This document shows positions 1 to 64,000 of a stretch of 64,000 nucleotides of DNA, piece after piece. The notes below the pieces were generated by a model. The model had not been told where the DNA came from and did no database searches. It worked only from the letters and a program-made list of their open reading frames with translations. The stretch comes from Betaproteobacteria bacterium. GTDB lineage: Bacteria > Pseudomonadota > Gammaproteobacteria > Burkholderiales > Casimicrobiaceae. Each line of letters starts with the position of its first letter. Position 1 is the stretch's first letter. A program made the position numbers and the translations under genes. The stretch is taken from contig JAAFIS010000003.1 in NCBI GenBank assembly GCA_013298695.1, positions 248,001 through 312,000 of the forward strand, given 5' to 3'.

Positions 1-688
1 AACGTGCGACTGCTGGGAGCCCAAGCTTTGCGTCGTCGTACGGGCCGACCCATTCCCCGGCGTCGATCCGCTTGTCTTTGATCGCCCCGACGATTTCGCC
101 GCCTGGCAAACTCACGGGGTCAGCACCGAGTCGTTTCCAGATTTCAGCGCCGAATCCCGGAATGCGAATCTTCAAACCCTTTACGTCTTCGAGCGAACGA
201 ATTTCTTTGTTGTACCAGCCGCCCATTTGCGCGCCGGTGTTGCCCATCGGAAAATTCACGATGTTGTATTGCGCGAAAAGTTCGCGAAGCAGCTCCATGC
301 CGCCGCCTTGATACACCCATGCGTTGTGTTGGCGCTGGTTCATTCCGAATGGCAGCGTCGTGTCAAACGCAAGCGCTTTGTTCACATTGGGGAAGTAATA
401 ACCTGCGCTGTGCGCCGCTTGCACTGTGCCTTTTTGCACCGCGTCAAAATTGCCGAGCGCAGGGACGATTTCGCCGGGCGCGGCGACCGTGATCTTGAAT
501 TTTCCGTCAGTCACCCGCTCGACAATCTTCGCGAATTCCTCAGCGCCACCAAAAATCGTGTCAAGCGCTTTTGGGAAGCTTGATGCTAAGCGCCAACTCA
601 CGGCTGGCAAATTTTGTGCACTTGCGCTAATTGCCGCAGTTGCTGCGAGAACGCCAGTACTTCCCGCTAAAAAAGAACGCCTTTCCAT
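1..688 (-). CDS. TRAP transporter solute-binding protein, DctP/TakP type (3' end outside window)
   Basis: The reading frame runs leftward from ATG at 688 and leaves the window, so only about 229 N-terminal residues are seen. A strong ribosome site (AGGAGG) lies just before the start. The N-terminus MERRSFLAGS followed by an alanine-rich stretch looks like a twin-arginine (Tat) signal peptide (RRxFL). The mature part has features of DctP-family periplasmic binding proteins of the TakP group: an ASSFPKALDTIFGG-like opening, then MGGWYNKEI, GLKIRIPGFGAEI and DAGEWVGPYDD. By family knowledge it binds an organic acid, often a 2-oxo acid, in the periplasm and delivers it to a sodium-coupled TRAP permease. 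The permease genes would lie to the left, outside the window. The ligand cannot be told from sequence alone. Confidence 0.88.
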   Translation of the reverse strand, partial: MERRSFLAGSTGVLAATAAISASAQNLPAVSWRLASSFPKALDTIFGGAEEFAKIVERVTDGKFKITVAAPGEIVPALGNFDAVQKGTVQAAHSAGYYFPNVNKALAFDTTLPFGMNQRQHNAWVYQGGGMELLRELFAQYNIVNFPMGNTGAQMGGWYNKEIRSLEDVKGLKIRIPGFGAEIWKRLGADPVSLPGGEIVGAIKDKRIDAGEWVGPYDDAKLGLPAVAR

Positions 689-889
689 CTGGACCTCCTA
701 AAAAATTTATGTCGTATTTTTTTCTTCGAATATGCCTGAATTTACAGCAGTTGAAACGCATTGTTTCAATAGTCGAGCGTTCGTACAATCGCTGGCTATG
801 CGCTGTCGTTGAATCCGCCACACTCAAGGTTCAGCCTGCTCAGCGCTAAATTTCTTGTTCGCACAACTTCGTTTCAGAAAGCTCTTCTC

Positions 890-1396
890 ATGTCCACAGT
901 GATGTACACCGCCTCGGTTTCCGCGTTTGATCGTCATCTCGCAATGATGCAGGGCTATCTTGGCAAGGGCGCGGCATATGCGGTCGAGAAAAAGCTTGAC
1001 GACACGGTGCTCACGCAAATGCGAATATTCCCCGACATGTTCCCGCTGACGCGACAAGTCATGATTGCTTGCGATTTCGCAAAAGGGTCTTGCGCACGAC
1101 TCGCGGGAGTCGACATTCCCAAGTTTGAAGATACCGAAAAAACGTTTGCGGAGCTGCAAGCGCGGGTTCAGAAAACGCGCGATTTTTTAGCAAGCCTGAA
1201 GCCCGAGCAGTTTGCCGAAAGCGCGACGAAAAAAATCTCGATCACCATCGGCGGTAATCCCGTTGAGTTTGTTGGCGAAGCCTACTTGTTCGCGTTCGTC
1301 ACACCGAATTTTTACTTCCACTCGACGACCGCGTACAACTTGCTACGCCAAGCGGGTGTTCCGGTAGGTAAAGGCGATTTCGTCAGCCGCAATTAG
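890..1396 (+). CDS. DUF1993 family protein
   Basis: 168 residues, the usual length for DUF1993. The start MSTVMYTASVSAF matches the family opening (M-x-MY-x-ASV). An in-frame ORF extends upstream to 809, but the ATG at 890 fits the family. The body is helical and probably cytoplasmic: KKLDDTVLTQMRIFPDMFPLTRQVMIACDFAKG and a C-terminal segment with PNFYFHSTTAYNLLRQAGVPVGKGDF, both typical. The H/D/N-rich pattern recalls DinB-like four-helix bundles, which suggests possible metal binding; this is inference. Function is unknown. It sits alone between the divergent TRAP gene and a DUF2147 gene, with no clear operon partner. Confidence 0.85.
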   Translation: MSTVMYTASVSAFDRHLAMMQGYLGKGAAYAVEKKLDDTVLTQMRIFPDMFPLTRQVMIACDFAKGSCARLAGVDIPKFEDTEKTFAELQARVQKTRDFLASLKPEQFAESATKKISITIGGNPVEFVGEAYLFAFVTPNFYFHSTTAYNLLRQAGVPVGKGDFVSRN

Positions 1397-1448
1397 TGCG
1401 CGCACGTTACTGAATTCCGCGTTTGATTACAAAAAATTGGAGAACATC

Positions 1449-1886
1449 ATGAAGCCCATGAAACAAATTAGCGCAATCATTGCGACAGCTTTCGCCGCCG
1501 CTGCGTTTGCGCAGTCACCCGTTGGCTTGTGGAAAACAATCGACGACAAAACCGGCAAAGAGCGCGCGCTGGTGCGCATCACTGAGGCGGGTGGCGTGTT
1601 CACCGCAAAAATCGAAAAGTTGCTCGCGGCGGACGCAAAGCCCGATGCCAAGTGTGATCAATGCACAGACTCGCGCAAAGATCAGCCGGTGGTCGGGATG
1701 ACGATCATGCGTAACGTCAAGAAAAACGACGAGGTGTACGACGGTGGCGATATTCTTGACGCCAATAGCGGCAAGGTCTACAGGGTTCGGTTGGCTCTCG
1801 CAGGCGACAACAAAAAACTTGATGTGAAAGGCTACATCGGTACGCCGCTGTTTGGTCGCACGCAAACGTGGCAGCGAGTTGAGTAA
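1449..1886 (+). CDS. exported DUF2147 family protein
   Basis: 145 residues from the ATG at 1449, which has GGAGA five bases upstream. A TTG at 1437 and an ATG at 1458 are alternatives. The N-terminus is a short Sec signal peptide (KQISAIIATAFAAAAFAQ, cleavage likely after AFA). The mature domain is DUF2147: PVGLWKTIDDKTGK near the start, a CDQCTDSRKDQP motif with two cysteines, GMTIMRNVKK, YDGGDILDANSGKVYR, and the C-terminal VKGYIGTPLFGRTQTWQRV. The fold is a lipocalin-like beta barrel by family knowledge, acting in the periplasm. The ligand is unknown. A paired-palindrome element begins 17 bases after the stop codon. Confidence 0.9.
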   Translation: MKPMKQISAIIATAFAAAAFAQSPVGLWKTIDDKTGKERALVRITEAGGVFTAKIEKLLAADAKPDAKCDQCTDSRKDQPVVGMTIMRNVKKNDEVYDGGDILDANSGKVYRVRLALAGDNKKLDVKGYIGTPLFGRTQTWQRVE

Positions 1887-1902
1887 CAGCTTCCGAACCG
1901 TT

Positions 1903-1989
1903 TCGCCCTATCTATTGGGCGAACGAGCGACATTACATAGTTGGCAATTATGCAATAAATTTGCCAGATCGCCCGCTATAAACGGGGAT
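1903..1989. repeat. paired-palindrome element, copy 1
   Basis: Left palindrome 1903-1922 has arms TCGCCC and GGGCGA around an A/T-rich loop. Right palindrome 1968-1989 has arms ATCGCCCG and CGGGGAT. Centres are 66 bp apart and the 45 bp between them is unrelated to the other copies. The element ends five bases before the GTG start of the next gene, so its right arm (CGGGGAT) may also act as that gene's ribosome site. Confidence 0.8.
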
Positions 1990-1994
1990 GTATC

Positions 1995-2549
1995 GTGTTT
2001 GCCAAATGGCTGCAATACTTGAAAAGGCATCGGCGATCCTTGCCCGATGCGGGCGCGTCACTGGCGTCGGATCCATCGCCGATTGGTGCCGTTGTTTGTG
2101 TTCAGGAAATTCACAATCCGTCCATTGCAGCGGAACTGTTTCGTCGTAAATTCGCACAAGACATCCCAGATTTTCCCAAGCATTTCGTCGCGATGATCGG
2201 CGAGCAGTGTGCGGGTTATGTGCACTACACGGCGTGGCAGGGGGATTATTTGTGCGGGGGTTTGTGCATCGACGATCGTGTGTATCGATCGCTGGACGCC
2301 ACGCAACGCGCTTGGATTCGTGAACGTGGCGGCATCGCCGAAATCATGATGCGCGCAGCCCACGCGCAGCTCTCGGAAGCTCCGGCGATCTGGGGCTACA
2401 TTGGCGACAAGCAAGCGGAGGCAGTGGATCGCCGCGTTGGCTTCGTCCCAGTCATTGAGCCCTATCTATTCGCGATTTGGCAGCATGATTTGAGCGACGA
2501 ACAAAAGCGCGCACGTGCGGAGCAAGCGTTGAAGCTGGGGCCGTTTTAG
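1995..2549 (+). CDS. hypothetical protein, GNAT-like
   Basis: 184 residues from a GTG at 1995. I do not recognise a named family. The middle reads like an acyl-CoA N-acyltransferase fold: an AMIGEQCAGYVHYTAW strand-turn-strand (residues about 65-80), an acidic helix, and a C-terminal WGYIGDKQAEAVDRRVGFVPV segment. The last resembles the GNAT 'N-x-x-S/A-x-x-x-Y-x-x-x-G-F' end. The acetyl-CoA loop (Q/R-x-x-G-x-G/A) is not obvious; RERGGIAEIMMRAA (about 115-128) is the best candidate. The gene directly abuts a paired-palindrome element, whose right arm may supply the Shine-Dalgarno sequence. The downstream polysaccharide deacetylase is convergent, with a 14-base gap. The gene is real by codon structure; function is uncertain. 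Confidence 0.6.
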   Translation: MFAKWLQYLKRHRRSLPDAGASLASDPSPIGAVVCVQEIHNPSIAAELFRRKFAQDIPDFPKHFVAMIGEQCAGYVHYTAWQGDYLCGGLCIDDRVYRSLDATQRAWIRERGGIAEIMMRAAHAQLSEAPAIWGYIGDKQAEAVDRRVGFVPVIEPYLFAIWQHDLSDEQKRARAEQALKLGPF

Positions 2550-2563
2550 GTGCGCTCAAGCAC

Positions 2564-3397
2564 TCATGCGGTGAGCGAACCGCGAAGAATTTTGAGTAAT
2601 CCGTCTTTGCTTCGCCAATCGGGGCCAAAAACAAACCGCGACAGAAGCCAGCGATCTGAGTCAAGCGTGACGTAGCCGCTGGGGCCGCCGAACGCGGCGA
2701 TTGTTCCGTGTGCTTCGGCGTGTTGCGGCATGTACTCGAAGCGCATGTAGTCAGAGGCCTGCGTCCACGGATAGGCGAAAAGATGTGGCCGTCGCCCGCT
2801 CCTTGACTCAATGAAATTCGCCGCCGCTCGTACGTGTGTGTCGCATTCGACAAAGGTGTTAATCGCGAAAAAATCTCCGGTTTGTTGCGCTCGCTGAATC
2901 ACTGGCGACACCGCCGGATGGTTGTGATCCCAGCCGTGACTTTCAATCGTAATTAGGCCACTTGCGTTAGCGTCGTGCCACCAATCATCATTGAGCGCGC
3001 GCTGCGCTTGCATCGCGCCGTGTGCAATTTGCGCGCGTGCAGACGGCGCAGCGATCACAAAACTAGTGAGTTGAGCGAAGCGCCCGCTCGCGGTGAATTC
3101 GCGAAGTGACGTTGAGAAACTCTTCTGTGCGCCGTGCTCGGGATGGGGCAGGTCGCGCCAGTCGAAGTCGGTGCCATCGTCGCAGCTCAACGCAACCACC
3201 GGTTTCCCATGAACGCCAAAACCCTCGCGTTCGCCGCGCACCCAGCGCGCGACCTCAACGAGCGGCACGATTTCAAATCCGGCTTCGGAAATCGTGACTA
3301 AGTCGTCAGCAAAGGCAACCAGATCGTTCGTTTCATAGGTGTTGCCAAACACGTTGTAGCCGTGCCAAGTGAGCACTGGAATTCGATCTTGCCGCAT
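2564..3397 (-). CDS. polysaccharide deacetylase family protein (NodB-like)
   Basis: 277 residues. NodB-homology signatures are visible. The metal/catalytic acidic pair is in LSCDDGTDFD (Asp73-Asp74). The histidine motif is SHGWDHNHP (His154, His158, with a further His160). The later FAYPW motif lies in the expected place. The protein begins with PVLTWHGYN, a common opening for carbohydrate-esterase 4 proteins of this type. No signal peptide is evident, so it may act in the cytoplasm or its export signal is atypical. Family role: removal of acetyl or formyl groups from a sugar polymer using a divalent metal. It is divergent from the MBOAT/SGNH acyltransferase pair, with starts only 26 bp apart, which hints at a shared role in acylating or deacylating a glycan; that link is inference. 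Confidence 0.8.
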   Translation of the reverse strand: MRQDRIPVLTWHGYNVFGNTYETNDLVAFADDLVTISEAGFEIVPLVEVARWVRGEREGFGVHGKPVVALSCDDGTDFDWRDLPHPEHGAQKSFSTSLREFTASGRFAQLTSFVIAAPSARAQIAHGAMQAQRALNDDWWHDANASGLITIESHGWDHNHPAVSPVIQRAQQTGDFFAINTFVECDTHVRAAANFIESRSGRRPHLFAYPWTQASDYMRFEYMPQHAEAHGTIAAFGGPSGYVTLDSDRWLLSRFVFGPDWRSKDGLLKILRGSLTA

Positions 3398-3423
3398 GCA
3401 AACGATATTAGCATTGCGTCGGT

Positions 3424-4854
3424 ATGACTTTTGACTCGCTCACCTTCGCGCTGTTTTTCGCGATTGTTTTTCCTATCTACCTGCTGACACGCAGCTGGAG
3501 CTCGCGCAAGAATTGGCTCGTGTTCGCAAGCTGCGTGTTCTATGGATCGTGGAATCCGTTTTTTTTATTGCTGCTCGGATTCACGACAGTATTTGATTGG
3601 TGGGCTGCGCTGCACATTCATCGCGCAAACGACGAAAGGATTCGCAAGCGCTGGATGATCGCTTCGGTCGTCGCGAGTCTCTCGATTCTCATTTATTTCA
3701 AATACGCACAGTTTTTCGCAAACACTGCGATCACCGCCTTCGCGCTCATCGGGGTCACCTACAAACCGATTGATCTCGGCATCATATTGCCACTCGGTAT
3801 TTCTTTCTATATTTTTGAATCGATCTCTTACATCGTCGATGTTTACAAGCGACGCGTTGAACCGACAAAAAATTTGCGTGACTACAGCTTGTTCATGACG
3901 TTTTTCCCGCATTTAGTAGCAGGCCCGATCATGCGCTATCGTGATTTTTGCGAACAAATTGCCACGCCGCGCGTGGTCACCAGTCGCGGTATGGCGCTGG
4001 GCGCTTATCTCGTAGTCGCGGGATTGTTTCTCAAAATAGTCTGCGCCGATCACATGTTTGCGCCCGTGGTAAATCAGGTGTTCGCACCGGACTATGCAGC
4101 GGGCACGACAGCATCGTGGCTCGGCGCTTTCGCGTTTTCGTTTCAGCTGTTTTGTGACTTCGCGGGCTACTCGCTCGCAGCGGTTGGCGTTGCAATGATG
4201 CTTGGCTTTGCGTTACCGACGAATTTCGAGGCGCCATTTGCAGCGGTCGGCATCGCAGATCTCTGGAGACGTTGGCACATTTCGCTTTCCTCATGGATGC
4301 GTGATTACATCTACGTCCCGCTCAAAGGCACCCACCACAAAAACTCAGTCTACGCTTTGCTCGCCGCGTTTTTCACGTTTCTTATTTCAGGGTTGTGGCA
4401 CGGTGCGGAGTGGCATTTTGTGGTGTGGGGCGGACTGCACGGCGCGATGCTCGTGACCGAGCGGCTCATCGTCGCGTCGCCCATTGCGGCGATGGGCATT
4501 TGGCGTGCTCGCCCCATGCGTGCGGCGTTAGCGCTACTCACCTTCGTTTTGTTTTCGATCGCAGTTGTATTTTTCCGCGCGCCTGACTTCGCACTTGCGT
4601 GGTCTCGAATTGCCTCGATGTTCGGCGATGCGCCATCAAACGCAGCATTGTTTTCGTGGCATGGCGAAGCCAAGATTGCGCTCACCGGAATCCTCATTGG
4701 GTTATTGATTCACGCCGCATTGCGCCACCGATCAGGCTGGCAGTGGTTACCCAACACGCCGTGGATCGCTCGCACGCTGCTTCTTGCGTTTATGCTGCTC
4801 GCGATCATTCTCTCGCCCGGTAAAACGGCGGCTTTCATTTACTTTCAATTCTAG
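3424..4854 (+). CDS. MBOAT family O-acyltransferase (AlgI-like)
   Basis: 476 residues, a polytopic inner-membrane protein with many hydrophobic segments. The signatures of bacterial MBOAT acyltransferases (AlgI/DltB/PatA group) are clear: GISFYIFESISYIVDVYKR, FFPHLVAGPIMRY, a CDFAGYSLAAVGVA segment, DLWRRWHISLSSWMRDYIYVPLKG, and the active-site region ISGLWHGAEWHFVVWGGLHG with the catalytic histidine. By family knowledge it passes an acyl group (often acetyl) across the membrane to a periplasmic partner that loads it onto a polysaccharide. The partner is the next gene, three bases downstream. The gene is divergent from a polysaccharide deacetylase. The acceptor glycan is not identified; no alginate or cellulose genes are nearby. 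Confidence 0.92.
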   Translation: MTFDSLTFALFFAIVFPIYLLTRSWSSRKNWLVFASCVFYGSWNPFFLLLLGFTTVFDWWAALHIHRANDERIRKRWMIASVVASLSILIYFKYAQFFANTAITAFALIGVTYKPIDLGIILPLGISFYIFESISYIVDVYKRRVEPTKNLRDYSLFMTFFPHLVAGPIMRYRDFCEQIATPRVVTSRGMALGAYLVVAGLFLKIVCADHMFAPVVNQVFAPDYAAGTTASWLGAFAFSFQLFCDFAGYSLAAVGVAMMLGFALPTNFEAPFAAVGIADLWRRWHISLSSWMRDYIYVPLKGTHHKNSVYALLAAFFTFLISGLWHGAEWHFVVWGGLHGAMLVTERLIVASPIAAMGIWRARPMRAALALLTFVLFSIAVVFFRAPDFALAWSRIASMFGDAPSNAALFSWHGEAKIALTGILIGLLIHAALRHRSGWQWLPNTPWIARTLLLAFMLLAIILSPGKTAAFIYFQF

Positions 4855-4857
4855 AAA

Positions 4858-5886
4858 ATGGCGGCTAATCAAACCCCATCCGCTGCAAATTTTTGGTTCA
4901 GTGTGTTTGTCGCTGCCGTGATCGCTGCGACGGGCTGGTTTGCGTTTGAGCATTACTGGCGTGCTAAAGGCTACGTGCCTTCGGTGATGGACAGTAAAGA
5001 GCTGTGGTCGCAGCAGCGGGCGGCGGTTTCACGCGGTGGCGAGATTATCCCGGTCGCGCTGCTCGGGGCGTCGCGCATTCAATTTGGCATCTCACCCGCC
5101 GCCTTCAACGGTGAAGCGAGACGGTTGCGCGCGAACGCTAGTGCGTACATGCTCGCAATCAATGGTCATTATCCGATGGCCACCCTGCGCGATCTTGCGG
5201 CTGACGCCTCGTTTCGCGGCGTTGCAATCGTTGGCGTTGATTCGCGTGGCTTGCAGAAAATTCATCGCGAAATGCAGGCACCGTGGCCGCAATATTTCAG
5301 CCACGACTGGACGCCTGCGCGCAATTTGCATCGCACGTTGTTAACCGAACTCCAGCGCGTATCGATTGCAGCACGGCCTGATTTTTCGTGGTCGAATTTA
5401 CTCAATCGTCGGCTCAACAGTTGGGGACTTCCGCAACAGGAGTATGTGACATTCTTCGATGATCGATCAGGTGTAACGGACTACGCCCGAGTTAACGTGG
5501 AGGCGATTCGTGAGGCGCGAGTGCGCGATTTGAAAGATTATTACGCGACTACGTCAGCGATTTCGGCCTACCAGTGGCTTCGCGACAATGACGATGTGAT
5601 TGAGTGGGTGAAGGCCATCAACGCGCGCGGCGGACGGGTTGTCTTCTATCGCGAACCGATCTCCGGCGAACATCTCGCGCTTGACGAAGCGCGCTTTCCG
5701 CGCGCTCAGTTTTGGGATGCGCTTGCTGCAAAAATGCCGGCAACCTTCATCGACTTTCGTGACTATCCGGCGCTCAACTTCCCCACACCCGATACGTCAC
5801 ACATTGACGCGAAAGATGTGGATCAGCACACGCGAGCGCTGGTGCAGTTGCTGATAAACATGGGTGTGATCGCAACAAAAACGTAG
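4858..5886 (+). CDS. SGNH-hydrolase-like periplasmic partner of the MBOAT acyltransferase
   Basis: 342 residues. One N-terminal membrane anchor (about residues 11-30) leaves the rest in the periplasm. A GASR motif (block I serine, LLGASRIQFG) near residue 70 and a C-terminal PDTSHIDAKD motif (block V Asp and His) give the serine/aspartate/histidine set expected of SGNH/GDSL acyltransferases such as AlgJ/AlgX- or DltD-type partners. The start ATG lies three bases after the MBOAT stop with no good ribosome site, so translational coupling is likely. The pair forms a two-gene acylation unit: MBOAT supplies the acyl group and this protein transfers it. Overall similarity to a named family is weak to my eye, so the assignment rests on motifs plus context. 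It is convergent with mnmE, 24 bp away. Confidence 0.72.
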   Translation: MAANQTPSAANFWFSVFVAAVIAATGWFAFEHYWRAKGYVPSVMDSKELWSQQRAAVSRGGEIIPVALLGASRIQFGISPAAFNGEARRLRANASAYMLAINGHYPMATLRDLAADASFRGVAIVGVDSRGLQKIHREMQAPWPQYFSHDWTPARNLHRTLLTELQRVSIAARPDFSWSNLLNRRLNSWGLPQQEYVTFFDDRSGVTDYARVNVEAIREARVRDLKDYYATTSAISAYQWLRDNDDVIEWVKAINARGGRVVFYREPISGEHLALDEARFPRAQFWDALAAKMPATFIDFRDYPALNFPTPDTSHIDAKDVDQHTRALVQLLINMGVIATKT

Positions 5887-5910
5887 TGAGCGGCTTGCCC
5901 CGTTTTCGCG

Positions 5911-7281
5911 TCACTTGCCAATACAAAATCGCGAAAAAATCTCACCCAACAAATCATCAGCCGTAAATTCGCCCGTAATTTCGCCGAGCGATTCATGGGC
6001 AAGACGCAGCTCTTCCGCGAACAGTTCGAGCGCGATGTGATCAAGGTGTTGCTTTGCGGCGTCGATATGTGTGAGCGTTTTTTTCAACGCGGTCACATGA
6101 CGTTCGCGCGCGGAGAAGGTCCCGCCTTCGCGATGTTCGTAGCCGACGGCTTGAGCGATGGCATTGCGAAGCGTCTCGATTCCTGCACCGGTTTTTGCGG
6201 AGATCGGCAAGTTACGAGTAACGAGCGACGAGTGAGGCATATCGATGTCGCTCGTCTCTGTTTCGCGTCTGTTGCTTAACGTATCAATTTTGTTGCGAAC
6301 AATGATCGCGCGAAGTGAGTTTGGCAACTCTTCGGCGAGTTTCGCTATATCCGCAGCAACGCTAGCCGATTTCGCGTCGACCAATAACAGCGCAAGATCC
6401 GCATCGGCAATCGCCGCACGCGTTCGCTCGATGCCAATTTTTTCCACGGGATCATCGGTATCGCGCAAACCTGCGGTGTCGATGAATTCGACAGGCAAGC
6501 CATTTACGCTGACGCGCGCGCGCACGGTGTCGCGTGTTGTGCCTGCAATCGGCGTGACGATCGCAACGTCTTCACCCGCGAGTGCGTTGAGCAAACTCGA
6601 TTTGCCAACGTTCGGGGCGCCTGCGAGCACGACACGGATGCCGTCGTGCAGGAGCTGGCCTTGCGCGGCTTGTGCGATCACGCTCTCGAGCGCGGCGCGT
6701 GTGGAGGCGAGTTGTTCACGCGCTTTTTCTTGCTCGATAAATTCAACGTCTTCCTCAGGGAAATCGAGCGTGGCCTCAACAAACATGCGCAAACGGATCA
6801 AACGGTCCTGCAAGGTTTGAATGTGTTTGGAGAATTCGCCCGACAAGGATCGCACAGCAGCGCGGGCGGCGCTCTCTGTCGCCGCGTCGATGATGTCGGC
6901 GACAGCTTCGGCTTGGGTGAGATCGAGTTTGCCGTTGAGATACGCGCGCTTGGTGAATTCGCCGGGTTCGGCGTGTCGCGCGCCAAGTTCGATGGCGCGT
7001 CGCACGAGCGCTTGCAAGACGATGGGCGAGCCGTGCGCATGCAATTCCAAAACGTCTTCACCGGTAAACGACGCGGGCGCTTTGAAAAAGAGCGCGATAC
7101 CGTCGTCGATGATGTCGTTATTTGCACCGCGAAATTGCGTGTGTGTTGCGATTCGTGCGATAAGCGCTTTGCCGCAAATCGAAGTGGCTAACGATTCCAG
7201 CGACGATCCAGAAACACGCACGATCCCCACGCCACCGCGACCGGGCGGCGTTGCAATAGCGACGATAGTTTCAGCAGACAT
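5911..7281 (-). CDS. mnmE: tRNA uridine-5-carboxymethylaminomethyl(34) synthesis GTPase MnmE
   Basis: 456 residues, full length. The N-terminal tetrahydrofolate-binding domain opens with ETIVAIATPPGRGGVGIVRVSG. The G domain has the P-loop GAPNVGKSSL, the G2 region AGTTRDT, DTAGLRD and NKID. The C-terminus is FCIGK, the CxGK motif required for catalysis. With MnmG it installs the cmnm5 group on the wobble uridine of several tRNAs. It is the last gene of the conserved block rpmH-rnpA-yidD-yidC-mnmE, transcribed leftward. A paired-palindrome element and about 190 bp separate it from yidC, so it may have its own promoter or read through the element. Confidence 0.98.
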   Translation of the reverse strand: MSAETIVAIATPPGRGGVGIVRVSGSSLESLATSICGKALIARIATHTQFRGANNDIIDDGIALFFKAPASFTGEDVLELHAHGSPIVLQALVRRAIELGARHAEPGEFTKRAYLNGKLDLTQAEAVADIIDAATESAARAAVRSLSGEFSKHIQTLQDRLIRLRMFVEATLDFPEEDVEFIEQEKAREQLASTRAALESVIAQAAQGQLLHDGIRVVLAGAPNVGKSSLLNALAGEDVAIVTPIAGTTRDTVRARVSVNGLPVEFIDTAGLRDTDDPVEKIGIERTRAAIADADLALLLVDAKSASVAADIAKLAEELPNSLRAIIVRNKIDTLSNRRETETSDIDMPHSSLVTRNLPISAKTGAGIETLRNAIAQAVGYEHREGGTFSARERHVTALKKTLTHIDAAKQHLDHIALELFAEELRLAHESLGEITGEFTADDLLGEIFSRFCIGK

Positions 7282-7369
7282 GATTGCGAGTGATTAAACC
7301 TGAGTTCGACTGACAGAGGACGAAAGTCTGCGTGATGGCCCCATCATTTAAATCAGCGTAAAACAAAAA

Positions 7370-7456
7370 CGCCCAATCTAATTGGGCATAAGTGGCGTTT
7401 TATCGCACTATCAGTAGTTTATTTTTTACCATTCATCGCCCGAATAAATTGAGCGA
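7370..7456. repeat. paired-palindrome element, copy 2
   Basis: Left palindrome 7370-7389 (CGCCCAAT / ATTGGGC). Right palindrome 7434-7456 (ATCGCCC / GAGCGAT). Centres are about 66 bp apart. The left palindrome is also enclosed by a longer stem (AAAACGCC at 7366-7373 with GGCGTTTT at 7394-7401), which gives a terminator-like shape between yidC and mnmE. Confidence 0.8.
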
Positions 7457-7472
7457 TTTGCGCAAAAGCTGA

Positions 7473-9176
7473 TTAGCGTTTCATGAGTGCCTGAGCGGCG
7501 GCTTGCTCTTTCTCAAGCATCTTGTTGATCTTCCATTGCTGTGCAATTTGTAGGACGTTCGAAACCGTCCAGTAGAGCACTAATCCTGCCGGGAAGAACA
7601 CAAACAACACCGCGAATGCAACCGGCATGTACATCAATACTTTTTGCTGCAACGGATCCATACCCGGTGCAGGCGGCTGCAACTTGGCTTGCGCAAACGC
7701 AGTGATCGCATAAACGATCGGCAACAAAAACCAAGGATCAGGTGCGGAGAGATCTTTGATCCAGCCGATCCAAGGCGCATGACGCAATTCAACCGCGCCA
7801 CTCAATACCCAAAACAGCGCAAAGAACACCGGAATCTGCACGAGGATCGGCAAGCAGCCGCCCATCGGATTGATCTTCTCTTTTTTGTAGAGCTCCATCA
7901 TCGCTTGATTGAGCTTCGCGCGATCACCCGCGTAGCGCTCTTGCATCTCTTTCATCTTCGGCGCGAAGAGCTTCATCTTGCCCATGCTGCGTCCGGCCGC
8001 AGCGTTGAGCGGATAAAACACGGCCTTCACGAGCACGGTGAGCAACACAATCGCCCAGCCCCAATTGCCGACGAGGCCGTGAAACCACTTGAGCAACCAA
8101 AACATCGGCTTCGCGATGAATGCGAAGATACCGTAGTCGACCACGCGATCGAGTTCTGGCGCAGCGGCGATCAGCAAATCCTGTTCTTGCGGCCCGACGT
8201 AGAGCGGCACGGTCACTTTTGCAGTGGCGTTTGGTGCAATATCTCCGAGCGGTGTTTTGAGTCCGGCAAGGTACGCATCGCCCTGCACTTTGCTCATGTA
8301 GTAATCGCGTGCGCTACCTGCAGTGGGCAACCACGCGCCGACGAAATAATGCTCGACCATACCGATCCAGCCGTTCGTTGAGCGCTCCGTCGGGATACCC
8401 GGCTTGCCTTTTTCAACGTCTGAAAAACCGACCTTCTGATATTTTTTTGCCTCAGTGAACAGCACGGGGCCAAAAAAAGCGCCGCCGCCCATCGGCTGTT
8501 TGATGCCCGTATCAACGCTGTCGCGCTGAAGCTGGAAATAGGCGTTCGGCGCCATCGTCGCTGCGCTCGAGTTGGTGACTTCGCGGGTGACGTCCACCAC
8601 ATATTTGCCACGCTTGAACGTATAGATCAGGTCACTTTTTCCGCCGGCAGAGAGCGGCGTGGTCAGGCGCACTTCGAGCGACTCTGCGCTGCCCAAATCG
8701 GTCGTGGTGGAAGTGCGCGTGTAGAGCGCGTAGTGATCGGGCATGCCCGCGCCGGTAAGCCCGCTTTGCGCAACGTGTTTGCGCTTATCGGTTTTAGTTA
8801 ACACGCGATACGGCAGCGTTTTGTCCGTCGTGTCACCATGCTGCTTGAGCGCAACATCTTCAATCACGCCGCCGAGCGTGTTGATTGTGTAATCCGCGAG
8901 ATCAGTTTTTACGACGAAGGTTTCGCCTTTGAGCTCAGTGGTGGGCGCGGCTTTGGGCGGTTCACCGCCCGCCGTTGCAGCGGCATTTGCAGGCGATGCG
9001 CCGGGCACATCAGCAGGCTTCGCAGTCGCCGCTCCCGCAGCATCAGACTTCTTCGCCTCTTGCTTTGCCACTTGCGCGGCAGGCGGCTGCGGATTGTTTT
9101 CTTTCTGCCAAGCCTGGAACAAAAACAGTCCCGACATGGAGAAGATGACGAAAAGTACGATGCGCTGAAAGTCCAT
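7473..9176 (-). CDS. yidC: membrane protein insertase YidC
   Basis: 567 residues, the long Gram-negative form. The N-terminal transmembrane segment (RIVLFVIFSMSGLFLFQAW) is followed by a Pro/Ala-rich linker and a large periplasmic domain. The C-terminal five-helix insertase domain begins around residue 355 with LLKWFHGLVGNWGWAIVLLTVLVK. It includes GCLPILVQIPVFFALFWVL and FPAGLVLYWTVSNVLQIAQQW, and ends in a basic tail. It inserts inner-membrane proteins alone or with SecYEG. It lies 85 bp downstream of yidD in the rpmH-rnpA-yidD-yidC order. Confidence 0.98.
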   Translation of the reverse strand: MDFQRIVLFVIFSMSGLFLFQAWQKENNPQPPAAQVAKQEAKKSDAAGAATAKPADVPGASPANAAATAGGEPPKAAPTTELKGETFVVKTDLADYTINTLGGVIEDVALKQHGDTTDKTLPYRVLTKTDKRKHVAQSGLTGAGMPDHYALYTRTSTTTDLGSAESLEVRLTTPLSAGGKSDLIYTFKRGKYVVDVTREVTNSSAATMAPNAYFQLQRDSVDTGIKQPMGGGAFFGPVLFTEAKKYQKVGFSDVEKGKPGIPTERSTNGWIGMVEHYFVGAWLPTAGSARDYYMSKVQGDAYLAGLKTPLGDIAPNATAKVTVPLYVGPQEQDLLIAAAPELDRVVDYGIFAFIAKPMFWLLKWFHGLVGNWGWAIVLLTVLVKAVFYPLNAAAGRSMGKMKLFAPKMKEMQERYAGDRAKLNQAMMELYKKEKINPMGGCLPILVQIPVFFALFWVLSGAVELRHAPWIGWIKDLSAPDPWFLLPIVYAITAFAQAKLQPPAPGMDPLQQKVLMYMPVAFAVLFVFFPAGLVLYWTVSNVLQIAQQWKINKMLEKEQAAAQALMKR

Positions 9177-9261
9177 GGTGGGCTTATCGATTCAATCAAA
9201 GAAAGTCTGCGTCAACTCACGAAGCGCACAACCGCGCACGCTGTAACTTGATGAAGAATTT

Positions 9262-9546
9262 CTACTTCTGTGCCGCTACTTTTTCGGGCACCGGATCAAA
9301 GCCGCCCTCGTGCCACGGTTGGCATTTGAGGATTCGCTTTGCGCCAAGATAAGCGCCCTTCGCCGCGCCATGCGTTTTCACCGCGCCCATCGTGTATTCA
9401 GAGCAGCTCGGGAAGAAGCGGCAACGCTGGCCGAGCATCGGACGAATGCCGTAGCGATAGCCCTTGATGAGTGCGATCAGTGCGCCTTCACCGAGCGTGG
9501 GCTGGGAACCGTTGGTCGCGTTCATCATGTCAGCGTTCGACTTCAT
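9262..9546 (-). CDS. yidD: membrane protein insertion efficiency factor YidD
   Basis: 94 residues. The family core is GYRYGIRPMLGQRCRFFPSCSEYTMGAV followed by HGAAKGAYLGAKRILKCQPWHEGGFDPVP, including the conserved FxPSCSxY and C-x-P-xxxGG-DPVP motifs. The start ATG at 9546 overlaps the rnpA stop codon (ATGA-type junction), so translation is probably coupled. A start slightly further in (MMNATNG) is possible. It works at the inner membrane in support of YidC-mediated insertion. The start is only seven bases from a paired-palindrome element that lies inside the end of rnpA. Confidence 0.95.
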   Translation of the reverse strand: MKSNADMMNATNGSQPTLGEGALIALIKGYRYGIRPMLGQRCRFFPSCSEYTMGAVKTHGAAKGAYLGAKRILKCQPWHEGGFDPVPEKVAAQK

Positions 9547-9974
9547 TTCGCATCGCCCAATAATACTGGGCGAGAGGGAGATTTCTTCTTAATATCGAAA
9601 TCGAGCGAATGTTCCCACTCTGCCCTAATTGACAGGGCGTCGCTTAATTGTGCTGTTGACGCGAGCCGTACAACGTAGGCGTACGCGGGGAGCGCGGGTC
9701 GGCGCAAACGAAACGCTTCACGGAGTCTGCGTTTAATCGCGTTTCTCAACACCGAGGTTCTCGCGTTTTTCTTGCTGATCATCATGCCCAGCTGTGGTTG
9801 CGCGGGCGCGTTTACAAGAGGGCGTGTTGCGCTTTGCGACGAATCGGTAGACGCGCCAGTATCAACGCGATACACCCAGAGAAATTTGCCGCGGAAGGGG
9901 CGGGTTTTGAGCGCGCGCGTGAACGCGTCCGGCGTTAGAAGCCGGGCTTCGCGCGGGAACCCGGCTTCGCTCAT
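9543..9974 (-). CDS. rnpA: ribonuclease P protein component
   Basis: 143 residues. The conserved parts are FPREARLLTPDAFTRAL near the N-terminus and the RNR-like motif KNARTSVLRNAIKRRLREAFR, which contacts the RNase P RNA (rnpB lies at 34.8 kb). It helps process the 5' ends of pre-tRNAs. It follows rpmH by 43 bp. The protein is longer than the usual 110-125 residues. Its last 32 or so codons (after TAQLS) are read through a paired-palindrome element at 9552-9640, so the tail DALSIRA...LLGDAK appears to be repeat-derived rather than ancestral. This is a sequence observation; its effect on function is unknown. Confidence 0.96.
   Translation of the reverse strand: MSEAGFPREARLLTPDAFTRALKTRPFRGKFLWVYRVDTGASTDSSQSATRPLVNAPAQPQLGMMISKKNARTSVLRNAIKRRLREAFRLRRPALPAYAYVVRLASTAQLSDALSIRAEWEHSLDFDIKKKSPSRPVLLGDAK
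9552..9640. repeat. paired-palindrome element, copy 3 (inside the 3' end of rnpA)
   Basis: Left palindrome 9553-9573 (TCGCCCA / TGGGCGA). Right palindrome 9620-9640 (GCCCT / AGGGC). Centres are about 67 bp apart. Unlike the other copies it is translated: it encodes the C-terminal extension of RnpA and ends just before the rnpA stop and the yidD start. Confidence 0.8.
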
Positions 9975-10017
9975 GCGTGCTTGCGTGTGCGCTCGCGCAA
10001 ACGGCGAGCGCGAGGCA

Positions 10018-10152
10018 TTAGGCTGAGAGAACCTTGCGGCCTTTGGCGCGACGACCGTTGATGATGCCGCGACCTGCTTTGGTGGACATGCGAGCGCGGA
10101 AACCGTGGTTGCGCTTACGACGGATAACGGAAGGTTGGAATGTACGTTTCAT
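10018..10152 (-). CDS. rpmH: 50S ribosomal protein L34
   Basis: 44 codons plus a stop. The translation starts [20 protein letters not shown] and ends [12 protein letters not shown], an unmistakable bacterial L34. It is the first gene of the rpmH-rnpA-yidD-yidC block. In many bacteria dnaA and oriC lie directly upstream and divergent; here the upstream neighbour is instead a DMT-family exporter read in the same direction. Confidence 0.98.
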
Positions 10153-10251
10153 GATTCTCGGGGTGCGATTTCCGCAGTGAACAAAAATCGTTCGCCGCTA
10201 CGCCAGAAAGATTGGTGAAGGTGCCTGCGCAAAATCGCAGAAAAGCCTTGA

Positions 10252-10257
10252 ATTATA
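10252..10257 (-). promoter_or_regulatory. putative -10 box for rpmH
   Basis: A perfect TATAAT on the minus strand, about 95 bp before the rpmH start and overlapping the stop codon of the upstream exporter gene. I could not find a good -35 hexamer at 16-18 bp, so this is only a candidate. A strong promoter is expected for L34. Confidence 0.4.
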
Positions 10258-11137
10258 GCGTTTTTGGTGGAGTTTTCGGCCTAATGAGCCCGAGTGTTAA
10301 CGCCGTGCCCAAGAGAACGATACCGCCGCCAATCCACATCGGCGTGGTAACGCCTTCATCGAGTAACGCCCAACCCCACAGGGCGGCAAACACAGGAATC
10401 AAAAAAGTCACTGAAGATGCTTTTTGCCCGCCGAGCCGCGCTATTAGGCGGAAATAGATAACCAGCGCAATTGCGGTGGCGAGCACCGAGAGCAAAATCG
10501 CCGCGCCCCACGCCTTGGCCGACGGCATCGCGCTGGGCCAAAACGCAATCGCAAACGGCAAAATCATCAAGCCACCCGCAGCCTGGCTGCCCGCTGCGAC
10601 TGCCATCGGCGGCAAATTCGAGAGCTTTCGCTTGGTGTAATGCGACGAAAAACCGTACGCTAACGTGGCGATCAAACCGGCAATGATCGCCAAACCCGAG
10701 CCGCCCGGCTTGAAATCCACCTGTCCCCAAGTAAGCACTAACATTCCGAGCGCGCCCAGTGCTAAGCCAATCCACTGCCGACGTGTGAGCGATGCTTTCA
10801 ACCAGATCACTCCCAGCAGCGCCGCCCACAACGGGGTTGTAGCGTTCAACAGCGACGCGAATCCAGCGGTTAACGAGAGCGACGCGTAGGCGAGTAACGT
10901 GAATGGCACGAAGGAATTGGCGACGCCAATCACTGCAAGTTCGCGCACATGCGCTCGAAGCCCGCGGAGCCCGCCCTGCATCCACACGAGCGGGAGCAAA
11001 CATAGCGCCGCAAGCCCCGCGCGAATTCCGATTAAGGCAAACGGACCGAATTCAGGCGTAGCGACGCGCATGAAAAGAAACGACGCGCCCCAAATGGCCG
11101 AGAGGAAGAAGAAGTCGAGGATGTCGGAGGATTTCAT
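10253..11137 (-). CDS. EamA/DMT-family exporter
   Basis: 294 residues with about ten hydrophobic segments arranged as two EamA repeats of five helices. The first begins DFFFLSAIWGASFLFMRVATPEFGP; the second begins near GLAIIAGLIATLAYGFSSHYTKRKL and ends WGWALLDEGVTTPMWIGGGIVLLGTALTL, the typical repeat end. This superfamily exports small metabolites such as amino acids or their analogues across the inner membrane; the substrate is not predictable. It lies just upstream of rpmH in the same direction, with the rpmH -10 candidate overlapping its end. Confidence 0.9.
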   Translation of the reverse strand: MKSSDILDFFFLSAIWGASFLFMRVATPEFGPFALIGIRAGLAALCLLPLVWMQGGLRGLRAHVRELAVIGVANSFVPFTLLAYASLSLTAGFASLLNATTPLWAALLGVIWLKASLTRRQWIGLALGALGMLVLTWGQVDFKPGGSGLAIIAGLIATLAYGFSSHYTKRKLSNLPPMAVAAGSQAAGGLMILPFAIAFWPSAMPSAKAWGAAILLSVLATAIALVIYFRLIARLGGQKASSVTFLIPVFAALWGWALLDEGVTTPMWIGGGIVLLGTALTLGLIRPKTPPKTL

Positions 11138-11196
11138 GGTTTCAGTCGGTATGGAATCAGAGTGCTGTCGGGACGCAACTAAGTCATTGGCGTTCC

Positions 11197-11682
11197 CTAA
11201 AACACAATTCCCTCCAAACGCAACAAAAACTCTTTCTTATCCAATCCACCCGCATAACCCGTCAACGTGCCATTCGCACCGATCACACGATGACAGGGCA
11301 CCACAATCCCAATCGGATTGCGGCCATTCGCCGCGCCAATCGCGCGCACCGCTTTCGGATTGCCGATCGCCGCCGCTTGCTCGCCATACGTTCGCGTTTG
11401 CCCATAAGGAATTTGGGTGAGCGCTTTCCAGGCCGCTTTCTGAAACTCCGTGCCTTCTGGCGCGAGTTTCACCGTGAAACTTTTCCGTGTACCCACGAAA
11501 TACTCGGTGAGCTCTTGTCGTAATTGCAAGAACACGGGAAGACTCGGCGAGTCGATCCAATCATCGTGCATCGCAGGCACATATTTGCCGCTCACCACAT
11601 GCAAATCGGTGATTGCATCGTCAGTGGCAATTGCCAACAACGCGCCCATCGGCGAATCAAAGTGAGTAAAAAACTTTTTCAT
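11197..11682 (-). CDS. ogt: methylated-DNA--protein-cysteine methyltransferase
   Basis: 161 residues from ATG at 11682, chosen because AAGGA lies eight bases upstream; an ATG at 11697 is the longer alternative. The active-site motif is IVVPCHRV with the acceptor Cys130. Other family motifs are IPYGQTRTYGE, AVRAIGAANGRNP and GYAGGLDKKEFLLRLE. It repairs O6-alkylguanine by moving the alkyl group onto its own cysteine, a suicide reaction. The neighbouring upstream gene is an Ada-like/AlkA fusion, so this is a small alkylation-damage repair locus. Confidence 0.95.
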   Translation of the reverse strand: MKKFFTHFDSPMGALLAIATDDAITDLHVVSGKYVPAMHDDWIDSPSLPVFLQLRQELTEYFVGTRKSFTVKLAPEGTEFQKAAWKALTQIPYGQTRTYGEQAAAIGNPKAVRAIGAANGRNPIGIVVPCHRVIGANGTLTGYAGGLDKKEFLLRLEGIVF

Positions 11683-11698
11683 TTTCAAATCCTTCATT

Positions 11699-11735
11699 CC
11701 CTCTCCCGCGCGCGGGAGAGGGCTAGGGTGAGGGA
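11699..11735. repeat. GC-rich REP-like palindrome
   Basis: A perfect 24-bp palindrome (11699-11722; half-site CCCTCTCCCGCG) followed by CTAGGGTGAGGGA. This sequence class is widely dispersed between genes in many beta- and gammaproteobacteria (from memory). It lies between ogt and the ada-alkA fusion gene. Only this one copy was noticed in the window. Confidence 0.7.
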
Positions 11736-11767
11736 GGCAATTTCGCGATTAGTCGATGAGTGAGCGG

Positions 11768-13297
11768 TCAATTTGCAGCATCCAAACTCCGCCACAAATG
11801 CATCACTGCATAACTTCGCCAGGGTCGCCACGCCTCAGCGATCACATCGGCTTCACGCTGCCCTTTCGCAGTATTCGGTAGTTCCAGCGCGTTGAGCAGC
11901 GCCACATCTTGCGGCGGGAACGCGTCCGGCCACGAAAGCGCACGCATCGCGATGTAATGCGCTGTCCACGGACCGATGCCTTTCACCGATTGCAACGCAG
12001 CGCTAGTGCTTTCAATATCCGCGTTTGAAGATAAATCAACCTCGCCGGCAGCCACTTTTTGCGCAATCGAAATAATCGCATTCGCACGCGCAGACACGAT
12101 GCCAAGTTTCGCGATGTCGTCTTGAGTGAGCATCGCCACTTTTTGCGCCGTCGGAAACGCGTAGTTCAAATCGTCAAATGGCGGCGTGACGTCGAACGCA
12201 ATGGCTTCACCATGCGCGGCAACGAAACGCGTTGCCAATGTGCGCGCCGCTTTCACCGTCACCTGTTGCCCGAGAACCGCGCGCACTGCAAGCTCAAACC
12301 CATCAAATGCGCCAGGCAAACGTACGCCCTCGGCATGCGTCGCGAGTTTCCCCAATGCGATTGCAATTTCCGTCGGGTCCGCATGCAAATCAAACACGCG
12401 CTTCACATGCGCGAGCACGCCCGCGATCACCGGCGCGAACGCGGGCGACAGCGTTACTTCGAGCGAGTGCTTCGAAGGCGCATGCGCGATTTGCAGCCAA
12501 CACGTAATTGCTTCGTCACCCGCGCGTTCGAATCGCAGAATGCGCCGATACACGCCATCGGCCACCGCCTCAACACCAGGAATCGCGCGCTTCGCAAAAA
12601 ACGAAAGCATCCAATCCCAATCGTAAGGTGGGCGGTAGGCCAAATTAAACGTAAAAAACTTTGCATTGTGCGGCGTGATATCCGCTTCTTTCCGCAACCG
12701 CGTCGGCGCAAAACCATAGCGTTCGGCAAAGAGCGAATTCATTCGCCGCACACTCGAAAAACCGCTCGCGAAGGCGACGTCTGCAACGGGTAGCGACGTG
12801 TCAGTTAACAAGCGCTTCGCGAGCAGCAATCGTTGCGTTTGCGCATATTGCACAGGCGACACACCGAATTCTGTTTGAAAAATGCGACGCAAATGCCGAT
12901 CAGTCACGCCGATGCGATCTGCAATCGCCACCACATCATCGTCAAATCTTCCAATACCGGATACCGCATCTTCAATCATCCGCGCCGCCGCTCGCGCCAT
13001 CTTCGAACTCGCCTCGCTCGCTGCGAAGCCCGGCGCTAGTTCGGGGCGACACTTCAAACACGGCCGAAATCCCGCCGCCTCCGCCGCCGCCGCGCTCGCA
13101 TGAAATGAGCAGTTCTTAAACATCGGCAACTTCACCCGACAAATCGGGCGGCAGTAAATCCGCGTCGAAGAAACCCCCACAAAAAATCGCCCATCAAAGC
13201 GCGCGTCATGCGCTTTCATCGCTTGATAGCAAGCCTCCGCGTTGAACTCGCGAGTGGGTTCAGTGATTGCGGCGACGCTGTAGCGGGAGGAAAACAT
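11768..13297 (-). CDS. alkA: Ada-like regulator / DNA-3-methyladenine glycosylase II fusion
   Basis: 509 residues in three parts. Residues about 20-90 form an Ada zinc domain with Cys49, Cys53, Cys80 and Cys83 (RIYCRPICR and CLKCRPE). Residues about 100-190 form an AraC-type helix-turn-helix (GVTDRHLRRIFQTEFGVSP and FASGFSSVRRMNSLF). The rest is the AlkA part, with an N-terminal domain and a helix-hairpin-helix glycosylase containing VKGIGPWTAHYIAMRA and the catalytic aspartate after it. It excises alkylated bases and may sense methyl phosphotriesters through the zinc cysteines. The Ada methyltransferase domain is absent, but ogt follows directly, so the two genes together cover the usual Ada plus AlkA functions. 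Confidence 0.95.
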   Translation of the reverse strand: MFSSRYSVAAITEPTREFNAEACYQAMKAHDARFDGRFFVGVSSTRIYCRPICRVKLPMFKNCSFHASAAAAEAAGFRPCLKCRPELAPGFAASEASSKMARAAARMIEDAVSGIGRFDDDVVAIADRIGVTDRHLRRIFQTEFGVSPVQYAQTQRLLLAKRLLTDTSLPVADVAFASGFSSVRRMNSLFAERYGFAPTRLRKEADITPHNAKFFTFNLAYRPPYDWDWMLSFFAKRAIPGVEAVADGVYRRILRFERAGDEAITCWLQIAHAPSKHSLEVTLSPAFAPVIAGVLAHVKRVFDLHADPTEIAIALGKLATHAEGVRLPGAFDGFELAVRAVLGQQVTVKAARTLATRFVAAHGEAIAFDVTPPFDDLNYAFPTAQKVAMLTQDDIAKLGIVSARANAIISIAQKVAAGEVDLSSNADIESTSAALQSVKGIGPWTAHYIAMRALSWPDAFPPQDVALLNALELPNTAKGQREADVIAEAWRPWRSYAVMHLWRSLDAAN

Positions 13298-13393
13298 GAA
13301 CGAAGTTTATCGCTCATGTTCGCTCGAGATTCGCCGTTTTCGGACGTGATGTTTGACGGTGCTAGATGTACTCGGTAAAGCACAGCGAAGTAT

Positions 13394-13801
13394 TTATCGC
13401 TTTGGCACAATCAAGTTCACTTGCGGAAAGTACGTCGCAATGCGCGACGCATCGCGCGTTAAAAGCGGCAAATTCTCCACTTGCGCGTGTGCACCGACGA
13501 AGAAATCTGGCAGAGTGGTTGTTTTGCTTCCTTTGCTGCGACGATATCGCTGATGCGCTTTTGCTGCGAGCCATGCCGCGCCGCGCGGAATCGGTTTCAC
13601 CTGCAATTCTGTCGCACGGATAAACGCATCAAGCTCCGATTCGCTCGAAAAAGAATTTGCGATCTCTGCGTAAACGACAGCGTTGATCATCATCGCGCCG
13701 CGAGCCGCCGCTTTCTCAAGTTGCGCTTGTGACCAATCCGCCCAAGTCTCATCGTTCTCAATGAGATCGAGCAATACGCAGCTATCGATGAACGTGCTCA
13801 C
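13394..13801 (-). CDS. PIN-domain toxin, VapC-like
   Basis: 135 residues. The PIN fold acidic residues are all visible: Asp6 (TFIDSCV), Glu46 (YAEIANS), Asp99 (LPDFFVGAHA) and Asp117 (LLTRDASR). Such proteins are metal-dependent ribonucleases that cut tRNA or rRNA when not held by their antitoxin. The gene starts inside the end of the upstream AbrB-type antitoxin gene (four-base overlap), the usual layout of vapBC modules. No cleavage target can be inferred. Confidence 0.9.
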   Translation of the reverse strand: MSTFIDSCVLLDLIENDETWADWSQAQLEKAAARGAMMINAVVYAEIANSFSSESELDAFIRATELQVKPIPRGAAWLAAKAHQRYRRSKGSKTTTLPDFFVGAHAQVENLPLLTRDASRIATYFPQVNLIVPKR

Positions 13802-14055
13802 GATTTCTTCGCGCGATTCCAGTCAGCGCCACGTGTTTCACGCATGATCGCGTCAGTATCGCGTTGCTGTACGCCAACGCCGCGCCACTTCGTGAATTTC
13901 CCTTTCGCGCTCGGCGCAGGCTTTGCCGCAACAATCATTGCGCGACCATCGGGAAGCGCCTGATACTGAATTTCTTGACCGGGCACAATGCCCAAATGCA
14001 AACGAATCGCTTTCGGTACTGTGACCTGGCTTTTGGCGGTTAATGCGTAGCCCAT
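13798..14055 (-). CDS. AbrB/SpoVT-type antitoxin, VapB-like
   Basis: 85 residues. The N-terminal swapped-hairpin AbrB domain reads ALTAKSQVTVPKAIRLHLGIVPGQEIQYQ. The C-terminal tail (after about residue 50) is basic and would wrap the toxin. It overlaps the downstream PIN toxin gene by four bases. It should bind DNA at its own promoter, alone or with the toxin. Repeated GTAATAC motifs at 14074-14107 are the likely operator. Confidence 0.88.
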   Translation of the reverse strand: MGYALTAKSQVTVPKAIRLHLGIVPGQEIQYQALPDGRAMIVAAKPAPSAKGKFTKWRGVGVQQRDTDAIMRETRGADWNRAKKS

Positions 14056-14073
14056 GGCTTCTCCCGAAAAAAA

Positions 14074-14107
14074 GTAATACTTTAATTGTAATACTCTACG
14101 ATATTAC
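14074..14107 (-). promoter_or_regulatory. candidate operator/promoter of the toxin-antitoxin pair
   Basis: GTAATAC occurs twice (14074-14080 and 14088-14094, start to start 14 bp) and a partial inverted copy ATATTAC follows at 14101-14107. The stretch is A/T-rich and lies 19-52 bp upstream of the antitoxin start. AbrB-type antitoxins commonly autoregulate through such repeats. Confidence 0.45.
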
Positions 14108-14137
14108 AGAAGTGCCCCCGGTGGAGATAATCACGTC

Positions 14138-15391
14138 ATGAAAATTTACCAAGTCGGCGGCAGCGTGCGCGACAAGCTATTGGGCTTGCCGTCGATGGAT
14201 CGCGACTATGTCGTGGTGGGGGCGACGCCGGAGCAGATGATTGCGCTCGGGTTCACGCCCGTTGGAAAAGACTTTCCGGTGTTTTTGCATCCGCAAACGA
14301 AAGAGGAATATGCCCTCGCGCGCACCGAGCGCAAAAGCGGGCGTGGCTACACGGGATTTACGTTTCATACGTCTACTGACGTGACGCTGGAAGAGGATTT
14401 GCGTCGTCGTGACTTGACGATCAATGCGATGGCGTTTGATGAGGCCGGAAACGTTGTTGATCCTTACGGCGCGGTCATTGACCCCTTCGGTGGTAGGCTT
14501 GATCTCGCGTCGAAAACCTTGCGGCATGTGAGTGAGGCGTTTGCGGAAGACCCGCTTCGCGTGCTGCGACTCGCGCGATTCGCTGCGCGGTTTCATGAGT
14601 TCAGCGTTGCCCCAGAGACTATGGCGCTCTGCAAACAGCTCGTTGACGAGGGTGAAATTGCGGAGTTAGTGGCTGAACGCGTGTGGCAAGAAATTTCCCG
14701 TGGTTTGATGGAAGCGAAACCATCGCGCATGTTTGAGGTGCTTCGCGAATGTGGTGCGCTTACCGTACTTTCTCCGGAGTTAAATCGCCTTTGGGGCGTA
14801 CCGCAGAAGGCGCAGTGGCATCCTGAAATTGATACCGGCATTCACATCATGCAAGTGATTGATTACGCGGCGAATAAGGGATGGCCGCTCGCGACGCGTT
14901 TCGCGGCGCTCACGCACGATTTGGGCAAGGGCACGACGCCTGCCGACATCTTGCCCGCACATCATGCGCATGAGATTCGAAGCGTTGAGCTTGTCGCGGC
15001 ACTGAGCGAGCGCTGGCGCGTGCAGCGCGACGTCGCCGAGATGGCGCGCATCGTGGCAGCGGAACACGGCAACTTGGGCAAGCTCGCGGAGATGCGCCCG
15101 GCGAGCGTGCATGACGTGCTCGCGCGATGCGATGCGTTGCGACGACCGGAGCGTTTCGTGCAAATTCTCGATGCATGTGAAGCGGATAAAAGCTCGCGCC
15201 GCGCGGTCGAGTTGCCTGAGAGCGCGGGTCAGCCCTACTCGGCGCGCGCTGATGCAATGCGCGCGCTCGCGGCGATGCAATCGGTGGATGCGGGCGCGAT
15301 CGCAAAACCGCTTTCGCAAGACGGTAAGTCAGAGCGAATTCACGATGCGGTGCGCGAGGCGCGGATCGACGCGATTCGTCGCGCGCAGTAA
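14138..15391 (+). CDS. cca: multifunctional CCA tRNA nucleotidyltransferase
   Basis: 417 residues, the class II enzyme of the beta/gammaproteobacterial type. The nucleotidyltransferase head has YQVGGSVRDKLLG, the acidic pair in MDRDYVVVG, and DLRRRDLTINAMAFD. The C-terminal half carries an HD phosphohydrolase domain (FAALTHDLGKGTTPADILPAHHAHE). It adds or repairs the 3' CCA end of tRNAs; the HD domain gives phosphatase activities in this group. It is monocistronic, divergent from the toxin-antitoxin pair and convergent with an alpha/beta hydrolase, with a paired-palindrome element in the convergent gap. Confidence 0.97.
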   Translation: MKIYQVGGSVRDKLLGLPSMDRDYVVVGATPEQMIALGFTPVGKDFPVFLHPQTKEEYALARTERKSGRGYTGFTFHTSTDVTLEEDLRRRDLTINAMAFDEAGNVVDPYGAVIDPFGGRLDLASKTLRHVSEAFAEDPLRVLRLARFAARFHEFSVAPETMALCKQLVDEGEIAELVAERVWQEISRGLMEAKPSRMFEVLRECGALTVLSPELNRLWGVPQKAQWHPEIDTGIHIMQVIDYAANKGWPLATRFAALTHDLGKGTTPADILPAHHAHEIRSVELVAALSERWRVQRDVAEMARIVAAEHGNLGKLAEMRPASVHDVLARCDALRRPERFVQILDACEADKSSRRAVELPESAGQPYSARADAMRALAAMQSVDAGAIAKPLSQDGKSERIHDAVREARIDAIRRAQ

Positions 15392-15425
15392 TTTACGTGA
15401 TTCTGTGGAGTCAGCTTTGCGTACT

Positions 15426-15514
15426 ATCCCCCAATTTAATCGGGCGATCGCATCGTAAATTGGAGTTACAGATATTTCAATTAAAGTTGATACTTGCCCA
15501 TATTTACGGGGCGA
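15426..15514. repeat. paired-palindrome element, copy 4
   Basis: Left palindrome 15426-15448 (ATCCCCCAATTTAATCGGGCGAT with imperfect arms, so written here only as ends ATC..CC and GG..GAT). Right palindrome 15493-15514 (TGCCC / GGGGCGA). Centres are about 66 bp apart. It sits in the convergent gap between cca and the alpha/beta hydrolase. Confidence 0.75.
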
Positions 15515-15527
15515 TGGCGCATGAAGC

Positions 15528-16379
15528 TTATACATTCATTCTGTTCGCGATATGCGCGAAGAGCTCACTGTCCGCGCGAGTGAGTTGATCGATGATGGTG
15601 AAGTGATTCAGATCTGCGAGTGTCCATTCGTTAACGTCGTTCCAGTGAGTGCCGATGAGTTTATTTTGTCGATGAAACTCTTCAAGTTCTGCACCGCCGA
15701 CGCAGGCGGTGAATGGGCAATCAACGCGACGTTTGCGATACGCCGGACTCATCGCGAGTGCTTCTGCGTTGGAAAGTTTGAGTGCGTCATTTAAGTAAAT
15801 CGGCACCAGCGGTTCGAGATCGAAAAGACCGCTAATGGAGGTTGCAGAAACGAAAGGCGCGTTGGGCAAACCGCGCGACGTCCAATCGGTTGTCATGCAC
15901 CACGCGGTGAGATGGCCACCCGCAGAATGCCCTGCAAGCGCTATCCGTTCGCGATCAATGTGCAAGTCGTGTGCGTGATTCCAAACGTGTGCGACTGCGG
16001 TTTCAATTTCGTCAGCGATGCCGCGAATTGTCGTTTGTGGACACAGCGTGTAGCCCGCGATCACTGCCGCAAATCCGTTCTCAACAAACGGTTTTGCGAT
16101 CACGCTCCAATCGTCCTTCCACAAACGCTGCCAGTAGCCGCCGTGAATGAAGAACAGTGTTGGCCACCCACCATCAGGTGACGCGCCTTGCGGTGTGAAC
16201 ACATCAAGCAAATTGCGTTCGCCAGTGCCGTATGCGAGGTTACGCGCGCCGCCTGCGGTTGTGCGAATCGTCTCGCTCTCGCGCTGCCAACGCGGCAACA
16301 GCGTCGTCATCCAATCCGGAGCCGCGAGACCGTTGTTGTAGCGACGAGCGAGTTCTTCGAGCGGTAAATCTGGAATCAT
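15528..16379 (-). CDS. alpha/beta hydrolase, arylformamidase/esterase-like
   Basis: 283 residues. The oxyanion region is FFIHGGYWQ (residues 77-84) and the nucleophile elbow is GHSAGGHL with Ser152, the pattern of the hormone-sensitive-lipase/kynurenine formamidase group. The C-terminus has GTHWNDVNEWTLADLNHFTIIDQL, with a histidine in the expected place for the triad. The opening EELARRYNNGLAAPDW resembles the kynurenine-formamidase-like family. Substrate is uncertain: no tryptophan degradation genes are adjacent. It is followed upstream by a DMT exporter three bases away, so the two are probably cotranscribed. Confidence 0.82.
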   Translation of the reverse strand: MIPDLPLEELARRYNNGLAAPDWMTTLLPRWQRESETIRTTAGGARNLAYGTGERNLLDVFTPQGASPDGGWPTLFFIHGGYWQRLWKDDWSVIAKPFVENGFAAVIAGYTLCPQTTIRGIADEIETAVAHVWNHAHDLHIDRERIALAGHSAGGHLTAWCMTTDWTSRGLPNAPFVSATSISGLFDLEPLVPIYLNDALKLSNAEALAMSPAYRKRRVDCPFTACVGGAELEEFHRQNKLIGTHWNDVNEWTLADLNHFTIIDQLTRADSELFAHIANRMNV

Positions 16380-16382
16380 TGC

Positions 16383-17264
16383 TTAGTGAGCCGAGGAGTT
16401 TTTCGAAAACACAGCGAGCAACGAAGCGCTGATAATGAGCGCCCCACCGATCAATGTCGCCATCGTTACCGTTGCTGCGCCGCCGAGCCACGCTGAGACT
16501 GTTGCGACCAAAATCTCAGAGAGCATCAACACCGAAAGCACGTTTGCCGGCAATCGACCGGCGCCATACTGGAGCGCTAAGTTGCCAACCAAAACGAACA
16601 CCGCGAACACCACAATGACCAACCAAGCGTTCGACGTCGCGTTCAACGTCATCGGATGCGCGGTGAAAGAAAGCGTAAAAATTGTGAGTGGTGCGATGAT
16701 GACTGCGCCCAAAAACATGCCAAGTGCTCGTGCGTCTTCAGGCGTTGAGTTGTATTTACGCAGGATCACGTTGTTAAGCGCGAAAAACGCACCGCCAGCG
16801 ACGGCGAGCCAATCCGCGGTTGAATGCGGGATGGGCGCAATGAATGTGCCTTCGCCAAGTACCAGCGACGCACCCGCAATCGCGAGGGCGATTCGCGCCA
16901 GCGCCGAAATCGTTATGGGCTCGTTCAACAACCAACGGGCGAGCGGCACCACCCACATCGGCATCAAATAGAAAAGCAGAATACAGCGCACGACATCGCC
17001 TTGCGCAAGCGCGATGTTGAAACATGCATTGGTTCCCCCGGCCGCAATCACGAGCCACCACAATGATTTGTTTTTCCAAAGTTCTCGCGGCGCATTGCGG
17101 CGGGCAATGACTACAGTCACGCTGCATAACAAGAATACGAAAAACGTCGCCCACAACGAGGGCACGCCATGCTTTTCAAGATACTTAAGTGGAATCCAGG
17201 AAAGCCCCCAGACGGAGGCGTTGACGAGTGCTGCGAGTGTGGCGGCGAGCGGGAGGTGGCGCAT
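16383..17264 (-). CDS. EamA/DMT-family exporter
   Basis: 293 residues from ATG at 17264 (MRHLPLAATLAALVNASVWG), which begins directly with the first membrane helix; an upstream in-frame start at 17321 would add a polar tail and overlap the neighbour. Two EamA repeats are seen, the second starting at ADWLAVAGGAFFALNNVILRKY. The end of the protein has LSEILVATVSAWLGGAATVTMATLIGGALIISASLLAVF. It is a probable inner-membrane exporter of small metabolites. The alpha/beta hydrolase starts three bases after its stop, suggesting an operon. Confidence 0.88.
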   Translation of the reverse strand: MRHLPLAATLAALVNASVWGLSWIPLKYLEKHGVPSLWATFFVFLLCSVTVVIARRNAPRELWKNKSLWWLVIAAGGTNACFNIALAQGDVVRCILLFYLMPMWVVPLARWLLNEPITISALARIALAIAGASLVLGEGTFIAPIPHSTADWLAVAGGAFFALNNVILRKYNSTPEDARALGMFLGAVIIAPLTIFTLSFTAHPMTLNATSNAWLVIVVFAVFVLVGNLALQYGAGRLPANVLSVLMLSEILVATVSAWLGGAATVTMATLIGGALIISASLLAVFSKNSSAH

Positions 17265-17286
17265 TGCGGCATTATGCCGGTCAGCG

Positions 17287-17565
17287 TTATGTGTTCGTCG
17301 ACCTAGAAATCGAAGCTGCAAGAAGACCGTTTACCAGGATAAACAGAATTAACCAGTAACCGGAATTGTGTGATCCCATTACCCAGCCGTTCAACAAGAC
17401 CGACATCGCGTGCCAGGTAGCAGCACAGGTGAGAATCACAAACAGAACAACGAGCGATCTAGATCGCTCTGCAGCGGGCCAAACGATCGAAACGCAAGCC
17501 CGAGTAAAAAACGCGGCGATCAGCGTTAGCGGTGTTGTTAGTGAGAGGAAAAGCCAATCGGGCAT
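17287..17565 (-). CDS. small hydrophobic membrane protein, unknown function
   Basis: 92 residues. Three hydrophobic stretches are seen (about 2-25, 36-55 and 68-86), so it is likely an inner-membrane protein. I do not recognise a family. It begins ten bases after the stop of the HNH endonuclease gene and ends 22 bases before the DMT exporter start, all in the same direction, which supports it being a real gene in that operon. The spacing is the main evidence. Confidence 0.5.
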   Translation of the reverse strand: MPDWLFLSLTTPLTLIAAFFTRACVSIVWPAAERSRSLVVLFVILTCAATWHAMSVLLNGWVMGSHNSGYWLILFILVNGLLAASISRSTNT

Positions 17566-17574
17566 CGCTTAAGA

Positions 17575-18153
17575 TCACGCCGCCCGCATCATCTTCTTAT
17601 GTGTTTTCGCAAGCGCTTGCAGATACTCCATTTGGTCGGCCAAGATGTGCCGATTCGCGAGGATTAGTTTTTCGCTTTTCACGGGGCGATAGGGCACGTA
17701 GAGCAAACGAAGTCCTGCTTGCTCGGGTGTGCGACCTGCCTTAGAGAGATTGCAATCGCGGCATGCGGTGACGCAGTTTTCCCACGTGTCTTTTCCGTGT
17801 TGCGAGCGCGGGATGATGTGATCGCGGGTGAGTTCTGATTCCGGAAATTCGTCGCCGCAGTAACCGCAGAGATGACGATCACGCGCGAAGAGCAAGCGGT
17901 TATCACGGCCTGGAAGCGCCGAAACCGGACTCCAGGTGCTGTGTTTGTGTTCGCCTTCGCAAGCGATGATTGAGGCTACTTCGATGACGCTGCGTTCACC
18001 GTTTTTTCGTTGAATGCCGCCTCGGAACGTAAGGACTACTTCGCCGAGTGCCCACACGACGTTACCGCGAGCGTACTGACAAACAGCGGTTTCGGGCGTC
18101 ATCCACCCCTTCGGTTGCCCGCCGGAATCAAGAGCCAAGATCGCTAGCGACAT
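17575..18153 (-). CDS. HNH endonuclease family protein
   Basis: 192 residues from ATG at 18153 (MSLAILALDSGGQPKGW); the longer frame to 18210 lacks family similarity. The C-terminal HNH domain has a zinc site built from CGYC and CRDCN plus the catalytic LTRDHIIPRSQHGKDTWENCVTACRDCN motif. The N-terminal half (TPETAVCQYARGNVVWALGEVVLTFRGG) matches a common chromosomal family of stand-alone HNH proteins in betaproteobacteria. Its biological role is not established; it is not next to phage or restriction genes. It leads a short run with the small membrane protein and the DMT exporter. Confidence 0.9.
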   Translation of the reverse strand: MSLAILALDSGGQPKGWMTPETAVCQYARGNVVWALGEVVLTFRGGIQRKNGERSVIEVASIIACEGEHKHSTWSPVSALPGRDNRLLFARDRHLCGYCGDEFPESELTRDHIIPRSQHGKDTWENCVTACRDCNLSKAGRTPEQAGLRLLYVPYRPVKSEKLILANRHILADQMEYLQALAKTHKKMMRAA

Positions 18154-18278
18154 CGGTATGCACCTATTTCCGTTACGCGTAATTGCGTCCTTGGATACGT
18201 AACTTACCACGAAATCGCGTCTAACGTATTTCTAGTGCGGCAATAGCCCGAACCGAGAACCAACAGACGACATTTGAT

Positions 18279-19958
18279 TTAGGGCGACAAACCGGTAGCG
18301 CCGCAAACCTGTTCGAGATAGCTGCGTACTGCCGCCCAAGAGTTTCGAGTTGCTGAACCACCGATTGCACCGCTGGTTACGGCGTCACCCGAGAAGCCCT
18401 TGATCGCGCGATAAAAAAGCGAACTATCGGAAGCGGCCGCGACGCTTCCTCCGCTGCCGTCTAGATCGAAGCCACAGGACGAAGCGGTTTGTGCGGCGGC
18501 TGTAATCGGACACACTTGCGCGATGTATGCGGCGATTTCGATAGGTGAGCGCCTGAGCGCATTGTTGGACAGCGCGTTCGCTGTGAGCGTTGTGCCGTTC
18601 AAGCCCGCAATTGAGCGCGAGAGCAGGAGCGCGTCGGTTGTGCTCAACAGAAAACCGTCGGCATCTAGATCGAGATTGCATTTCGACGACACGTATCGCG
18701 GATTCGAGCGAGTGACGAAATTTGCATCGCCCAATTCGCCGTTTCCGTTGTAACCCGTGCAGAGCACGTCGCCGCTGCGCATTTGCGCGCAGCTGCTGCG
18801 TGTACCCGCGCTCACTGAGACAACATCGCCCACGTCTACGCCTAACGTGGCGAATAAGCGGCTCACGGTGGTTTGATCGCCAAGCTGACCATAGACGTTA
18901 CCGCCCCAGCACGTGAAGCGACCTGTGCTGAGCGTTGCGCAGCTGTGGGTGTCAGGGCTTAGGTAATCGTTGCCAGCTGCCGTGACATTCACCGCATTGC
19001 TGATTCCGCTTACAGTGACCGGAACGGAGCTCACTGTCGTCGTGCCGTTGCCGAGTTGCCCCACCGAGTTATACCCCCAGCAGCGAACCGTACCATCTGC
19101 AAGACGCGCACAGCTGTGGCCGACACCCGCGCTGACCTGCGTCGCGTTTGATATGCCAACGACTTGTACAGGAGCGTTGCTATTTTGAAAGCCGCCATTG
19201 CCTAACTGACCGCCGTCAGTCTCGTTGGAGAATCCAACTGCCACTTTGTTGCGTCCCCAGCACCAAACCTCACCGTTAGAGCGAACTGCGCATGTATGCA
19301 GCGCGCCCGCACTCACGCCAATGATGTTGGAGAGAGCAACGTCGGTTGGGGTGGTGAGCGTAGCTGCGTCAAAGCCAACGCCGAGTTGTCCAAAGTTGTT
19401 TGCGCCCCAACACTTCACTTGTGCGCTCGACGTTAGTGCGCAGTTGTGGGCTCCGCCACTTGTGACTGCGACCGCACTGTCTATTCCGCTAACCGCCACG
19501 GGTGTAGTGCTGGAGGGCGGGGCACCACTCCCAAGGACGCCCAAAGTGTTGTCGCCCCAGCAGCGCACCGTGCGGTCTGCAAGCGCCGCACACGAATGAT
19601 AGAAGCCGGCTGACACCGACACCGCGTTCGAAATACCAATCACGTTGGTCGGTACGTTGCGAACAGTGGTTGTGCCATCGCCCAAACGACCGCCCGCAAC
19701 AAGCCCGAAGCCCGCGTTGTTTCCCCAACAGCGCACACCACCGCTCGTTGTCACCGCACAAGCGTGGTCCTTGCCCGTAGAAATCTGCGTGTAGCCTTCC
19801 GCCTTGGCAGTCACGCGAGCTGTAGAGTGTGTTGCTAAACTAAGAAAAAGAATGAAGAGGGATGAGTAGCCCAGAGCGTTTCTTACATGGCGGTATCGTT
19901 TTTGTGCTGGACCCGCAGAGCGACCGCTGCGCTTCGGCTGTTGCATGGGTGCGTTCAT
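18279..19958 (-). CDS. exported RCC1-repeat protein with dockerin-like C-terminal repeats
   Basis: 559 residues from ATG at 19958, which has AGGA nine bases upstream. A basic N-terminus and hydrophobic segment (LGYSSLFILFLSLATHS) suggest a signal peptide. Residues about 60-425 hold at least seven RCC1-type repeats, each with H(S/T)CA and V(R/W)CWG(x)N and a following LG(N/D)G; these fold as a beta propeller. After a linker, two EF-hand-like units follow: LDLDADGFLLSTTDALLLSRSIAG and FDLDGSGGSVAAASDSSLFYRAIKG. They are calcium-binding loops with a following helix, reminiscent of dockerins, each closed by a cysteine-containing segment (AQVCP, EQVCG). It is probably secreted or surface-bound. 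Function and partner are unknown. It is monocistronic. Confidence 0.82.
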   Translation of the reverse strand: MNAPMQQPKRSGRSAGPAQKRYRHVRNALGYSSLFILFLSLATHSTARVTAKAEGYTQISTGKDHACAVTTSGGVRCWGNNAGFGLVAGGRLGDGTTTVRNVPTNVIGISNAVSVSAGFYHSCAALADRTVRCWGDNTLGVLGSGAPPSSTTPVAVSGIDSAVAVTSGGAHNCALTSSAQVKCWGANNFGQLGVGFDAATLTTPTDVALSNIIGVSAGALHTCAVRSNGEVWCWGRNKVAVGFSNETDGGQLGNGGFQNSNAPVQVVGISNATQVSAGVGHSCARLADGTVRCWGYNSVGQLGNGTTTVSSVPVTVSGISNAVNVTAAGNDYLSPDTHSCATLSTGRFTCWGGNVYGQLGDQTTVSRLFATLGVDVGDVVSVSAGTRSSCAQMRSGDVLCTGYNGNGELGDANFVTRSNPRYVSSKCNLDLDADGFLLSTTDALLLSRSIAGLNGTTLTANALSNNALRRSPIEIAAYIAQVCPITAAAQTASSCGFDLDGSGGSVAAASDSSLFYRAIKGFSGDAVTSGAIGGSATRNSWAAVRSYLEQVCGATGLSP

Positions 19959-20148
19959 TGTGATCCTCGCTTGCACAATCAAAGACGATCAGGCTTTACA
20001 TTTTAGACAAGTTCGACGCGATGCTGCGGATTGTTCACGTCAGGTCTACGCATTCGGGCTTTTTCGGCGAGCGTACGTGTTAGCAATGCTCGTTTTTGTG
20101 AGCGGTGCAGCTAACATAAGTTAGCTGAAAATGATTCCTTGATGGCGT

Positions 20149-22050
20149 CTAAGCCTGCAACTGCAGCGACGCTAATCGCGCATACAACGATGACGATTGC
20201 AGTAGCTGCTCGTGCGTGCCTTCCGCTAGCACGCAACCTTCATCAATCACCACGATTCGATCTGCGTTTTGAACGGTGGAAAGGCGATGCGCGATCACAA
20301 TCGTGGTGTGTTTTCTCGCGATTTTTTCGAGCGCGTCGGTCACGAGCGCTTCACTTTCTGAATCGAGCGCACTGGTGGCCTCATCAAGCAACAAGAGCGG
20401 TCGATCCGCGAGGATCGCGCGCGCGATGGCAACGCGTTGTCGCTGACCGCCGGAGAGAAGCACGCCGCGCTCACCGAGCGTAGTATCAAAGCCTTGCGGC
20501 AGTGCTTGCGCAAATTCGGTGACGTGTGCCGCTTCGCACGCGGCGAGCACATCTTCTTTGCTCGCATCGAGTCGCCCGTAGCGCACGTTCTCGAACAGCG
20601 AATCGGAAAAGATCACCGGGTCTTGCGATACCAGCGCCATGCGCGACCGCAACACGGTGAGATCAAGTTCTCGAACGTTCTGACCGTCCACAGAAACGCT
20701 GCCGCTTTGCGGATCGTAGAAGCGAAGCAGCAGTTGAAACACAGTGCTCTTGCCCGCACCGCTTGGGCCGACAAGCGCCACAACTTCGCCAGGTTTCACG
20801 CTTAACGAAAAACTATCGAGCGATTTCGTGAGCGGCCGCGTCGGATACGAAAAACTTACGTTGTCGAAACGAACTTCACCACCCGTTTTCGACGCGATTT
20901 GCTCAGTTGGCGCGGCGATTGCGGGCGATTGAATTTCGCTCACCGTGACCAGCAATTCACGAATCCGCTCGCTCGCACCCGCGGCCCGCTTGAGCTGCCC
21001 GAACACCTCCACAATTGAGCCGACCGCCGTCGCCACGATCACCGCGTAGAAAACAAACGCAGAGAGCTGCCCGGCCGTCATGTTGCCCGCGAGTACATCG
21101 CGCCCGCCAACCCACAAGATAAGCGAGATGCCAACGAATGCGAGCACGATCACAATTGAGGTCAACATCGCGCTGTTGCGCTCACGTTCTGCCGCGTTCG
21201 AAAAGAGCGCGTTGATACGCTCAGAGAAGCGCGCCTTCTCAAAATCTTCTCGCGCGTACGCCTGCACCGTGCGCACCGCGTGAATCGTTTCATCACCGCG
21301 TGCGAGCGCTTCGGCGAGTCGATCTTGCGAGGCTTTAGCCAGCCGCTGCACGCGTCGTCCGAGAATTACTACGGGCGCGATGATCAGCGGCGTGCCAATC
21401 AATACGAGTCCGAGTAATTTGAGCGACGTGATCGCGAGCATTACCAGCGCGCCAATCATCATCACCAAGTTGCGCAGCGCCCACGAGAAGGCGGAAGACA
21501 CGACCCCTTCAAGCACCTGTGTGTCGTTCGAGAGCCGTGAAAGCACATCGCCCACGCGTTCTTTCTCAAAAAAAGCGGGCGAAAGCGACAGCAAATGCGA
21601 ATAGATTTTTTGCCGAATATCGTTAACCACACGATTGTTGATCCACGCGATGTTGGAAAAACGGATGTAGACGCCCGCGCCCTGCGCGATCGCGAGTGCG
21701 ACCATGACCAGCAAAATTTTGTCGAGCTGCCCCGAGTTTTGCGCCGCAAATCCTTGATCAATCACGCGCTTCAAGCCTTCGCCAATCGCGAGCACCGCAG
21801 CCGCAGCGAGTGCGAGGCCAAACATCGCAAATACGAGTCGCTTCCAATACGGCTTTACAAACGGCCAAAGAAACGAGAGGACGGCGAAGCGAGCGTTCAA
21901 AAATATTCCAGGTAGGCGAAGGTGGCGGCGACCGGGCAGGTTCACTTCGGCGCTACGCCGACGCGCGATCCAACGTGTTTGCCAACAGTTTAGGTTGCGC
22001 AGCGCGCTTTCAACAAGGATTCGCCCGCAAACGAGAGCCATCTTCCACAT
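20149..22050 (-). CDS. ABC transporter, fused permease and ATP-binding domains (MsbA-like)
   Basis: Up to 633 residues. The membrane domain with about six helices starts near LSFLWPFVKPYWKRLVFAMFG. The first 50 residues are polar and atypical, so the true start may be an alternative codon nearer (GTG 21945 or TTG 21900). The nucleotide-binding domain has Walker A GPSGAGKST, signature LLSGGQRQRVAIARA, Walker B LLLLDEATSALD and the H-loop IVIAHRLSTV. It is a homodimeric exporter of the ABCB/MsbA group, exporting lipids or drugs. In betaproteobacteria this subfamily is often annotated as a multidrug or lipid A exporter-like protein; the substrate is unproven. It is monocistronic. Confidence 0.93.
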   Translation of the reverse strand: MWKMALVCGRILVESALRNLNCWQTRWIARRRSAEVNLPGRRHLRLPGIFLNARFAVLSFLWPFVKPYWKRLVFAMFGLALAAAAVLAIGEGLKRVIDQGFAAQNSGQLDKILLVMVALAIAQGAGVYIRFSNIAWINNRVVNDIRQKIYSHLLSLSPAFFEKERVGDVLSRLSNDTQVLEGVVSSAFSWALRNLVMMIGALVMLAITSLKLLGLVLIGTPLIIAPVVILGRRVQRLAKASQDRLAEALARGDETIHAVRTVQAYAREDFEKARFSERINALFSNAAERERNSAMLTSIVIVLAFVGISLILWVGGRDVLAGNMTAGQLSAFVFYAVIVATAVGSIVEVFGQLKRAAGASERIRELLVTVSEIQSPAIAAPTEQIASKTGGEVRFDNVSFSYPTRPLTKSLDSFSLSVKPGEVVALVGPSGAGKSTVFQLLLRFYDPQSGSVSVDGQNVRELDLTVLRSRMALVSQDPVIFSDSLFENVRYGRLDASKEDVLAACEAAHVTEFAQALPQGFDTTLGERGVLLSGGQRQRVAIARAILADRPLLLLDEATSALDSESEALVTDALEKIARKHTTIVIAHRLSTVQNADRIVVIDEGCVLAEGTHEQLLQSSSLYARLASLQLQA

Positions 22051-22384
22051 ACTTTGTAGGAAGGTGGTGGATAGAACAGGCTACAAAATAATCGGTAAAA
22101 CGGCTATTTGTATGGGGTATGACGGCCTATTGGACTTTTAGCAATTAATTAGTTAATGGGCGCTTAACCTTGGTATCACTGGGTCACGCTTGCAAAGATG
22201 ATTTCGGATACCGGCCGACAAAAACGTGCATCACTGCCCTGACCGGCACCAACCCGCCCCACAGTTTCGCCGATGTTTCGCGCACCTCGCCAGTGTCGTT
22301 GCCGATGCTAGCCTTGTGCATGCATCTCCCTACTGGGTTGCGATACGGCGGAGGTTTACTGAGGCGTAAAAGCAGGACTTGCCA
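22051..22384. other. intergenic stretch with no supported gene
   Basis: 334 bases between the ABC exporter and the decayed exported gene. A/T-rich at 22080-22160 and G/C-richer after. The only ORF (72 codons from 22170) has no start context and no protein-like composition. No RNA family was recognised. Confidence 0.5.
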
Positions 22385-22914
22385 ATGAAAAATTTCTTCA
22401 GACGTTTTACGTCGAGATGCGTAGTCGGGGCCATTTGCGCGACGACATCATTTGCAGTGAACGCAGCAGGCGCACAACGCCCCACACGCGCGATGCTCGC
22501 AGACCAATTTGCAGGGCCACCCGGCAACGATTTCGGATTCGTTTATCTCGACAGTCACGGCAATTTTTACGGGAAACCGTCACGCCGTTTTTGATCACCT
22601 CTCTAGAGCGATTGGGCGTGCCCGTTTGGCAAACCAGCGGATTCAGCTTGTTCGCGACCTTCTATTACCGGACGGAGGGGTTGCAGGAAAAAGTCTGTGA
22701 TACCGGAAACAAAGTCGTGGACGCCGAGCTACATTCTTAAAGGCAATGTGGGCACCCGTTGGAAGCCCCCCCGCGAATCAGCTGCGCAATCCGCGCGACT
22801 GCTGCGCGGCCCGCGCTGAAGCACCGCTACGTGGTTGATCAGCAGCTCGCGCGCAGCATGCTTAACTCGCGGTGGACTGACGATGGCGCTAGTTTTTGTG
22901 CGTTAAAGGAATAA
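22385..22914 (+). pseudogene. decayed gene for a small exported protein (frameshifts)
   Basis: ATG at 22385 has AGGAC upstream and encodes a convincing signal peptide (MKNFFRRFTSRCVVGAICAT then TSFAVNAAGA). The frame reads NDFGFVYLDSHGNFYG and then stops at 22594. A one-base shift near 22566-22572 opens another frame, ETVTPFLITSLERLGVPVWQT...YYRTEGLQEKV, ending at 22740. A third frame near 22815-22914 gives LKHRYVVDQQLARSML...FCALKE. The three pieces read on like one protein of about 170 residues broken by at least two frameshifts. A sequencing error or three unrelated small ORFs are the alternatives. I do not recognise the family. Confidence 0.4.
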
Positions 22915-22927
22915 AGCCTCGCCGCTA

Positions 22928-23018
22928 CATCCCCTACTTTATTGGGCGACAGAGAATTTTTCGGTGTAAAGCAACAGTACGTATAAATTTGATAAACGCC
23001 CGTTACATTAGGACTGCA
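22928..23018. repeat. paired-palindrome element, copy 5
   Basis: Left palindrome 22928-22950 (CATCCCC.. / ..GGGCGAC, imperfect). Right half 22997-23018 (CGCCC / GGAC, degenerate). Spacing matches the other copies (centres about 66 bp). It lies upstream of the rpoH regulatory region. Confidence 0.6.
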
Positions 23019-23047
23019 CGGAAATAGAATATTGTTAATTTCACAAA

Positions 23048-23067
23048 CCCGACCAAATAAGTCGGGA
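23048..23067. promoter_or_regulatory. hairpin upstream of the CIRCE site
   Basis: CCCGAC and GTCGGG form a six-pair stem around CAAATAA. It ends 14 bases before the CIRCE operator. There is no T-run after it, so it is not a typical terminator. It may shield or mark the rpoH promoter. Confidence 0.4.
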
Positions 23068-23081
23068 ACTTTCTGCAATAA

Positions 23082-23108
23082 TCAGCACTCTCATGTGGCG
23101 AGTGCTAA
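23082..23108 (+). promoter_or_regulatory. CIRCE operator (HrcA binding site) upstream of rpoH
   Basis: TCAGCACTC, nine bases, GAGTGCTAA. The consensus is TTAGCACTC-N9-GAGTGCTAA, so 17 of 18 arm positions match. HrcA represses chaperone genes through this site and is released on heat stress. Here it is about 190 bp before the rpoH start, which would place the heat-shock sigma factor under HrcA control. Confidence 0.88.
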
Positions 23109-23299
23109 AGCGGTGAGCAATCAACCACCTGATGCACTTGAATCGCTCTGTTGAGTGGTTCTGGCGGGGTAGCAAGCAATCGGTCTTGCACAGCCCGCCC
23201 CCTCGTGGGGGACACTCGAAATAGCGTGAAAACGTGTTTCGAGGCACGGCGCGCCGTCGCGCATTGGTTCGACGGCATCAGTTGATTGGAGACTTTTCA

Positions 23300-24163
23300 A
23301 TGGCTAACCCGACCGCAACTTTGCATTTTCCTGTTCCGTCCGCGCTAGGCACGATTGATCAATACGTCACAGCGGTAAACAAATATCCGCTGTTAACGGC
23401 CGAACAAGAGTTCGAGCTGGGACTTCGCCTGAAATACATGAATGACTTGGAAGCCGCGCGCTCGCTGGTGATGAGTCACCTGCGTTTGGTCGTTTCAGTC
23501 AGTCGCAACTATTTAGGCTACGGGCTGCCGCAGGGCGATCTTGTGCAGGAAGGCAACGTCGGCCTGATGAAAGCGGTAAAGCGCTTTGATCCAGAGCGTG
23601 GCGTTCGCTTGGTGTCATTTGCACTGCACTGGATTCGCGCCGAAATTCACGAATACATTTTGAAGAACTGGCGTCTGGTCAAAGTTGCGACCACAAAGTC
23701 GCAACGCAAGCTGTTTTTCAACTTGCGCGCGATGCGCTCCGGTGAACACGCGCTGACGCAAGCCGAGGCCAAGCGCATCGCCAAAGAACTTAACGTCAAG
23801 CCCGAGGAAGTGTTCGAAATGAACATGCGACTCAACGGGCGCGACATCGCGATGGACGGCACGCCCGACGACGCTGAAAGTGAATCAGTAGCGCCGATTG
23901 CGTATCTCGCTGCGGATGAAAACGCGGATCCCGCAAGAGTCATCGAAGCAGAGCAATCCGCTCGTTTCCACAATGAGGGCCTCAAGCGCGCACTCACCAA
24001 GTTAGATGAGCGCTCACGCGACATCATCACCCGCCGTTGGCTCGCCGAAGACGAGGAAGAAACGCTGCAAGTGCTCGCCGACAAATACGGCGTATCTGCG
24101 GAGCGTATTCGCCAGATCGAAGTCAAGGCGATGAAGCAGATGCGTGCGGAGATTGAAGCGTAA
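23300..24163 (+). CDS. rpoH: RNA polymerase heat-shock sigma factor RpoH (sigma-32)
   Basis: 287 residues from ATG at 23300, preceded by GGAG at seven bases; the frame extends upstream to 23234 but without family similarity. Region 2 reads HLRLVVSVSRNYLGYGLPQGDLVQEGNVGLMKAVKRFDPERGVRLVSFALHWIRAEIHEYILKNWRLVKV, and the RpoH box follows (TKSQRKLFFNLR). Region 4 ends with LQVLADKYGVSAERIRQIEVKAMKQMR. It directs transcription of chaperone and protease genes. Control is visible at the DNA level: a CIRCE operator about 190 bp upstream and a strong terminator 17 bases after the stop. Monocistronic. Confidence 0.97.
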   Translation: MANPTATLHFPVPSALGTIDQYVTAVNKYPLLTAEQEFELGLRLKYMNDLEAARSLVMSHLRLVVSVSRNYLGYGLPQGDLVQEGNVGLMKAVKRFDPERGVRLVSFALHWIRAEIHEYILKNWRLVKVATTKSQRKLFFNLRAMRSGEHALTQAEAKRIAKELNVKPEEVFEMNMRLNGRDIAMDGTPDDAESESVAPIAYLAADENADPARVIEAEQSARFHNEGLKRALTKLDERSRDIITRRWLAEDEEETLQVLADKYGVSAERIRQIEVKAMKQMRAEIEA

Positions 24164-24180
24164 CGCGGTCGCGAAAAAGT

Positions 24181-24208
24181 AAAAGCCCGGTTCGCCGGGC
24201 TTTTTTTT
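24181..24208 (+). terminator. rho-independent terminator of rpoH
   Basis: Stem GCCCGG-TTCG-CCGGGC flanked by AAAA on the left and eight T on the right. It starts 17 bases after the rpoH stop codon. The A/T flanks make it able to work in both directions. Confidence 0.92.
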
Positions 24209-24272
24209 CGTCACAATTCATGCAGCATCGTCAATTCAGGCGCACGCCAACGAAGGCGCTAGCTTTGAATGC

Positions 24273-24297
24273 AAAAAAGCCCGGCGAACCGGGCTTT
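24273..24297 (-). terminator. rho-independent terminator of tRNA-Lys
   Basis: On the minus strand: stem GCCCGG-TTCG-CCGGGC followed by TTTTTT. It lies 36 bases downstream of the tRNA-Lys 3' end. Its stem and loop are identical to the rpoH terminator on the other strand. Confidence 0.85.
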
Positions 24298-24332
24298 CCA
24301 TTTTCTTTTTCTTGCAACAACCCGAAGGATGT

Positions 24333-24408
24333 TGGTAGGACGTGGCGGGCTCGAACCGCCGACCAACGGATTAAAAGTCCGCTGCTCTACCAACTGAGCT
24401 AACGTCCC
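24333..24408 (-). tRNA. tRNA-Lys (anticodon TTT)
   Basis: 76 bases with CCA encoded. The minus strand starts GGGACGT and pairs with ACGTCCT before the discriminator A and CCA. The D-arm contains AGCTCAGTTGGTAGAGC. The anticodon loop is CTTTTAA (anticodon TTT, lysine). The T-arm has GGTTCGAGCC. A TATAAT box lies just upstream and a terminator downstream, so it is a single-gene unit. Confidence 0.97.
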
Positions 24409-24420
24409 AGTGAGCCTTAG

Positions 24421-24426
24421 ATTATA
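24421..24426 (-). promoter_or_regulatory. putative -10 box for tRNA-Lys
   Basis: Perfect TATAAT on the minus strand, 12 bases before the tRNA 5' end. No clear -35 hexamer was found. Confidence 0.5.
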
Positions 24427-24553
24427 GACACAAAAGTTTTCGAGCCGATAGTTCAGCGCTCGATGGTGCTAGATGGAACGCTCGAAAACCATCGCAACGC
24501 AACACGCGCGAAATTGTCGGTTGTCGTGACGGCCACGATAAAACCTAAGGTCA

Positions 24554-24644
24554 CTTAGTCTGGAAATATAGGGCATACAAGCTGTTTCAACTAATAGTCG
24601 AAAATTGTACTTTACTGCCTTATCGCCCAATTAAATAGGGCGCT
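24554..24644. repeat. paired-palindrome element, copy 6
   Basis: Right palindrome 24622-24644 is a good copy (ATCGCCCAAT / ATAGGGCG). The left partner 24554-24576 is degenerate (only ..ATAGGGCAT recognisable). Spacing fits the family. It lies between tRNA-Lys and the end of the lipid-modification operon. Confidence 0.6.
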
Positions 24645-24662
24645 ACCCTAAAGAGTTGATTG

Positions 24663-25088
24663 CTAGCTCATTCTGCGTTTAAGCCAGCGCATGAGCGCTC
24701 CTATCAGCGGCAACTTTTCATAAAGCTCTTCAGCGGCGTCCCAGTAATCGCGATGAAAACTGACGCGACCCGCATCATCGAATTTAAGATGCGACGTGCC
24801 CCGGATCACGCGTTCGAGCGACGGCTGGTAACGCTTGATGGCGAAGCGGAATTCCCATACCAAAAACGCCTCGTTGCCCTGAACCACGCTCGATTGCACA
24901 ACGAAGCGCGGCAAATTTAATGCGGTGAACATGTGCGAAAAAATGCCGCGAATCGCTTCGATGCCGCGCACTTCGTTGAACGGATCTTTGAAGTACGCAT
25001 CGGCGGCGTAAAGCTCGCTCAGCTCAGCAAGCGACTGCTCGGTAAGCGATTCATAGAAATTAACAAGGCGCACAACCGCGGCTGACAC
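24663..25088 (-). CDS. SnoaL-like / NTF2-family protein
   Basis: 141 residues. The pattern LVNFYESLTEQSLAELSELYAADAYFKDPFNEVRGIEAIRGIFSHMF and the later TSHLKFDDAGRVSFHRDYWDAAEELYEKLPLIG are typical of SnoaL-like cone folds. The C-terminus is basic (LMRWLKRRMS) and may touch membrane. It is the last gene of an eight-gene leftward operon; its start sits just after the SDR stop. In related clusters of other proteobacteria a SnoaL-like gene accompanies the same SDR, MFS, Cfa-like and FAD genes (from memory). The reaction is unknown. Confidence 0.82.
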   Translation of the reverse strand: MSAAVVRLVNFYESLTEQSLAELSELYAADAYFKDPFNEVRGIEAIRGIFSHMFTALNLPRFVVQSSVVQGNEAFLVWEFRFAIKRYQPSLERVIRGTSHLKFDDAGRVSFHRDYWDAAEELYEKLPLIGALMRWLKRRMS

Positions 25089-25089
25089 G

Positions 25090-25866
25090 CTAGAGCCCCG
25101 TGGATTGTTTGATGAGCTTGAAATACCAGCGATAGGGCAGGATTCGCAGAAACTTCATTTGCCGCGTAAATGCACGCGGGAAGTGGATCTCGAAATCGCC
25201 GCGCTCATAGCCGAGCATCATTTGTCGCGCGGCCTCTTCTGGCTCAATCAAATGCGGCATCTTGAAGTCGTTGTTTGCCGTGAGCGGCGTGCGCACGAAG
25301 CCGGGGTTAACCACGGATACACCAATCGCCTTTTCGGAGAGATCAATGTAGAGCGTTTCAGCGAAGTTGATCATTGCCGCTTTCGACGGGCCGTAGACCA
25401 GCGCTTTGGGCAGGCCACGATAGCCCGCGACCGACGAGACGATGCTCACGTGCCCCGTTCCCTGCTTCAAGAAATATTGAGCGAGCAAGGCGCTGGCGTT
25501 CATCGCGCCGTACACGTTGGTTTTCATCATGTCGCTGATAGCGGCGTCGTCTAATTCCCAGGCGCGGATGGCGCGGTACGCGCCTGCCATGACGATGCCC
25601 AAATCGAGTCCGCCCCAGTTAGCGTGAATCAGTTCAAGCGCGGTGGCAACGCTTGCGCGATCGGTCATATCGAGCGGCAAACGCAGTGCGCTTGCGTGTG
25701 ATGAAAACGCATCGTCGAGTGCTTGCGCGCGCCGTGCGGATACGGCGACGCGTGCGCCGCGCGCGAGTAGCGCCTCTGCCAACGCCTTTCCAATGCCGGT
25801 AGATGCGCCGATAATCCAAACACGTTGCTTGGACCAGTCGGTGATGGGCGGATTAAGCGTTGCCAT
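25090..25866 (-). CDS. short-chain dehydrogenase/reductase (SDR)
   Basis: 258 residues. Classical SDR signatures: the NAD(P) glycine motif IIGASTGIGKALAEALL near residue 15, MTDRAS, and the catalytic SIVSSVAGYRG...YGPSK with Tyr and Lys in YxxxK. The motif NPGFVRTPLT follows. The last residues (FLRILPYRWYFKLIKQ) look membrane-associating. A lipid-type oxidoreductase role is inferred from the operon. It sits between DUF3833 and the SnoaL-like gene with short gaps. Confidence 0.9.
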   Translation of the reverse strand: MATLNPPITDWSKQRVWIIGASTGIGKALAEALLARGARVAVSARRAQALDDAFSSHASALRLPLDMTDRASVATALELIHANWGGLDLGIVMAGAYRAIRAWELDDAAISDMMKTNVYGAMNASALLAQYFLKQGTGHVSIVSSVAGYRGLPKALVYGPSKAAMINFAETLYIDLSEKAIGVSVVNPGFVRTPLTANNDFKMPHLIEPEEAARQMMLGYERGDFEIHFPRAFTRQMKFLRILPYRWYFKLIKQSTGL

Positions 25867-25880
25867 GATGCCTCGTACGC

Positions 25881-26408
25881 TTAGAGTTTGTTGAAGGTAA
25901 TGAGCACTTCGCCCAGCTTGAAACCAAACTTCGAAAACTCTGCGCGATTGATCATGACCTTGTCATCGATCTGCCACATCCAATCATCGAAATCGAGGTT
26001 GTATGTTGTGCCGTCAACGTTGAGCGCTAGCACGTATTTCCAATTGAGCGCGTTGCCGGCGGCCTCGCCAATCGCTTCGCCGACGACGTCTGCGGCCGTG
26101 CCAACATAGCGGTCACCTTGCTTCCTGATCGTCCACACGCGGCGCTCTTTCTTGCCGTCGGCGTAGGTGAAATCTTCGTCGAGCGTGCCGACGTCGCCGA
26201 CCCAGGTGCATTTCATATCAACGATCATCCGGCGGGTGACTTTCCCGCTGCGATCAGTGACGATGCCGTGCGCAATGATGCGACCGTTGAAATACTGCTT
26301 TAGGTCGAACTTAGGCGTTTCTTTTGCGTAGTCCGACACTTGATGGCTTGCGCAACCCGCAAGCAGTGTGATGAAAAGCGTAACGAGGAGGAGCTGGATT
26401 TTCTTCAT
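25881..26408 (-). CDS. DUF3833 lipoprotein
   Basis: 175 residues from ATG at 26408, chosen because it overlaps the upstream MFS stop codon by four bases and begins a perfect lipoprotein signal (MKKIQLLLVTLFITLLAGCA, lipobox LAGC). The mature part has DUF3833 features: FDLKQYFNGRIIAHGIVTDRSGKVTRRM, DEDFTYADGKKERRVWTI, and LDFDDWMWQIDDKVMINRAEFSKFGFKLGEV. It is anchored to a membrane on the periplasmic side. The function is unknown, but the family is found repeatedly with Cfa-like and DUF1365 genes, as here. Confidence 0.92.
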   Translation of the reverse strand: MKKIQLLLVTLFITLLAGCASHQVSDYAKETPKFDLKQYFNGRIIAHGIVTDRSGKVTRRMIVDMKCTWVGDVGTLDEDFTYADGKKERRVWTIRKQGDRYVGTAADVVGEAIGEAAGNALNWKYVLALNVDGTTYNLDFDDWMWQIDDKVMINRAEFSKFGFKLGEVLITFNKL

Positions 26409-27649
26409 GGTGATTCTCGAAAAGTGTCTTTGTATTTCCAAAGCAATGCCAACGCGCAGAGCTTTAGCGCGCAGGGGAACAAGGTGTAGGCATAAGTGAG
26501 CGCGGCGACGTTGGATTCAGGTTTGCCTACCGCGTAGCCAAGCGCGCTCACGATGGGCAGCGCGAGTCCCGCAGCTAGCGCAAGGTTTGCTTTAGTGACA
26601 AATGCCCAAACGCCGAAATAACTGCCCGTGCGCGCTTGACCGTTAGCGCGCGCAATGATGTCGGCGAGCAGTGCGGGCGGCAGCGCAAGGTCAGCGCCAA
26701 GGGCAACCCCGGTTGCGATGCACACAATTAAAAACGGGACGCGATCACCGCTTGCAAAAGTGACGGCCCAAATGAAAGCAGCCACTGCGAGCAGCATGCC
26801 AATCGACCACGCCGTCACCTTTCCGTAGCGCTTAGCCAAGAACGCCCACATCGGCATCGCCAGCGCGCCCGCAAGGAAATAGCTCACTAAAAATTGCGCT
26901 TCCCAGTCTTTTGCGCCGAGCACATCATCAACAAAAAATAGCAGCAAGGTGGCGGGAATAGCCGAGGCAATACCGTTTAACGCGAACACTGCAAGCAGCG
27001 CACGGAAACGATGATCGGAGAGCGTAATGGCGATCGCTCGCTCATCTTTGGCCGCCACCTTCGCCTCGCGAAGTCGCCACAGCGCAAACACTGCAATCAC
27101 CAACACGACCACGAAAATCCACGAAAACTTCGCGAGTCCTTCGCCGCTTGATTTCGCGAGCACTGCGGGCAACGCTGCAGCGAATAACACCCCGATTAGG
27201 CCCAGAGCTTCGCGCGGCGCGGTGTAAGTTGTTCGCTGCAATGCATTTCTTGGCAACTCAGCACCCCATGCGCCGTGTGCGATGGATGCTAGGCTGAAAC
27301 CTAGATAAACCAATATTAGAGAAAAACAGAGCCAGACCCAAAGCGAAACGGGCGACCAACTTGGGTGCAGCAAACACAACATGCCAACCCCAAGCCCCAC
27401 GCCGCCTAGCGCGGACGCCAGAAATCTCGATGCAACGCGGTCGGCCCAGCGCCCCAGCAACGGGTCAACAAACGCGTCCGCAAATCGCAATACCAAAAGC
27501 AGCACGCCAAGCGTTGCGAGCGACAAGCCCAGCTCCGCGTAATACTTTGGAACGTGGACGTAGATTGGCAGCGCGGCCATCGCGAGCGGTGCAGCGAATA
27601 GGCTGTAGCGCGCGACTTCTAGTTTGTTGGCAGGCTGCGCGCTATTCAC
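26405..27649 (-). CDS. MFS transporter (glycoside-pentoside-hexuronide/melibiose-like)
   Basis: 414 residues with about 12 hydrophobic helices. The start KLEVARYSLFAAPLAMAALPIYVHVPKYYAELGLSLATLGVLLLVLRFADAFVDPLLGRWADR is typical of the GPH branch (MelB-like, R-x-x-D-A-x-x-D-P-x-x-G motif). It ends in a short basic tail. It overlaps the DUF3833 start by four bases. In lipid-modification clusters of this type an MFS gene of this branch is common (from memory); the substrate might be a lipid precursor rather than a sugar, but that is inference. Confidence 0.88.
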   Translation of the reverse strand: MNSAQPANKLEVARYSLFAAPLAMAALPIYVHVPKYYAELGLSLATLGVLLLVLRFADAFVDPLLGRWADRVASRFLASALGGVGLGVGMLCLLHPSWSPVSLWVWLCFSLILVYLGFSLASIAHGAWGAELPRNALQRTTYTAPREALGLIGVLFAAALPAVLAKSSGEGLAKFSWIFVVVLVIAVFALWRLREAKVAAKDERAIAITLSDHRFRALLAVFALNGIASAIPATLLLFFVDDVLGAKDWEAQFLVSYFLAGALAMPMWAFLAKRYGKVTAWSIGMLLAVAAFIWAVTFASGDRVPFLIVCIATGVALGADLALPPALLADIIARANGQARTGSYFGVWAFVTKANLALAAGLALPIVSALGYAVGKPESNVAALTYAYTLFPCALKLCALALLWKYKDTFRESP

Positions 27650-27658
27650 GGCGATACG

Positions 27659-28228
27659 CTACTGCTTGTTGCCGAGCAAGCGCTCTCGGAAGCGCGGCTG
27701 CGATGACTTTTCATTGAGCCAGATACCAAAGAACGCGTCAACGAACTCGGGGTCGCGGATCTCGCCTGCGAGCGCGCCGTTGTAGAAAAATTTCGCGGTG
27801 CGCTCGGCAGTGGCAACGCCGGTCAGTCGGTCGTTGGGCTTTACGTTCGGGAACACGCGAGTCATTTCGGCAACCCACTTTGGATACACCGCGTCGCTTC
27901 CGATTTCCTGACTGCGCATCTCTTTGATACTTTGCTCCGCCAGCGCTCGGCCTTCAAAATTTCGCAAATACTCGATGTCGAGCGCGTACGGTTTTCTCGG
28001 ATCAAACGATGCTCCATCGGGCGTCCACAAATAAGCGTTGTAAACCCGAAAACCAAACACGCGCAGTAAGCCGCCACCGCGTGGCTTGAGCGTCATGGTC
28101 CCCGCCGCAGCAGCCACGGGTAGCGCAGGGGCGCTCAGCGCGTCGCTCTGCGCAGAGGCGATGGGCGCGCCCGATGCCACAACAAGCACTGACACGATCG
28201 AGATGAAACTACGTTGTAGCCAATTCAT
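27659..28228 (-). CDS. exported chalcone-isomerase-like protein
   Basis: 189 residues with an N-terminal signal peptide (LQRSFISIVSVLVVASGAPIASAQS). The body has the bacterial chalcone isomerase-like fold marks: LRVFGFRVYNAYLWTP, KPYALDIEYLRNFEGRALAEQSIKEM, DRLTGVAT and a C-terminal FVDAFFGIWLNEKSSQPRFRERLLG. By family knowledge these proteins share the fold of plant enzymes and fatty-acid-binding proteins but lack the flavonoid active site; they may bind a lipid in the periplasm. It lies between the MFS and Cfa-like genes. Confidence 0.87.
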   Translation of the reverse strand: MNWLQRSFISIVSVLVVASGAPIASAQSDALSAPALPVAAAAGTMTLKPRGGGLLRVFGFRVYNAYLWTPDGASFDPRKPYALDIEYLRNFEGRALAEQSIKEMRSQEIGSDAVYPKWVAEMTRVFPNVKPNDRLTGVATAERTAKFFYNGALAGEIRDPEFVDAFFGIWLNEKSSQPRFRERLLGNKQ

Positions 28229-28234
28229 TGCTGC

Positions 28235-29461
28235 TCACTTCTGAAAGGTGTATTGACCAACATCGATGCTCTTAGCTTCGAAGCCCGCAATGCAATAGGC
28301 CAAGTAAAAACGCCAAAGTTTCTTAAACTGTTCGGAATAGCCCAGCGCTGTAATCGCGGCATCGCTGTCGTCAAATTGCTTGAGCCAACGGCGAAGTGTT
28401 TCTGCGTAATCAAGACCAAATTCTTTGCGCGCAGCTAGGGAAAGATTCGCGCCTTTGCCGCCCTCGATAAAGCGCTCGGGCGATGGCAGCATGCCACCCG
28501 GAAAAATGTATTGCTGAATGAAATCGCTGGTTTTGCGGTAGGTTGCAAACCGTGATTCGTCAATGGTGATGACTTGGATCGCAGCGCGCGCGCCAGGCTT
28601 TAATGTATTCGCGACGACGTCAAAAAATTTCTTCCAGTACTTTTCGCCCACTGCTTCGAACATCTCGATAGAGGCAATGCCATCAAAGCTCGCACCAAAT
28701 CGCGTGGCGGCATCGCGGTAATCACAGAGCTCGAATCTGGCTTTGTGTTCCAGCCCGAGCGCTTTAATTCGCTCGGTTGAGTATTCGAGTTGTGCCGTTG
28801 AAAGCGTAATCCCAGTCACACGAACGTCGCGGGTTGTCACCGCGTGCTCGGCAAAACCGCCCCAGCCGCAACCAATTTCAAGTATGTGGCCGCCTGGAGG
28901 TGGGTTGATTTGCTGCAGGATGCGTTCGTATTTCGCGAGCTGCGCGTCGACCGTGCTGTCTGAGTTTGATTCAGTAAACAGCGCCGAGGAATAGGTCATC
29001 GTTGGATCGAGCCACAAGCGATAAAACGCGTTGCCCAGATCGTAATGAGCTTCGATGTTTTTCCGCGCTTGCTTCTTGCTATTCGCGCGTAACAGATGGC
29101 GCAAGTTAAACAAGAAGGCTTTCCAGCCGCGTCCGTAAAAGGCGGGCATCAGCGCTTGCTGATTTTTCGCGAGCAGCGAGAGCAGTTGCACCAAGTCGGG
29201 CGTGTCCCACTTGCCGTTGAAATACGTTTCGCCAAACGCGACGTCGCCACCGGTCATCACCTCTGAGCACATCGATAAGTCGCGGATATCGATCTGCGCG
29301 TGCAGTGCGCTCGACAGATCACCAAACTCGTGGCGCACATTGTCAGGCAGCGTGACGGTGAGGTGCCCGTGTTTCAAGTGCGCGAGCAACTTAAGGAGAA
29401 TTCGCGCGGCGATGGGCAATGAAGCGGGTGATGAAAAAAGCGTGGATTCACCAGAATTCAT
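28235..29461 (-). CDS. cyclopropane-fatty-acyl-phospholipid synthase family methyltransferase
   Basis: 408 residues from ATG at 29461, which overlaps the DUF1365 stop codon (ATGA). The SAM site is HILEIGCGWGGFAEHA. Other Cfa marks are AHYDLGNAFYRLWLDPTMTYSSALF, IASIEMFEAVGEKYWKKFF, and QQYIFPGGMLPS. It methylates the double bond of a phospholipid acyl chain. In this cluster type it may make a methylated or furan-forming chain rather than a plain cyclopropane; UfaM of Rhodobacter is such a homologue (from memory). Which product forms here is not decided by the sequence. Confidence 0.93.
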   Translation of the reverse strand: MNSGESTLFSSPASLPIAARILLKLLAHLKHGHLTVTLPDNVRHEFGDLSSALHAQIDIRDLSMCSEVMTGGDVAFGETYFNGKWDTPDLVQLLSLLAKNQQALMPAFYGRGWKAFLFNLRHLLRANSKKQARKNIEAHYDLGNAFYRLWLDPTMTYSSALFTESNSDSTVDAQLAKYERILQQINPPPGGHILEIGCGWGGFAEHAVTTRDVRVTGITLSTAQLEYSTERIKALGLEHKARFELCDYRDAATRFGASFDGIASIEMFEAVGEKYWKKFFDVVANTLKPGARAAIQVITIDESRFATYRKTSDFIQQYIFPGGMLPSPERFIEGGKGANLSLAARKEFGLDYAETLRRWLKQFDDSDAAITALGYSEQFKKLWRFYLAYCIAGFEAKSIDVGQYTFQK

Positions 29462-30228
29462 GAACGCGAGACTCCAGTCATTTTTGAATTTAGTTTGCCG
29501 TGAAATGGAACGCGCTTGATCCAAAGACGAAGCGCGTGCCAGTGAATGCGGGCTACGACGGACAAGCTCTGCAGCGGAAATCGCAACAAAGCTCGACGAA
29601 GGTTTTGCGCGGTAAGCGGCTGCGCGACACCGCTAACGTGAGTGTGCAGCAAATGCCCTTGGCCATCGTCGTAATCGATCCGCGCGAGCCAGTGGTTCGC
29701 TGAAAAGTTAAAGCGGAAAGCGTAACTTCCGATCACTTCGTTAAAGGGCGACACGTGCAGCAGTTTGCTCGAATGCAGCGTGTCGCCCGATTGAATCGCC
29801 TCGCCATTACTCGCTGTGAGCAGGTAGCGATGCGATTGACCGAACGTATTGTTTACTTCGGCGAGCACCGCAACCACGCGACCCTCGGCGTGCCGACAAA
29901 TCCAAAAACTCACCGGATTGAAAACGTAGCCGAACATGCGAGGGAACGCGATCAATTCGACGTCTGCGTGCTCGTCTTTTGCGAGCAATTTATGCTCCGA
30001 GAGAAGCGCGTCGATCCACGCTTGTAGAGATGTAGAAGGCGCGCGGGCGCCGTGATCTAGCTCATGAAAAGAAACGAGACCTGCACGATTGACGGGAAGC
30101 GTTTCGTTGACTCTCGTAAGCTCCGCAAGAGGGATGCGAACGCAGAACAGTGGATACGTGAATGAATGTTGTGCGGGCCGCACGCGCGTATGTGTGACCT
30201 CACCAACGATCAGCGCGGCTCTATTCAT
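29458..30228 (-). CDS. DUF1365 family protein
   Basis: 256 residues. Family marks: LIVGEVTHTRVRPAQHSFTYPLFCVRIPL at the N-terminus, ELIAFPRMFGYVFNPVSFWICR, and KLLHVSPFNEVIGSYAFRF. The function is unknown, but DUF1365 genes sit between an FAD oxidoreductase and a Cfa-like gene in very many bacteria, as they do here. The start overlaps the stop of the FAD gene by four bases and the stop overlaps the Cfa-like start, so the three are translationally coupled. Confidence 0.95.
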   Translation of the reverse strand: MNRAALIVGEVTHTRVRPAQHSFTYPLFCVRIPLAELTRVNETLPVNRAGLVSFHELDHGARAPSTSLQAWIDALLSEHKLLAKDEHADVELIAFPRMFGYVFNPVSFWICRHAEGRVVAVLAEVNNTFGQSHRYLLTASNGEAIQSGDTLHSSKLLHVSPFNEVIGSYAFRFNFSANHWLARIDYDDGQGHLLHTHVSGVAQPLTAQNLRRALLRFPLQSLSVVARIHWHALRLWIKRVPFHGKLNSKMTGVSRS

Positions 30229-31508
30229 TCGGCAGCAAGCTCCAGCGGTGTTGCCGCTTCACGCTCATTGATCGCTCTCACCACATCAAGTGCCGAGCGA
30301 ATGCCGTCTTCATGAAACCCGTTGTAGAGCCATGCGCCCGCATAGTAAGTGCGGTTTTCGCCTTGCAGCTTACGAATGTCGCCCTGAGCTGCAATCGCGG
30401 CTTGGTTAAGCAGTGGGTGCGAATATTCAAACTCAGCGATCACGCGATCCGCCGCGGGTTCGAAAGGGGGGTTCAGTGTTTCAAAAAGCGGCGTAGAAAA
30501 TGGCAACGGCTGCAGTTTGTTGAGCCAATAGGTGAGCGCAACCGGACGGCGATCATCGACCGAATTCGTTTGTAAATAATTCCAGGCTGACCACGCCGCG
30601 CGGCGCTGGGGCATGAGCGCAACGTCGGTATGCAGAATACAACGATTGGGTTGATAAGCAATCGCGCTTAACGCCATATTTTCTTGGGCAGTAAGCGCAT
30701 TAATATGTTGAAGTGATTGATCTGTGTGTGAGGCCATGACCACGTAATCGTGGCGATCGGTGCCGGAGGCTGTGCTGACATCAATAAACGATGGCGTCCG
30801 CATGACGCGTTCAACGGGCATTGCTAGCCGAGCGTCGCGAAGGGTCGCGATGATGCGAGCGACGTAGTTGCGCGAACCGCCGCGTACCGTCATCCACTGC
30901 GGACGGTTAGTTACTTGAAGCAAACCGTGGTTGTGACAAAAACGTAGCAACATCGCGAGCTCGAAGTTCATCACGTCGCCACGCGGGCTCGACCAGATCG
31001 ATCCCACCATCGGCCACAAATACCAATCGAAGAGGGCATCGCTGTAGCGTTCGCGCTTTAGAAATTCTGCCAGCGACATCGCCGGAACGTTATCGTTTTT
31101 TACGAACGCGGTCGTCTGTTTGTTGAAGCGAACGATGTCGGCCAAGAAGCGCAAAAATTTGGGGCGGAACGCATTCGACGGCTGCGCGAATAGCGCCGCG
31201 AAGCTCGTGCCCGACCATTCAACGCCATCGCGATCTGAGCGCACCGCAAACGACATTTCGCTTGCGGCGAGCGCGACATCAAGCTCGGCGAACAAGGCGA
31301 GGAGGTTGGGGTAAGTGCGGTTGTTGCAGACCAAGAAGCCGGTGTCGACGCCCGCCGTTTTGCCGTCGAGCGTGACGTCAACCGTGTGCGAATGTCCGCC
31401 GAAATAATCGTTGGCTTCGTAGAGCGTGACCACGTGCCCCGCTTTCTGCAGGTAGTACGCGGCGCTCAGCCCCGAAATTCCAGCGCCGACGACGGCGATT
31501 TTGCTCAA
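30225..31508 (-). CDS. FAD-dependent oxidoreductase (amine-oxidase-like; UfaO/COG2907 type)
   Basis: 427 residues from TTG at 31508, which has GGAG six bases upstream; TTG at 31520 is the alternative. The dinucleotide motif is IAVVGAGISGLSAAYYLQKAGH, followed by LYEANDYFGGHSHTVDV and TGFLVCNNRTYPNLLALF. Later marks are YLWPMVGSIWSSP and TYYAGAWLYNGFHEDGIRSAL. This group oxidises lipids in clusters with Cfa-like and DUF1365 genes; Rhodobacter UfaO of the furan fatty acid pathway belongs to the same group (from memory). It is the first gene of the leftward operon 31508-24663. A possible promoter lies at 31610-31639. Confidence 0.92.
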   Translation of the reverse strand: MSKIAVVGAGISGLSAAYYLQKAGHVVTLYEANDYFGGHSHTVDVTLDGKTAGVDTGFLVCNNRTYPNLLALFAELDVALAASEMSFAVRSDRDGVEWSGTSFAALFAQPSNAFRPKFLRFLADIVRFNKQTTAFVKNDNVPAMSLAEFLKRERYSDALFDWYLWPMVGSIWSSPRGDVMNFELAMLLRFCHNHGLLQVTNRPQWMTVRGGSRNYVARIIATLRDARLAMPVERVMRTPSFIDVSTASGTDRHDYVVMASHTDQSLQHINALTAQENMALSAIAYQPNRCILHTDVALMPQRRAAWSAWNYLQTNSVDDRRPVALTYWLNKLQPLPFSTPLFETLNPPFEPAADRVIAEFEYSHPLLNQAAIAAQGDIRKLQGENRTYYAGAWLYNGFHEDGIRSALDVVRAINEREAATPLELAAE

Positions 31509-31609
31509 ACTTTGCTCCAATAGGATCGACCGAGATTCATGGTGCTTCCGACCCCAATCGCGGCTTGTCTGTTGTTGTTCGCCGCGAGAAGCTCCCCTAA
31601 TGGATCGAG

Positions 31610-31639
31610 ATCATATCAGAAATTGAACTCATCAGTCAC
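31610..31639 (-). promoter_or_regulatory. candidate promoter of the lipid-modification operon
   Basis: Minus strand GTGACT (-35), 18-bp spacer, TATGAT (-10), about 100 bp before the FAD gene and overlapping the end of folE2. It is a moderate sigma-70 match; I could not recognise an ECF (ChrR-type) or LitR operator in it. Confidence 0.3.
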
Positions 31640-32480
31640 TTTTAGTACTTGGTAGTTTCCCGCGGCCGTACAGCTCTGCATACGCGGAGTGATTGTGAAT
31701 GGATTCAAAGTTTTCGCTGGCGACTAAAAACTCGCCGATTCGCTCGTTTCGAGCGCACGCCAAAGCGATGTCGCGAACCAAATCCTCAACAAATTTTGGG
31801 TTGTCGTACGCCCGCTCCGTCACGAATTTTTCGTCGACTCGCTTCAACACGCCGTAGAGCTCGCTCGACGCCTCGGTCTCCGCGATTTCGATGAGCGCGT
31901 CAATCGTGAGTTCGGGCGCGGCCTCGGCTCTGATGGTGATGTGCGATCGTTGGTTGTGTGCGCCGTAGTCGGAAATTCGTTTCGAACATGGACAAAGACT
32001 GGTAACTGGTGCGACTACTTCAATAAATAGTTTCACCGCCTCATTCAACGGCGCATCAACGATGAAAGCGACATCGGCATCAAGTAAGCTCTCTACACCG
32101 GAAACTGGTGCTTTTTTCTTACGGAAATAGGGGAAGCGCATTTCAAGATACGAAGAGTTCGCCTCAAGTCGCGCCTGCATCACTTGTGAAAGCGCGAAAA
32201 AGCTCGCGGGAGTCATCACGTCGAGTCCGTCTTCCAAGAGCTGCGCAAAGCGCGACATGTGCGTACCTTTAACGTGTTCAGGCAGCCCGACGTACATCGA
32301 AAACGTGGCCACCGTTGCTTGCGGCTCACCGGCGACGTTGGCGACGCGAACCGGATGCCTTAGCGCGCGAATGCCTACGCGTTGAATCGGAAGATGGCGA
32401 TCGTCCGGACGCGATTGAGTGTCGTCCAAGGGTTGCGCTGCGTTCGCGCTCAAAGAAAAATTCGCGTCGATGGCGTTCAT
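31632..32480 (-). CDS. folE2: GTP cyclohydrolase FolE2
   Basis: 282 residues from ATG at 32480; a TTG at 32504 is possible. FolE2 marks: LPIQRVGIRALRHPV, TFSMYVGLPEHVKGTHMSRF, the active-site stretch VTSLCPCSKRISDYGAHNQRSH with the metal-binding cysteine, and the C-terminal NPKFVEDLVRDIA and ESIHNHSAYAEL. It turns GTP into 7,8-dihydroneopterin triphosphate, the first step to folate, biopterin and also to photolyase/cryptochrome cofactors. FolE2 is a non-zinc-demanding form often made under stress. It lies upstream of the lipid operon in the same direction and next to a B12-dependent regulator. Confidence 0.95.
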   Translation of the reverse strand: MNAIDANFSLSANAAQPLDDTQSRPDDRHLPIQRVGIRALRHPVRVANVAGEPQATVATFSMYVGLPEHVKGTHMSRFAQLLEDGLDVMTPASFFALSQVMQARLEANSSYLEMRFPYFRKKKAPVSGVESLLDADVAFIVDAPLNEAVKLFIEVVAPVTSLCPCSKRISDYGAHNQRSHITIRAEAAPELTIDALIEIAETEASSELYGVLKRVDEKFVTERAYDNPKFVEDLVRDIALACARNERIGEFLVASENFESIHNHSAYAELYGRGKLPSTKSD

Positions 32481-32827
32481 AGTGGGCTTAAGTTTATCGT
32501 TCAATGCTGACCCGAAAAGCGCGTTTCATGCGGCTTCGCCGCTGGACGAAGGAAGGCTCGTACTTTGATCTTGGTCTCGCTATCGGTCTCTAAATTGTCA
32601 TCATGGGTTCAGCGCCAACGTGCCGGTGAAAAGCGCCGCCACGATATGTTGTGATCGATAAGCCGAACGCAATCCGATCGATCGCGCGATTAAGCCTGTC
32701 CGGTATGCCCCCAGCGTTCGCGCATCCGTAATTTTCCACGATTGTCCATTCATGTCCTAGACACGCCCACGACAAGGAGATAGACTACGCACTCACGGCT
32801 GTTTTGTCAAACCATTGTCTTAGACGA
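32481..32827. other. divergent intergenic region between folE2 and the MerR/B12 regulator
   Basis: 347 bases without a gene. It must hold both divergent promoters. I saw no perfect palindromic operator and no riboswitch. GATCGATC and CGATCGATCGCG stretches near 32650-32690 are the only short symmetric motifs. AAGGAGA at 32774-32780 has no usable start codon after it. Confidence 0.5.
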
Positions 32828-33763
32828 ATGATTATTGTGTCCGACGCCTCAGGCACCACACTTACGCACCTCTCAATTAGCGCGGTTGAGCGAGACACCG
32901 GCCTGTCGAAAGACGTTTTGCGCGTGTGGGAGCGGCGCTATGGTTTTCCGCAACCCGACCGAGACGCCAATGGCGAACGTTTGTACCCCATCGCACAGGT
33001 AGAGCGATTGCGCGCAATCAAGCGACTGATGGATGCCGGGCATCGTCCGGGGAAATTGCTCTCACTTGACGAAGGTGAGCTCGACAATTTGGCAACGCGC
33101 CAAGTTCGCTCAAAAGTCGTTGATGAAGTGGGTGATCTCCAGCGACAAATTCTTAGTTTGCTGCAAAACCATGACACGGTGGGTCTGCGGCAAACGCTCG
33201 CTCAGCTGTTGATGAAGCAGGGGTTGCAAGAGTTTGTCGCAGAAACGATTGCGCCCCTCAATCGCGCAGTGGGCGAATCCTGGATGCGGGGTGACATGCA
33301 AATTTTTCAAGAGCACGCCTACACCGAGCAGGTGCAAGTGGTGCTTCGCAGTGCGGTCAACGCGATGCCGCACCGCGCCGCAAAGCCGGTAGTGCTACTC
33401 GCAACGTTTCCCAACGAGCAACATGGGTTGGGTCTACTGATGGTGGAATCAATCCTCGCGCCCGAAGGTGCCTATTGCATATCGCTCGGAACGCAAACGC
33501 CCATTCCGGAAATCGCTGCTGCAGCTGCAGCGTACGGTGCAGATGCAGTCGCGCTATCGTTTTCCTCAGCCTATAGCAGCAAACAGGCGCTCGCGGGCTT
33601 GCAATCGCTGCGCGCGATGCTGCCAGAGCGTGTATCAATGTGGGTCGGTGGCGAGCTGATTCGCCGCATGCGCCGCGAAATCCCGGGAATAGTTACTACA
33701 TCCTCGCTGGCAGATATTCTCGCTGCACTGCGCCAATGGCGCTCCGAGCATTCGAATCGTTAG
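32828..33763 (+). CDS. MerR-family regulator with B12-binding domain (CarH/LitR-like photoreceptor)
   Basis: 311 residues from ATG at 32828. Residues about 12-80 are a MerR helix-turn-helix (ISAVERDTGLSKDVLRVWERRYG, then RLYPIAQVERLRAIKRLMDAGHRPGKLL). Next is a helical cobalamin-cap domain with the W-x9-EH motif: Trp152 (GESW), Glu162 and His163. Last is a Rossmann B12 domain with E-x-H-xx-G: Glu197, His199, Gly202 (NEQHGLG). These are the adenosylcobalamin residues of CarH/LitR, which keep the repressor on DNA in the dark and release it in light. The residue after Trp152 is Met, not the His that forms the light adduct in Thermus CarH. Neighbours folE2, a lipid operon and a diiron protein suggest control of light or singlet-oxygen responses. 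Confidence 0.9.
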   Translation: MIIVSDASGTTLTHLSISAVERDTGLSKDVLRVWERRYGFPQPDRDANGERLYPIAQVERLRAIKRLMDAGHRPGKLLSLDEGELDNLATRQVRSKVVDEVGDLQRQILSLLQNHDTVGLRQTLAQLLMKQGLQEFVAETIAPLNRAVGESWMRGDMQIFQEHAYTEQVQVVLRSAVNAMPHRAAKPVVLLATFPNEQHGLGLLMVESILAPEGAYCISLGTQTPIPEIAAAAAAYGADAVALSFSSAYSSKQALAGLQSLRAMLPERVSMWVGGELIRRMRREIPGIVTTSSLADILAALRQWRSEHSNR

Positions 33764-33909
33764 TCATCAGCGAACTCTTTGCCTCACGCGCACTTGAATC
33801 TAAAGTAAACGTACCGACGTACTCTAATAGCGCTAATTGGCGTAATCCTAGTATTTCCGTCACACTACAGCGCTACACTCGTCGCGTTGTTTTTGATCGA
33901 TCGATCAAC

Positions 33910-34749
33910 ATGCTTTACACCGAATTATTTAAAGACTTGGAATCCGTTCGCTGGAATATGTCCGACGACGTGCCTTGGGCATCGTTTGACCCGGAGAAGC
34001 TCTCCGACGAGCAGGCGCGCACCATCAAATTAAATGCAATCACCGAATGGTCGGCACTGCCCGCCACCGAGATGTTTTTGCGCGACAACCGTGATGACAG
34101 CGATTTTTCCGCGTTCATGTCAATTTGGTTTTACGAAGAGCAAAAGCATTCGCTCGTGCTCATGGAATACTTGAAGCGGTACCGTCCTGACATGGTGCCG
34201 AGCGAAGATGAATTGCACAACGTGCGATTCGAGTTCGACCCTGCGCCCGCGCTTGAAACGCTAATGATGCATTTCTGCGGTGAAATTCGTTTGAATCACT
34301 GGTATCGACGTGCGGCTGAATGGCATACCGAGCCGTTGATTAAACACATCTACGGACTCATCGCGCGCGACGAAGCGCGCCACGCGGGTGCTTACCTTAA
34401 ATATTTGAAGCGCTCCATCACGCGTGCGGCGGCCGGTAAAGCCAACGAAATCAAAGCTGGCTTTGCAAAGATTGGTTTCTTGATGGCCGCGAGCGGGCGC
34501 GCGGGCAAACCGCTGCATCCGACCAATTTGCACGTGAACAAAGCGATGTTTCCTAACGACACCGTGCAGAGCAAACTGCCCGATCCCGAATGGCTCGAAC
34601 ACTGGCTTGACCAGCAAATCAACTTCGACAAAGAGTGGGAAGGCAAAGTAGTGAAAATGATCCTTCACAACTTGTCGACGCTGTTTGGGAAAAGTCTTGA
34701 ATCCTTGGCCGATCTCAACAAATATCGCAAGTCACTTCTTGCCACCTAA
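33910..34749 (+). CDS. ferritin-like diiron protein, acyl-ACP-desaturase-like
   Basis: 279 residues from ATG at 33910; the frame runs upstream into the regulator gene but has no family similarity there. Diiron ligands can be placed at Glu46 or Glu54, Glu77-x-x-His80 (EEQKH), Glu125 (CGEIRLNH) and Glu155-x-x-His158 (DEARH), the ferritin-like pattern EExxH...DExRH shared with acyl-ACP desaturases. The rest is helical with a Lys/Trp-rich C-terminus. It could oxidise or desaturate a lipid, or handle oxidative stress. It follows the B12 regulator by 146 bp in the same direction and precedes rnpB. A lipid-related role is inference from context. Confidence 0.75.
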   Translation: MLYTELFKDLESVRWNMSDDVPWASFDPEKLSDEQARTIKLNAITEWSALPATEMFLRDNRDDSDFSAFMSIWFYEEQKHSLVLMEYLKRYRPDMVPSEDELHNVRFEFDPAPALETLMMHFCGEIRLNHWYRRAAEWHTEPLIKHIYGLIARDEARHAGAYLKYLKRSITRAAAGKANEIKAGFAKIGFLMAASGRAGKPLHPTNLHVNKAMFPNDTVQSKLPDPEWLEHWLDQQINFDKEWEGKVVKMILHNLSTLFGKSLESLADLNKYRKSLLAT

Positions 34750-34795
34750 CGCCGCATGCGCATCGCGCGTTCGCTATAGCTGAGATAATCGCTGT

Positions 34796-35123
34796 GAAGT
34801 TGGTCGGGCAGTCGTCGGTTGCGCAAGCAACGGGAGGAAGGTCCGGGCTCCGTAGAGCAGGGTAATGGCTAACGGCCATCCGCCGTGAGGCGAGGACTAG
34901 GGCCACAGAGACGAGCGTATTTAGTTACGGTGAAACGCGGCAACCTCTACCCGGAGCAATACCAAATAGGCATGCGCTGTGCGCGGTAAAACGCGCGCTC
35001 AAGGCGGCTCGTTGGAGCATGCGGGTAGGTAGCTTGAGGCGTGCGGTAACGTACGTCCTAGAGGAATGACTGCTGCAGCGCGCAAGCGCTGACAGAACCC
35101 GGCCTACAGACCAACTTCAACTC
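34796..35123 (+). ncRNA. rnpB: RNase P RNA, class A
   Basis: The ends pair: GAAGTTGGTC at 34796 with GACCAACTTC at 35109-35118 (helix P1). The conserved core GGAGGAAGGTCCGGGCTCC lies near 34830, the stretch GGCCACAGAGACG near 34900, GGTGAAACGCGGCAACC near 34930, AGAGGAATGACTGC near 35060 and ACAGAACCCGGCCTACAGACC at the 3' end, all as in bacterial type A RNAs. It is the catalytic part of RNase P with RnpA (9.5 kb). A GATAAT box at 34784-34789 may be its -10. Confidence 0.95.
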
Positions 35124-35253
35124 ATTCAGCGAATCCGCGTATCGCAACCAGCGTGTCGGCGCACCACGGTCGTGTGGATTCTCAAGCGTTGCATCGCTTA
35201 GGCAATTCGCGCCCGGCAGCGATTAGGTGCGAAACATCAAATAGCTTAACCAG

Positions 35254-35339
35254 ATGCCCAATCTATTGGGCGTAGTCGCTTTTTCTATTGCGTTTCGTTT
35301 GCGCATAAAAAATCGCGGGTCGCCCAATAAAAGGGGCGA
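35254..35339. repeat. paired-palindrome element, copy 7
   Basis: Left palindrome 35254-35273 (GCCCAAT / ATTGGGC). Right palindrome 35320-35339 (TCGCCC / GGGCGA). Centres are 66 bp apart. It lies between rnpB and the convergent end of chpA and could serve as a transcription end for either. Confidence 0.8.
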
Positions 35340-35364
35340 GTCCGCGATGATGTTGTGTTTCAAG

Positions 35365-38300
35365 TTAGTTCGGGCGAACGACGTTTGCGGTGTATTTTCC
35401 AATCAACCCGAGAAGCTGGTCGTCTTGGTAAGGTTTGCCCAAATATTCGTCAACGCCGAGTTCTTTAGCGTGATTGCGGTGCTTCTCTGCGGTGCGCGAC
35501 GTGATCATGATGATCGGGATATTGTTCTGCCGGTTGTCGGCTTTGATCGTTTTCGTGAACTCAAAGCCATCCATGCGCGGCATTTCGATGTCGAGCAGGA
35601 TCACATCCGGATTCACGTCTGAAAGCACTTGTAGCGCATCGAGACCATCTTTTGCTGTGATCGCTTTATAGCCCTCACGCTCAAGCAGGCGCGACGTAAT
35701 CTTTCTCACGGTGAGCGAGTCGTCGACCACCAAAACAATCGGCAAACGACCGATCACTTCGAGCGGCAACTCAGGCTCGATTGGTGCTGCGGCTGCGGCT
35801 GCGACCACCGGTACCGGCGCCGGAGGGGCGATCGGCTCGGGCGCGCGAGTGATTGCGTCGGATGGCGTGCTTGCTGTTGCAGCACTTTCCGACGAAGTTG
35901 CATCCGCCAACGCGTCGGTCATCGGTATCGCAGGCGCAGGAGAAGTTGTCACGATCCCACTGGCGGCTGCAGGCAACGAGGTAGCCATTGGCGTAACCGC
36001 TGCGGGAGCGGGTGTTGTTGCAGCAGCTGATGCGGACGCTGAGGCCAAAGCTGCGGTCGCGACGCCGGCCGCGCTTGCGCGCAGCAGAGCAATCGGATCC
36101 ATTAGCAACACAATCTTGCCGTCGCCCAATACCGTTAATCCAGCCATGCCTGGAACACGTGCGAGCTGCGGCCCGTACGGTTTGGCCACCACCTCTTGGT
36201 TGCCGATGACTTTGTCGACTTCAATCGCCGCCGTCGCATCACCCGCGCGCAAGAAGGCCACGGGGTACGATTTGTGCACCGTGGCGTCGGGGCGTCCGCC
36301 CAGAAGCACCGACATGCTTCTATACGGCACGAATTTCCCAGCGACGTCAAATTGCTTCGCGGCAAGCGCCACAACACGTTCACGGGCGGGCACCTGGCGT
36401 ACAGTTTCGATCAGCGACGAAGGAATCGCGTAGACCGTTCCGGCGCTCTCAACCAACAATACTTGAGTGACCGCGAGCGTAAGCGGCACTGACAACGTGA
36501 ATTTGGTGCCGACACCGGCGGCGGTCGCCGCAACCACGCGACCGCCGAGCGCCGCGAGTTCGCTGCGCACCACGTCCATACCGACACCGCGACCGGAAAT
36601 AGCGGTTACTGCGTCTGCCGTCGTGAAACCGGGGCGGAAAATGAATTCGATCAGCTGCGCATCGTTAAGCGGCTCGTCCGCCTGCGCGAGTCCGACGCGA
36701 ATTGCGCGCTGGCGCACGCGTTCAAGCGAAATGCCCGAACCGTCATCGGTGAATTCGATGGCAACCTCGTTGCCTTGCTGTTTAACCGCAATATTGATTT
36801 CGCCAATCGCCGGTTTGCCAGCGGCTTCGCGCACCTCAGTCGGTTCGATACCATGCGCGAACGAATTGCGCACCAGATGTTCGAGCACGGGGATCAGGCG
36901 CTCTAGCACGCCGCGGTCGATTTCGATACGACCGCCAACGATATCTAAGTTTGCCCGCTTGCCAACGTCTTTCGCGGTTTGCCGTAGCACGCGGTACAAG
37001 CGCTCGGTGACGGTTGAGAACGGCACGGTGCGCAGCGATTGCAAACGCAGCTGCACCGAGCGCGACAAACGCGTTTGTGCGGCGAGTGCGGTCTCCGCGT
37101 CGTCGATGTTTTTCAGCAAGTTTTGCTGCACTGTGCCGACGTCGTTCACGCCTTCAGCCAAGCTTCGCGTGAGCTCTTGGAATCGTGTGTAGCGGTCAAA
37201 CTCGAGCGGATCGAACGTGGATTCTTGATCAAGTCGCGACTGAATCTGCGACTCGCCCTGAATCTCGATTTCGCGAAGCAATGTGCGCAGACGAACCACG
37301 AACGAAGTGAGGTCGGCCAGACTGGTTTTCAGGCCGCGAAGTTCGCTCTCGATCCGTGATCGATTGATCGCGATTTCACCGGCTTCGTCGGCCAGCAATT
37401 CCACCGAATCGGTACGCACACGCAGGTAGGCGACAGCGCTCTCTGGTGCCACGGCGGTTGTGGTGGCAAGCGCTGGTTTTGGCGCCTCTGCCGTAATCGA
37501 GGCTTTTGCGGCCGCAATCGCGGCTGCCGTGACCGAGACTTGCGGTGCGGCTTCTGTCACTTGAGTCGGCACGACCGTACCTGCAGTCGCGTCAGCAGCC
37601 ACCGGTGCGGCGATCGCTGGCGCGGTGATTGATTCGTCATCAATCAAATCGGGGATGACATCGCCTTCGGCTTTTGCGAAGCGCGGCAACGCCACGTCGT
37701 ACTTCCCGGCGACAAGCGCGTCGAGGACGTAAGCCACGTCATCAAATCGTTCTTCAACTTGGTTCAAGTCGGCATCTGTCCAATCGCCGTGCTTTTCGGC
37801 AACGGCTGATTCGACGATGTGTGTGAGCTCGCCCAAACGCATCGCGCCGGCCATTCGGGCGCTGCCTTTCAAGGTGTGAAGCGTGCGCTTCAAACTATCA
37901 AGGTTGTTCTTATCGTTCGGTGACGCGCGAAGTGTGCGGATTTCAGCGCTCGCTGTTGGGAACAACTCCTGCGCTTCTTCCAAAAAGATAGGCAGCACCT
38001 GCACGTCGATATCGTCGTTGATACCGACCAACGGATCTTCGGTCGATAGCGGTACAGAACTAGCTTTAGGTGGCTGCGGGAACTGGGGCGGAGCTGCAAA
38101 AACGGTTGCAGCCGCGATCGCAGTAGAAAGCGGGGTAGCCCCAATCGGGTCGGCGGTTGGGCTCGATGCCTGAGCGGGAATGGCTATCTCGGCAGGCTCG
38201 CCACCGGTTGCAGGCGCCGACTCCGATGTTGAGCCGGCCAGTGCGCTAGTAGCAAGCATCGCTGCACCGACACCAAAAGCGGCGGTTTCAGCAAGCGGCA

Positions 38301-41300
38301 ACGCGACGGGTGCATCGACTTCGGTCATCTGCTGCTGATCGACCGCAGGCGTGTGCGATTCGACCGGCGGAGGGGCCGCTTCAATGGCAACGCTTACCGG
38401 CGCGATCTCTCCGATCGGTGCGCGGAAATTCTCCGGGATGTCAATCGCGATTTCGTCTTCAATTTCAAACGATGGCGCTTCGTGCCGTGCCGACTCGCGA
38501 GCCATTTCGGCAGCTGCGCCGCCGCCGGTACCGCCGGTTGCCGAAACAAACGTTTCGAGTCGATCCGACGCGACTGCAATCAGATGACGTTCGCTTTCGC
38601 TCGTCGGGGTTTGAGTCTGCAAACGCAACACTGATGAGCGCAAGGTCTCGATTGCATCCGAAAGCAGTGACAAATTCTCTTCGACTTTTTTGGTTTGGCG
38701 AACTGCAACGAGCGCTTCTTCGATGTGGCCGGCGAGATCACCTATCGCGCCAAAGCCCGCGGTGCGATGAATTCCGCACAAGGTGTGGCTCGCGCGCACC
38801 ATGGAGTCTGACGGCAATTGGCTCGGATCGAACTGCATGAGCGAGAGCTCTTGATCCAGTGTGTTTAAGTGCGAGCGAGCTTCATCGCCCATGATTGAGA
38901 ACAGGGTGCGGCTCACGCGAACGCCGTCAAGCTCTAGCTCATCGCTCCATGCGGGCAATGAGAAAGCGGGCGCGACTGGAGCTGGCGCAACAGGCGCCGC
39001 AATCGGTGCGATCTCAACAGCTTTGGAATCGGCGAGGCTTTCGAAACTTATTTCCTCAACTTCCAGCGCGGGCAACGGGGTGGCTGCCGCCTCCGTTGTC
39101 GGAAGATCAAACCAAGCTAAATCGGCAGGTGTAGCAGCCGCTTCGTTGGGCGCGGAAGACGGCGTCGGTGCAGCGAAATCTGCTTTCTCAAACAAGCTTT
39201 CAAGTCCAACGCCCGAGTCTGTTGGGGCTGGCGTGGCAAAAACAGATGACTTGCTTTTTTCGGCGAACGCGGTGGCGCCCAATGCGGTTGCGGCAGCAGC
39301 GAAAGTGGCCAAACCGGAGATTTCGGCTGTTGACTGAGCGGGCGCGGCAGTCGAAGGCACGGACGTAGTCACCGGCGCCGGGGCCGGTGTTGGTGCAACT
39401 GCGACCGGCGCCGCTTGTGCTGCGCCGGTGGGTGGCGTAGCCACGCTGTGACCGCACTTTTCGACAAGGGCGTCGAACGTGTGCGGATCGACCAGCGCGC
39501 GGCCATTAGCCACCAATTCGGCAACCCACAACTTGAACTGCTTCGTGGCAACGTTAACCAGCTCGGTTTCCGAGCCCGACAGCGAGCGACCTTCCTCCAG
39601 CACCGGATTGAGCACGCGCTCAACATTCCACGCGGCTTCGCCTAGCGTGTGCAAGCCGACCATGCGGCCGCTGCCTTTGAGCGTATGGAACCCGCGACGC
39701 ACGTCTCGCAATAAATCGTTGCGAGCAGGCGCGTGCGCGTACTCGGCCATCGATGCTTCAATATTGCCAACTACTTCGCCAGCTTCCTCGATGAAAATTT
39801 CGAGTAACGCGTCGTCTTGGCTATCAACTGGTACGTCGAGGAGGCGCTGTGTTTCTGCTGAAACGGCCGCAGCAGGCTCAGAATTTCCGAGCACGGGCCG
39901 AAGCTCGTTTTGCAACAAATCGAAGTCAAGGCGATCGCCACTGATCACGTTGAGTCCTGATTTTGCGGCGCTCGCTAGTGAGGCATCATCAAGAAGCTCG
40001 GCATCGCGGCGGATATCGTTCAAACCCGAAGCAACGGAGGCGCGTAAGCGCTCATCGGTGGGCGAATTTTTCAGCTGAACAACATCGGACTTAAGCGCGC
40101 GAATTCGGGAGCCGAGGGCCACCTCAACGCTATGTTCGGGCGCGTCCTCCACCACTATGGCTGATTCACCGCGCAAGGTGCGACCGAGCGACTCGAGGAT
40201 CGCCTCAGCACCTGCCTCTTTGCGCTCTCGTGCGTCGACGTAGAAACCAAAGCCCGCCAACGCATTGGCAATCCGATCAATTTCGACCGCGTCGATGTTG
40301 CTGGTGTCAACGAGCATCGTCGAGACGCGCTGCGAAACCTGCTGGATGATGTGGTGCGCGTCGTTCCAGCCGAGCAAACGCAACGCACCAGAAACTTGTG
40401 CGAGCAATCCGGGGATCTGACCCAAATCTTCGACCGCCGTGCTGTCGCGGAAAACGGCATCGAGTGCGCTCTCGATTTGCCGCATGTTGGTGCGAATCTC
40501 GCGGCAGACTTGCGCGATGGTTTCGCGCTCTTGTGCGAGTCGCGTAAGCGATCCACTTCCCATCGCGTCGACCAATTCGGCGGGGATAGGCGCACGCGAC
40601 GTTGCGTAGCCCAAGCGCTTGAGCGCTGTATTGACTTCGTTCGGAAAGGTTTTAGGCAGTGCTGCCAAATGCTGCGTTGACGTTTCCAGTAACAACAAGC
40701 AGGATGCGAATTCAAGCGACGCTTCGTCATTGAGCGAGCGTGACGAAATGAGCGAAGCGACATCAGCGAGCCCAGCACCGAGCTCGGATAGGCTGCGCAA
40801 GCCGATTGCATCGCATGCCGCAGGCAGTTCAGACAGCGCTGCCGCAAGCCGCTCGGGTGCCCCAGAGCGATTCGTGGAAACAGCGCCCCACTCATCCTTG
40901 CACCGTCCGACTGTCTCGTTGAGTCGATCAATGGCTGGGCGCAGAGCGACGACATCAAGCTCGCGCGGCACACGTTTCGGTACTAAAACATCGAGGCTGT
41001 AGAGCGCTTTAACTTCGCTGCACGCGTCAGAGCCTTCACCGACTCGCGAGACGTGATACAGAACCTCTCGCTTTAGGCGATCTGCGACTTTTGTCGAGCC
41101 TTCGACCAACCGACGAATTTGTAAATCGATTCGGGCAAACAGTTGCTTGACCGACGTGGACGATTCAACGCTGTTTTTCTGTACTGCGTCGAGCAGTGCA
41201 CTGGCCGCCCACCAAAATGATCGCTGCGCAGGCAGCGGATGCGCCTGTTCGATGCCCGCGAGCGCTTGCTGCATGAGCGCGAGGCCAGACGCGGATGCGT

Positions 41301-41844
41301 TACCGCGCAACCAATCGAGAAATCCCCGCTGGAAGTCGCGGCGATGTCGCAGTAAATAGGACGCTAATTTCGACGGCTCTACAGCGTCGGTGATCTCTTT
41401 GAAGCGCGGCTTACGCGATAAGTCAGGGAAGAACAGATCGGCCGGCCCAAAACGAACTTCACGCAAGCGTCCGAGCGCCAGATACTCCGGCAAAAAGCGA
41501 AGTGGCACTGGCTGCGTACCGACCGCAATTTCCTCCAAGTGCGCAACCAATCGTCGACAAGCCGATGCAATGGTTTGCAGCGCTTCTGGCCTAGGATTTT
41601 CGGGCGCGTCTGGCAAATGCTGTTCAAACTCGCGCAGCAATACGGCGAAGCCTTCAACGCCAACCAGCTCGAAAGCACCGGCTGCTTTATGCAAATTCGA
41701 GCGCACCGTCGCCGAAAGATTGCCGGATTCGCCGGCCTGTAAACGCGCGATACCATCGAGCGCGGCTAACAGCGTTGCGTCAAGTTCTGCCTTTACCCAA
41801 ACAATTGGCCCGCTGTCCAGGTCCAGTGGAATATCTACCGCCAC
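35365..41844 (-). CDS. chpA: ChpA/PilL hybrid sensor histidine kinase of the Pil-Chp system
   Basis: 2159 residues, a large CheA-type kinase. Histidine-phosphotransfer domains are spread along it: a degenerate N-terminal one (HKAAGAFE near residue 51), HTLKGSGRMVG near 718, a changed one HTLCGIHRTAG near 1023 and HTLKGSARMAG near 1323. Long Ala/Pro linkers separate them. The kinase core follows (HLVRNSFAHGIE near 1660, DDGSGIS, ISGRGVGMDVV), then a CheW-like domain and a C-terminal receiver with VVDDS and the acceptor aspartate in LLDIEMPRMDG near 2081. It controls type IV pilus motors and surface sensing with PilG/PilH. It is the last gene of pilG-pilH-pilI-pilJ-chpA. Confidence 0.95.
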   Translation of the reverse strand: MAVDIPLDLDSGPIVWVKAELDATLLAALDGIARLQAGESGNLSATVRSNLHKAAGAFELVGVEGFAVLLREFEQHLPDAPENPRPEALQTIASACRRLVAHLEEIAVGTQPVPLRFLPEYLALGRLREVRFGPADLFFPDLSRKPRFKEITDAVEPSKLASYLLRHRRDFQRGFLDWLRGNASASGLALMQQALAGIEQAHPLPAQRSFWWAASALLDAVQKNSVESSTSVKQLFARIDLQIRRLVEGSTKVADRLKREVLYHVSRVGEGSDACSEVKALYSLDVLVPKRVPRELDVVALRPAIDRLNETVGRCKDEWGAVSTNRSGAPERLAAALSELPAACDAIGLRSLSELGAGLADVASLISSRSLNDEASLEFASCLLLLETSTQHLAALPKTFPNEVNTALKRLGYATSRAPIPAELVDAMGSGSLTRLAQERETIAQVCREIRTNMRQIESALDAVFRDSTAVEDLGQIPGLLAQVSGALRLLGWNDAHHIIQQVSQRVSTMLVDTSNIDAVEIDRIANALAGFGFYVDARERKEAGAEAILESLGRTLRGESAIVVEDAPEHSVEVALGSRIRALKSDVVQLKNSPTDERLRASVASGLNDIRRDAELLDDASLASAAKSGLNVISGDRLDFDLLQNELRPVLGNSEPAAAVSAETQRLLDVPVDSQDDALLEIFIEEAGEVVGNIEASMAEYAHAPARNDLLRDVRRGFHTLKGSGRMVGLHTLGEAAWNVERVLNPVLEEGRSLSGSETELVNVATKQFKLWVAELVANGRALVDPHTFDALVEKCGHSVATPPTGAAQAAPVAVAPTPAPAPVTTSVPSTAAPAQSTAEISGLATFAAAATALGATAFAEKSKSSVFATPAPTDSGVGLESLFEKADFAAPTPSSAPNEAAATPADLAWFDLPTTEAAATPLPALEVEEISFESLADSKAVEIAPIAAPVAPAPVAPAFSLPAWSDELELDGVRVSRTLFSIMGDEARSHLNTLDQELSLMQFDPSQLPSDSMVRASHTLCGIHRTAGFGAIGDLAGHIEEALVAVRQTKKVEENLSLLSDAIETLRSSVLRLQTQTPTSESERHLIAVASDRLETFVSATGGTGGGAAAEMARESARHEAPSFEIEDEIAIDIPENFRAPIGEIAPVSVAIEAAPPPVESHTPAVDQQQMTEVDAPVALPLAETAAFGVGAAMLATSALAGSTSESAPATGGEPAEIAIPAQASSPTADPIGATPLSTAIAAATVFAAPPQFPQPPKASSVPLSTEDPLVGINDDIDVQVLPIFLEEAQELFPTASAEIRTLRASPNDKNNLDSLKRTLHTLKGSARMAGAMRLGELTHIVESAVAEKHGDWTDADLNQVEERFDDVAYVLDALVAGKYDVALPRFAKAEGDVIPDLIDDESITAPAIAAPVAADATAGTVVPTQVTEAAPQVSVTAAAIAAAKASITAEAPKPALATTTAVAPESAVAYLRVRTDSVELLADEAGEIAINRSRIESELRGLKTSLADLTSFVVRLRTLLREIEIQGESQIQSRLDQESTFDPLEFDRYTRFQELTRSLAEGVNDVGTVQQNLLKNIDDAETALAAQTRLSRSVQLRLQSLRTVPFSTVTERLYRVLRQTAKDVGKRANLDIVGGRIEIDRGVLERLIPVLEHLVRNSFAHGIEPTEVREAAGKPAIGEINIAVKQQGNEVAIEFTDDGSGISLERVRQRAIRVGLAQADEPLNDAQLIEFIFRPGFTTADAVTAISGRGVGMDVVRSELAALGGRVVAATAAGVGTKFTLSVPLTLAVTQVLLVESAGTVYAIPSSLIETVRQVPARERVVALAAKQFDVAGKFVPYRSMSVLLGGRPDATVHKSYPVAFLRAGDATAAIEVDKVIGNQEVVAKPYGPQLARVPGMAGLTVLGDGKIVLLMDPIALLRASAAGVATAALASASASAAATTPAPAAVTPMATSLPAAASGIVTTSPAPAIPMTDALADATSSESAATASTPSDAITRAPEPIAPPAPVPVVAAAAAAPIEPELPLEVIGRLPIVLVVDDSLTVRKITSRLLEREGYKAITAKDGLDALQVLSDVNPDVILLDIEMPRMDGFEFTKTIKADNRQNNIPIIMITSRTAEKHRNHAKELGVDEYLGKPYQDDQLLGLIGKYTANVVRPN

Positions 41845-41897
41845 TCGAGCACTCCTTGATTCACTTTATGGTCTGTCGAAATCGATATTTGTTTCGA

Positions 41898-44105
41898 TCA
41901 GACTTTGAAGCCCGCCACCGACGAGCGCAGCGATTGCGACAAGCGAGCAAGTTCTTCAATGGAGACGTTTGTTTGTTGGGTACCACGCGACGTTTCCTCC
42001 GTCACCGCAAGAATGTCTTGCATGCCGCGCGTCACTTCAGACACCGACTGCGACTGAGTTTGCGTTTGCGCGGAAATGTTGCCCACGATGCCTGCGAGGT
42101 CGCGTGAAACGCGGTTAATTTCGGACAGCGCTTGACCAGCGGCATCAGACAGGCGTGTTCCCTCGACCACGCCCTGCGTCGTTTTTTCCATGGCATTAAC
42201 GGCGTCTTGCGTATCCGCTTGAATCGCGCGCACCAAGGCTTCGATCTGTTTGGTTGCTTCAGCGGAGCGTTCAGCGAGTCGCTGAACCTCTTCTGCAACC
42301 ACTGTAAATCCACGACCCGCTTCACCGGCGGACGCCGCTTGAATTGCAGCGTTTAGAGCAAGCACGTTCGTTTGCTCGGTAATGTCAGAAATCAGCTCAA
42401 CGATCTCACCAATCTCTTGTGACGATTCACCGAGACGCTTGATTCGCTTCGACGATTCTTGAATCTGCGCGCGAATTTCATTCATACCTGCGATTTGGTT
42501 TTGCACCGCAGTGGCGCCCTGCTCAGAGGCCGACAACGATTGTTGCGCCACGCGTGCGCCCTGCGCCGCAGATGCCGAAACGTCGTTAATCGATTGCGCC
42601 ATTTGAAGCACCAACGCCGAGGCTTTTTGAATCTCAGAAGACTGACGCTGCGACGCTTGGTACAAGCGCTGCGAAATCGACTGCGCGGTTTGCGTTGCGC
42701 TAGTAACGTCGGTTGTCGTCGAGTTAATGTCGGTAACCACCTTACGCAACTCGTCGACCGTGAAGTTGATCGAGTCGGCAATTGCACCCGTCACGTCTTC
42801 GGTCACCGAGGCATGCACAGTAAGGTCACCGTCAGCCAAGGTGCCCATCTCGTTGAGCAAGCGCAAAATAGCTTCTTGGTTACGCTGGTTTTCCACCTCA
42901 ATTTCCGAGGCACGAGCACGCGCTTCGTTCAAGTACAAGTAAGCCAACAGCGCTGCGAACAACAGAGCCAACACGAGGAATACACCCGCAAGAATCAGCG
43001 CAAAGTTGCTCGTGTTGCCGGTGCCCTGATAGGTCTCGGTGAGCTTCTGCGCGTCGGCCATCAGTGGCTCCGCTTCTTGAGCAATCACTTTCGCAGCTTG
43101 TTTGCCCGATAACAAACGCGGCATCGCGCGGAGCACTTCAACCAGGCGCTTTTCAGTTTCCTGGAAACGCGTCCCAATCTCAGCGAGTGTTTGCTTAGTT
43201 TCTGCGTCACGAACCGGGTTCACACGCAACGTCTCGCTGCCCTGTGACAGCCCGTTTACGATGTCACGGAAAGTCGCGGTGTCTTTCCCGAGCAGGAATG
43301 CGACGTCTGAATCCACTTCATCGCCAATCAGCGCGTTAGCATTTTTTGCAATCCGCTGAGTCAACATCACAAGGTTGTTCGACAGTGCGCTCTCGCGACT
43401 ACCGGCACCCGAGAGTTGCGTTGCAAGCTGCTCGGTGAGCTCCAACAAACCCTGGTTACCCGCGTTCACGTTGGATACAGCGGCCGACAGCGAGGTCAGG
43501 ATGCCGCGCGACGCCATCAGCTCTTCGACTTTGGGCTCAAGCGCCGTCCAGCGTTTTTCCAAGGTCGTCGCGGCAGAGGAAACGCTTGGCGATTGTGGCT
43601 CGGAGAGCGAGACGTTGTTGTACACACCGCCGCGCGTCAGTGCCGAAAGGTTAGCTTTGAATCTATCGCGACTGTTAGACAAAATGTCGAACGCTTGACC
43701 CACGCCCATTTCCGACTGCGCGCTACCGCGAGCGAGGCGCTGCGCGAGCATTTGCATTTCACCGGCAGCGGCAATCTGCGCACCATTACGGCGTGCTTCA
43801 AGCGCGTAGAGCCCGAAGAAAATCGCCATCAGCACAAAGGAAATAGCGAGCAGCGATGCGATCAACTGGAACTGCTTCGCCGCTGGCCAATGACCAATCA
43901 GCGGCAAGCGCTTCGCGCCCGTATTGCCGCGTGAAGCAGACCTTAGCTGCTCGACGACTGATCCGGTGTTGTCGTTGTTAGCGTACCCCGCCGCCGACAT
44001 GATTGCCGTGTCGGTGGCGATAGGCGTCGCGATGACAGTGGGGACAGAGACAGACGGTTGTGCCTTGTCGCCAAAGAGTTTTCCTAACTTCAATTTCATA
44101 CTCAA
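41898..44105 (-). CDS. pilJ: PilJ methyl-accepting chemotaxis protein of the Pil-Chp system
   Basis: 735 residues; ATG at 44099 is an alternative start. A first membrane helix near residue 78-100 ([24 protein letters not shown]) is followed by a periplasmic PilJ domain ([12 protein letters not shown]... and [19 protein letters not shown]). A second helix lies near 370-395 ([25 protein letters not shown]), then HAMP-like and the cytoplasmic signalling coiled coil. The hairpin tip reads [29 protein letters not shown] with [13 protein letters not shown]. It senses pilus state or surface contact and drives ChpA through PilI. The gene is 53 bp upstream of chpA. Confidence 0.96.
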
Positions 44106-44123
44106 TCCTTAACTGAAAGGCGG

Positions 44124-44639
44124 CTATACCACTTGCAAAAATTCTTGTTGTTCAACGAGCTTGCTGAGATCGGCCTCACGCCAAACGATGCCATCAGCAT
44201 CGGTTAGCCGCGCCTTCTCCCACGCAGCGAGCTCGACCTCCGGCTGCGGTTTCATTGAATCGAGCAGACGTAATCCCACCACTCGATCCACCATCACTGC
44301 GGTGCGCAGACGCGCGAGGCGCTGCCCTAACAAAACGACTCGGGTTGCGGCAGTCATTGCGCTGCGGCGACTGCCTTGCATCCAGGCAGACAAATCACTC
44401 ACCGCGTACAGTGTTCCGCGCACGTTAGCGATACCCAAAAACCAGCTTTTGGCGAAAGGTACCGGGCTAAATTGGTTAATCTGCGCGACCTCCGCAATAT
44501 CGCCGAGGTCTAGCAGCAAGTTGTGTTCCGCAACGCGAACAGCCAAACGCGATTCCCGCTTCGGCTGAGCCGCAGCAAGCCGCAAGCGCTGCCCCAGCGC
44601 TTCTTGAAAACTAACTAATCGATTTTTGTCTCGTGCCAT
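44124..44639 (-). CDS. pilI: PilI, CheW-like adaptor
   Basis: 171 residues with one CheW domain: RLAVRVAEHNLLLDLGDIAEVAQINQFSPVPFAKSWFLGIANVRGTLYAVSDLSAWM, then GQRLARLRTAVMVDRVVGLRLL. It couples the receptor PilJ to the kinase ChpA in the cytoplasm. It lies between pilH and pilJ with short gaps, as in other beta- and gammaproteobacteria. Confidence 0.93.
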   Translation of the reverse strand: MARDKNRLVSFQEALGQRLRLAAAQPKRESRLAVRVAEHNLLLDLGDIAEVAQINQFSPVPFAKSWFLGIANVRGTLYAVSDLSAWMQGSRRSAMTAATRVVLLGQRLARLRTAVMVDRVVGLRLLDSMKPQPEVELAAWEKARLTDADGIVWREADLSKLVEQQEFLQVV

Positions 44640-44701
44640 GGATCCCCCACGATGTTTTGGCTACACGCGTTTCAGGTCTTCGTTACGCTGTTATTCGTAG
44701 G

Positions 44702-45067
44702 TCAACTTAGCTTTGAAATTTTGTCAAGCAACTCGGCGGCGACCACGGGTTTGACGACGTAATCGCGAGCGCCTTGGCGCATGCCCCAAATTTTGTCGGT
44801 TTCTTGGCTCTTGGTCGTGCAAATAATGACCGGTATGTGTTTTGTTGCCGCATCTTTCGCGATCTGGCGTGTTGCCTGAAAGCCGTTCAACCCCGGCATC
44901 ACGACGTCCATCAAGATCAAATCGGGCAGCAGCGCTTTAGACAGCGAGACGGCTTGTTCACCGCTATCACACTGACTGACTTGAAAGCCAGCGCCCATCA
45001 GCACTTCAGACAAATAGTGGCGTTCGGTCGGGGAGTCGTCAACGACGAGAATGTTTTTGATAGCCAT
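44702..45067 (-). CDS. pilH: PilH response regulator
   Basis: 121 residues from ATG at 45067, seven bases after the pilG stop; a TTG at 45082 would overlap pilG. Single receiver domain: ILVVDDSPTERHYLSEVL with the acidic pair, phospho-acceptor Asp in LILMDVVMPGLNGFQATRQI, CTTKSQETDKIWGMRQGARDYVVKPV with the conserved Lys. No output domain. It is thought to oppose or buffer PilG signalling in pilus retraction control. Confidence 0.95.
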   Translation of the reverse strand: MAIKNILVVDDSPTERHYLSEVLMGAGFQVSQCDSGEQAVSLSKALLPDLILMDVVMPGLNGFQATRQIAKDAATKHIPVIICTTKSQETDKIWGMRQGARDYVVKPVVAAELLDKISKLS

Positions 45068-45074
45068 ACTGAGA

Positions 45075-45497
45075 TTAAGCAATAGGTTTGGACGAATGTA
45101 CGAAGTCGTTTACGGCACCGATCAACGTGTCTTTGGTGAAGGGCTTGGTCAGATATTGGTCGGAGCCAACCATGCGGCCGCGCGCGCGATCAAACAATCC
45201 GTCTTTCGATGACAGCATTACCACCGGCGTTGTGCGGAATTTCGCATGCTTTTTGATCAGCGAACAGGTGAGATAGCCGTCGAGCCGCGGCATCATGATG
45301 TCAACAAAAATAACGTCGGGCTGGTGATCAGCGATCTTAGCGAGCGCATCAAACCCGTCCTCAGCAAGCACAACCTGATAGCCAGCTTGCAACAAAAAAA
45401 TCTCGGCGCTACGGCGAATGGTATTGCTGTCGTCGATCACCATCACTTTGGTGGTCGCGTTGCCATTTGCTGCAGACGCCTGCGGGTCATTGGACAT
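45075..45497 (-). CDS. pilG: PilG response regulator
   Basis: 140 residues. A single receiver domain: VMVIDDSNTIRRSAEIFLLQAGYQV, phospho-acceptor Asp in VIFVDIMMPRLDGYLTCSLIKKH, and VVMLSSKDGLFDRARGRMVGSDQYLTKPF. The CSLIKKH and DGLFDRARGRMVGS segments are typical of PilG rather than PilH. It is the main output of the Pil-Chp pathway and promotes pilus extension. First gene of the leftward cluster. Confidence 0.96.
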   Translation of the reverse strand: MSNDPQASAANGNATTKVMVIDDSNTIRRSAEIFLLQAGYQVVLAEDGFDALAKIADHQPDVIFVDIMMPRLDGYLTCSLIKKHAKFRTTPVVMLSSKDGLFDRARGRMVGSDQYLTKPFTKDTLIGAVNDFVHSSKPIA

Positions 45498-45626
45498 AGA
45501 TATTTGCCAAGAATATCGATAGAAGGCAGTAGTGTGCCACGTCGATGCCCCTCGGCCCTCATTAAGTTGCTCTACAAATCAATACTTTAGCGCTCATGTG
45601 GACTTGCCGCAACGTGACGGATTTCG

Positions 45627-47195
45627 TCAATGTGACGCACCGCGTAGCTTTTGCGCGTTCGTCGTGCGGCCTCGCCCCAAGAACCGAAGGTACGCCACGT
45701 TTTGTGTTTCCTCTACCCAACCATATTGCTGCGCCGCAAGCTTGCCTAAAAACACATCCAGCGCTTGCTGTTCGGCAGGCGGGGCGTGAATTCCAGCGAG
45801 AACTCGCCCCACGTCCGAGCCATGATTTCGATAGTGAAACAACGTGATGTTCCATCCGTGATTCATCGTACGCAAGAAATCGACCAGCGCGCCCGGACGC
45901 TCGGGAAAATCAAAGCGAAAAATTCGTTCACCCTCAACGCCCGCCGCATGTCCGCCTACCAAATGTCGAATATGTAGCTTAGCGGTCTCGTTATCCGATA
46001 AATCGTCGGTTTGCAGGCCATTTGCTTGAAACTCGACCGCGAGCACGGCGGCTTCGTCGCGGTTGGCGACTTCAACACCCACGAAGATATGCGCCTCACT
46101 ACCCGCGGCGTAGCGATAGTTAAACTCGGTGACCGCGCGTTTTCCGACTAACTCACAGAATTTTAGAAAACTCCCGGGCGCTTCTGGAATCGTTACCGAA
46201 TAAATGGCCTCGCGCGCCTCGCCAAGCACCGCGCGCTCAGTGACAAAGCGAAGCCGGTCGAAATTCATATTCGCACCACAGGCGACCGCGGCAAAGGTTT
46301 GTCCGCGTACGTTCCGCTGCGCCACATATTTTTTCAAGCCCGCGATCGAAATAGCACCAGCGGGTTCCAAAACACAACGGCAGTCGACGTACGCATCTTT
46401 GATCGCAGCGCAAATCTCGTCGGTGGTCACGGTAATGGTTTCGTCCACCACTTCTCGGCAGAGCCGCAGCGTTTCCTCGCCTACTTGCTTCACGGCGACA
46501 CCGTCGGCGAACAACCCGACCGTTGGCAGCTCAACGCGTAAGCCCGTAGACAGCGATTGAATCATCGCGTCGGAATCCTCGGATTGCACGGCGATGATGC
46601 GTATTTCAGGCCGAACCGCTTTGACATAAGACCCAATGCCGGCGATCAGCCCGCCGCCGCCTACCGCCACAAAGATCGCGTCAATCGTTCCGTGATGCTG
46701 GCGCAAGATCTCCATTCCAATCGTGCCTTGGCCGGCGATCACGTCCGGATCGTCATACGGATGCACAAAGCTCTTTTGCTCATCTTGCGCGAGTTTCACC
46801 GCGTGCGCATAGGAATCAGAGTACGACTCACCGTGCAGCACCACCTCCGCGCCGCGCGCGCGAACGGCGTTTACCTTGATCGACGGCGTCGTGCGCGGCA
46901 TCACGATGGTGGCTTTGCAACCCAACTTTTGCGCCGCCAGCGCCACACCTTGCGCGTGGTTTCCGCTGCTGGCGGCCACGACGCCTCGTGCGAGCTGCGT
47001 TTGGCTTAAGTGCGCCATCTTGTTGTACGCACCGCGCAGTTTGAACGAAAAAACGGGTTGCTCGTCTTCGCGTTTAATGAGGACTTGATTGCCCAGCCTT
47101 TGTGAGAGCGCAGGCGCCGGTGAGAGCGATGTTTCAATCGCGACGTCATAGACGCGAGCGTTCAGAATTCGTTTTAGATAGTCCACAGCGGGCAT
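45627..47195 (-). CDS. ilvA: threonine ammonia-lyase, biosynthetic
   Basis: 522 residues. The PLP lysine is in FSFKLRGAYNKM near residue 52; the substrate loop is AASSGNHAQGVALAA and the phosphate-binding glycines are VAVGGGGLIAGI. The C-terminal third holds two ACT-like regulatory domains (EAIYSVTIPEAPGSFLKFCEL and ERIFRFDFPERPGALVDFLRTM), so isoleucine feedback is expected. It makes 2-oxobutanoate from threonine, the first step to isoleucine. It is divergent from rpiA. Confidence 0.97.
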   Translation of the reverse strand: MPAVDYLKRILNARVYDVAIETSLSPAPALSQRLGNQVLIKREDEQPVFSFKLRGAYNKMAHLSQTQLARGVVAASSGNHAQGVALAAQKLGCKATIVMPRTTPSIKVNAVRARGAEVVLHGESYSDSYAHAVKLAQDEQKSFVHPYDDPDVIAGQGTIGMEILRQHHGTIDAIFVAVGGGGLIAGIGSYVKAVRPEIRIIAVQSEDSDAMIQSLSTGLRVELPTVGLFADGVAVKQVGEETLRLCREVVDETITVTTDEICAAIKDAYVDCRCVLEPAGAISIAGLKKYVAQRNVRGQTFAAVACGANMNFDRLRFVTERAVLGEAREAIYSVTIPEAPGSFLKFCELVGKRAVTEFNYRYAAGSEAHIFVGVEVANRDEAAVLAVEFQANGLQTDDLSDNETAKLHIRHLVGGHAAGVEGERIFRFDFPERPGALVDFLRTMNHGWNITLFHYRNHGSDVGRVLAGIHAPPAEQQALDVFLGKLAAQQYGWVEETQNVAYLRFLGRGRTTNAQKLRGASH

Positions 47196-47347
47196 GTTTT
47201 TTCGTCAGAGGCAGCACGGCGCGCGCTGCGACCGTATATTTCTACATTCTATGAGCGGCGCTCACCCTGCGTTTCAGCGTGCGCGCTCCGCTCGTCCCAA
47301 CTCATTCGCGAAAGAAACATTTGAGCGCCACCCCAGACCAGAAAACC

Positions 47348-48007
47348 ATGCAAAAGCGAGCAGCTGCGGAGCGCGCGGTTTCGCTCGTCAATTTCGATCA
47401 AATCATCGGTATCGGCAGCGGCAGCACCGTCGCCGAGTTCATTCGCTTGCTTGCGCCTCATGCCGCGCGGATTCCCGGCGTTGTGGTTGCGTCCAAGGCC
47501 AGCGAAGCCATTGCAGTGGAATCGGGATTGCGGGTTGTAGAGCTCAATGATGTTGCGCCGCCGGAAACCTATTTCGACGGCGCCGACGAGATCGAGCCCG
47601 GTTTTGCGATGATCAAAGGCGGCGGCGCAGCGCTGACTCGCGAAAAAATCATTGCGAGCGCCAGCAAGCGGTTTGTTTGCATGGTTGACGAAAGCAAACT
47701 GGTCGCCGCGCTGGGTGCGTTCCCGCTGCCCGTTGAGGTGATCCCGATGGCGAGAACCTTTGTTTCTCACCAATTGCAACTTTTGGGCGGAACGCCCGAT
47801 TTACGTGGGGCAGCGAGCACAGATAACGGCAACATTCTTATTGATGTTTCTGGACTGAAACTTCTTGATCCTAAAGGATTCGAGGATAAAGTTAATTCGA
47901 TTCCAGGCGTTGTCTGCAACGGAATTTTTGCTCACCGTCGCGCTGACGAGCTCATCATTGCTGGAGAATCGGTGCGGCATCTGACCCAACCGCAAGCGAT
48001 GTGGTGA
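47348..48007 (+). CDS. rpiA: ribose-5-phosphate isomerase A
   Basis: 219 residues from ATG at 47348, the exact length of E. coli RpiA; the longer frame from 47279 is not conserved. Marks: IIGIGSGSTVAEFI, VVASKASEAIAVESG, YFDGADEIEPGFAMIKGGGAALTREKIIAS and the C-terminal GVVCNGIFAHRRADELIIAG. It interconverts ribose 5-phosphate and ribulose 5-phosphate in the pentose phosphate pathway. Monocistronic, divergent from ilvA and convergent with dnaQ. Confidence 0.97.
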   Translation: MQKRAAAERAVSLVNFDQIIGIGSGSTVAEFIRLLAPHAARIPGVVVASKASEAIAVESGLRVVELNDVAPPETYFDGADEIEPGFAMIKGGGAALTREKIIASASKRFVCMVDESKLVAALGAFPLPVEVIPMARTFVSHQLQLLGGTPDLRGAASTDNGNILIDVSGLKLLDPKGFEDKVNSIPGVVCNGIFAHRRADELIIAGESVRHLTQPQAMW

Positions 48008-48072
48008 ACAGATGACCTATGCGTAGCTTGATTTAACCAACAAGTGAGCGTTTGCTCACTGCGCGCTGAGCA

Positions 48073-48795
48073 CTACGCCCAATGCCTGCCTTCGTTTTCC
48101 GGTGCGCCCGCTTTTTCGCCAAACACGTAGGCGCGGTGCGCGGCGACGTAATGGTCATCGAGCGGCACTGCGAGCATCTCGCTCGCCGACGCAGCGATTT
48201 GAGCGCCTGATTCCAACGTCCAATTGCCTTGGGCGGTGCTGTCAGTTTCGATGGAAATCGAGCTTTGTTCTCGTGTGAGCGCAAAGTAGACCTCACCGAG
48301 CAACCGCGCGTCGAGGAGTGCGCCGTGAAAATTGCGCGATGCGTTGTCTACACCGAACCGCTCACAAAGCGCGTCAAGCGAATTGCGTTTGCCTGGAAAC
48401 TTCGCCCGCGCCAGCGCCAGCGAGTCGACCACCGCGCTTCGATCTTCTAAGAACGATGCTTTCTTTCGAATCAAGCCGAATTCAGCTTCTAAGAAGCCGA
48501 GGTCGAAAGCGGCGTTGTGAATGATGATCGTCGCGTTCGCAAGGAACGCGGAGAGCTCTGCGGCTACGTCTGCAAAGCGAGCTTTGTCCGCGAGGAATTC
48601 GCTGGTGATGCCGTGCACGGCAACCGCACCGGCGTCGATTTCGCGGTCGGGGTTCAAATAGCGGTGGAAATTGTTGCCGGTGAGGCGCCGGTCAACGGCC
48701 TCAACCGCGCCAACTTCGATGATCCGATGCCCGAGCTTTGGGTCAAGCCCGGTCGTTTCAGTGTCGAGAAAAACCAAACGTTCAGGTTGAGCCAT
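48073..48795 (-). CDS. dnaQ: DNA polymerase III epsilon subunit (3'-5' exonuclease)
   Basis: 240 residues. The DEDDh exonuclease motifs are visible: VFLDTETTGLD (ExoI), IIIHNAAFDLGFLEAEF (ExoII) and HGALLDARLLGEVYF (ExoIII with the catalytic His). It proofreads replication within the Pol III core. The start lies inside the end of the upstream PP2C phosphatase gene (14-base overlap), so its expression is coupled to a Ser/Thr kinase-phosphatase pair, which is unusual for a replication gene. Confidence 0.96.
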   Translation of the reverse strand: MAQPERLVFLDTETTGLDPKLGHRIIEVGAVEAVDRRLTGNNFHRYLNPDREIDAGAVAVHGITSEFLADKARFADVAAELSAFLANATIIIHNAAFDLGFLEAEFGLIRKKASFLEDRSAVVDSLALARAKFPGKRNSLDALCERFGVDNASRNFHGALLDARLLGEVYFALTREQSSISIETDSTAQGNWTLESGAQIAASASEMLAVPLDDHYVAAHRAYVFGEKAGAPENEGRHWA

Positions 48796-49708
48796 GTCGC
48801 TTCAAAGTTTCGGTGATCTCCTGAACCGCCAATTCGATTTCCGCTTCCGATAGTGCGGGGCGACCGGTATTCGGCTCGGCCATCGTGACCGTACGATCCA
48901 TTTGCGTGCTGAATTCACCCAGTGCGAGGGTCGAGGTTTGCGTGGTGATCCCTTCGCTCCATGCCGCCATCGCGCCCGCCCATTTCAACGCGATCACGCT
49001 CAAGTTGTCACAGTCGAGACCGTTGCGCCGTTCAGCCTCATTGAGCAACGCGCTTGCGTTTTGCTGCACGCCGCCAGTCGAAAAAGCGTCCGCGAACTCC
49101 TGATCGGAGTACGCGCTCCACATACCATCGGTGCACAACACCAAGGTGTCATCGTTGTGCAGCGGAAAACGTGGCGAGAAGTCGACGTTTGGCTCGAACT
49201 GACCGCCTAAGCACGAAAACACCTTGTTTCGATCAGGATGTTTATTGGCTTCTTCCGCTGTAATTACGCCGTTATCGATCAAATACTGTACTTTTGAATG
49301 ATCGCGGGTGCGTGTAATCGCTTTGCCGTTCCTAATCATGTAGAGCCGTGAGTCTCCCGCATGAGCCCAATAGGCGGCGTCGTCTTGAATGATGCAGGCC
49401 ACGCAGGTCGTGCGCGGCGTATCGACCATGCGAAAGCGCTCGGCGTAATCGCCCAGTGCCTCGTGTGCCGCGTTAATCGCGCGCTGCAAAAAAAGCACGG
49501 GCGACGAAAGAATGGGTTTCGCTTCAGCCTCGAAGCGCTCGATAATGAGCCGCACTACGATGTGCGCTGCGATCTCGCCGCCGACGTGTCCGCCCATGCC
49601 GTCAGCTACGACCAAGCAAAGCGCGTCGCGCGTGTAGACGTAACCCAGGCGGTCTTGATTGACTTTCCTCGCGCCGCGGCGGGTTTCCTGAAAGATAGAA
49701 AATTCCAT
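48782..49708 (-). CDS. PP2C-family protein serine/threonine phosphatase
   Basis: 308 residues. Metal-binding aspartates appear in NQDRLG, VVADGMGGHVGGEIAA and the later LVLCTDGMWSAYSD and CDNLSVIAL motifs; AHAGDSRLYMIRNG is the family core. It removes phosphate from Ser/Thr residues and is Mn/Mg dependent. The C-terminal 60 residues beyond the domain are extra and acidic. It lies 24 bp downstream of a Ser/Thr kinase gene, so the two form a reversible phosphorylation pair; dnaQ overlaps its end. Confidence 0.94.
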   Translation of the reverse strand: MEFSIFQETRRGARKVNQDRLGYVYTRDALCLVVADGMGGHVGGEIAAHIVVRLIIERFEAEAKPILSSPVLFLQRAINAAHEALGDYAERFRMVDTPRTTCVACIIQDDAAYWAHAGDSRLYMIRNGKAITRTRDHSKVQYLIDNGVITAEEANKHPDRNKVFSCLGGQFEPNVDFSPRFPLHNDDTLVLCTDGMWSAYSDQEFADAFSTGGVQQNASALLNEAERRNGLDCDNLSVIALKWAGAMAAWSEGITTQTSTLALGEFSTQMDRTVTMAEPNTGRPALSEAEIELAVQEITETLKRHGST

Positions 49709-49731
49709 TCGATCCTATCGAGCGGCACCGC

Positions 49732-50679
49732 TTAGCGGGCTCGCTTCTGCTTTTTCCAATAGCGCTGCAGTTTCTCCATCAGCGTCAATTCGCGCTTCGG
49801 AATGTCATCTGTCAGCAACTTTTGAACCTGCATCACCGATTGCGGCCGCTGCAGCGAATCGAGCTTTAAGCATTGGTCAACGAGATCGAGCAGATTGTCG
49901 GAATATTTTCCGCCCCATAACTTCTTTGCGAGCACATAGTGTTCGTCTTTAACGCGGCTGTCTGCGGCTTGCGGGGCAAATGCAGCGAAACACGCAAACA
50001 ACGACGCTCCAACGCCATAGAGATCGGTCCATGGCCCTAAACGATCAGAATCGCCTTCACGATACTGCTCAGGCGCTGCGAAGCCCGGCGTGTACATCGG
50101 TGTGACCTTGCTGCCGCGGGTCGTCAGTACCTGACGCGCAGCGCCAAAATCCAGCAGCACCGGTGAACCGTCAGTACGGATGTAGATGTTGGCCGGCTTG
50201 ATGTCTAAATGGAGCAAACGTCGCGAGTGAACCTCGCGAAGACCGTTCAACAGGCGCGAAAACACGTGACGGATGAGCCCCTCGGGCAGCATGCCTTGGT
50301 TGCCTTGGATGTATTGCTGCAGGGTGCGCCCGCGCTCGTACTTCATCACCATGTAAACCGTTTCGTTCGCTCTGAAGAAATTCAGCACGCGAACGACGTT
50401 AGGGTGATTGATCGACGCCAGTGATTTGCCTTCGTCGAAAAAACATTTCATGCCGAAACGAAACGAATCGAGATTCTCGATCGAGCTGGCGTGAACCCGC
50501 GAGCCCTCGGTGCGCAGTACGAGCCCGCTTGGAAGATATTCCTTGATGGCTACAACCTGCCCGTTATCGTCGACAGCACGATAGACAATCGAAAAGCCGC
50601 CGCGACTGATCGCGCGGTCAATTCGGTAGTTTTGCAAGCGATAGCCCTGCGGCAGCGCGCGATTTGCGACAGCGGACAT
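49732..50679 (-). CDS. serine/threonine protein kinase (Hanks type)
   Basis: 315 residues. Kinase motifs in order: glycine loop AISRGGFSIVYRA, Lys in VAIKEYLPS, catalytic loop LLHLDIKPANIYI (HLD in place of HRD), DFGAAR, and activation segment TPGFAAPEQY. A C-terminal basic tail (QRYWKKQKRAR) follows, and no transmembrane helix is present, so it is soluble. The type resembles kinases linked to PP2C phosphatases in type VI secretion or stress operons, but no secretion genes are in the window. It heads the operon kinase-PP2C-dnaQ. Confidence 0.93.
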   Translation of the reverse strand: MSAVANRALPQGYRLQNYRIDRAISRGGFSIVYRAVDDNGQVVAIKEYLPSGLVLRTEGSRVHASSIENLDSFRFGMKCFFDEGKSLASINHPNVVRVLNFFRANETVYMVMKYERGRTLQQYIQGNQGMLPEGLIRHVFSRLLNGLREVHSRRLLHLDIKPANIYIRTDGSPVLLDFGAARQVLTTRGSKVTPMYTPGFAAPEQYREGDSDRLGPWTDLYGVGASLFACFAAFAPQAADSRVKDEHYVLAKKLWGGKYSDNLLDLVDQCLKLDSLQRPQSVMQVQKLLTDDIPKRELTLMEKLQRYWKKQKRAR

Positions 50680-50899
50680 AACCTCGTGACGTTTTCTTCT
50701 AAAAAGTAAGACTTGGCGCGATGCCAGTGGCTCCCGGCCTCATGCTGGCATCATAGCAGCGCGGTAAAATCACGTGTAGAGCAATTGCGCTTTCCGAACC
50801 TTGATAGCAAGCGCCTCCGCCGCGTGATCGCCGATCACGTACTATTGGCCTATCCGACGCGCTGGCAACTGCCATGCCGTAAACACACTGGAGTCCTCC

Positions 50900-51109
50900 G
50901 TGGCACGCATTACCGTTGAAGATTGTTTGGTTCACATCGATAACCGCTTCGAGCTCGCGCTTGCCGCCGCTACGCGCGCGCGGCAGCTCGCTTCGGGGCA
51001 TCAGCCGCTGATCGCTGCGTCGAAAAAAGATAAGCCTGTGGTTATTGCTCTTCGCGAAATTGCCGAGCAACGCATCGACCGCAGCCTTCTGCGTCGCGTA
51101 GGACTATAG
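50900..51109 (+). CDS. rpoZ: DNA-directed RNA polymerase omega subunit
   Basis: 69 residues. [20 protein letters not shown] then AATRARQL and [15 protein letters not shown] are the omega core. It helps assemble RNA polymerase and forms part of a ppGpp site in proteobacteria. gmk, its usual upstream neighbour, is absent here; the upstream gene is the divergent kinase. The SpoT-like gene follows 13 bases later, so the pair is probably cotranscribed. Confidence 0.96.
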
Positions 51110-51122
51110 CCACCCGTATGCA

Positions 51123-52520
51123 ATGGGCGACGGCGTTCACGTAGAGATTGCGAAACCTTTCCTAGACGCCGTTGCAGCGCGCTTTGCGCCGCACGATGCC
51201 GCCGACGTTCGGCGCGCCGCCCAGTTCGCTCGGGACGCCCACGCCGGTCAAACTCGCGCATCTGGCGAACCCTACTTTTCACATCCCGTCTCGGTCGCGC
51301 TGATCCTGCTTGAGTTCGCGGCCGCTGATCGCGATCTGATTTGCGCTGCGCTGCTTCATGACGTCATCGAGGATTGCGGTGTCACCGAGCCGCAGCTCAG
51401 CAACGACTTTGGTTCAGGAGTGGCGGAAATCGTGGGCGGCGTCACCAAATTCGACCAAACTCGAGTTGGATTAGGCGCTAATGTCAAAGAAGAAACGCTC
51501 AGAAAACTCCTGACCGCCGGCGCACAAGATCAGCGTATTTTTTCGCTCAAGTGTGCTGATCGCCTGCACAACCTTCGCACGCTGAAATTTGTTCCTCGCG
51601 AAAAACAGCGGCGCGTTGCCGGTGAGACCTTGGCGGTGTTTTGTCCGCTCGCAGAGTATGTGGGTTTGACGCGATTCGCGGCTGAACTTGAACACCTTGC
51701 GTATTTCTGGGCGCATCCGCAAAGAACGTCAGCCGTTGAGGGGTGGGTGAAGCGAAAAGCTCAATTCGATCGAAGGCGAATTGAGACCGCGCTTAACGAG
51801 TTGCCTGCGTTGCAAGCAGAATTTTCGCGCTCATCGCAATTGCTTTCGAAAGCCACCCAGTTCACCCAGGCGCTGCGATTGCTGCGTGAACAAAGTGCGT
51901 CACGTGCGCTGTTTGCAACGCCCACCGTTTACTTTGACAACGCTTCCATCAGCGACGCCTACGCGCGAATCGCGGTTTGGCATTCTGAAGCCTACGCGCT
52001 GCCGGGTGGTTTTCGCACCGATCTTGTGGGCGGCAGCGTTCACACAACGGTGTTTCTGGGTAAGCATGGCCCTGTTGTAGATCTTTGCTATTTGTTTCCA
52101 CCGCTTCGAACGCGCGCGTTTGTGTTCGAAGGGCAGGGCGCAGCATCGCTTGAGGATTTGTCAATCGTCGTTGCGGGACGCGGCGAGGAAGGCGAACTCA
52201 CGCGCACGCTTCGCGAGCTTTTGCGGCAGCGCTCGATCACCGTGCTGTCGCCCAAAGGCAAGCCGTTTTTGTTGCCGCTCTCCTCAACTGTCCTTGATTT
52301 CGCCTTTGCCGTTCACAGCGAAATTGGCCTTCGCGCGCGCGGCGCGCTGGTTAACGGCCGAGTCGTGGATATCTCGTCTGAATTGCGGTCGGGCGACATC
52401 GTGGAAGTGCTCACCACCGAGCGCGTTACCGCACTACCGGAATGGCAAGATCTGCTGAAATCACCGCGCGCGCGCTCAAAATTGCGGCATTGGCTTCGCG
52501 ACGATAACAAAGTGCACTAA
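51123..52520 (+). CDS. SpoT-like (p)ppGpp hydrolase with TGS domain, synthetase domain degenerate
   Basis: 465 residues; ordinary SpoT has about 700-750. The HD hydrolase is intact: His54 (YFSHPVSVA), His79-Asp80 (LLHDVIED), Asp146 and Asn150 (CADRLHN). The middle part lacks the synthetase residues: there is no RxKxxxS-type loop, the GYRAVHT-like strand survives only as GGSVHTTVFLG, and the EVQIRT acid is replaced (VVDLCYLFP). A TGS domain follows (ITVLSPKGKPFLLPLSSTVLDFAFAVH). The C-terminal helical/ACT part is missing. The likely role is ppGpp removal without synthesis; a normal RelA must then be elsewhere in the genome. Cotranscribed with rpoZ. Confidence 0.85.
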   Translation: MGDGVHVEIAKPFLDAVAARFAPHDAADVRRAAQFARDAHAGQTRASGEPYFSHPVSVALILLEFAAADRDLICAALLHDVIEDCGVTEPQLSNDFGSGVAEIVGGVTKFDQTRVGLGANVKEETLRKLLTAGAQDQRIFSLKCADRLHNLRTLKFVPREKQRRVAGETLAVFCPLAEYVGLTRFAAELEHLAYFWAHPQRTSAVEGWVKRKAQFDRRRIETALNELPALQAEFSRSSQLLSKATQFTQALRLLREQSASRALFATPTVYFDNASISDAYARIAVWHSEAYALPGGFRTDLVGGSVHTTVFLGKHGPVVDLCYLFPPLRTRAFVFEGQGAASLEDLSIVVAGRGEEGELTRTLRELLRQRSITVLSPKGKPFLLPLSSTVLDFAFAVHSEIGLRARGALVNGRVVDISSELRSGDIVEVLTTERVTALPEWQDLLKSPRARSKLRHWLRDDNKVH

Positions 52521-52535
52521 TCGAAAACCGCTCGA

Positions 52536-53507
52536 CTACTTTTTCTTGTTCGCACGCGAAGCGCGCGGATGCGCATCGTCGTAGACCTTCGCGAGGTGTT
52601 GAAAATCTAAGTGCGTGTACACCTGGGTAGACGCGATGCTCGCATGCCCCATGAGCTCTTGCACGGCGCGTAGGTCACGAGAGCTTTGCAGTACGTGCGA
52701 TGCGAACGAATGCCGCAATCGATGCGGATGCACGTGGCTCGAGACACCCTGCAGGCTTGCGCGCACAGCCAGTATTTTTCGCACACTGGTTGCCGCGATC
52801 CGTGCGCCGCGGGTGCCAACAAAGATTGCGATTTCGCTCGCGTTGGCCGTGCGTTGCGATCGAACTTGAAGCCATGCATCGAGTGCTGCATGTGCCTGTG
52901 CCGGAAGCGGCAGCACGCGTTCTTTGCGCCCTTTGCCATACACGCGAATTTCTCGGCTAGGAAGGTTGATGTCGCTCACATTGAGTCCGGTGAGCTCGCT
53001 TACCCGAAGCCCACAGCCATACAACACTTCAAACATCGCTTGATCGCGCTCGCGCCACTCCTCGGCAGCGGGCTTGAATTCTCCATCGAGCAAGCGCGTC
53101 ATTTCGGTTTCCGTAAGCGCGCTAGGAAGGCGCTTCGGTGGCTTCGGTACGCGGACGGCGTCGAATGCATCAGGTTTGAATCTCGCATCGTGCCTTGCCA
53201 GCACGCGAAACCAAGTCTTCCACGCCGAAAGCGTCGTCGCCAGCGTTCGCGGTGCGATCCCACTCGCGTGAAGCGCAGATAAGCAGCGCTGCGCGTCGCG
53301 CCAATTAGTTTCGTGGAGCGGAGCCGCACCGCGCGCAGCGACCAGTGATTTGCAAGCGGTGAGATACCTGCGGGTAGTTTCTTTCGCCCCGCGCGCCTCA
53401 AGTGCCACCTCGAACGTTGTCAGGGCTGCAAGAGCCTCCAGCGGAAACTCTTGCGCAACATCTGCAGACGACTCGTTAGCCAAGTTCGCCAAATTGCTCT
53501 TCGGCAT
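52536..53507 (-). CDS. xerC: tyrosine recombinase XerC
   Basis: 323 residues from ATG at 53507; the longer frame upstream lies inside the DUF484 gene. N-terminal SAM-like binding domain, then the catalytic domain with Arg in YGCGLRVSELTGL, Lys in GKGRKERVLPLP, HPHRLRHSFASH, His in LMGHASIASTQ and the tyrosine in VYTHLD. It resolves chromosome dimers at dif together with XerD. Gene order dapF-DUF484-xerC is the classic proteobacterial one, with a 32-base overlap to DUF484. Confidence 0.96.
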   Translation of the reverse strand: MPKSNLANLANESSADVAQEFPLEALAALTTFEVALEARGAKETTRRYLTACKSLVAARGAAPLHETNWRDAQRCLSALHASGIAPRTLATTLSAWKTWFRVLARHDARFKPDAFDAVRVPKPPKRLPSALTETEMTRLLDGEFKPAAEEWRERDQAMFEVLYGCGLRVSELTGLNVSDINLPSREIRVYGKGRKERVLPLPAQAHAALDAWLQVRSQRTANASEIAIFVGTRGARIAATSVRKILAVRASLQGVSSHVHPHRLRHSFASHVLQSSRDLRAVQELMGHASIASTQVYTHLDFQHLAKVYDDAHPRASRANKKK

Positions 53508-54135
53508 GGGCGGTGTAGCGCGAGAGCGCGGCGCTGACCAAGTTGCCAACGCGAGAGAGCACGTCAACGGCCATGTCAGGCGTAAATCGTGCCGCGTCTT
53601 CGCTGGCAAGACCGAGGACACCAAACGCCTCACCATTGACTAGCGGCACATACGCGAACGACTGCAAGGTTTCGGGGCCAGCGTTAAACCAGCTTCGTGA
53701 CTCATATGCGCTCAACGGGCCGACGTAGGCGCGGTCAAGCCCAGCAACGTATCCTTTCATCGCGTCAGATACTTCGTCGAACACGGGCGCAGTCCACTGC
53801 TTGATCGACACGTGCGGGATTCGATAATCAGACTGCAAGCTTTCGCTGACTACGGCGGCGGTCGTTGTCGGATCGTCCGCACGTATGAGCGCAATGGTGA
53901 GCCGATGAAGTTTGTCGGCGAGTGTGTCGTTGTGTTGCCCGTAACCGATGATCTCATCAAGGCGTTTTTCGAGCTGCGAGTTTTTCTCGCGAAGCGTGAT
54001 GAGCTGACGCTCCACCATTGAAATGGCATGTCCGCCTTCTGGATGCGGAGTGCGCATGTCAGCGAACACATCGGCGTGGTCAACGAAAAAGTCGGGGTGT
54101 TGCCGAAGCCAAGCGGCAATATCGTGTGCATCCAT
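53476..54135 (-). CDS. DUF484 family protein
   Basis: 219 residues. Family marks: IAAWLRQHPDFFVDHADVFADM, ISMVERQLITLREKNSQLEKRLDEII (a coiled coil), then a GAF-like domain with SAYESRSWFNAGPETLQSFAYVPLVNGEAFGVLGLASEDAARFTPDMAVDVLSRVGNLVSAAL. The function is unknown; the GAF-like part may bind a small molecule. It sits between dapF and xerC and overlaps xerC by 32 bases. Confidence 0.94.
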   Translation of the reverse strand: MDAHDIAAWLRQHPDFFVDHADVFADMRTPHPEGGHAISMVERQLITLREKNSQLEKRLDEIIGYGQHNDTLADKLHRLTIALIRADDPTTTAAVVSESLQSDYRIPHVSIKQWTAPVFDEVSDAMKGYVAGLDRAYVGPLSAYESRSWFNAGPETLQSFAYVPLVNGEAFGVLGLASEDAARFTPDMAVDVLSRVGNLVSAALSRYTAHAEEQFGELG

Positions 54136-54155
54136 AAATTCGAAGCTTACTCTTC

Positions 54156-55025
54156 TTACGTCGTGTGGATCGGGATCAGCGCCTCGGAGTGAATCTCACC
54201 GTCGGCAATTCGGCTGACTGCACCACGCATCGTAGCGCCGTAGTGCTCGTCAATCGCAATTTCAATTGTGCCACCAGGCATGTGTACGCAAACATTGCGA
54301 TCAACCAAACCGAGTCGATGAGCAACGGCCGACGCAGCACTTGAGCTTGACCCCGACGCGAGTGTGTAGCCCGCGCCGCGCTCCCAGATTTCAATGACGA
54401 TATTGGCGCGATCCATGACGCGAAGAAATTGCACGTTGGTTCGCTCTGGAAACATCGGATTGCTCTCGATGAGCGGTCCGAGTCGCTTGGCGAGATCTGG
54501 GCTCGCTAGAGATGCGCGATCGTCGACGACCTCGACGACGCAATGCGGATTGCCGATCGTCGCACAGGTAATGAGCAAGTTAACGCCATCAACGGTCAGC
54601 GGCTCCCGAATGACTTCGCGTGCTTCGCCCGCCACCGGAATGAGCGTGCTCAAAAAAGAAACGCGACCCATCTCCACGGTGACCGCTTCGCCACGTCCGT
54701 GTACTTCCGCGCGAACGATGCCGCCGACAGTGCGCACCCTAAATGGCGAGTTACTAACAAGCTTTTGATCGAACAAATAGCGACAAAAGATTCGTAGCCC
54801 ATTGCCACTTTTCTGTGCTTCGCTGCCATCAGGATTGAAGATGCGCAGCCCAAATTCAGCTTCGCTATCGCCTGGCAGTGGGCCATACAGAATGCCGTCA
54901 GAGCCGACCCCGTAATGACGATGGCAGACTCGCTGGATCAGCGCAGCGCTCGGCAGCGTGGTGACGCGGCGAGCGTCGATCACGATGTAGTCGTTGCCGA
55001 TTGCGTGATATTTAGAAAATTGCAT
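54156..55025 (-). CDS. dapF: diaminopimelate epimerase
   Basis: 289 residues. KYHAIGNDYIVIDAR at the N-terminus, the first catalytic Cys region normally reads G-N-G-x-R (here KSGNGLRIFCRYL; the usual cysteine before it is Ser-Gly-Asn-Gly in this copy), and the second half has ERGAGYTLASGSSSSAASAVAHRLG. In standard DapF the two catalytic cysteines precede GNG and GTG; here both motifs show serine (KSGNG and ASGSS). This makes the protein a DapF-family member with altered catalytic positions. The gene context dapF-DUF484-xerC supports the name. See findings for the cysteine question. Confidence 0.85.
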   Translation of the reverse strand: MQFSKYHAIGNDYIVIDARRVTTLPSAALIQRVCHRHYGVGSDGILYGPLPGDSEAEFGLRIFNPDGSEAQKSGNGLRIFCRYLFDQKLVSNSPFRVRTVGGIVRAEVHGRGEAVTVEMGRVSFLSTLIPVAGEAREVIREPLTVDGVNLLITCATIGNPHCVVEVVDDRASLASPDLAKRLGPLIESNPMFPERTNVQFLRVMDRANIVIEIWERGAGYTLASGSSSSAASAVAHRLGLVDRNVCVHMPGGTIEIAIDEHYGATMRGAVSRIADGEIHSEALIPIHTT

Positions 55026-55045
55026 TATTTAACATTGGATCGCAA

Positions 55046-55130
55046 TCGCTTATTTAATTGGGCTAACATCTCTTACTGCATAATTATCAAGAATTACAAA
55101 AAACCACGGGTTTGCCCCATTGGATCTAGC
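55046..55130. repeat. paired-palindrome element, copy 8
   Basis: Left 55046-55065 (TCGC..ATTGGGCTA, one arm decayed). Right 55112-55130 (TGCCCCATTGG.., decayed). Centres are 66 bp apart. It lies between dapF and the LpxR-like gene. Confidence 0.55.
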
Positions 55131-55152
55131 TTTTAATGGATAGGTTGACAAT

Positions 55153-56250
55153 CTACAGGGGTCCCGAAATGGTGATTGAGCCATATTTCGGCGTAGTCAA
55201 CTGCCCGTTGAACTCACGGGTTCGGTAAACGCGGACAAAAGCTAGTTTGTACTTTTTGAAATTGAACGCGACACCTGCTGCGACGTCAGCCACAAAATTT
55301 TTCTTGTCGACGCTATGGGAATCGCGAATGGTGTTCCCGTCCAAGAAAATATTGCGAGCGATCGCCCGACCATCGACGGACACGAACACATGGGCACCAA
55401 TATCGCGAGTGAACTGTAGCGCGCCTTGCTTGGGGCGCGGCGCCGAATTGTCGCCCGCTGGGCGAATCGGTGACGTTCCAAAATCGTCCGGTAAACCCCA
55501 GCCGAGTCGAGCTTCAAAGCCAGCGTTGGCATACGTTGCAACGTTTCCTAAAGATAAACCCGCGTGTGGAATCACGTCGATACCAAAACCGCTGCGAATG
55601 TTGTCTTGTGCAAAGGCGTCATAGCGATACTTGCGTTCGTAGACAAGCTGAGCGCCGAACTCGTTGCCAAGTTGATTGGCCCACCCGTTAAATTGCTCAA
55701 TGCCGCGCGCGCGATGCACAAAGTCTTGTATTTGCTTCGCGCGCGACCATGGGCCGACAACGCCGAAGTTCAGCTCATATGAATCCAGTCGATACGATGA
55801 ACGCGTGTTGTATCCGAAACCGAGATAGGTCCAGCCCGCGTACGGACGATCATCGCTCACCAGATCAGCGCGCTTCTTGTCGCGCGGGGTAAACATTGCC
55901 TGGCCCAATGTCACCGTGACGTTGCCTTCGACTTCTTCTTTACCAATCCGGATCGGATACACCGAATCAAACACCTGGCCGACGCGCTGCAGCCAAAGAG
56001 GCAAACACGGATCCTCCTGAAAACTGCGCAGATTCGGTGACGACCAAGCGAGCTTCACACCGTTGGTGTAGTCCTGATCTCGATTGGCGAACAAGTCATT
56101 GTCAATCGTGAATTTATAGGTGCCTTCGTATTTGGTCACCATGTTGAACGGTGTATCGGTGTCGAGGCAGCGGATATCGGTCTGAGCCAACACGGGAAGC
56201 GTAAAGCCGAATGTTGCGAGGAGGGTTGCGAAGTGCTGCGTGTGTTTCAT
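55153..56250 (-). CDS. LpxR-family lipid A 3'-O-deacylase-like outer-membrane protein
   Basis: 365 residues from ATG at 56250, which begins a clean signal peptide (MKHTQHFATLLATFGFTLPV then LAQ). LpxR marks: YKFTIDNDLFANRDQDYTNGVKLAW (the Asn-Asp pair and YTNG motif), DDRPYAGWTYLGFGYN, and alternating beta strands to the end (KYGSITISGPL). By family knowledge it is a 12-strand barrel that removes the 3'-acyloxyacyl chain of lipid A. It lies downstream of glycan-modifying genes read in the same direction, which fits a role in surface remodelling. Confidence 0.88.
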   Translation of the reverse strand: MKHTQHFATLLATFGFTLPVLAQTDIRCLDTDTPFNMVTKYEGTYKFTIDNDLFANRDQDYTNGVKLAWSSPNLRSFQEDPCLPLWLQRVGQVFDSVYPIRIGKEEVEGNVTVTLGQAMFTPRDKKRADLVSDDRPYAGWTYLGFGYNTRSSYRLDSYELNFGVVGPWSRAKQIQDFVHRARGIEQFNGWANQLGNEFGAQLVYERKYRYDAFAQDNIRSGFGIDVIPHAGLSLGNVATYANAGFEARLGWGLPDDFGTSPIRPAGDNSAPRPKQGALQFTRDIGAHVFVSVDGRAIARNIFLDGNTIRDSHSVDKKNFVADVAAGVAFNFKKYKLAFVRVYRTREFNGQLTTPKYGSITISGPL

Positions 56251-56303
56251 TCTGTGTTGCAATATCTTCAGGGTTGAGGGTCGAGCAAAACGCAAGCTAC
56301 CGT

Positions 56304-57062
56304 TTAGCGCCGATACATCGCACCAAAGCTGCTGGGTGACGGAGTTGAGGCGCGTTTTGCACTTTGCAGCACGTCCCACTCGTACTCCTTCCAGCGCACA
56401 TAGCGGTCAAATACGTTGATGGGTACGGAGAACGCCTCCGCGCGTGCCATCGACTCTTCGCGAAGATACCAACGATTCAACCCGTCAAAATAGACCGCCT
56501 GATATCCACCGGCGATCATCAGCGGCTCGAATTCATCCCAACATGGCGTTGGTTCGTTTGGCAGTGTTGCTTCAATAACAACCACCCACGGGCGCCACCG
56601 CTGAAAGTCCATCCCCCGAAGCACCGCCGCCTCAGCGCCCTCGACATCAATCTTGAGAAAGTGGATGTCACCCACCTGTTGATCCAACAAAACTGAGGCG
56701 AGACGCTCAGTCGGCACTCGTCCGATTCGGGTTTGCAGCCCATGTTTTGAAGCAACGCGAAGGGCCTCAGCGTTCAGCGAAGATAGCCCAGAATTCTCAA
56801 CAAAGTGGAAATCGGCCATTCCAGCGCGGTCGCTAAGGGCCAAGTTCAAATTAATGTCGCGAGGGCGTTCGCGCAACATGGCCGCAAAGTAGGCTGGATG
56901 CGGTTCGATGCTGATTCCGCGCCAGCCGCTGTCATAGAAATGCTTGGTCACCGAGTCGATTTTGGGCTCCTGCGCGCCAACGTCAACATAGAACCCGTTG
57001 ACAACGTCGTGAAGCAAACGCCGAAGCAACACGTCCTCAAAATTCTGCGCGTAACTGACCAT
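56304..57062 (-). CDS. FkbM-family methyltransferase
   Basis: 252 residues from ATG at 57062 (MVSYAQNFEDVLLRRLL, the common FkbM opening); a GTG at 57119 is the longer alternative. The SAM-binding domain has GFYVDVGAQEPKIDSVTKHFYDSGWRGISIEPHP, then LKIDVEGAEAAVLRGMDFQRWRPWVVVIEA. The C-terminal region has GGYQAVYFDGLNRWYL. Such enzymes O-methylate sugars or natural products. It clusters with another methyltransferase and a glycosyltransferase, so a sugar on a surface glycan or glycoprotein is the likely target (inference). Confidence 0.92.
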   Translation of the reverse strand: MVSYAQNFEDVLLRRLLHDVVNGFYVDVGAQEPKIDSVTKHFYDSGWRGISIEPHPAYFAAMLRERPRDINLNLALSDRAGMADFHFVENSGLSSLNAEALRVASKHGLQTRIGRVPTERLASVLLDQQVGDIHFLKIDVEGAEAAVLRGMDFQRWRPWVVVIEATLPNEPTPCWDEFEPLMIAGGYQAVYFDGLNRWYLREESMARAEAFSVPINVFDRYVRWKEYEWDVLQSAKRASTPSPSSFGAMYRR

Positions 57063-57145
57063 AAGGGACAACGATTTCGGGAACGTGTAAGGGTGTGCGC
57101 TGGAAGGGGTCTTGTTCACGGGAAACGAGCGGAATTGATAAAGAG

Positions 57146-58018
57146 TTAGTGTTTTATCGCGATCAACCCTATCGAGGTGAATATGAAGCGATCCAGGTGT
57201 ATTCGAAGGTGCGTGTTGTTGTACGGCGGAATGTCGTAGTGCCTATCAATTGCTCGATCGCCTGGGTTGTAATTTACCGGCACTAGCTCGCAGCCAAGTT
57301 GGCGTACCTTACTAGCTAGCGACTCGATATCAAAGCGCCTGAAAAGAACAAGATTGTGCGCTTCGATTGTCGAAAAGTTTGACGACAAATTGAACTCGGT
57401 GGTGTGTACTGCAACTCCGCCTGGTTTAAGACATTTCAGCGAATTCAGGAAAAAATCTAGCCCGTGCCGAATGCTGCCTAGGTGCTCGAACGCGCATGCG
57501 GACCAAGTGAAATCAAATCCGACTAGATCCGCCGAGATCTGGTTCATGTCTTCAGCTCGAAAAGTAACTCGGTCACTGAAAAGTCTTGGCTCACAGATGT
57601 TGAGTTCGTTAAGGTCAGACAGTTGAGCGGCATGTTGACTCGACGGTATCCAATCCGAACTGGCGGCTGCGGTGGGATCTAGATCTGTTGCAACAATGTT
57701 GCAGCCTAAGCTTGCAAAGAGTGCGGGCAAAGGTTCCTTGCCAACGCCGAAACCTAATCCGCGCTTGCCCGTGGCAAGCATGCCCCGTTGCGACAGCGCT
57801 TCGCATATATAGACAAACTCCCATTGCTTGCGATTGTGAGCTGGCGTTTGTTTCAGTCGAGCGCACCATTCGGCGTAGACGGGTTCATCGAATTGGTCAG
57901 CCGTACAAAGCTGAGATCTCACCGCTGAGAGCGTGGGCGGGTCTGTTTTGGATAGAAACGACATCGTCTCTGGTCGAAACACTTTTAGCGCCTCAATATT
58001 TGGCGTGGGGATCACCAT
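57146..58018 (-). CDS. class I SAM-dependent methyltransferase
   Basis: 290 residues from ATG at 58018, with AGGAG eight bases upstream. The SAM site is RGLGFGVGKEPLPALFASLGCNIVATDLDP. The later motifs are FDFTWSACAFEHLGSIRHGLDFFLNSLKCLKPGGVAVHTTEFN. No fixed substrate is evident. The gene is somewhat more A/T-rich than the housekeeping neighbours by eye, a possible sign of transfer. It lies between the FkbM gene and the glycosyltransferase in the same direction. Confidence 0.85.
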   Translation of the reverse strand: MVIPTPNIEALKVFRPETMSFLSKTDPPTLSAVRSQLCTADQFDEPVYAEWCARLKQTPAHNRKQWEFVYICEALSQRGMLATGKRGLGFGVGKEPLPALFASLGCNIVATDLDPTAAASSDWIPSSQHAAQLSDLNELNICEPRLFSDRVTFRAEDMNQISADLVGFDFTWSACAFEHLGSIRHGLDFFLNSLKCLKPGGVAVHTTEFNLSSNFSTIEAHNLVLFRRFDIESLASKVRQLGCELVPVNYNPGDRAIDRHYDIPPYNNTHLRIHLDRFIFTSIGLIAIKH

Positions 58019-58085
58019 CTGTCGCTCCTGTGCGAAATCTGAAGAGTAAAAAGCAATATCCTGTTGAGCTAAACGACGCGGCGAA

Positions 58086-60452
58086 CTACATACTCAGTGC
58101 TTTACGAATTCTTGCGCCGACGGCGGCAAGCGAGAAACGTTGTGCGAGGTCGTTGCGAGCCACCTCGCCTAGCGCTGCCGCCTCGGCGCGATTGTCGTAC
58201 ACGAAGCGCATCTTTCGGGCGGCGTCTTCGACATTTGCGTCGGCCCAGCTCTGCCCGTTTGCATCGGGGTAGTCGCCCGCTCGGATCGCAACTCTTGAAA
58301 AGTCTACGAGCAAACTATTATGCTCATTCATGAAGGCAAGATTGCCCGAATAGCCGGTGCCGATCGTTGGTTTTCCAAGCGACATCGCCTCGGCCATGCC
58401 AAGACCTAGCCCTTCGGAGCGATGTAGCGATACGTAGCAGTCGCAGACGCTTTGCAGCCCTGTGAGTTGATCGCGTGAAAGGTAGCTATTCACGAAGATG
58501 ATCCGCGAGTCCGATTTTGCCTCGCTCATTAGTGCTTCGACCTGAGTTTGAAACAGCTCGGATTGTGATGTTTTCACAACTAATCTCGCGTCACGGATTG
58601 AAAGCGGAAAAGCGGTGCGAAACGCCCTGATGACGGCTTCGGGGTTCTTTCGGGTTGCGAACGACCCGTACGCAAATGAGAAGAGGAATACGCACGCGTC
58701 ATCGGGCAGGTTGAATTCCGCTCGGCTGTAAGGTCTAGAAAGTTGAGGAGTTAGCAGAGGAGGTGTGATTACACGCACTGGAATCGAAGCGCTTGAAGTC
58801 ACCGCGCCGGCCACGAAGTCTGAGGCGACCCACACCTCGTCCACCAGTCGGGTGGCATCGACCCAGCGCTGAGGAATTCGTTCTAACTCCCAGTACCAAT
58901 AACCAATTTGGCGGCAGTCGATCACCGCACCCACACCATCGAGATGCAGCGCTTCACCGAGCGAGTCAGGGTTCACGCAAACGACGCGCGTACGAAACGT
59001 CGGCGTATCCACAATCAAATCGACGACCGATTCGTCGGCCTGACGCATTCCAACGTCAAGCGCTACGTCAGCGACTGCACAAGTAAGATTTTCAGTGCGT
59101 GCAGCCCGCACCAGGAGCCGCATGCTTTCGCCGAGCCCCGACTCAGCGCGCGCGAAGCCGATGAATTCAACGCCATCGTTGCGAATGGTCGATGGCTTAG
59201 TTCGGGCATCAACTGCAGCAGCAATGTGGCCGAGTGTTTCGGCGCTCAGGTGCGCGCCAATCCAGATGCGAAGCGGACGCTTAAGAAAACCTAGTCCGTC
59301 GATTGCGGCGCAAGGCGCCAACTGGTTGTCGGGCATTTCGTGGGTAAGCGCGCGACGAACATAGCCTTCGATCGGAGCGAATTGCCGCTGCCACCACTGA
59401 TCATTCAGAGCTGACGCAAAGGCAAGCGAAGTTTCAGAAATGTGGATTGGCTCGCTTTTCCACAACGCAGCTAGGAACAGATCGAAGATATTCTCTATGA
59501 CGCTTCCTTTCGAACATGCAGAAAGAAAGTCAAATTTCCATGCAGTGACACACAGCAGCGTGCGAAGTTGATCGTCCGCAAACAGCGCCGAACCGAGTTC
59601 GTCGATGTGCGCGAGTCGCCTAAGTGCGGTGCGATGCACTCGCGCAACCGCCTCGTTTTCTTTTGTCGCAAGCAGGTCTGCTGCCAGTAATCCCCATTGG
59701 GCACCGTCATGCATAAAGCGTTTTATGGCTGCTGCGGCGGCCTCGTTCGGGGCGCACAACCTAGGTGCTATCACGACGGTTTCAACGCCCGCGGCTGCCA
59801 TGCGATTCACAGCGCCAGCGAACGTGGGAACCATCCACGTTGAGAGCGCCAACCCCGACGCAAGGTCGGCGTCAAAAGAGCCAAGAATCGCAATCGCACC
59901 CGCAGTCACAGACGTCTCGCTAAGTTCCGCGCTGACGGCAGCAAGCTCGGTGCGGGACACGTCTGCATCGAGGACCAGAACAAGTCCCCAACGAACATCG
60001 TGATGTGATGCACTAACCGCTTTCGTTGGCGCTTGTGCCTTAGCCGCTACACGCGCCGAGGATTGACGCCCGCCAATGAACGCAGAAAGTAAATGTGCAT
60101 AGTTGTGGCGAAACGATGCAAACTGCCACTTCGTCATCGCACCCGCACGCTCAATGAGTTGGCGCGCCTCTTGGTAGTCGAATTGCTGCATGCGGACGAC
60201 GCCCAGCATGTGCATCGCGTCAGCGTTTTCGGGATTTAATCCAAGGCTTTGCCGGTAATAGCGTTCAGCCAGCGTGAGGTCACCTCGTTGCTGCGCCTGT
60301 AAGCCTACGATCGCGAGATGATCCGCGTTTGGTTCGGTTTCTACGGGGGCTTGCGAAGCCAACGCAACCGCGCCATGACAGTGTTTGTATCGTTTGCCGC
60401 TGTGGCACGGGCAGAGGTCGTTGCGAGACGGTGGAGGCGTGATTTCTGTCAT
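58086..60452 (-). CDS. SEC-C / TPR / glycosyltransferase fusion protein
   Basis: 788 residues from ATG at 60452. A SEC-C zinc motif opens it (RNDLCPCHSGKRYKHCHG, residues about 10-27). TPR units follow (residues about 45-110: AIVGLQAQQRGDLTLAERYYRQSL and NADAMHMLGVVRMQQFDYQEARQLIERA). The middle (about 150-430) is unclassified. The last 400 residues are a GT4-type glycosyltransferase: VDEVWVASDFVAGAV, RKNPEAVIRAF, LVVKTSQ, SYLSRDQLTGLQSVCDCYVSLHRSEGLGLGMAEAMSLGKPTIGTGYSGNLAFM. It probably adds sugars to a protein or surface glycan. SEC-C is more often on SecA, so its use here is unusual. It heads the surface-glycan run. Confidence 0.85.
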   Translation of the reverse strand: MTEITPPPSRNDLCPCHSGKRYKHCHGAVALASQAPVETEPNADHLAIVGLQAQQRGDLTLAERYYRQSLGLNPENADAMHMLGVVRMQQFDYQEARQLIERAGAMTKWQFASFRHNYAHLLSAFIGGRQSSARVAAKAQAPTKAVSASHHDVRWGLVLVLDADVSRTELAAVSAELSETSVTAGAIAILGSFDADLASGLALSTWMVPTFAGAVNRMAAAGVETVVIAPRLCAPNEAAAAAIKRFMHDGAQWGLLAADLLATKENEAVARVHRTALRRLAHIDELGSALFADDQLRTLLCVTAWKFDFLSACSKGSVIENIFDLFLAALWKSEPIHISETSLAFASALNDQWWQRQFAPIEGYVRRALTHEMPDNQLAPCAAIDGLGFLKRPLRIWIGAHLSAETLGHIAAAVDARTKPSTIRNDGVEFIGFARAESGLGESMRLLVRAARTENLTCAVADVALDVGMRQADESVVDLIVDTPTFRTRVVCVNPDSLGEALHLDGVGAVIDCRQIGYWYWELERIPQRWVDATRLVDEVWVASDFVAGAVTSSASIPVRVITPPLLTPQLSRPYSRAEFNLPDDACVFLFSFAYGSFATRKNPEAVIRAFRTAFPLSIRDARLVVKTSQSELFQTQVEALMSEAKSDSRIIFVNSYLSRDQLTGLQSVCDCYVSLHRSEGLGLGMAEAMSLGKPTIGTGYSGNLAFMNEHNSLLVDFSRVAIRAGDYPDANGQSWADANVEDAARKMRFVYDNRAEAAALGEVARNDLAQRFSLAAVGARIRKALSM

Positions 60453-60605
60453 TGCTGCGGGAGAAGATGTTTCGATAACACCAACGTGTCGTCGATAGCG
60501 ATCCCCCTCGATCAAGACTGCGTATGAATCGCTTTTGCTCGTGGCCGAGCCCGTTCATTTCCAAGCGCCTTGTTGTTGCCGAAAGTGTTTTGCCTTGACT
60601 TTACC

Positions 60606-61880
60606 TTAGGCCCGCACCGCACCGTCGCCAAAAACAATCCATTTTTGCGTGGTGAGCCCTTCGAGTCCGACAGGGCCGCGTGCGTGAAGTTTATCGGTTG
60701 AGATGCCGATTTCAGCACCTAAGCCGTATTCGAAACCGTCGGCAAACTGCGTGCTTGCATTGATCATCACACTCGCGCTGTCAACTTCGCGCAAAAAACG
60801 TTGCGCATGGCTCCAGTGTTCGGTGATGATCGCATCGGTGTGGTGTGAGCCGTAGCGCTCAATATGATCGATGGCCTCGTCGAGATTCGTGACAATCTTG
60901 ATCGATACGATCGGTGCCAGAAACTCGGTTGACCAATCTTCTTCGCTGGCAGGCTTCACGTCGTGCGCAGCCAGTACGCTGCGAGTGCGCTCACAGCCAC
61001 GCATTTCCACACCTTTATCGGCGAAGATTTTTGCGATACGAGGAAGCACGTCATGGATGCGTGCTTCGTGCACCAATAAACTCTCCATTGCGCCACACAC
61101 ACCGTAGCGCCGGGTCTTCGCGTTATCACAAACGCGCACCGCTTTTTCTAAATCGGCGTGTTCGTCAACGAAGATGTGGCAGTTTCCGTCGAGATGTTTA
61201 ATCACCGGCACACGCGCATCCGCGCTAATGCGCTCGATTAAGCTCTTTCCGCCGCGCGGAATGATGACGTCGATGTATTCGGGTCGCGTGATCATTTCGC
61301 CGACCGCTTTGCGATCCGTGGTTTCCACCACTTGCACGATGCTTTCGGAGAGTTTCGCCGCTTTGAGCCCAGCACTGATGCACGCGGCTATCGCTTGATT
61401 GGATCGTGCAGCTTCAGAGCCGCCGCGCAGCACAGTGGCGTTGCCGCTCTTCAAACAAAGGCCCGCAGCGTCGACCGTCACGTTTGGGCGCGATTCATAG
61501 ATGATGCCGATCACGCCGAGGGGGACGCGCATCTTGCCGACCTGAATGCCGCTCGGACGCGTGTTCATCGAAGTAATTTCGCCTACCGGATCGGGCAATT
61601 GCGCTATTTGCCGCAGGCCATTGGCCATCGAAGCAATGGTTTTTGACGTGAGCTTTAAGCGATCAATCATCGCCGCCGACAAGTCCGCCTTCATCGCGTC
61701 GCGAACGTCGGCTGCGTTTTCTTCGAGGATGTGGGCGTCGCGCTTTTCCAATGCGATTGCGGTTTCGAAGAGTGCCGCGTTTTTCTGTGCCGTGCTGGCG
61801 CGAGCAATGGCGCGGGATGCGGCGCGTGCGGAGCGCCCCACCAAATGCATGTATTCAATAACGTCGATTAACTTATTCAT
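60606..61880 (-). CDS. proA: glutamate-5-semialdehyde dehydrogenase (gamma-glutamyl phosphate reductase)
   Basis: 424 residues. Marks: [67 protein letters not shown], the catalytic cysteine in [15 protein letters not shown], and the C-terminal [12 protein letters not shown] and [39 protein letters not shown]. Second step of proline synthesis, using NADPH. proB is not adjacent. It is divided from the downstream glycan genes by about 150 bp. Confidence 0.97.
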
Positions 61881-61939
61881 CGTTGCCCGATTTTACGCGA
61901 GCAACGAGACAGATCACGCGATACCAGCTCTATCGAGCT

Positions 61940-62026
61940 TCGCCCAAATCAATTGGGCGACAAAGACTAAGCTTTGTCTCTTCGAGGCGACGCCTTAACT
62001 TGCTTGTCGCCCAATTAAATAGGGCA
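61940..62026. repeat. paired-palindrome element, copy 9 (best-preserved)
   Basis: Left 61940-61960 (TCGCCCAA / TTGGGCGA). Right 62007-62026 (TCGCCC / GGGCA). Centres are 66.5 bp apart. The spacer also contains a small stem (GACAAAG / CTTTGTC, 61959-61979). It lies between the proA start and the ABC substrate-binding gene stop. Confidence 0.85.
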
Positions 62027-62080
62027 GGTGGCGAATAAGTTCGCGGGTCTATTTCAATGCGAGTAGTTCGCCTCTGAGAC

Positions 62081-63109
62081 TCACTTTACATTCAACGTTA
62101 CAGCCCGTTCCGCTTTGGGCGGAAGGAAACTACGATCAAAAATATCTTCAGCACGTGGCTTATTCGTGAACTGGAACGATTCGCCAATTTGATCAATCGA
62201 CTTGGTGAGCCGCTTCATGTCCACGTCGCCAAAACCATTGGCAAGCACCTCCTTGGTTGCGACGTTTTGGTCAATCGCCATTGCGAGCCGCACCGCTTCC
62301 CACTGCTCATCCGCGATGGGATTTTTCTTTATAACTAGCTTCACAGCTTCGCGTTGCTTGCTCATTACTTCGATCCACGCGCGCGCCGTTGCTCGGACAA
62401 AGCCCTGTACTGCCTTCGGATTCTTCGCCGCAAAATTTGGATTGACCATGATCGCGTTACCGTAGAGATCGAGGCCGTGATTTGAGAGCAACATCACGTT
62501 CACACCATCCTGTGGCACACCGCGGCTGCGTAAATTGATGTAACTTGAAAAAGAAAATCCCGTGATCGCGTCGACTTTGCCTTCGGCGAGCATGGGTTCA
62601 CGTACCGGGAATCCGACGTTTTCAATTTTTACTTTGCTTACGTCGATCTTGTTTGCTGCGACTAAGCCTTTCCACTGTGCGTACGCGCCGTCGGCTGCGG
62701 GTGCACCAAGCGTTTTGCCTTCGAGATCCCTAGGTTTCTTGATGTTGTTTTTAGCTAGCGAAACAATCGAAAAAGGCGGCGCGTTGTAAATCATCAAAAC
62801 CGCCTTCACCGGGGCGTTTTCCTTCTTGTCGCGAAAGCGCACCAGCGAATTGATGTCACCAAAACCCAAGTCATAGGTGCCTGATGCAACGCGGTTAATC
62901 GCCTCAGTGGAATTCGCGCCGTTATCGATGGTGACGTCGAGTCCCTCTGCTTTGTAATAGCCTTTCTCCAGCGCCCACAAATACGGGGCGGCAGGGCCTT
63001 CAAAACGCCAATCAAGCGTAAATTTCACAGGTGTTTGCGCGAGCGTAAGGGTTGCCGCGGATGCGGCAAGAAGGGTGGTGCTCCAGCGGAACAAGTGTTT
63101 TGCGATCAT
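62081..63109 (-). CDS. ABC transporter substrate-binding protein (nitrate/sulfonate/taurine type, NMT1-like)
   Basis: 342 residues from ATG at 63109, with CGGAG upstream. A signal peptide is evident (FRWSTTLLAASAATLTLAQT). The body matches SsuA/TauA/ThiY-like proteins: VKFTLDWRFEGPAAPYLWALEKGYYKAEGLDVTI, GTYDLGFGDINSLVRF, DLEGKTLGAPAADGAYAQWKGL, LAEGKVDAITGF. It binds a small ligand in the periplasm; the ligand may be a pyrimidine, sulfonate or aromatic acid, and the sequence does not settle it. It is divergent from the ATP-binding gene of presumably the same system. Confidence 0.9.
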   Translation of the reverse strand: MIAKHLFRWSTTLLAASAATLTLAQTPVKFTLDWRFEGPAAPYLWALEKGYYKAEGLDVTIDNGANSTEAINRVASGTYDLGFGDINSLVRFRDKKENAPVKAVLMIYNAPPFSIVSLAKNNIKKPRDLEGKTLGAPAADGAYAQWKGLVAANKIDVSKVKIENVGFPVREPMLAEGKVDAITGFSFSSYINLRSRGVPQDGVNVMLLSNHGLDLYGNAIMVNPNFAAKNPKAVQGFVRATARAWIEVMSKQREAVKLVIKKNPIADEQWEAVRLAMAIDQNVATKEVLANGFGDVDMKRLTKSIDQIGESFQFTNKPRAEDIFDRSFLPPKAERAVTLNVK

Positions 63110-63297
63110 AGAAATCTCCGGAATTTGCTGTGTTTTAAGGCAAAGCACGTGCCAAGCGCGAGCGGTTTTACCCTCGATTGCGCGCTGTGACCGTTATGAG
63201 CCGTATTGCGACCGATACGCGTCAATTTGGAGGCGCACTAGGTTGCGGGCACGTTTCACGCTCATAGAATCGTGAAAACCAACAAAAGGTCAACAAG

Positions 63298-64000
63298 ATG
63301 CAGCTCGGGGAACCGCTGGTAGCGCTCAACCACGTCAGCATGGTCTACGGATCAGGCGAAACCGCCGTGAAAGCGGTTGACGATCTCACCCTCACTGTGC
63401 GCAAAGGCGAGTTCATCGCCGTCGTAGGCCCGTCCGGTTGCGGCAAAAGCTCGATGATGAAATTGATCAGCGGCTTGATGCCAATTGCCGGTGGCTCGCT
63501 GACGATTGAAGGCAAACCGATTAGCGGGCCGATCAATAAAGTGGGTATGGCGTTTCAAGCGTCCAACTTGCTGCCTTGGCGAACGGCGGTGGATAACGTG
63601 CTGCTGCCGCTTGAAATTGTGCAACCGCACCGCTCGCAGATTCGATCAAAACGCGACGAATATCGCCAAAAAGCGCGCTCACTACTGGAATCGGTGGGCT
63701 TAAAGGGGTTCACCGAGAAGTTTCCCTGGCAACTCTCTGGCGGCATGCAACAGCGCACCAGTATTTGCCGCGCACTAATTCACGAGCCCGAAATACTCAT
63801 GCTTGACGAACCGTTCAGTGCGCTCGACGCGTTCACCCGTGAAGAACTTTGGTGCATCATGCGCGATCTTCATGCACAAAAACAGATCACGGCGATGCTC
63901 GTTACGCACGATTTAAGGGAGGCCGTGTTTTTGTGCGACACCGTTTACGTGATGAGTGATCGCCCGGGCAAGATTGTGAAAGTGCAAAAGGTGGATTTGC
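63298..64000 (+). CDS. ABC transporter ATP-binding protein (nitrate/sulfonate/taurine type), partial
   Basis: ATG at 63298 with AAGGT upstream; the frame is open to the window end (234 codons seen). Walker A VGPSGCGKSS, Q-loop VGMAFQASNLLPWRT, signature QLSGGMQQRTSICRA, Walker B ILMLDEPFSALD and the H-loop MLVTHDLREAVFLCD. This is the SsuB/TauB/NrtD subgroup. A permease gene is expected to the right. It pairs with the divergent substrate-binding protein at 62-63 kb. Confidence 0.93.
   Translation, partial: MQLGEPLVALNHVSMVYGSGETAVKAVDDLTLTVRKGEFIAVVGPSGCGKSSMMKLISGLMPIAGGSLTIEGKPISGPINKVGMAFQASNLLPWRTAVDNVLLPLEIVQPHRSQIRSKRDEYRQKARSLLESVGLKGFTEKFPWQLSGGMQQRTSICRALIHEPEILMLDEPFSALDAFTREELWCIMRDLHAQKQITAMLVTHDLREAVFLCDTVYVMSDRPGKIVKVQKVDL

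Follow-up and report, generated by a model that had tools for sequence, protein, structure and literature searches.

Nine loci in the window (by which we mean the whole stretch of 64,000 nucleotides analysed here) each carry a pair of short palindromes, and these pairs are both real and larger than first noted: the palindromes are the core of a single dyad-symmetric unit of 120–140 bp, which recurs throughout the genome and lies mostly just behind genes. What could such a unit be for? Our best explanation, held tentatively and with a little less than even confidence, is that it is a DNA-level assembly site for a putative two-fold-symmetric, DNA-bending protein complex at the ends of transcription units.

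Detection and Copy Number

A profile trained outside the window recovered all nine loci there and nothing else (39–90 bits), the next-best place scoring 10 bits and the reversed control at most −12.9; the coordinates in an earlier note on this DNA are right to within a few bases, and chance is excluded. Across 537 kb of the same genome 125 copies reach 10 bits or more, whereas the reversed control yields 1; this extrapolates to 800–950 copies per genome. The density first estimated, about one copy per 7 kb, describes the window, and the genome as sampled is denser. When a profile made from stretches of C16 was run on 153 kb of C1, 36 copies scored 10 bits or more (reversed control, 0).

The note had also proposed a fixed distance of about 66 bp between palindrome centres. 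Checked against the even spread of distances that the note gave as its refutation, this spacing stands out as a sharp peak at 67 bp, both among anchors and among pairs. Exact palindromes of the form CGCCCWA-N(3-8)-TWGGGCG number 65 genome-wide and 0 in the reversed control. From 52 anchors (drawn from the places listed for two patterns that each match one palindrome, the window's own excluded), with a partner sought within 180 bp, the best partner lay at 66–68 bp for 36 (+67, 18; −67, 14; +66, 2; −66, 1; −68, 1), the other 16 falling at scattered single distances. Palindrome-only pairs less than 400 bp apart in the 537 kb (n = 53) were 67 bp apart in 22 cases, 66 bp in 5, and 68 bp in 2; each other distance shown occurred once.

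Anatomy of the Element

Conservation is two-fold symmetric across about 138 bp, reaching 15–25 bp outside each palindrome and vanishing past about 70 bp from the dyad. Within palindrome 1, the dyad-facing arm is the better conserved (5.6 vs. 3.5 bits). In the consensus, the palindrome is flanked by TTAT on its outer side and by ATAG on its inner side (CTAT when the opposite strand is read towards it). The DNA between the palindromes, earlier taken to be unrelated from copy to copy, holds instead a weak consensus that is itself two-fold symmetric. The nine copies, with an example of the internal parts, are given in Table 1; a search of copy 2 against phages returned no match.

Table 1. Copies of the element in the window, example parts from copy 2, and occurrence at the same places in related genomes
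Feature	Positions	Score	Description and setting	Related genomes
Copy 1	1888–2003	41	Flanked by a DUF2147 gene and an ORF that Pfam does not match; first palindrome 18 bp, shorter by one base	Element in same gap in G002, G005; in G009, element (13 bits) after same left neighbour
Copy 2	7355–7470	90	Immediately 3′ of the yidC stop codon, then mnmE (genes by Pfam)	Position kept in G002 and G009
Palindrome 1, example	7370–7388		Consensus CGCCCAATTWAATTGGGCG
Dyad centre, example	7408–7417		Consensus TTATCGATAA
Palindrome 2, example	7437–7455		67 bp from palindrome 1
Copy 3	9539–9654	59	Within the 3′ end of rnpA (Pfam)	Position kept in G002 and G009
Copy 4	15413–15528	68	Between convergent poly(A) polymerase-like and alpha/beta hydrolase-like genes	Element in same gap in G002, G005, G009, G010 (18 bits), G011; G004 and G012 lack one there
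Copy 5	22915–23030	45	About 220 bp upstream of a sigma-70-family gene	G002 element 231 bp upstream of the orthologue (single flank only)
Copy 6	24542–24657	62	Left palindrome decayed; directly after the stop of ORF 24663–25088(−), tRNA-Lys on the other side
Copy 7	35239–35354	39	Between rnpB and the end of a chpA-like gene	G005 and G010 have an element on the opposite side of rnpB (rnpB searches); site thus not conserved in either
Copy 8	55031–55146	56	Arms decayed; directly after the stop of ORF 55153–56379(−), before dapF (Pfam)	Element in same gap in G010
Copy 9	61926–62041	68	Between an aldehyde-dehydrogenase-family gene, 60606–61880(−), and the end of ORF 62081–63148(−)	Same gene neighbours an element in G010 and in G011 (a single flank in each case)

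The layout is rigid where the sequence is not. Some 26 high-information columns stand alongside 30 near-random ones, and indels are rare although the free columns have been randomised. Of the half-element pairs (n = 140), 71 stand at the canonical offset, with departures of −1, +1, and −2 seen 6, 2, and 1 times; most of the remainder are single palindromes matched by both halves. Intergenic gaps that lack an ungapped copy yielded only 3 further, gapped candidates (reversed control, 0). This strict spacing, the few gapped copies, and the randomised free columns all back the earlier suggestion that selection has acted on geometry. A rigid layout with little exact sequence in common suggests a protein complex that grips and bends DNA.

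The composition follows the helix as well. AT-rich patches lie at about 3, 13, 23, 33.5, 44, and 54 bp from the dyad, roughly one helical turn apart, with a period of about 10.1 of moderate significance (block-shuffle p with 3–5 bp blocks, 0.006–0.013 in the own genome and 0.010–0.028 in G005). Masking the palindromes lowers the phasing power from 0.58 to 0.27, and when the period is left unrestricted the best value for G005 is 7.8 rather than 10. The own genome has its AT/GC pattern in common with G005 (r = 0.87 at shift 0 over 21 copies) although the bases differ, the dyad centre being TTATCGATAA in the one and AAGTCGACTT in the other, which suggests that the shape of the DNA is being read.

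Could the reader of that shape be DNA gyrase? The copies would then be hard-wired strong gyrase sites, with DNA wrapping the enzyme around the dyad, behind genes where positive supercoils gather. The Escherichia coli gyrase motif is symmetric and 130 bp long, its GC content varies helically with a 10.75-bp period, and the sites lie downstream of transcribed units; that motif is described as degenerate, and the attraction downstream of genes as not hard-wired (PMC6379681). Our element resembles both it and the strong site of phage Mu in being symmetric, about 130–140 bp long, and variable in GC with the helix, and it differs from both in being far more sequence-specific. Two known sites were compared, Mu and pBR322-990. 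The right arm of Mu matches the AT profile (r = 0.52–0.54) once shifted 5–6 bp outward, and the left arm of pBR322-990 fits best in phase (r = 0.25–0.29). At the true Mu cleavage dyad, whose position comes from PMC11626157, the right arm shows no match (r about 0; rank 37222 of 73300), and for pBR322-990 the right arm has its best fit when moved 4 bp outward. The positions of best fit are thus roughly half a helical turn out of phase, and the element's period is about 10.1 against 10.75. The GyrA C-terminal domain is 85–98% identical to the own one in 11 congeners (the G011 row left out), and those of G005 and G012 are identical at 308 of 318 residues. We find gyrase attractive on length and periodicity but, on phase at these two sites, rank it behind as an improbable answer.

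Placement Relative to Genes

Copies keep close to the ends of genes. The median distance to a flanking 3′ end is 9 bp after the stop codon (n = 93) and to flanking 5′ ends 99 bp (n = 67); of 49 copies in tandem gaps, 42 are nearer to the 3′ end (p = 4e-7). Among gaps of at least 100 bp, a copy occupies 20 of 37 convergent, 50 of 151 tandem, and 9 of 50 divergent ones (convergent vs. divergent, p = 0.0006; convergent vs. tandem, p = 0.02). As for coding sequence, the gene caller's predicted ORFs enclose 27 of 107 copies, and copy 3 is, as had been stated, the only one of the nine in the window that clearly does so.

A position after stop codons, and palindromes able to form 8-bp hairpins, are also what one might expect if 3′ untranslated regions carried two hairpins, as a structured RNA or as an intrinsic terminator working in both directions. 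In alignment A1, pairing reaches 79.6% against 76.2% when shuffled, a level that none of 500 shuffles attained, and slid versions have lower covariation scores (0.050–0.085) than the structure (0.150). Most A1 rows, however, were picked for one intact palindrome, a choice that itself creates pairing, and two-sided changes in A1 were commoner in five of six slid controls than in the structure. Where copies were selected by profile, arm pairing was 894 against 865.7 expected (z = 1.35), and pairing over the whole element was 2553 against 2450.8 (z = 2.7). Compensatory pairing looks weak, which makes a folded RNA unlikely, and the two-hairpin RNA offered in the earlier note is poorly supported. 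The consensus T-rich block begins about 9 bases past the hairpin; Rfam gave no match at the elements, its hits above the gathering score in the window being rnpB and a tRNA alone. Predicted at a −5 kcal threshold, intrinsic terminators showed no contrast between gene ends with elements (12 of 87) and without (19 of 106 and 8 of 39), the figure inside operons being 18 of 130, and a terminator-complementarity test gave no signal. We have set the RNA hairpin aside as very improbable, the compensatory signal being unclear in the profile-selected set and the stronger A1 signal carrying ascertainment bias.

Relatives and the Question of Mobility

The element was found in one betaproteobacterial genus only, with a model built from the own genome that misses divergent versions. 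The host group is little known and is represented by environmental genomes only. With the G005 profile, a contig attributed to G013 yields three elements of 44–75 bits, and G012 holds two weaker variants of 21–23 bits (reversed control, 0). Elements are thus seen in genomes without an R1 match, so that R1 absence is unreliable and G003, G012, and G013 are not usable as element-free. Among 91 of 92 listed members of the Lrp/AsnC family in 17 genomes (one G013 member left out), no orthologue group fits R1 presence by eye, subject to that same unreliability. Density varies strongly within the genus and none was detected in G016, from which we take the element to be dispensable.

Congeners have the element at the same position at 16 of 31 testable sites. 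Conservation is full only in G002 (5/5) and G009 (4/4) and absent in G006 (0/2), G004 (0/3), and G012 (0/3). When two species share a site, their copies there resemble each other no more than unrelated copies do, which may mean repeated arrival at one place.

The copies could be an old family of miniature elements, REPIN- or MITE-like, whose transposase has been lost or goes unrecognised and whose survivors landed harmlessly after stop codons; we think this rather unlikely. The REPINs and BIMEs of Pseudomonas and enterobacteria are likewise palindromes in inverted pairs, set at a constant distance near 70 bp; they occur in hundreds of extragenic copies and lie downstream of genes, in gaps of the tandem and convergent kinds (PMC3116915, PMC3733652). 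GI doublets are 71 bp apart (PMC3116915). Their hallmark, two inverted REPs at a fixed distance, is seen in our 67-bp spacing and dyad symmetry, and the wide density differences between congeners, together with same-site copies that are no closer to each other than to unrelated ones, point the same way. So does the information per site, about 49 bits where about 12 would suffice for locating the sites, an excess that must be explained either by common descent of the copies or by several contacts.

The particulars agree less well. The consensus lacks the GTAG/CGTC tag, pairing looks weak, and the element has a conserved dyad centre and an outer motif that REPINs and BIMEs do not. No linked RAYT was seen: among 20 RAYT loci examined, from 44 matches listed, one has an element nearby, of only 18 bits, and G008 has elements but no RAYT match. 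Target-site duplication is not clear among 106 elements, the best of 280 settings giving 4 against 0.8 expected at a point 51 bp from the dyad and so within the element, with 2-mers at 70 bp giving 13 against 6.9. Near-identical siblings are absent among 106 copies of the own genome, and the nine window elements have no near copy in it, the next best being 86% over 42 bp (40 of 184 candidate places scored). Indels are rare despite the randomised columns, and sites are often shared by related species, many being at the identical place in G002 and G009. The REP-like pair proposed earlier thus survives in its gross anatomy and draws no support from the tests of RAYT linkage, target-site duplication, and sibling copies. 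ERIC, an imperfect palindrome of about 127 bp, is intergenic and present in many copies, as our element is, but its sequence is different and its copies are much more alike to each other.

A Proposed Assembly Site at Gene Ends

Recurrent sites, randomised free columns, rare indels, and the want of any near-identical sibling together favour selection in place on the geometry of the DNA, and of the three options in the earlier note (symmetric protein–DNA complex, two-hairpin RNA, transposed pair) the first is the best fit. The protein complex that we favour would contact both palindromes and the dyad centre and would bend or wrap some 120–140 bp of DNA. Its copies would mark the 3′ ends of transcription units, probably as boundaries, where they might block read-through and head-on transcription or fix a point for the handling of supercoils. 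Protein binding, bending or wrapping, and the boundary role are all three things that we infer, and we have identified no protein for the element. Among the papers listed in searches on REPIN/RAYT, intergenic palindromes and nucleoid proteins, Casimicrobiaceae, the palindrome sequence, and Lrp wrapping, none describes it in its title or opening lines.

A bolder version, possible but to our minds doubtful, is that the element is a genus-wide, hard-wired piece of chromatin, a symmetric code of about 130 bp that positions a putative bending or wrapping complex where transcription units end and so insulates neighbouring genes or fixes supercoils. If a protein complex does read these sites, the genus has a dense, sequence-positioned boundary system that could be mapped by pull-down and ChIP. 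The usual interspersed palindromes resemble one another; here, there are hundreds of rigid two-fold sites with nearly free spacers.

A symmetric unit

The best-supported reading of the paired palindromes is a symmetric DNA site at the ends of transcription units, on which a putative complex would sit; we infer both the complex and its role. The feature described in the earlier note is real and unusual: all nine of its paired-palindrome loci are present in the window, and its palindrome pattern, scanned across the whole genome (4,076,941 bases, window included), has 65 exact matches against 0 in the reversed control. The fixed pairing at about 66 bp also holds, for when 52 anchors were picked on a single palindrome only and the best second palindrome was sought within 180 bp, it lay at 66–68 bp in 36 of them.

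A partner scoring at least 9 lies at 66–68 bp in 45 copies and at exactly 67 bp in 39, and those 39, stacked, form a single symmetric unit whose second half mirrors the first. From the outside inward, each half carries an outer YARCTTTW (about 15 bp outside the palindrome), TAT, CGCCCAATTWAATTGGGCG, ATAG and WTTTA, and the two halves meet at the centre TTATCGATAA; positions farther than about 70 bp from the dyad show no conservation. MAFFT placed 52 copies, each 122 long, in an alignment of 122 columns. The outermost palindrome bases (positions 0 and 85 of the aligned copies from this genome) are correlated, with C:G in 18 and A:T in 18 of 106, hinting at two element subtypes.

Does the unit act as RNA or as DNA? 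In a profile-selected set, pairing between the two arms of a palindrome is barely above base-frequency expectation, 894 against 865.7 (z 1.35), and whole-element pairs show a slight excess, 2553 against 2450.8 (z 2.7). Pairing exceeds shuffles in another alignment, whose rows were mostly picked for an intact palindrome, and such a choice would itself give an excess.

Length, symmetry and helical GC variation are like those of the E. coli gyrase motif, as described in PMC6379681, and we compared helical phase at two known gyrase sites, phage Mu and pBR322-990. The Mu record shows where the cut falls; PMC11626157 gives both strands, which put the dyad at 17877/17878. The essential right arm of Mu has no match at that dyad and matches 5–6 bp farther outward. 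At pBR322-990, with the dyad where we take it to be, the best fit is +4 for the right arm and 0 for the left. On these fits we do not class the element as a gyrase site, though two sites make a thin basis.

Copies and versions

A profile built from the stacked copies, all of them outside the window, gave the nine window copies 39–90 bits; the next-best place reached 10.4, and the reversed window stayed at or below −12.9. In 537 kb of the genome (partly around the window or a RAYT transposase gene, mostly contiguous stretches chosen irrespective of copies), a profile refined on those very stretches found 125 copies at ≥10 bits and 106 at ≥20, where the reversed control yielded 1 and 0; with one stretch, C1, excluded from training, 153 kb of it gave 36 copies against 0. 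Scaled from the 537 kb, the genome would hold 805–950. About 12 bits would be enough to locate the sites, and the profile has about 49. The surplus suggests either that one complex makes several contacts or that the copies share descent, and an old mobile origin may still apply.

The nearest relatives, found through one window protein, are Burkholderiales/Betaproteobacteria metagenome assemblies, one labelled Casimicrobiaceae. A sequence-only model from the window's genome matches 12 of 16 congeners (G007 by one weak match) and 0 of 100 other relatives; among 399 genomes of the order it matches only its own, four congeners and, weakly and alone, G387 (E 4.5e-5). Two of the four missed congeners, G013 and G012, carry elements by a profile from congener G005; the model thus misses divergent versions, and its lack of matches outside the genus means the absence of close versions only. 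The G005 version (21 copies) reads ATCAGCTTTTT..GCCCATT..AATTGGGCT with centre AAAAGTCGACTTTT, and despite this difference its AT/GC profile correlates at 0.87 at shift 0 with that of the window's genome; in the G012 elements the centre AAGTCGACTT and the ends are kept, with different palindromes. Each species has its own version. The G005 genome is a single contig, over which 84 places among the matches listed are evenly spread (KS p 0.81).

Elements in congeners (density: any of three profiles, threshold 14 bits, reversed controls all 0) and window sites with an element in the orthologous gap
Genome	Density	Orthologous gaps
G002	9 in 100 kb	5/5
G009	4 in 15 kb	4/4, one at just 13 bits
G010	7 in 58 kb	3/5, one at 18 bits
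G005	3 in 80 kb	2/5
G011	6 in 60 kb	2/4
G006	2 in 16 kb	0/2
G004	0 in 20 kb	0/3
G012	2 in 40 kb	0/3

Sequence turnover at shared places

Across 30 low-information columns the 106 copies are 26% identical, the random level, and none of the pairs is clearly exceptional (best 63%, about the expected extreme). With 40 of 184 candidate places scored, the nine window copies match only themselves at full length in the genome, and 86% over 42 bp is the closest match after that. Judged by synteny, in some cases on a single flanking gene, 16 of 31 testable orthologous gaps in eight congeners hold an element. These 16 same-site pairs agree at 226/416 (54%) of high-information and 136/480 (28%) of low-information positions, against 59% and 26% for unrelated copies within the genome. 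Since same-site pairs are no more alike than unrelated ones, the sequence has turned over, and motif and length alone persist. Recurrent arrival at the identical place is the alternative reading; we prefer selection in place. Sites are also gained and lost.

Gene context

A home-made gene caller, which called 85–88% of the 537 kb coding, sorted the 107 copies scoring 20 bits or more: 49 lie in tandem gaps, 27 within predicted ORFs, 22 in convergent gaps and 9 in divergent ones. Where a gap spans 100 bp or more, an ungapped copy is present in 20 of the 37 convergent, 50 of the 151 tandem and 9 of the 50 divergent cases. The median distance is 9 bp to a flanking 3' end and 99 bp to a flanking 5' end; at −2, found in 7 of 93 3'-end distances, the motif's outer TAR would serve as the stop codon. 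Copy 3 lies within coding sequence, and G002 and G009 also carry an element at that spot; the motif is therefore compatible with a reading frame.

Individual elements and their positions
Element	Position	Setting
Copy 3	window 9539-9654	rnpA 3' end
Near gyrA	G000:C18:241075-241193	window's genome, just past gyrA (match end 241019); positions only
Near rnpB, G010	L138:1295-1380	upstream of rnpB (downstream in window)
Near rnpB, G005	L133:1456-1541	upstream of rnpB (downstream in window)
Missed by sequence-only model, G013	L190 at 247, 5387, 17575	found with G005 profile
Missed by sequence-only model, G012	16194, 20754	found with G005 profile

Terminator-like sites are barely enriched in window 1-20000 and other stretches of the genome (40 against 32, sd 5.5, in shuffles); at a stricter threshold they mark 10–18% of gene ends outside operons and 5% inside.
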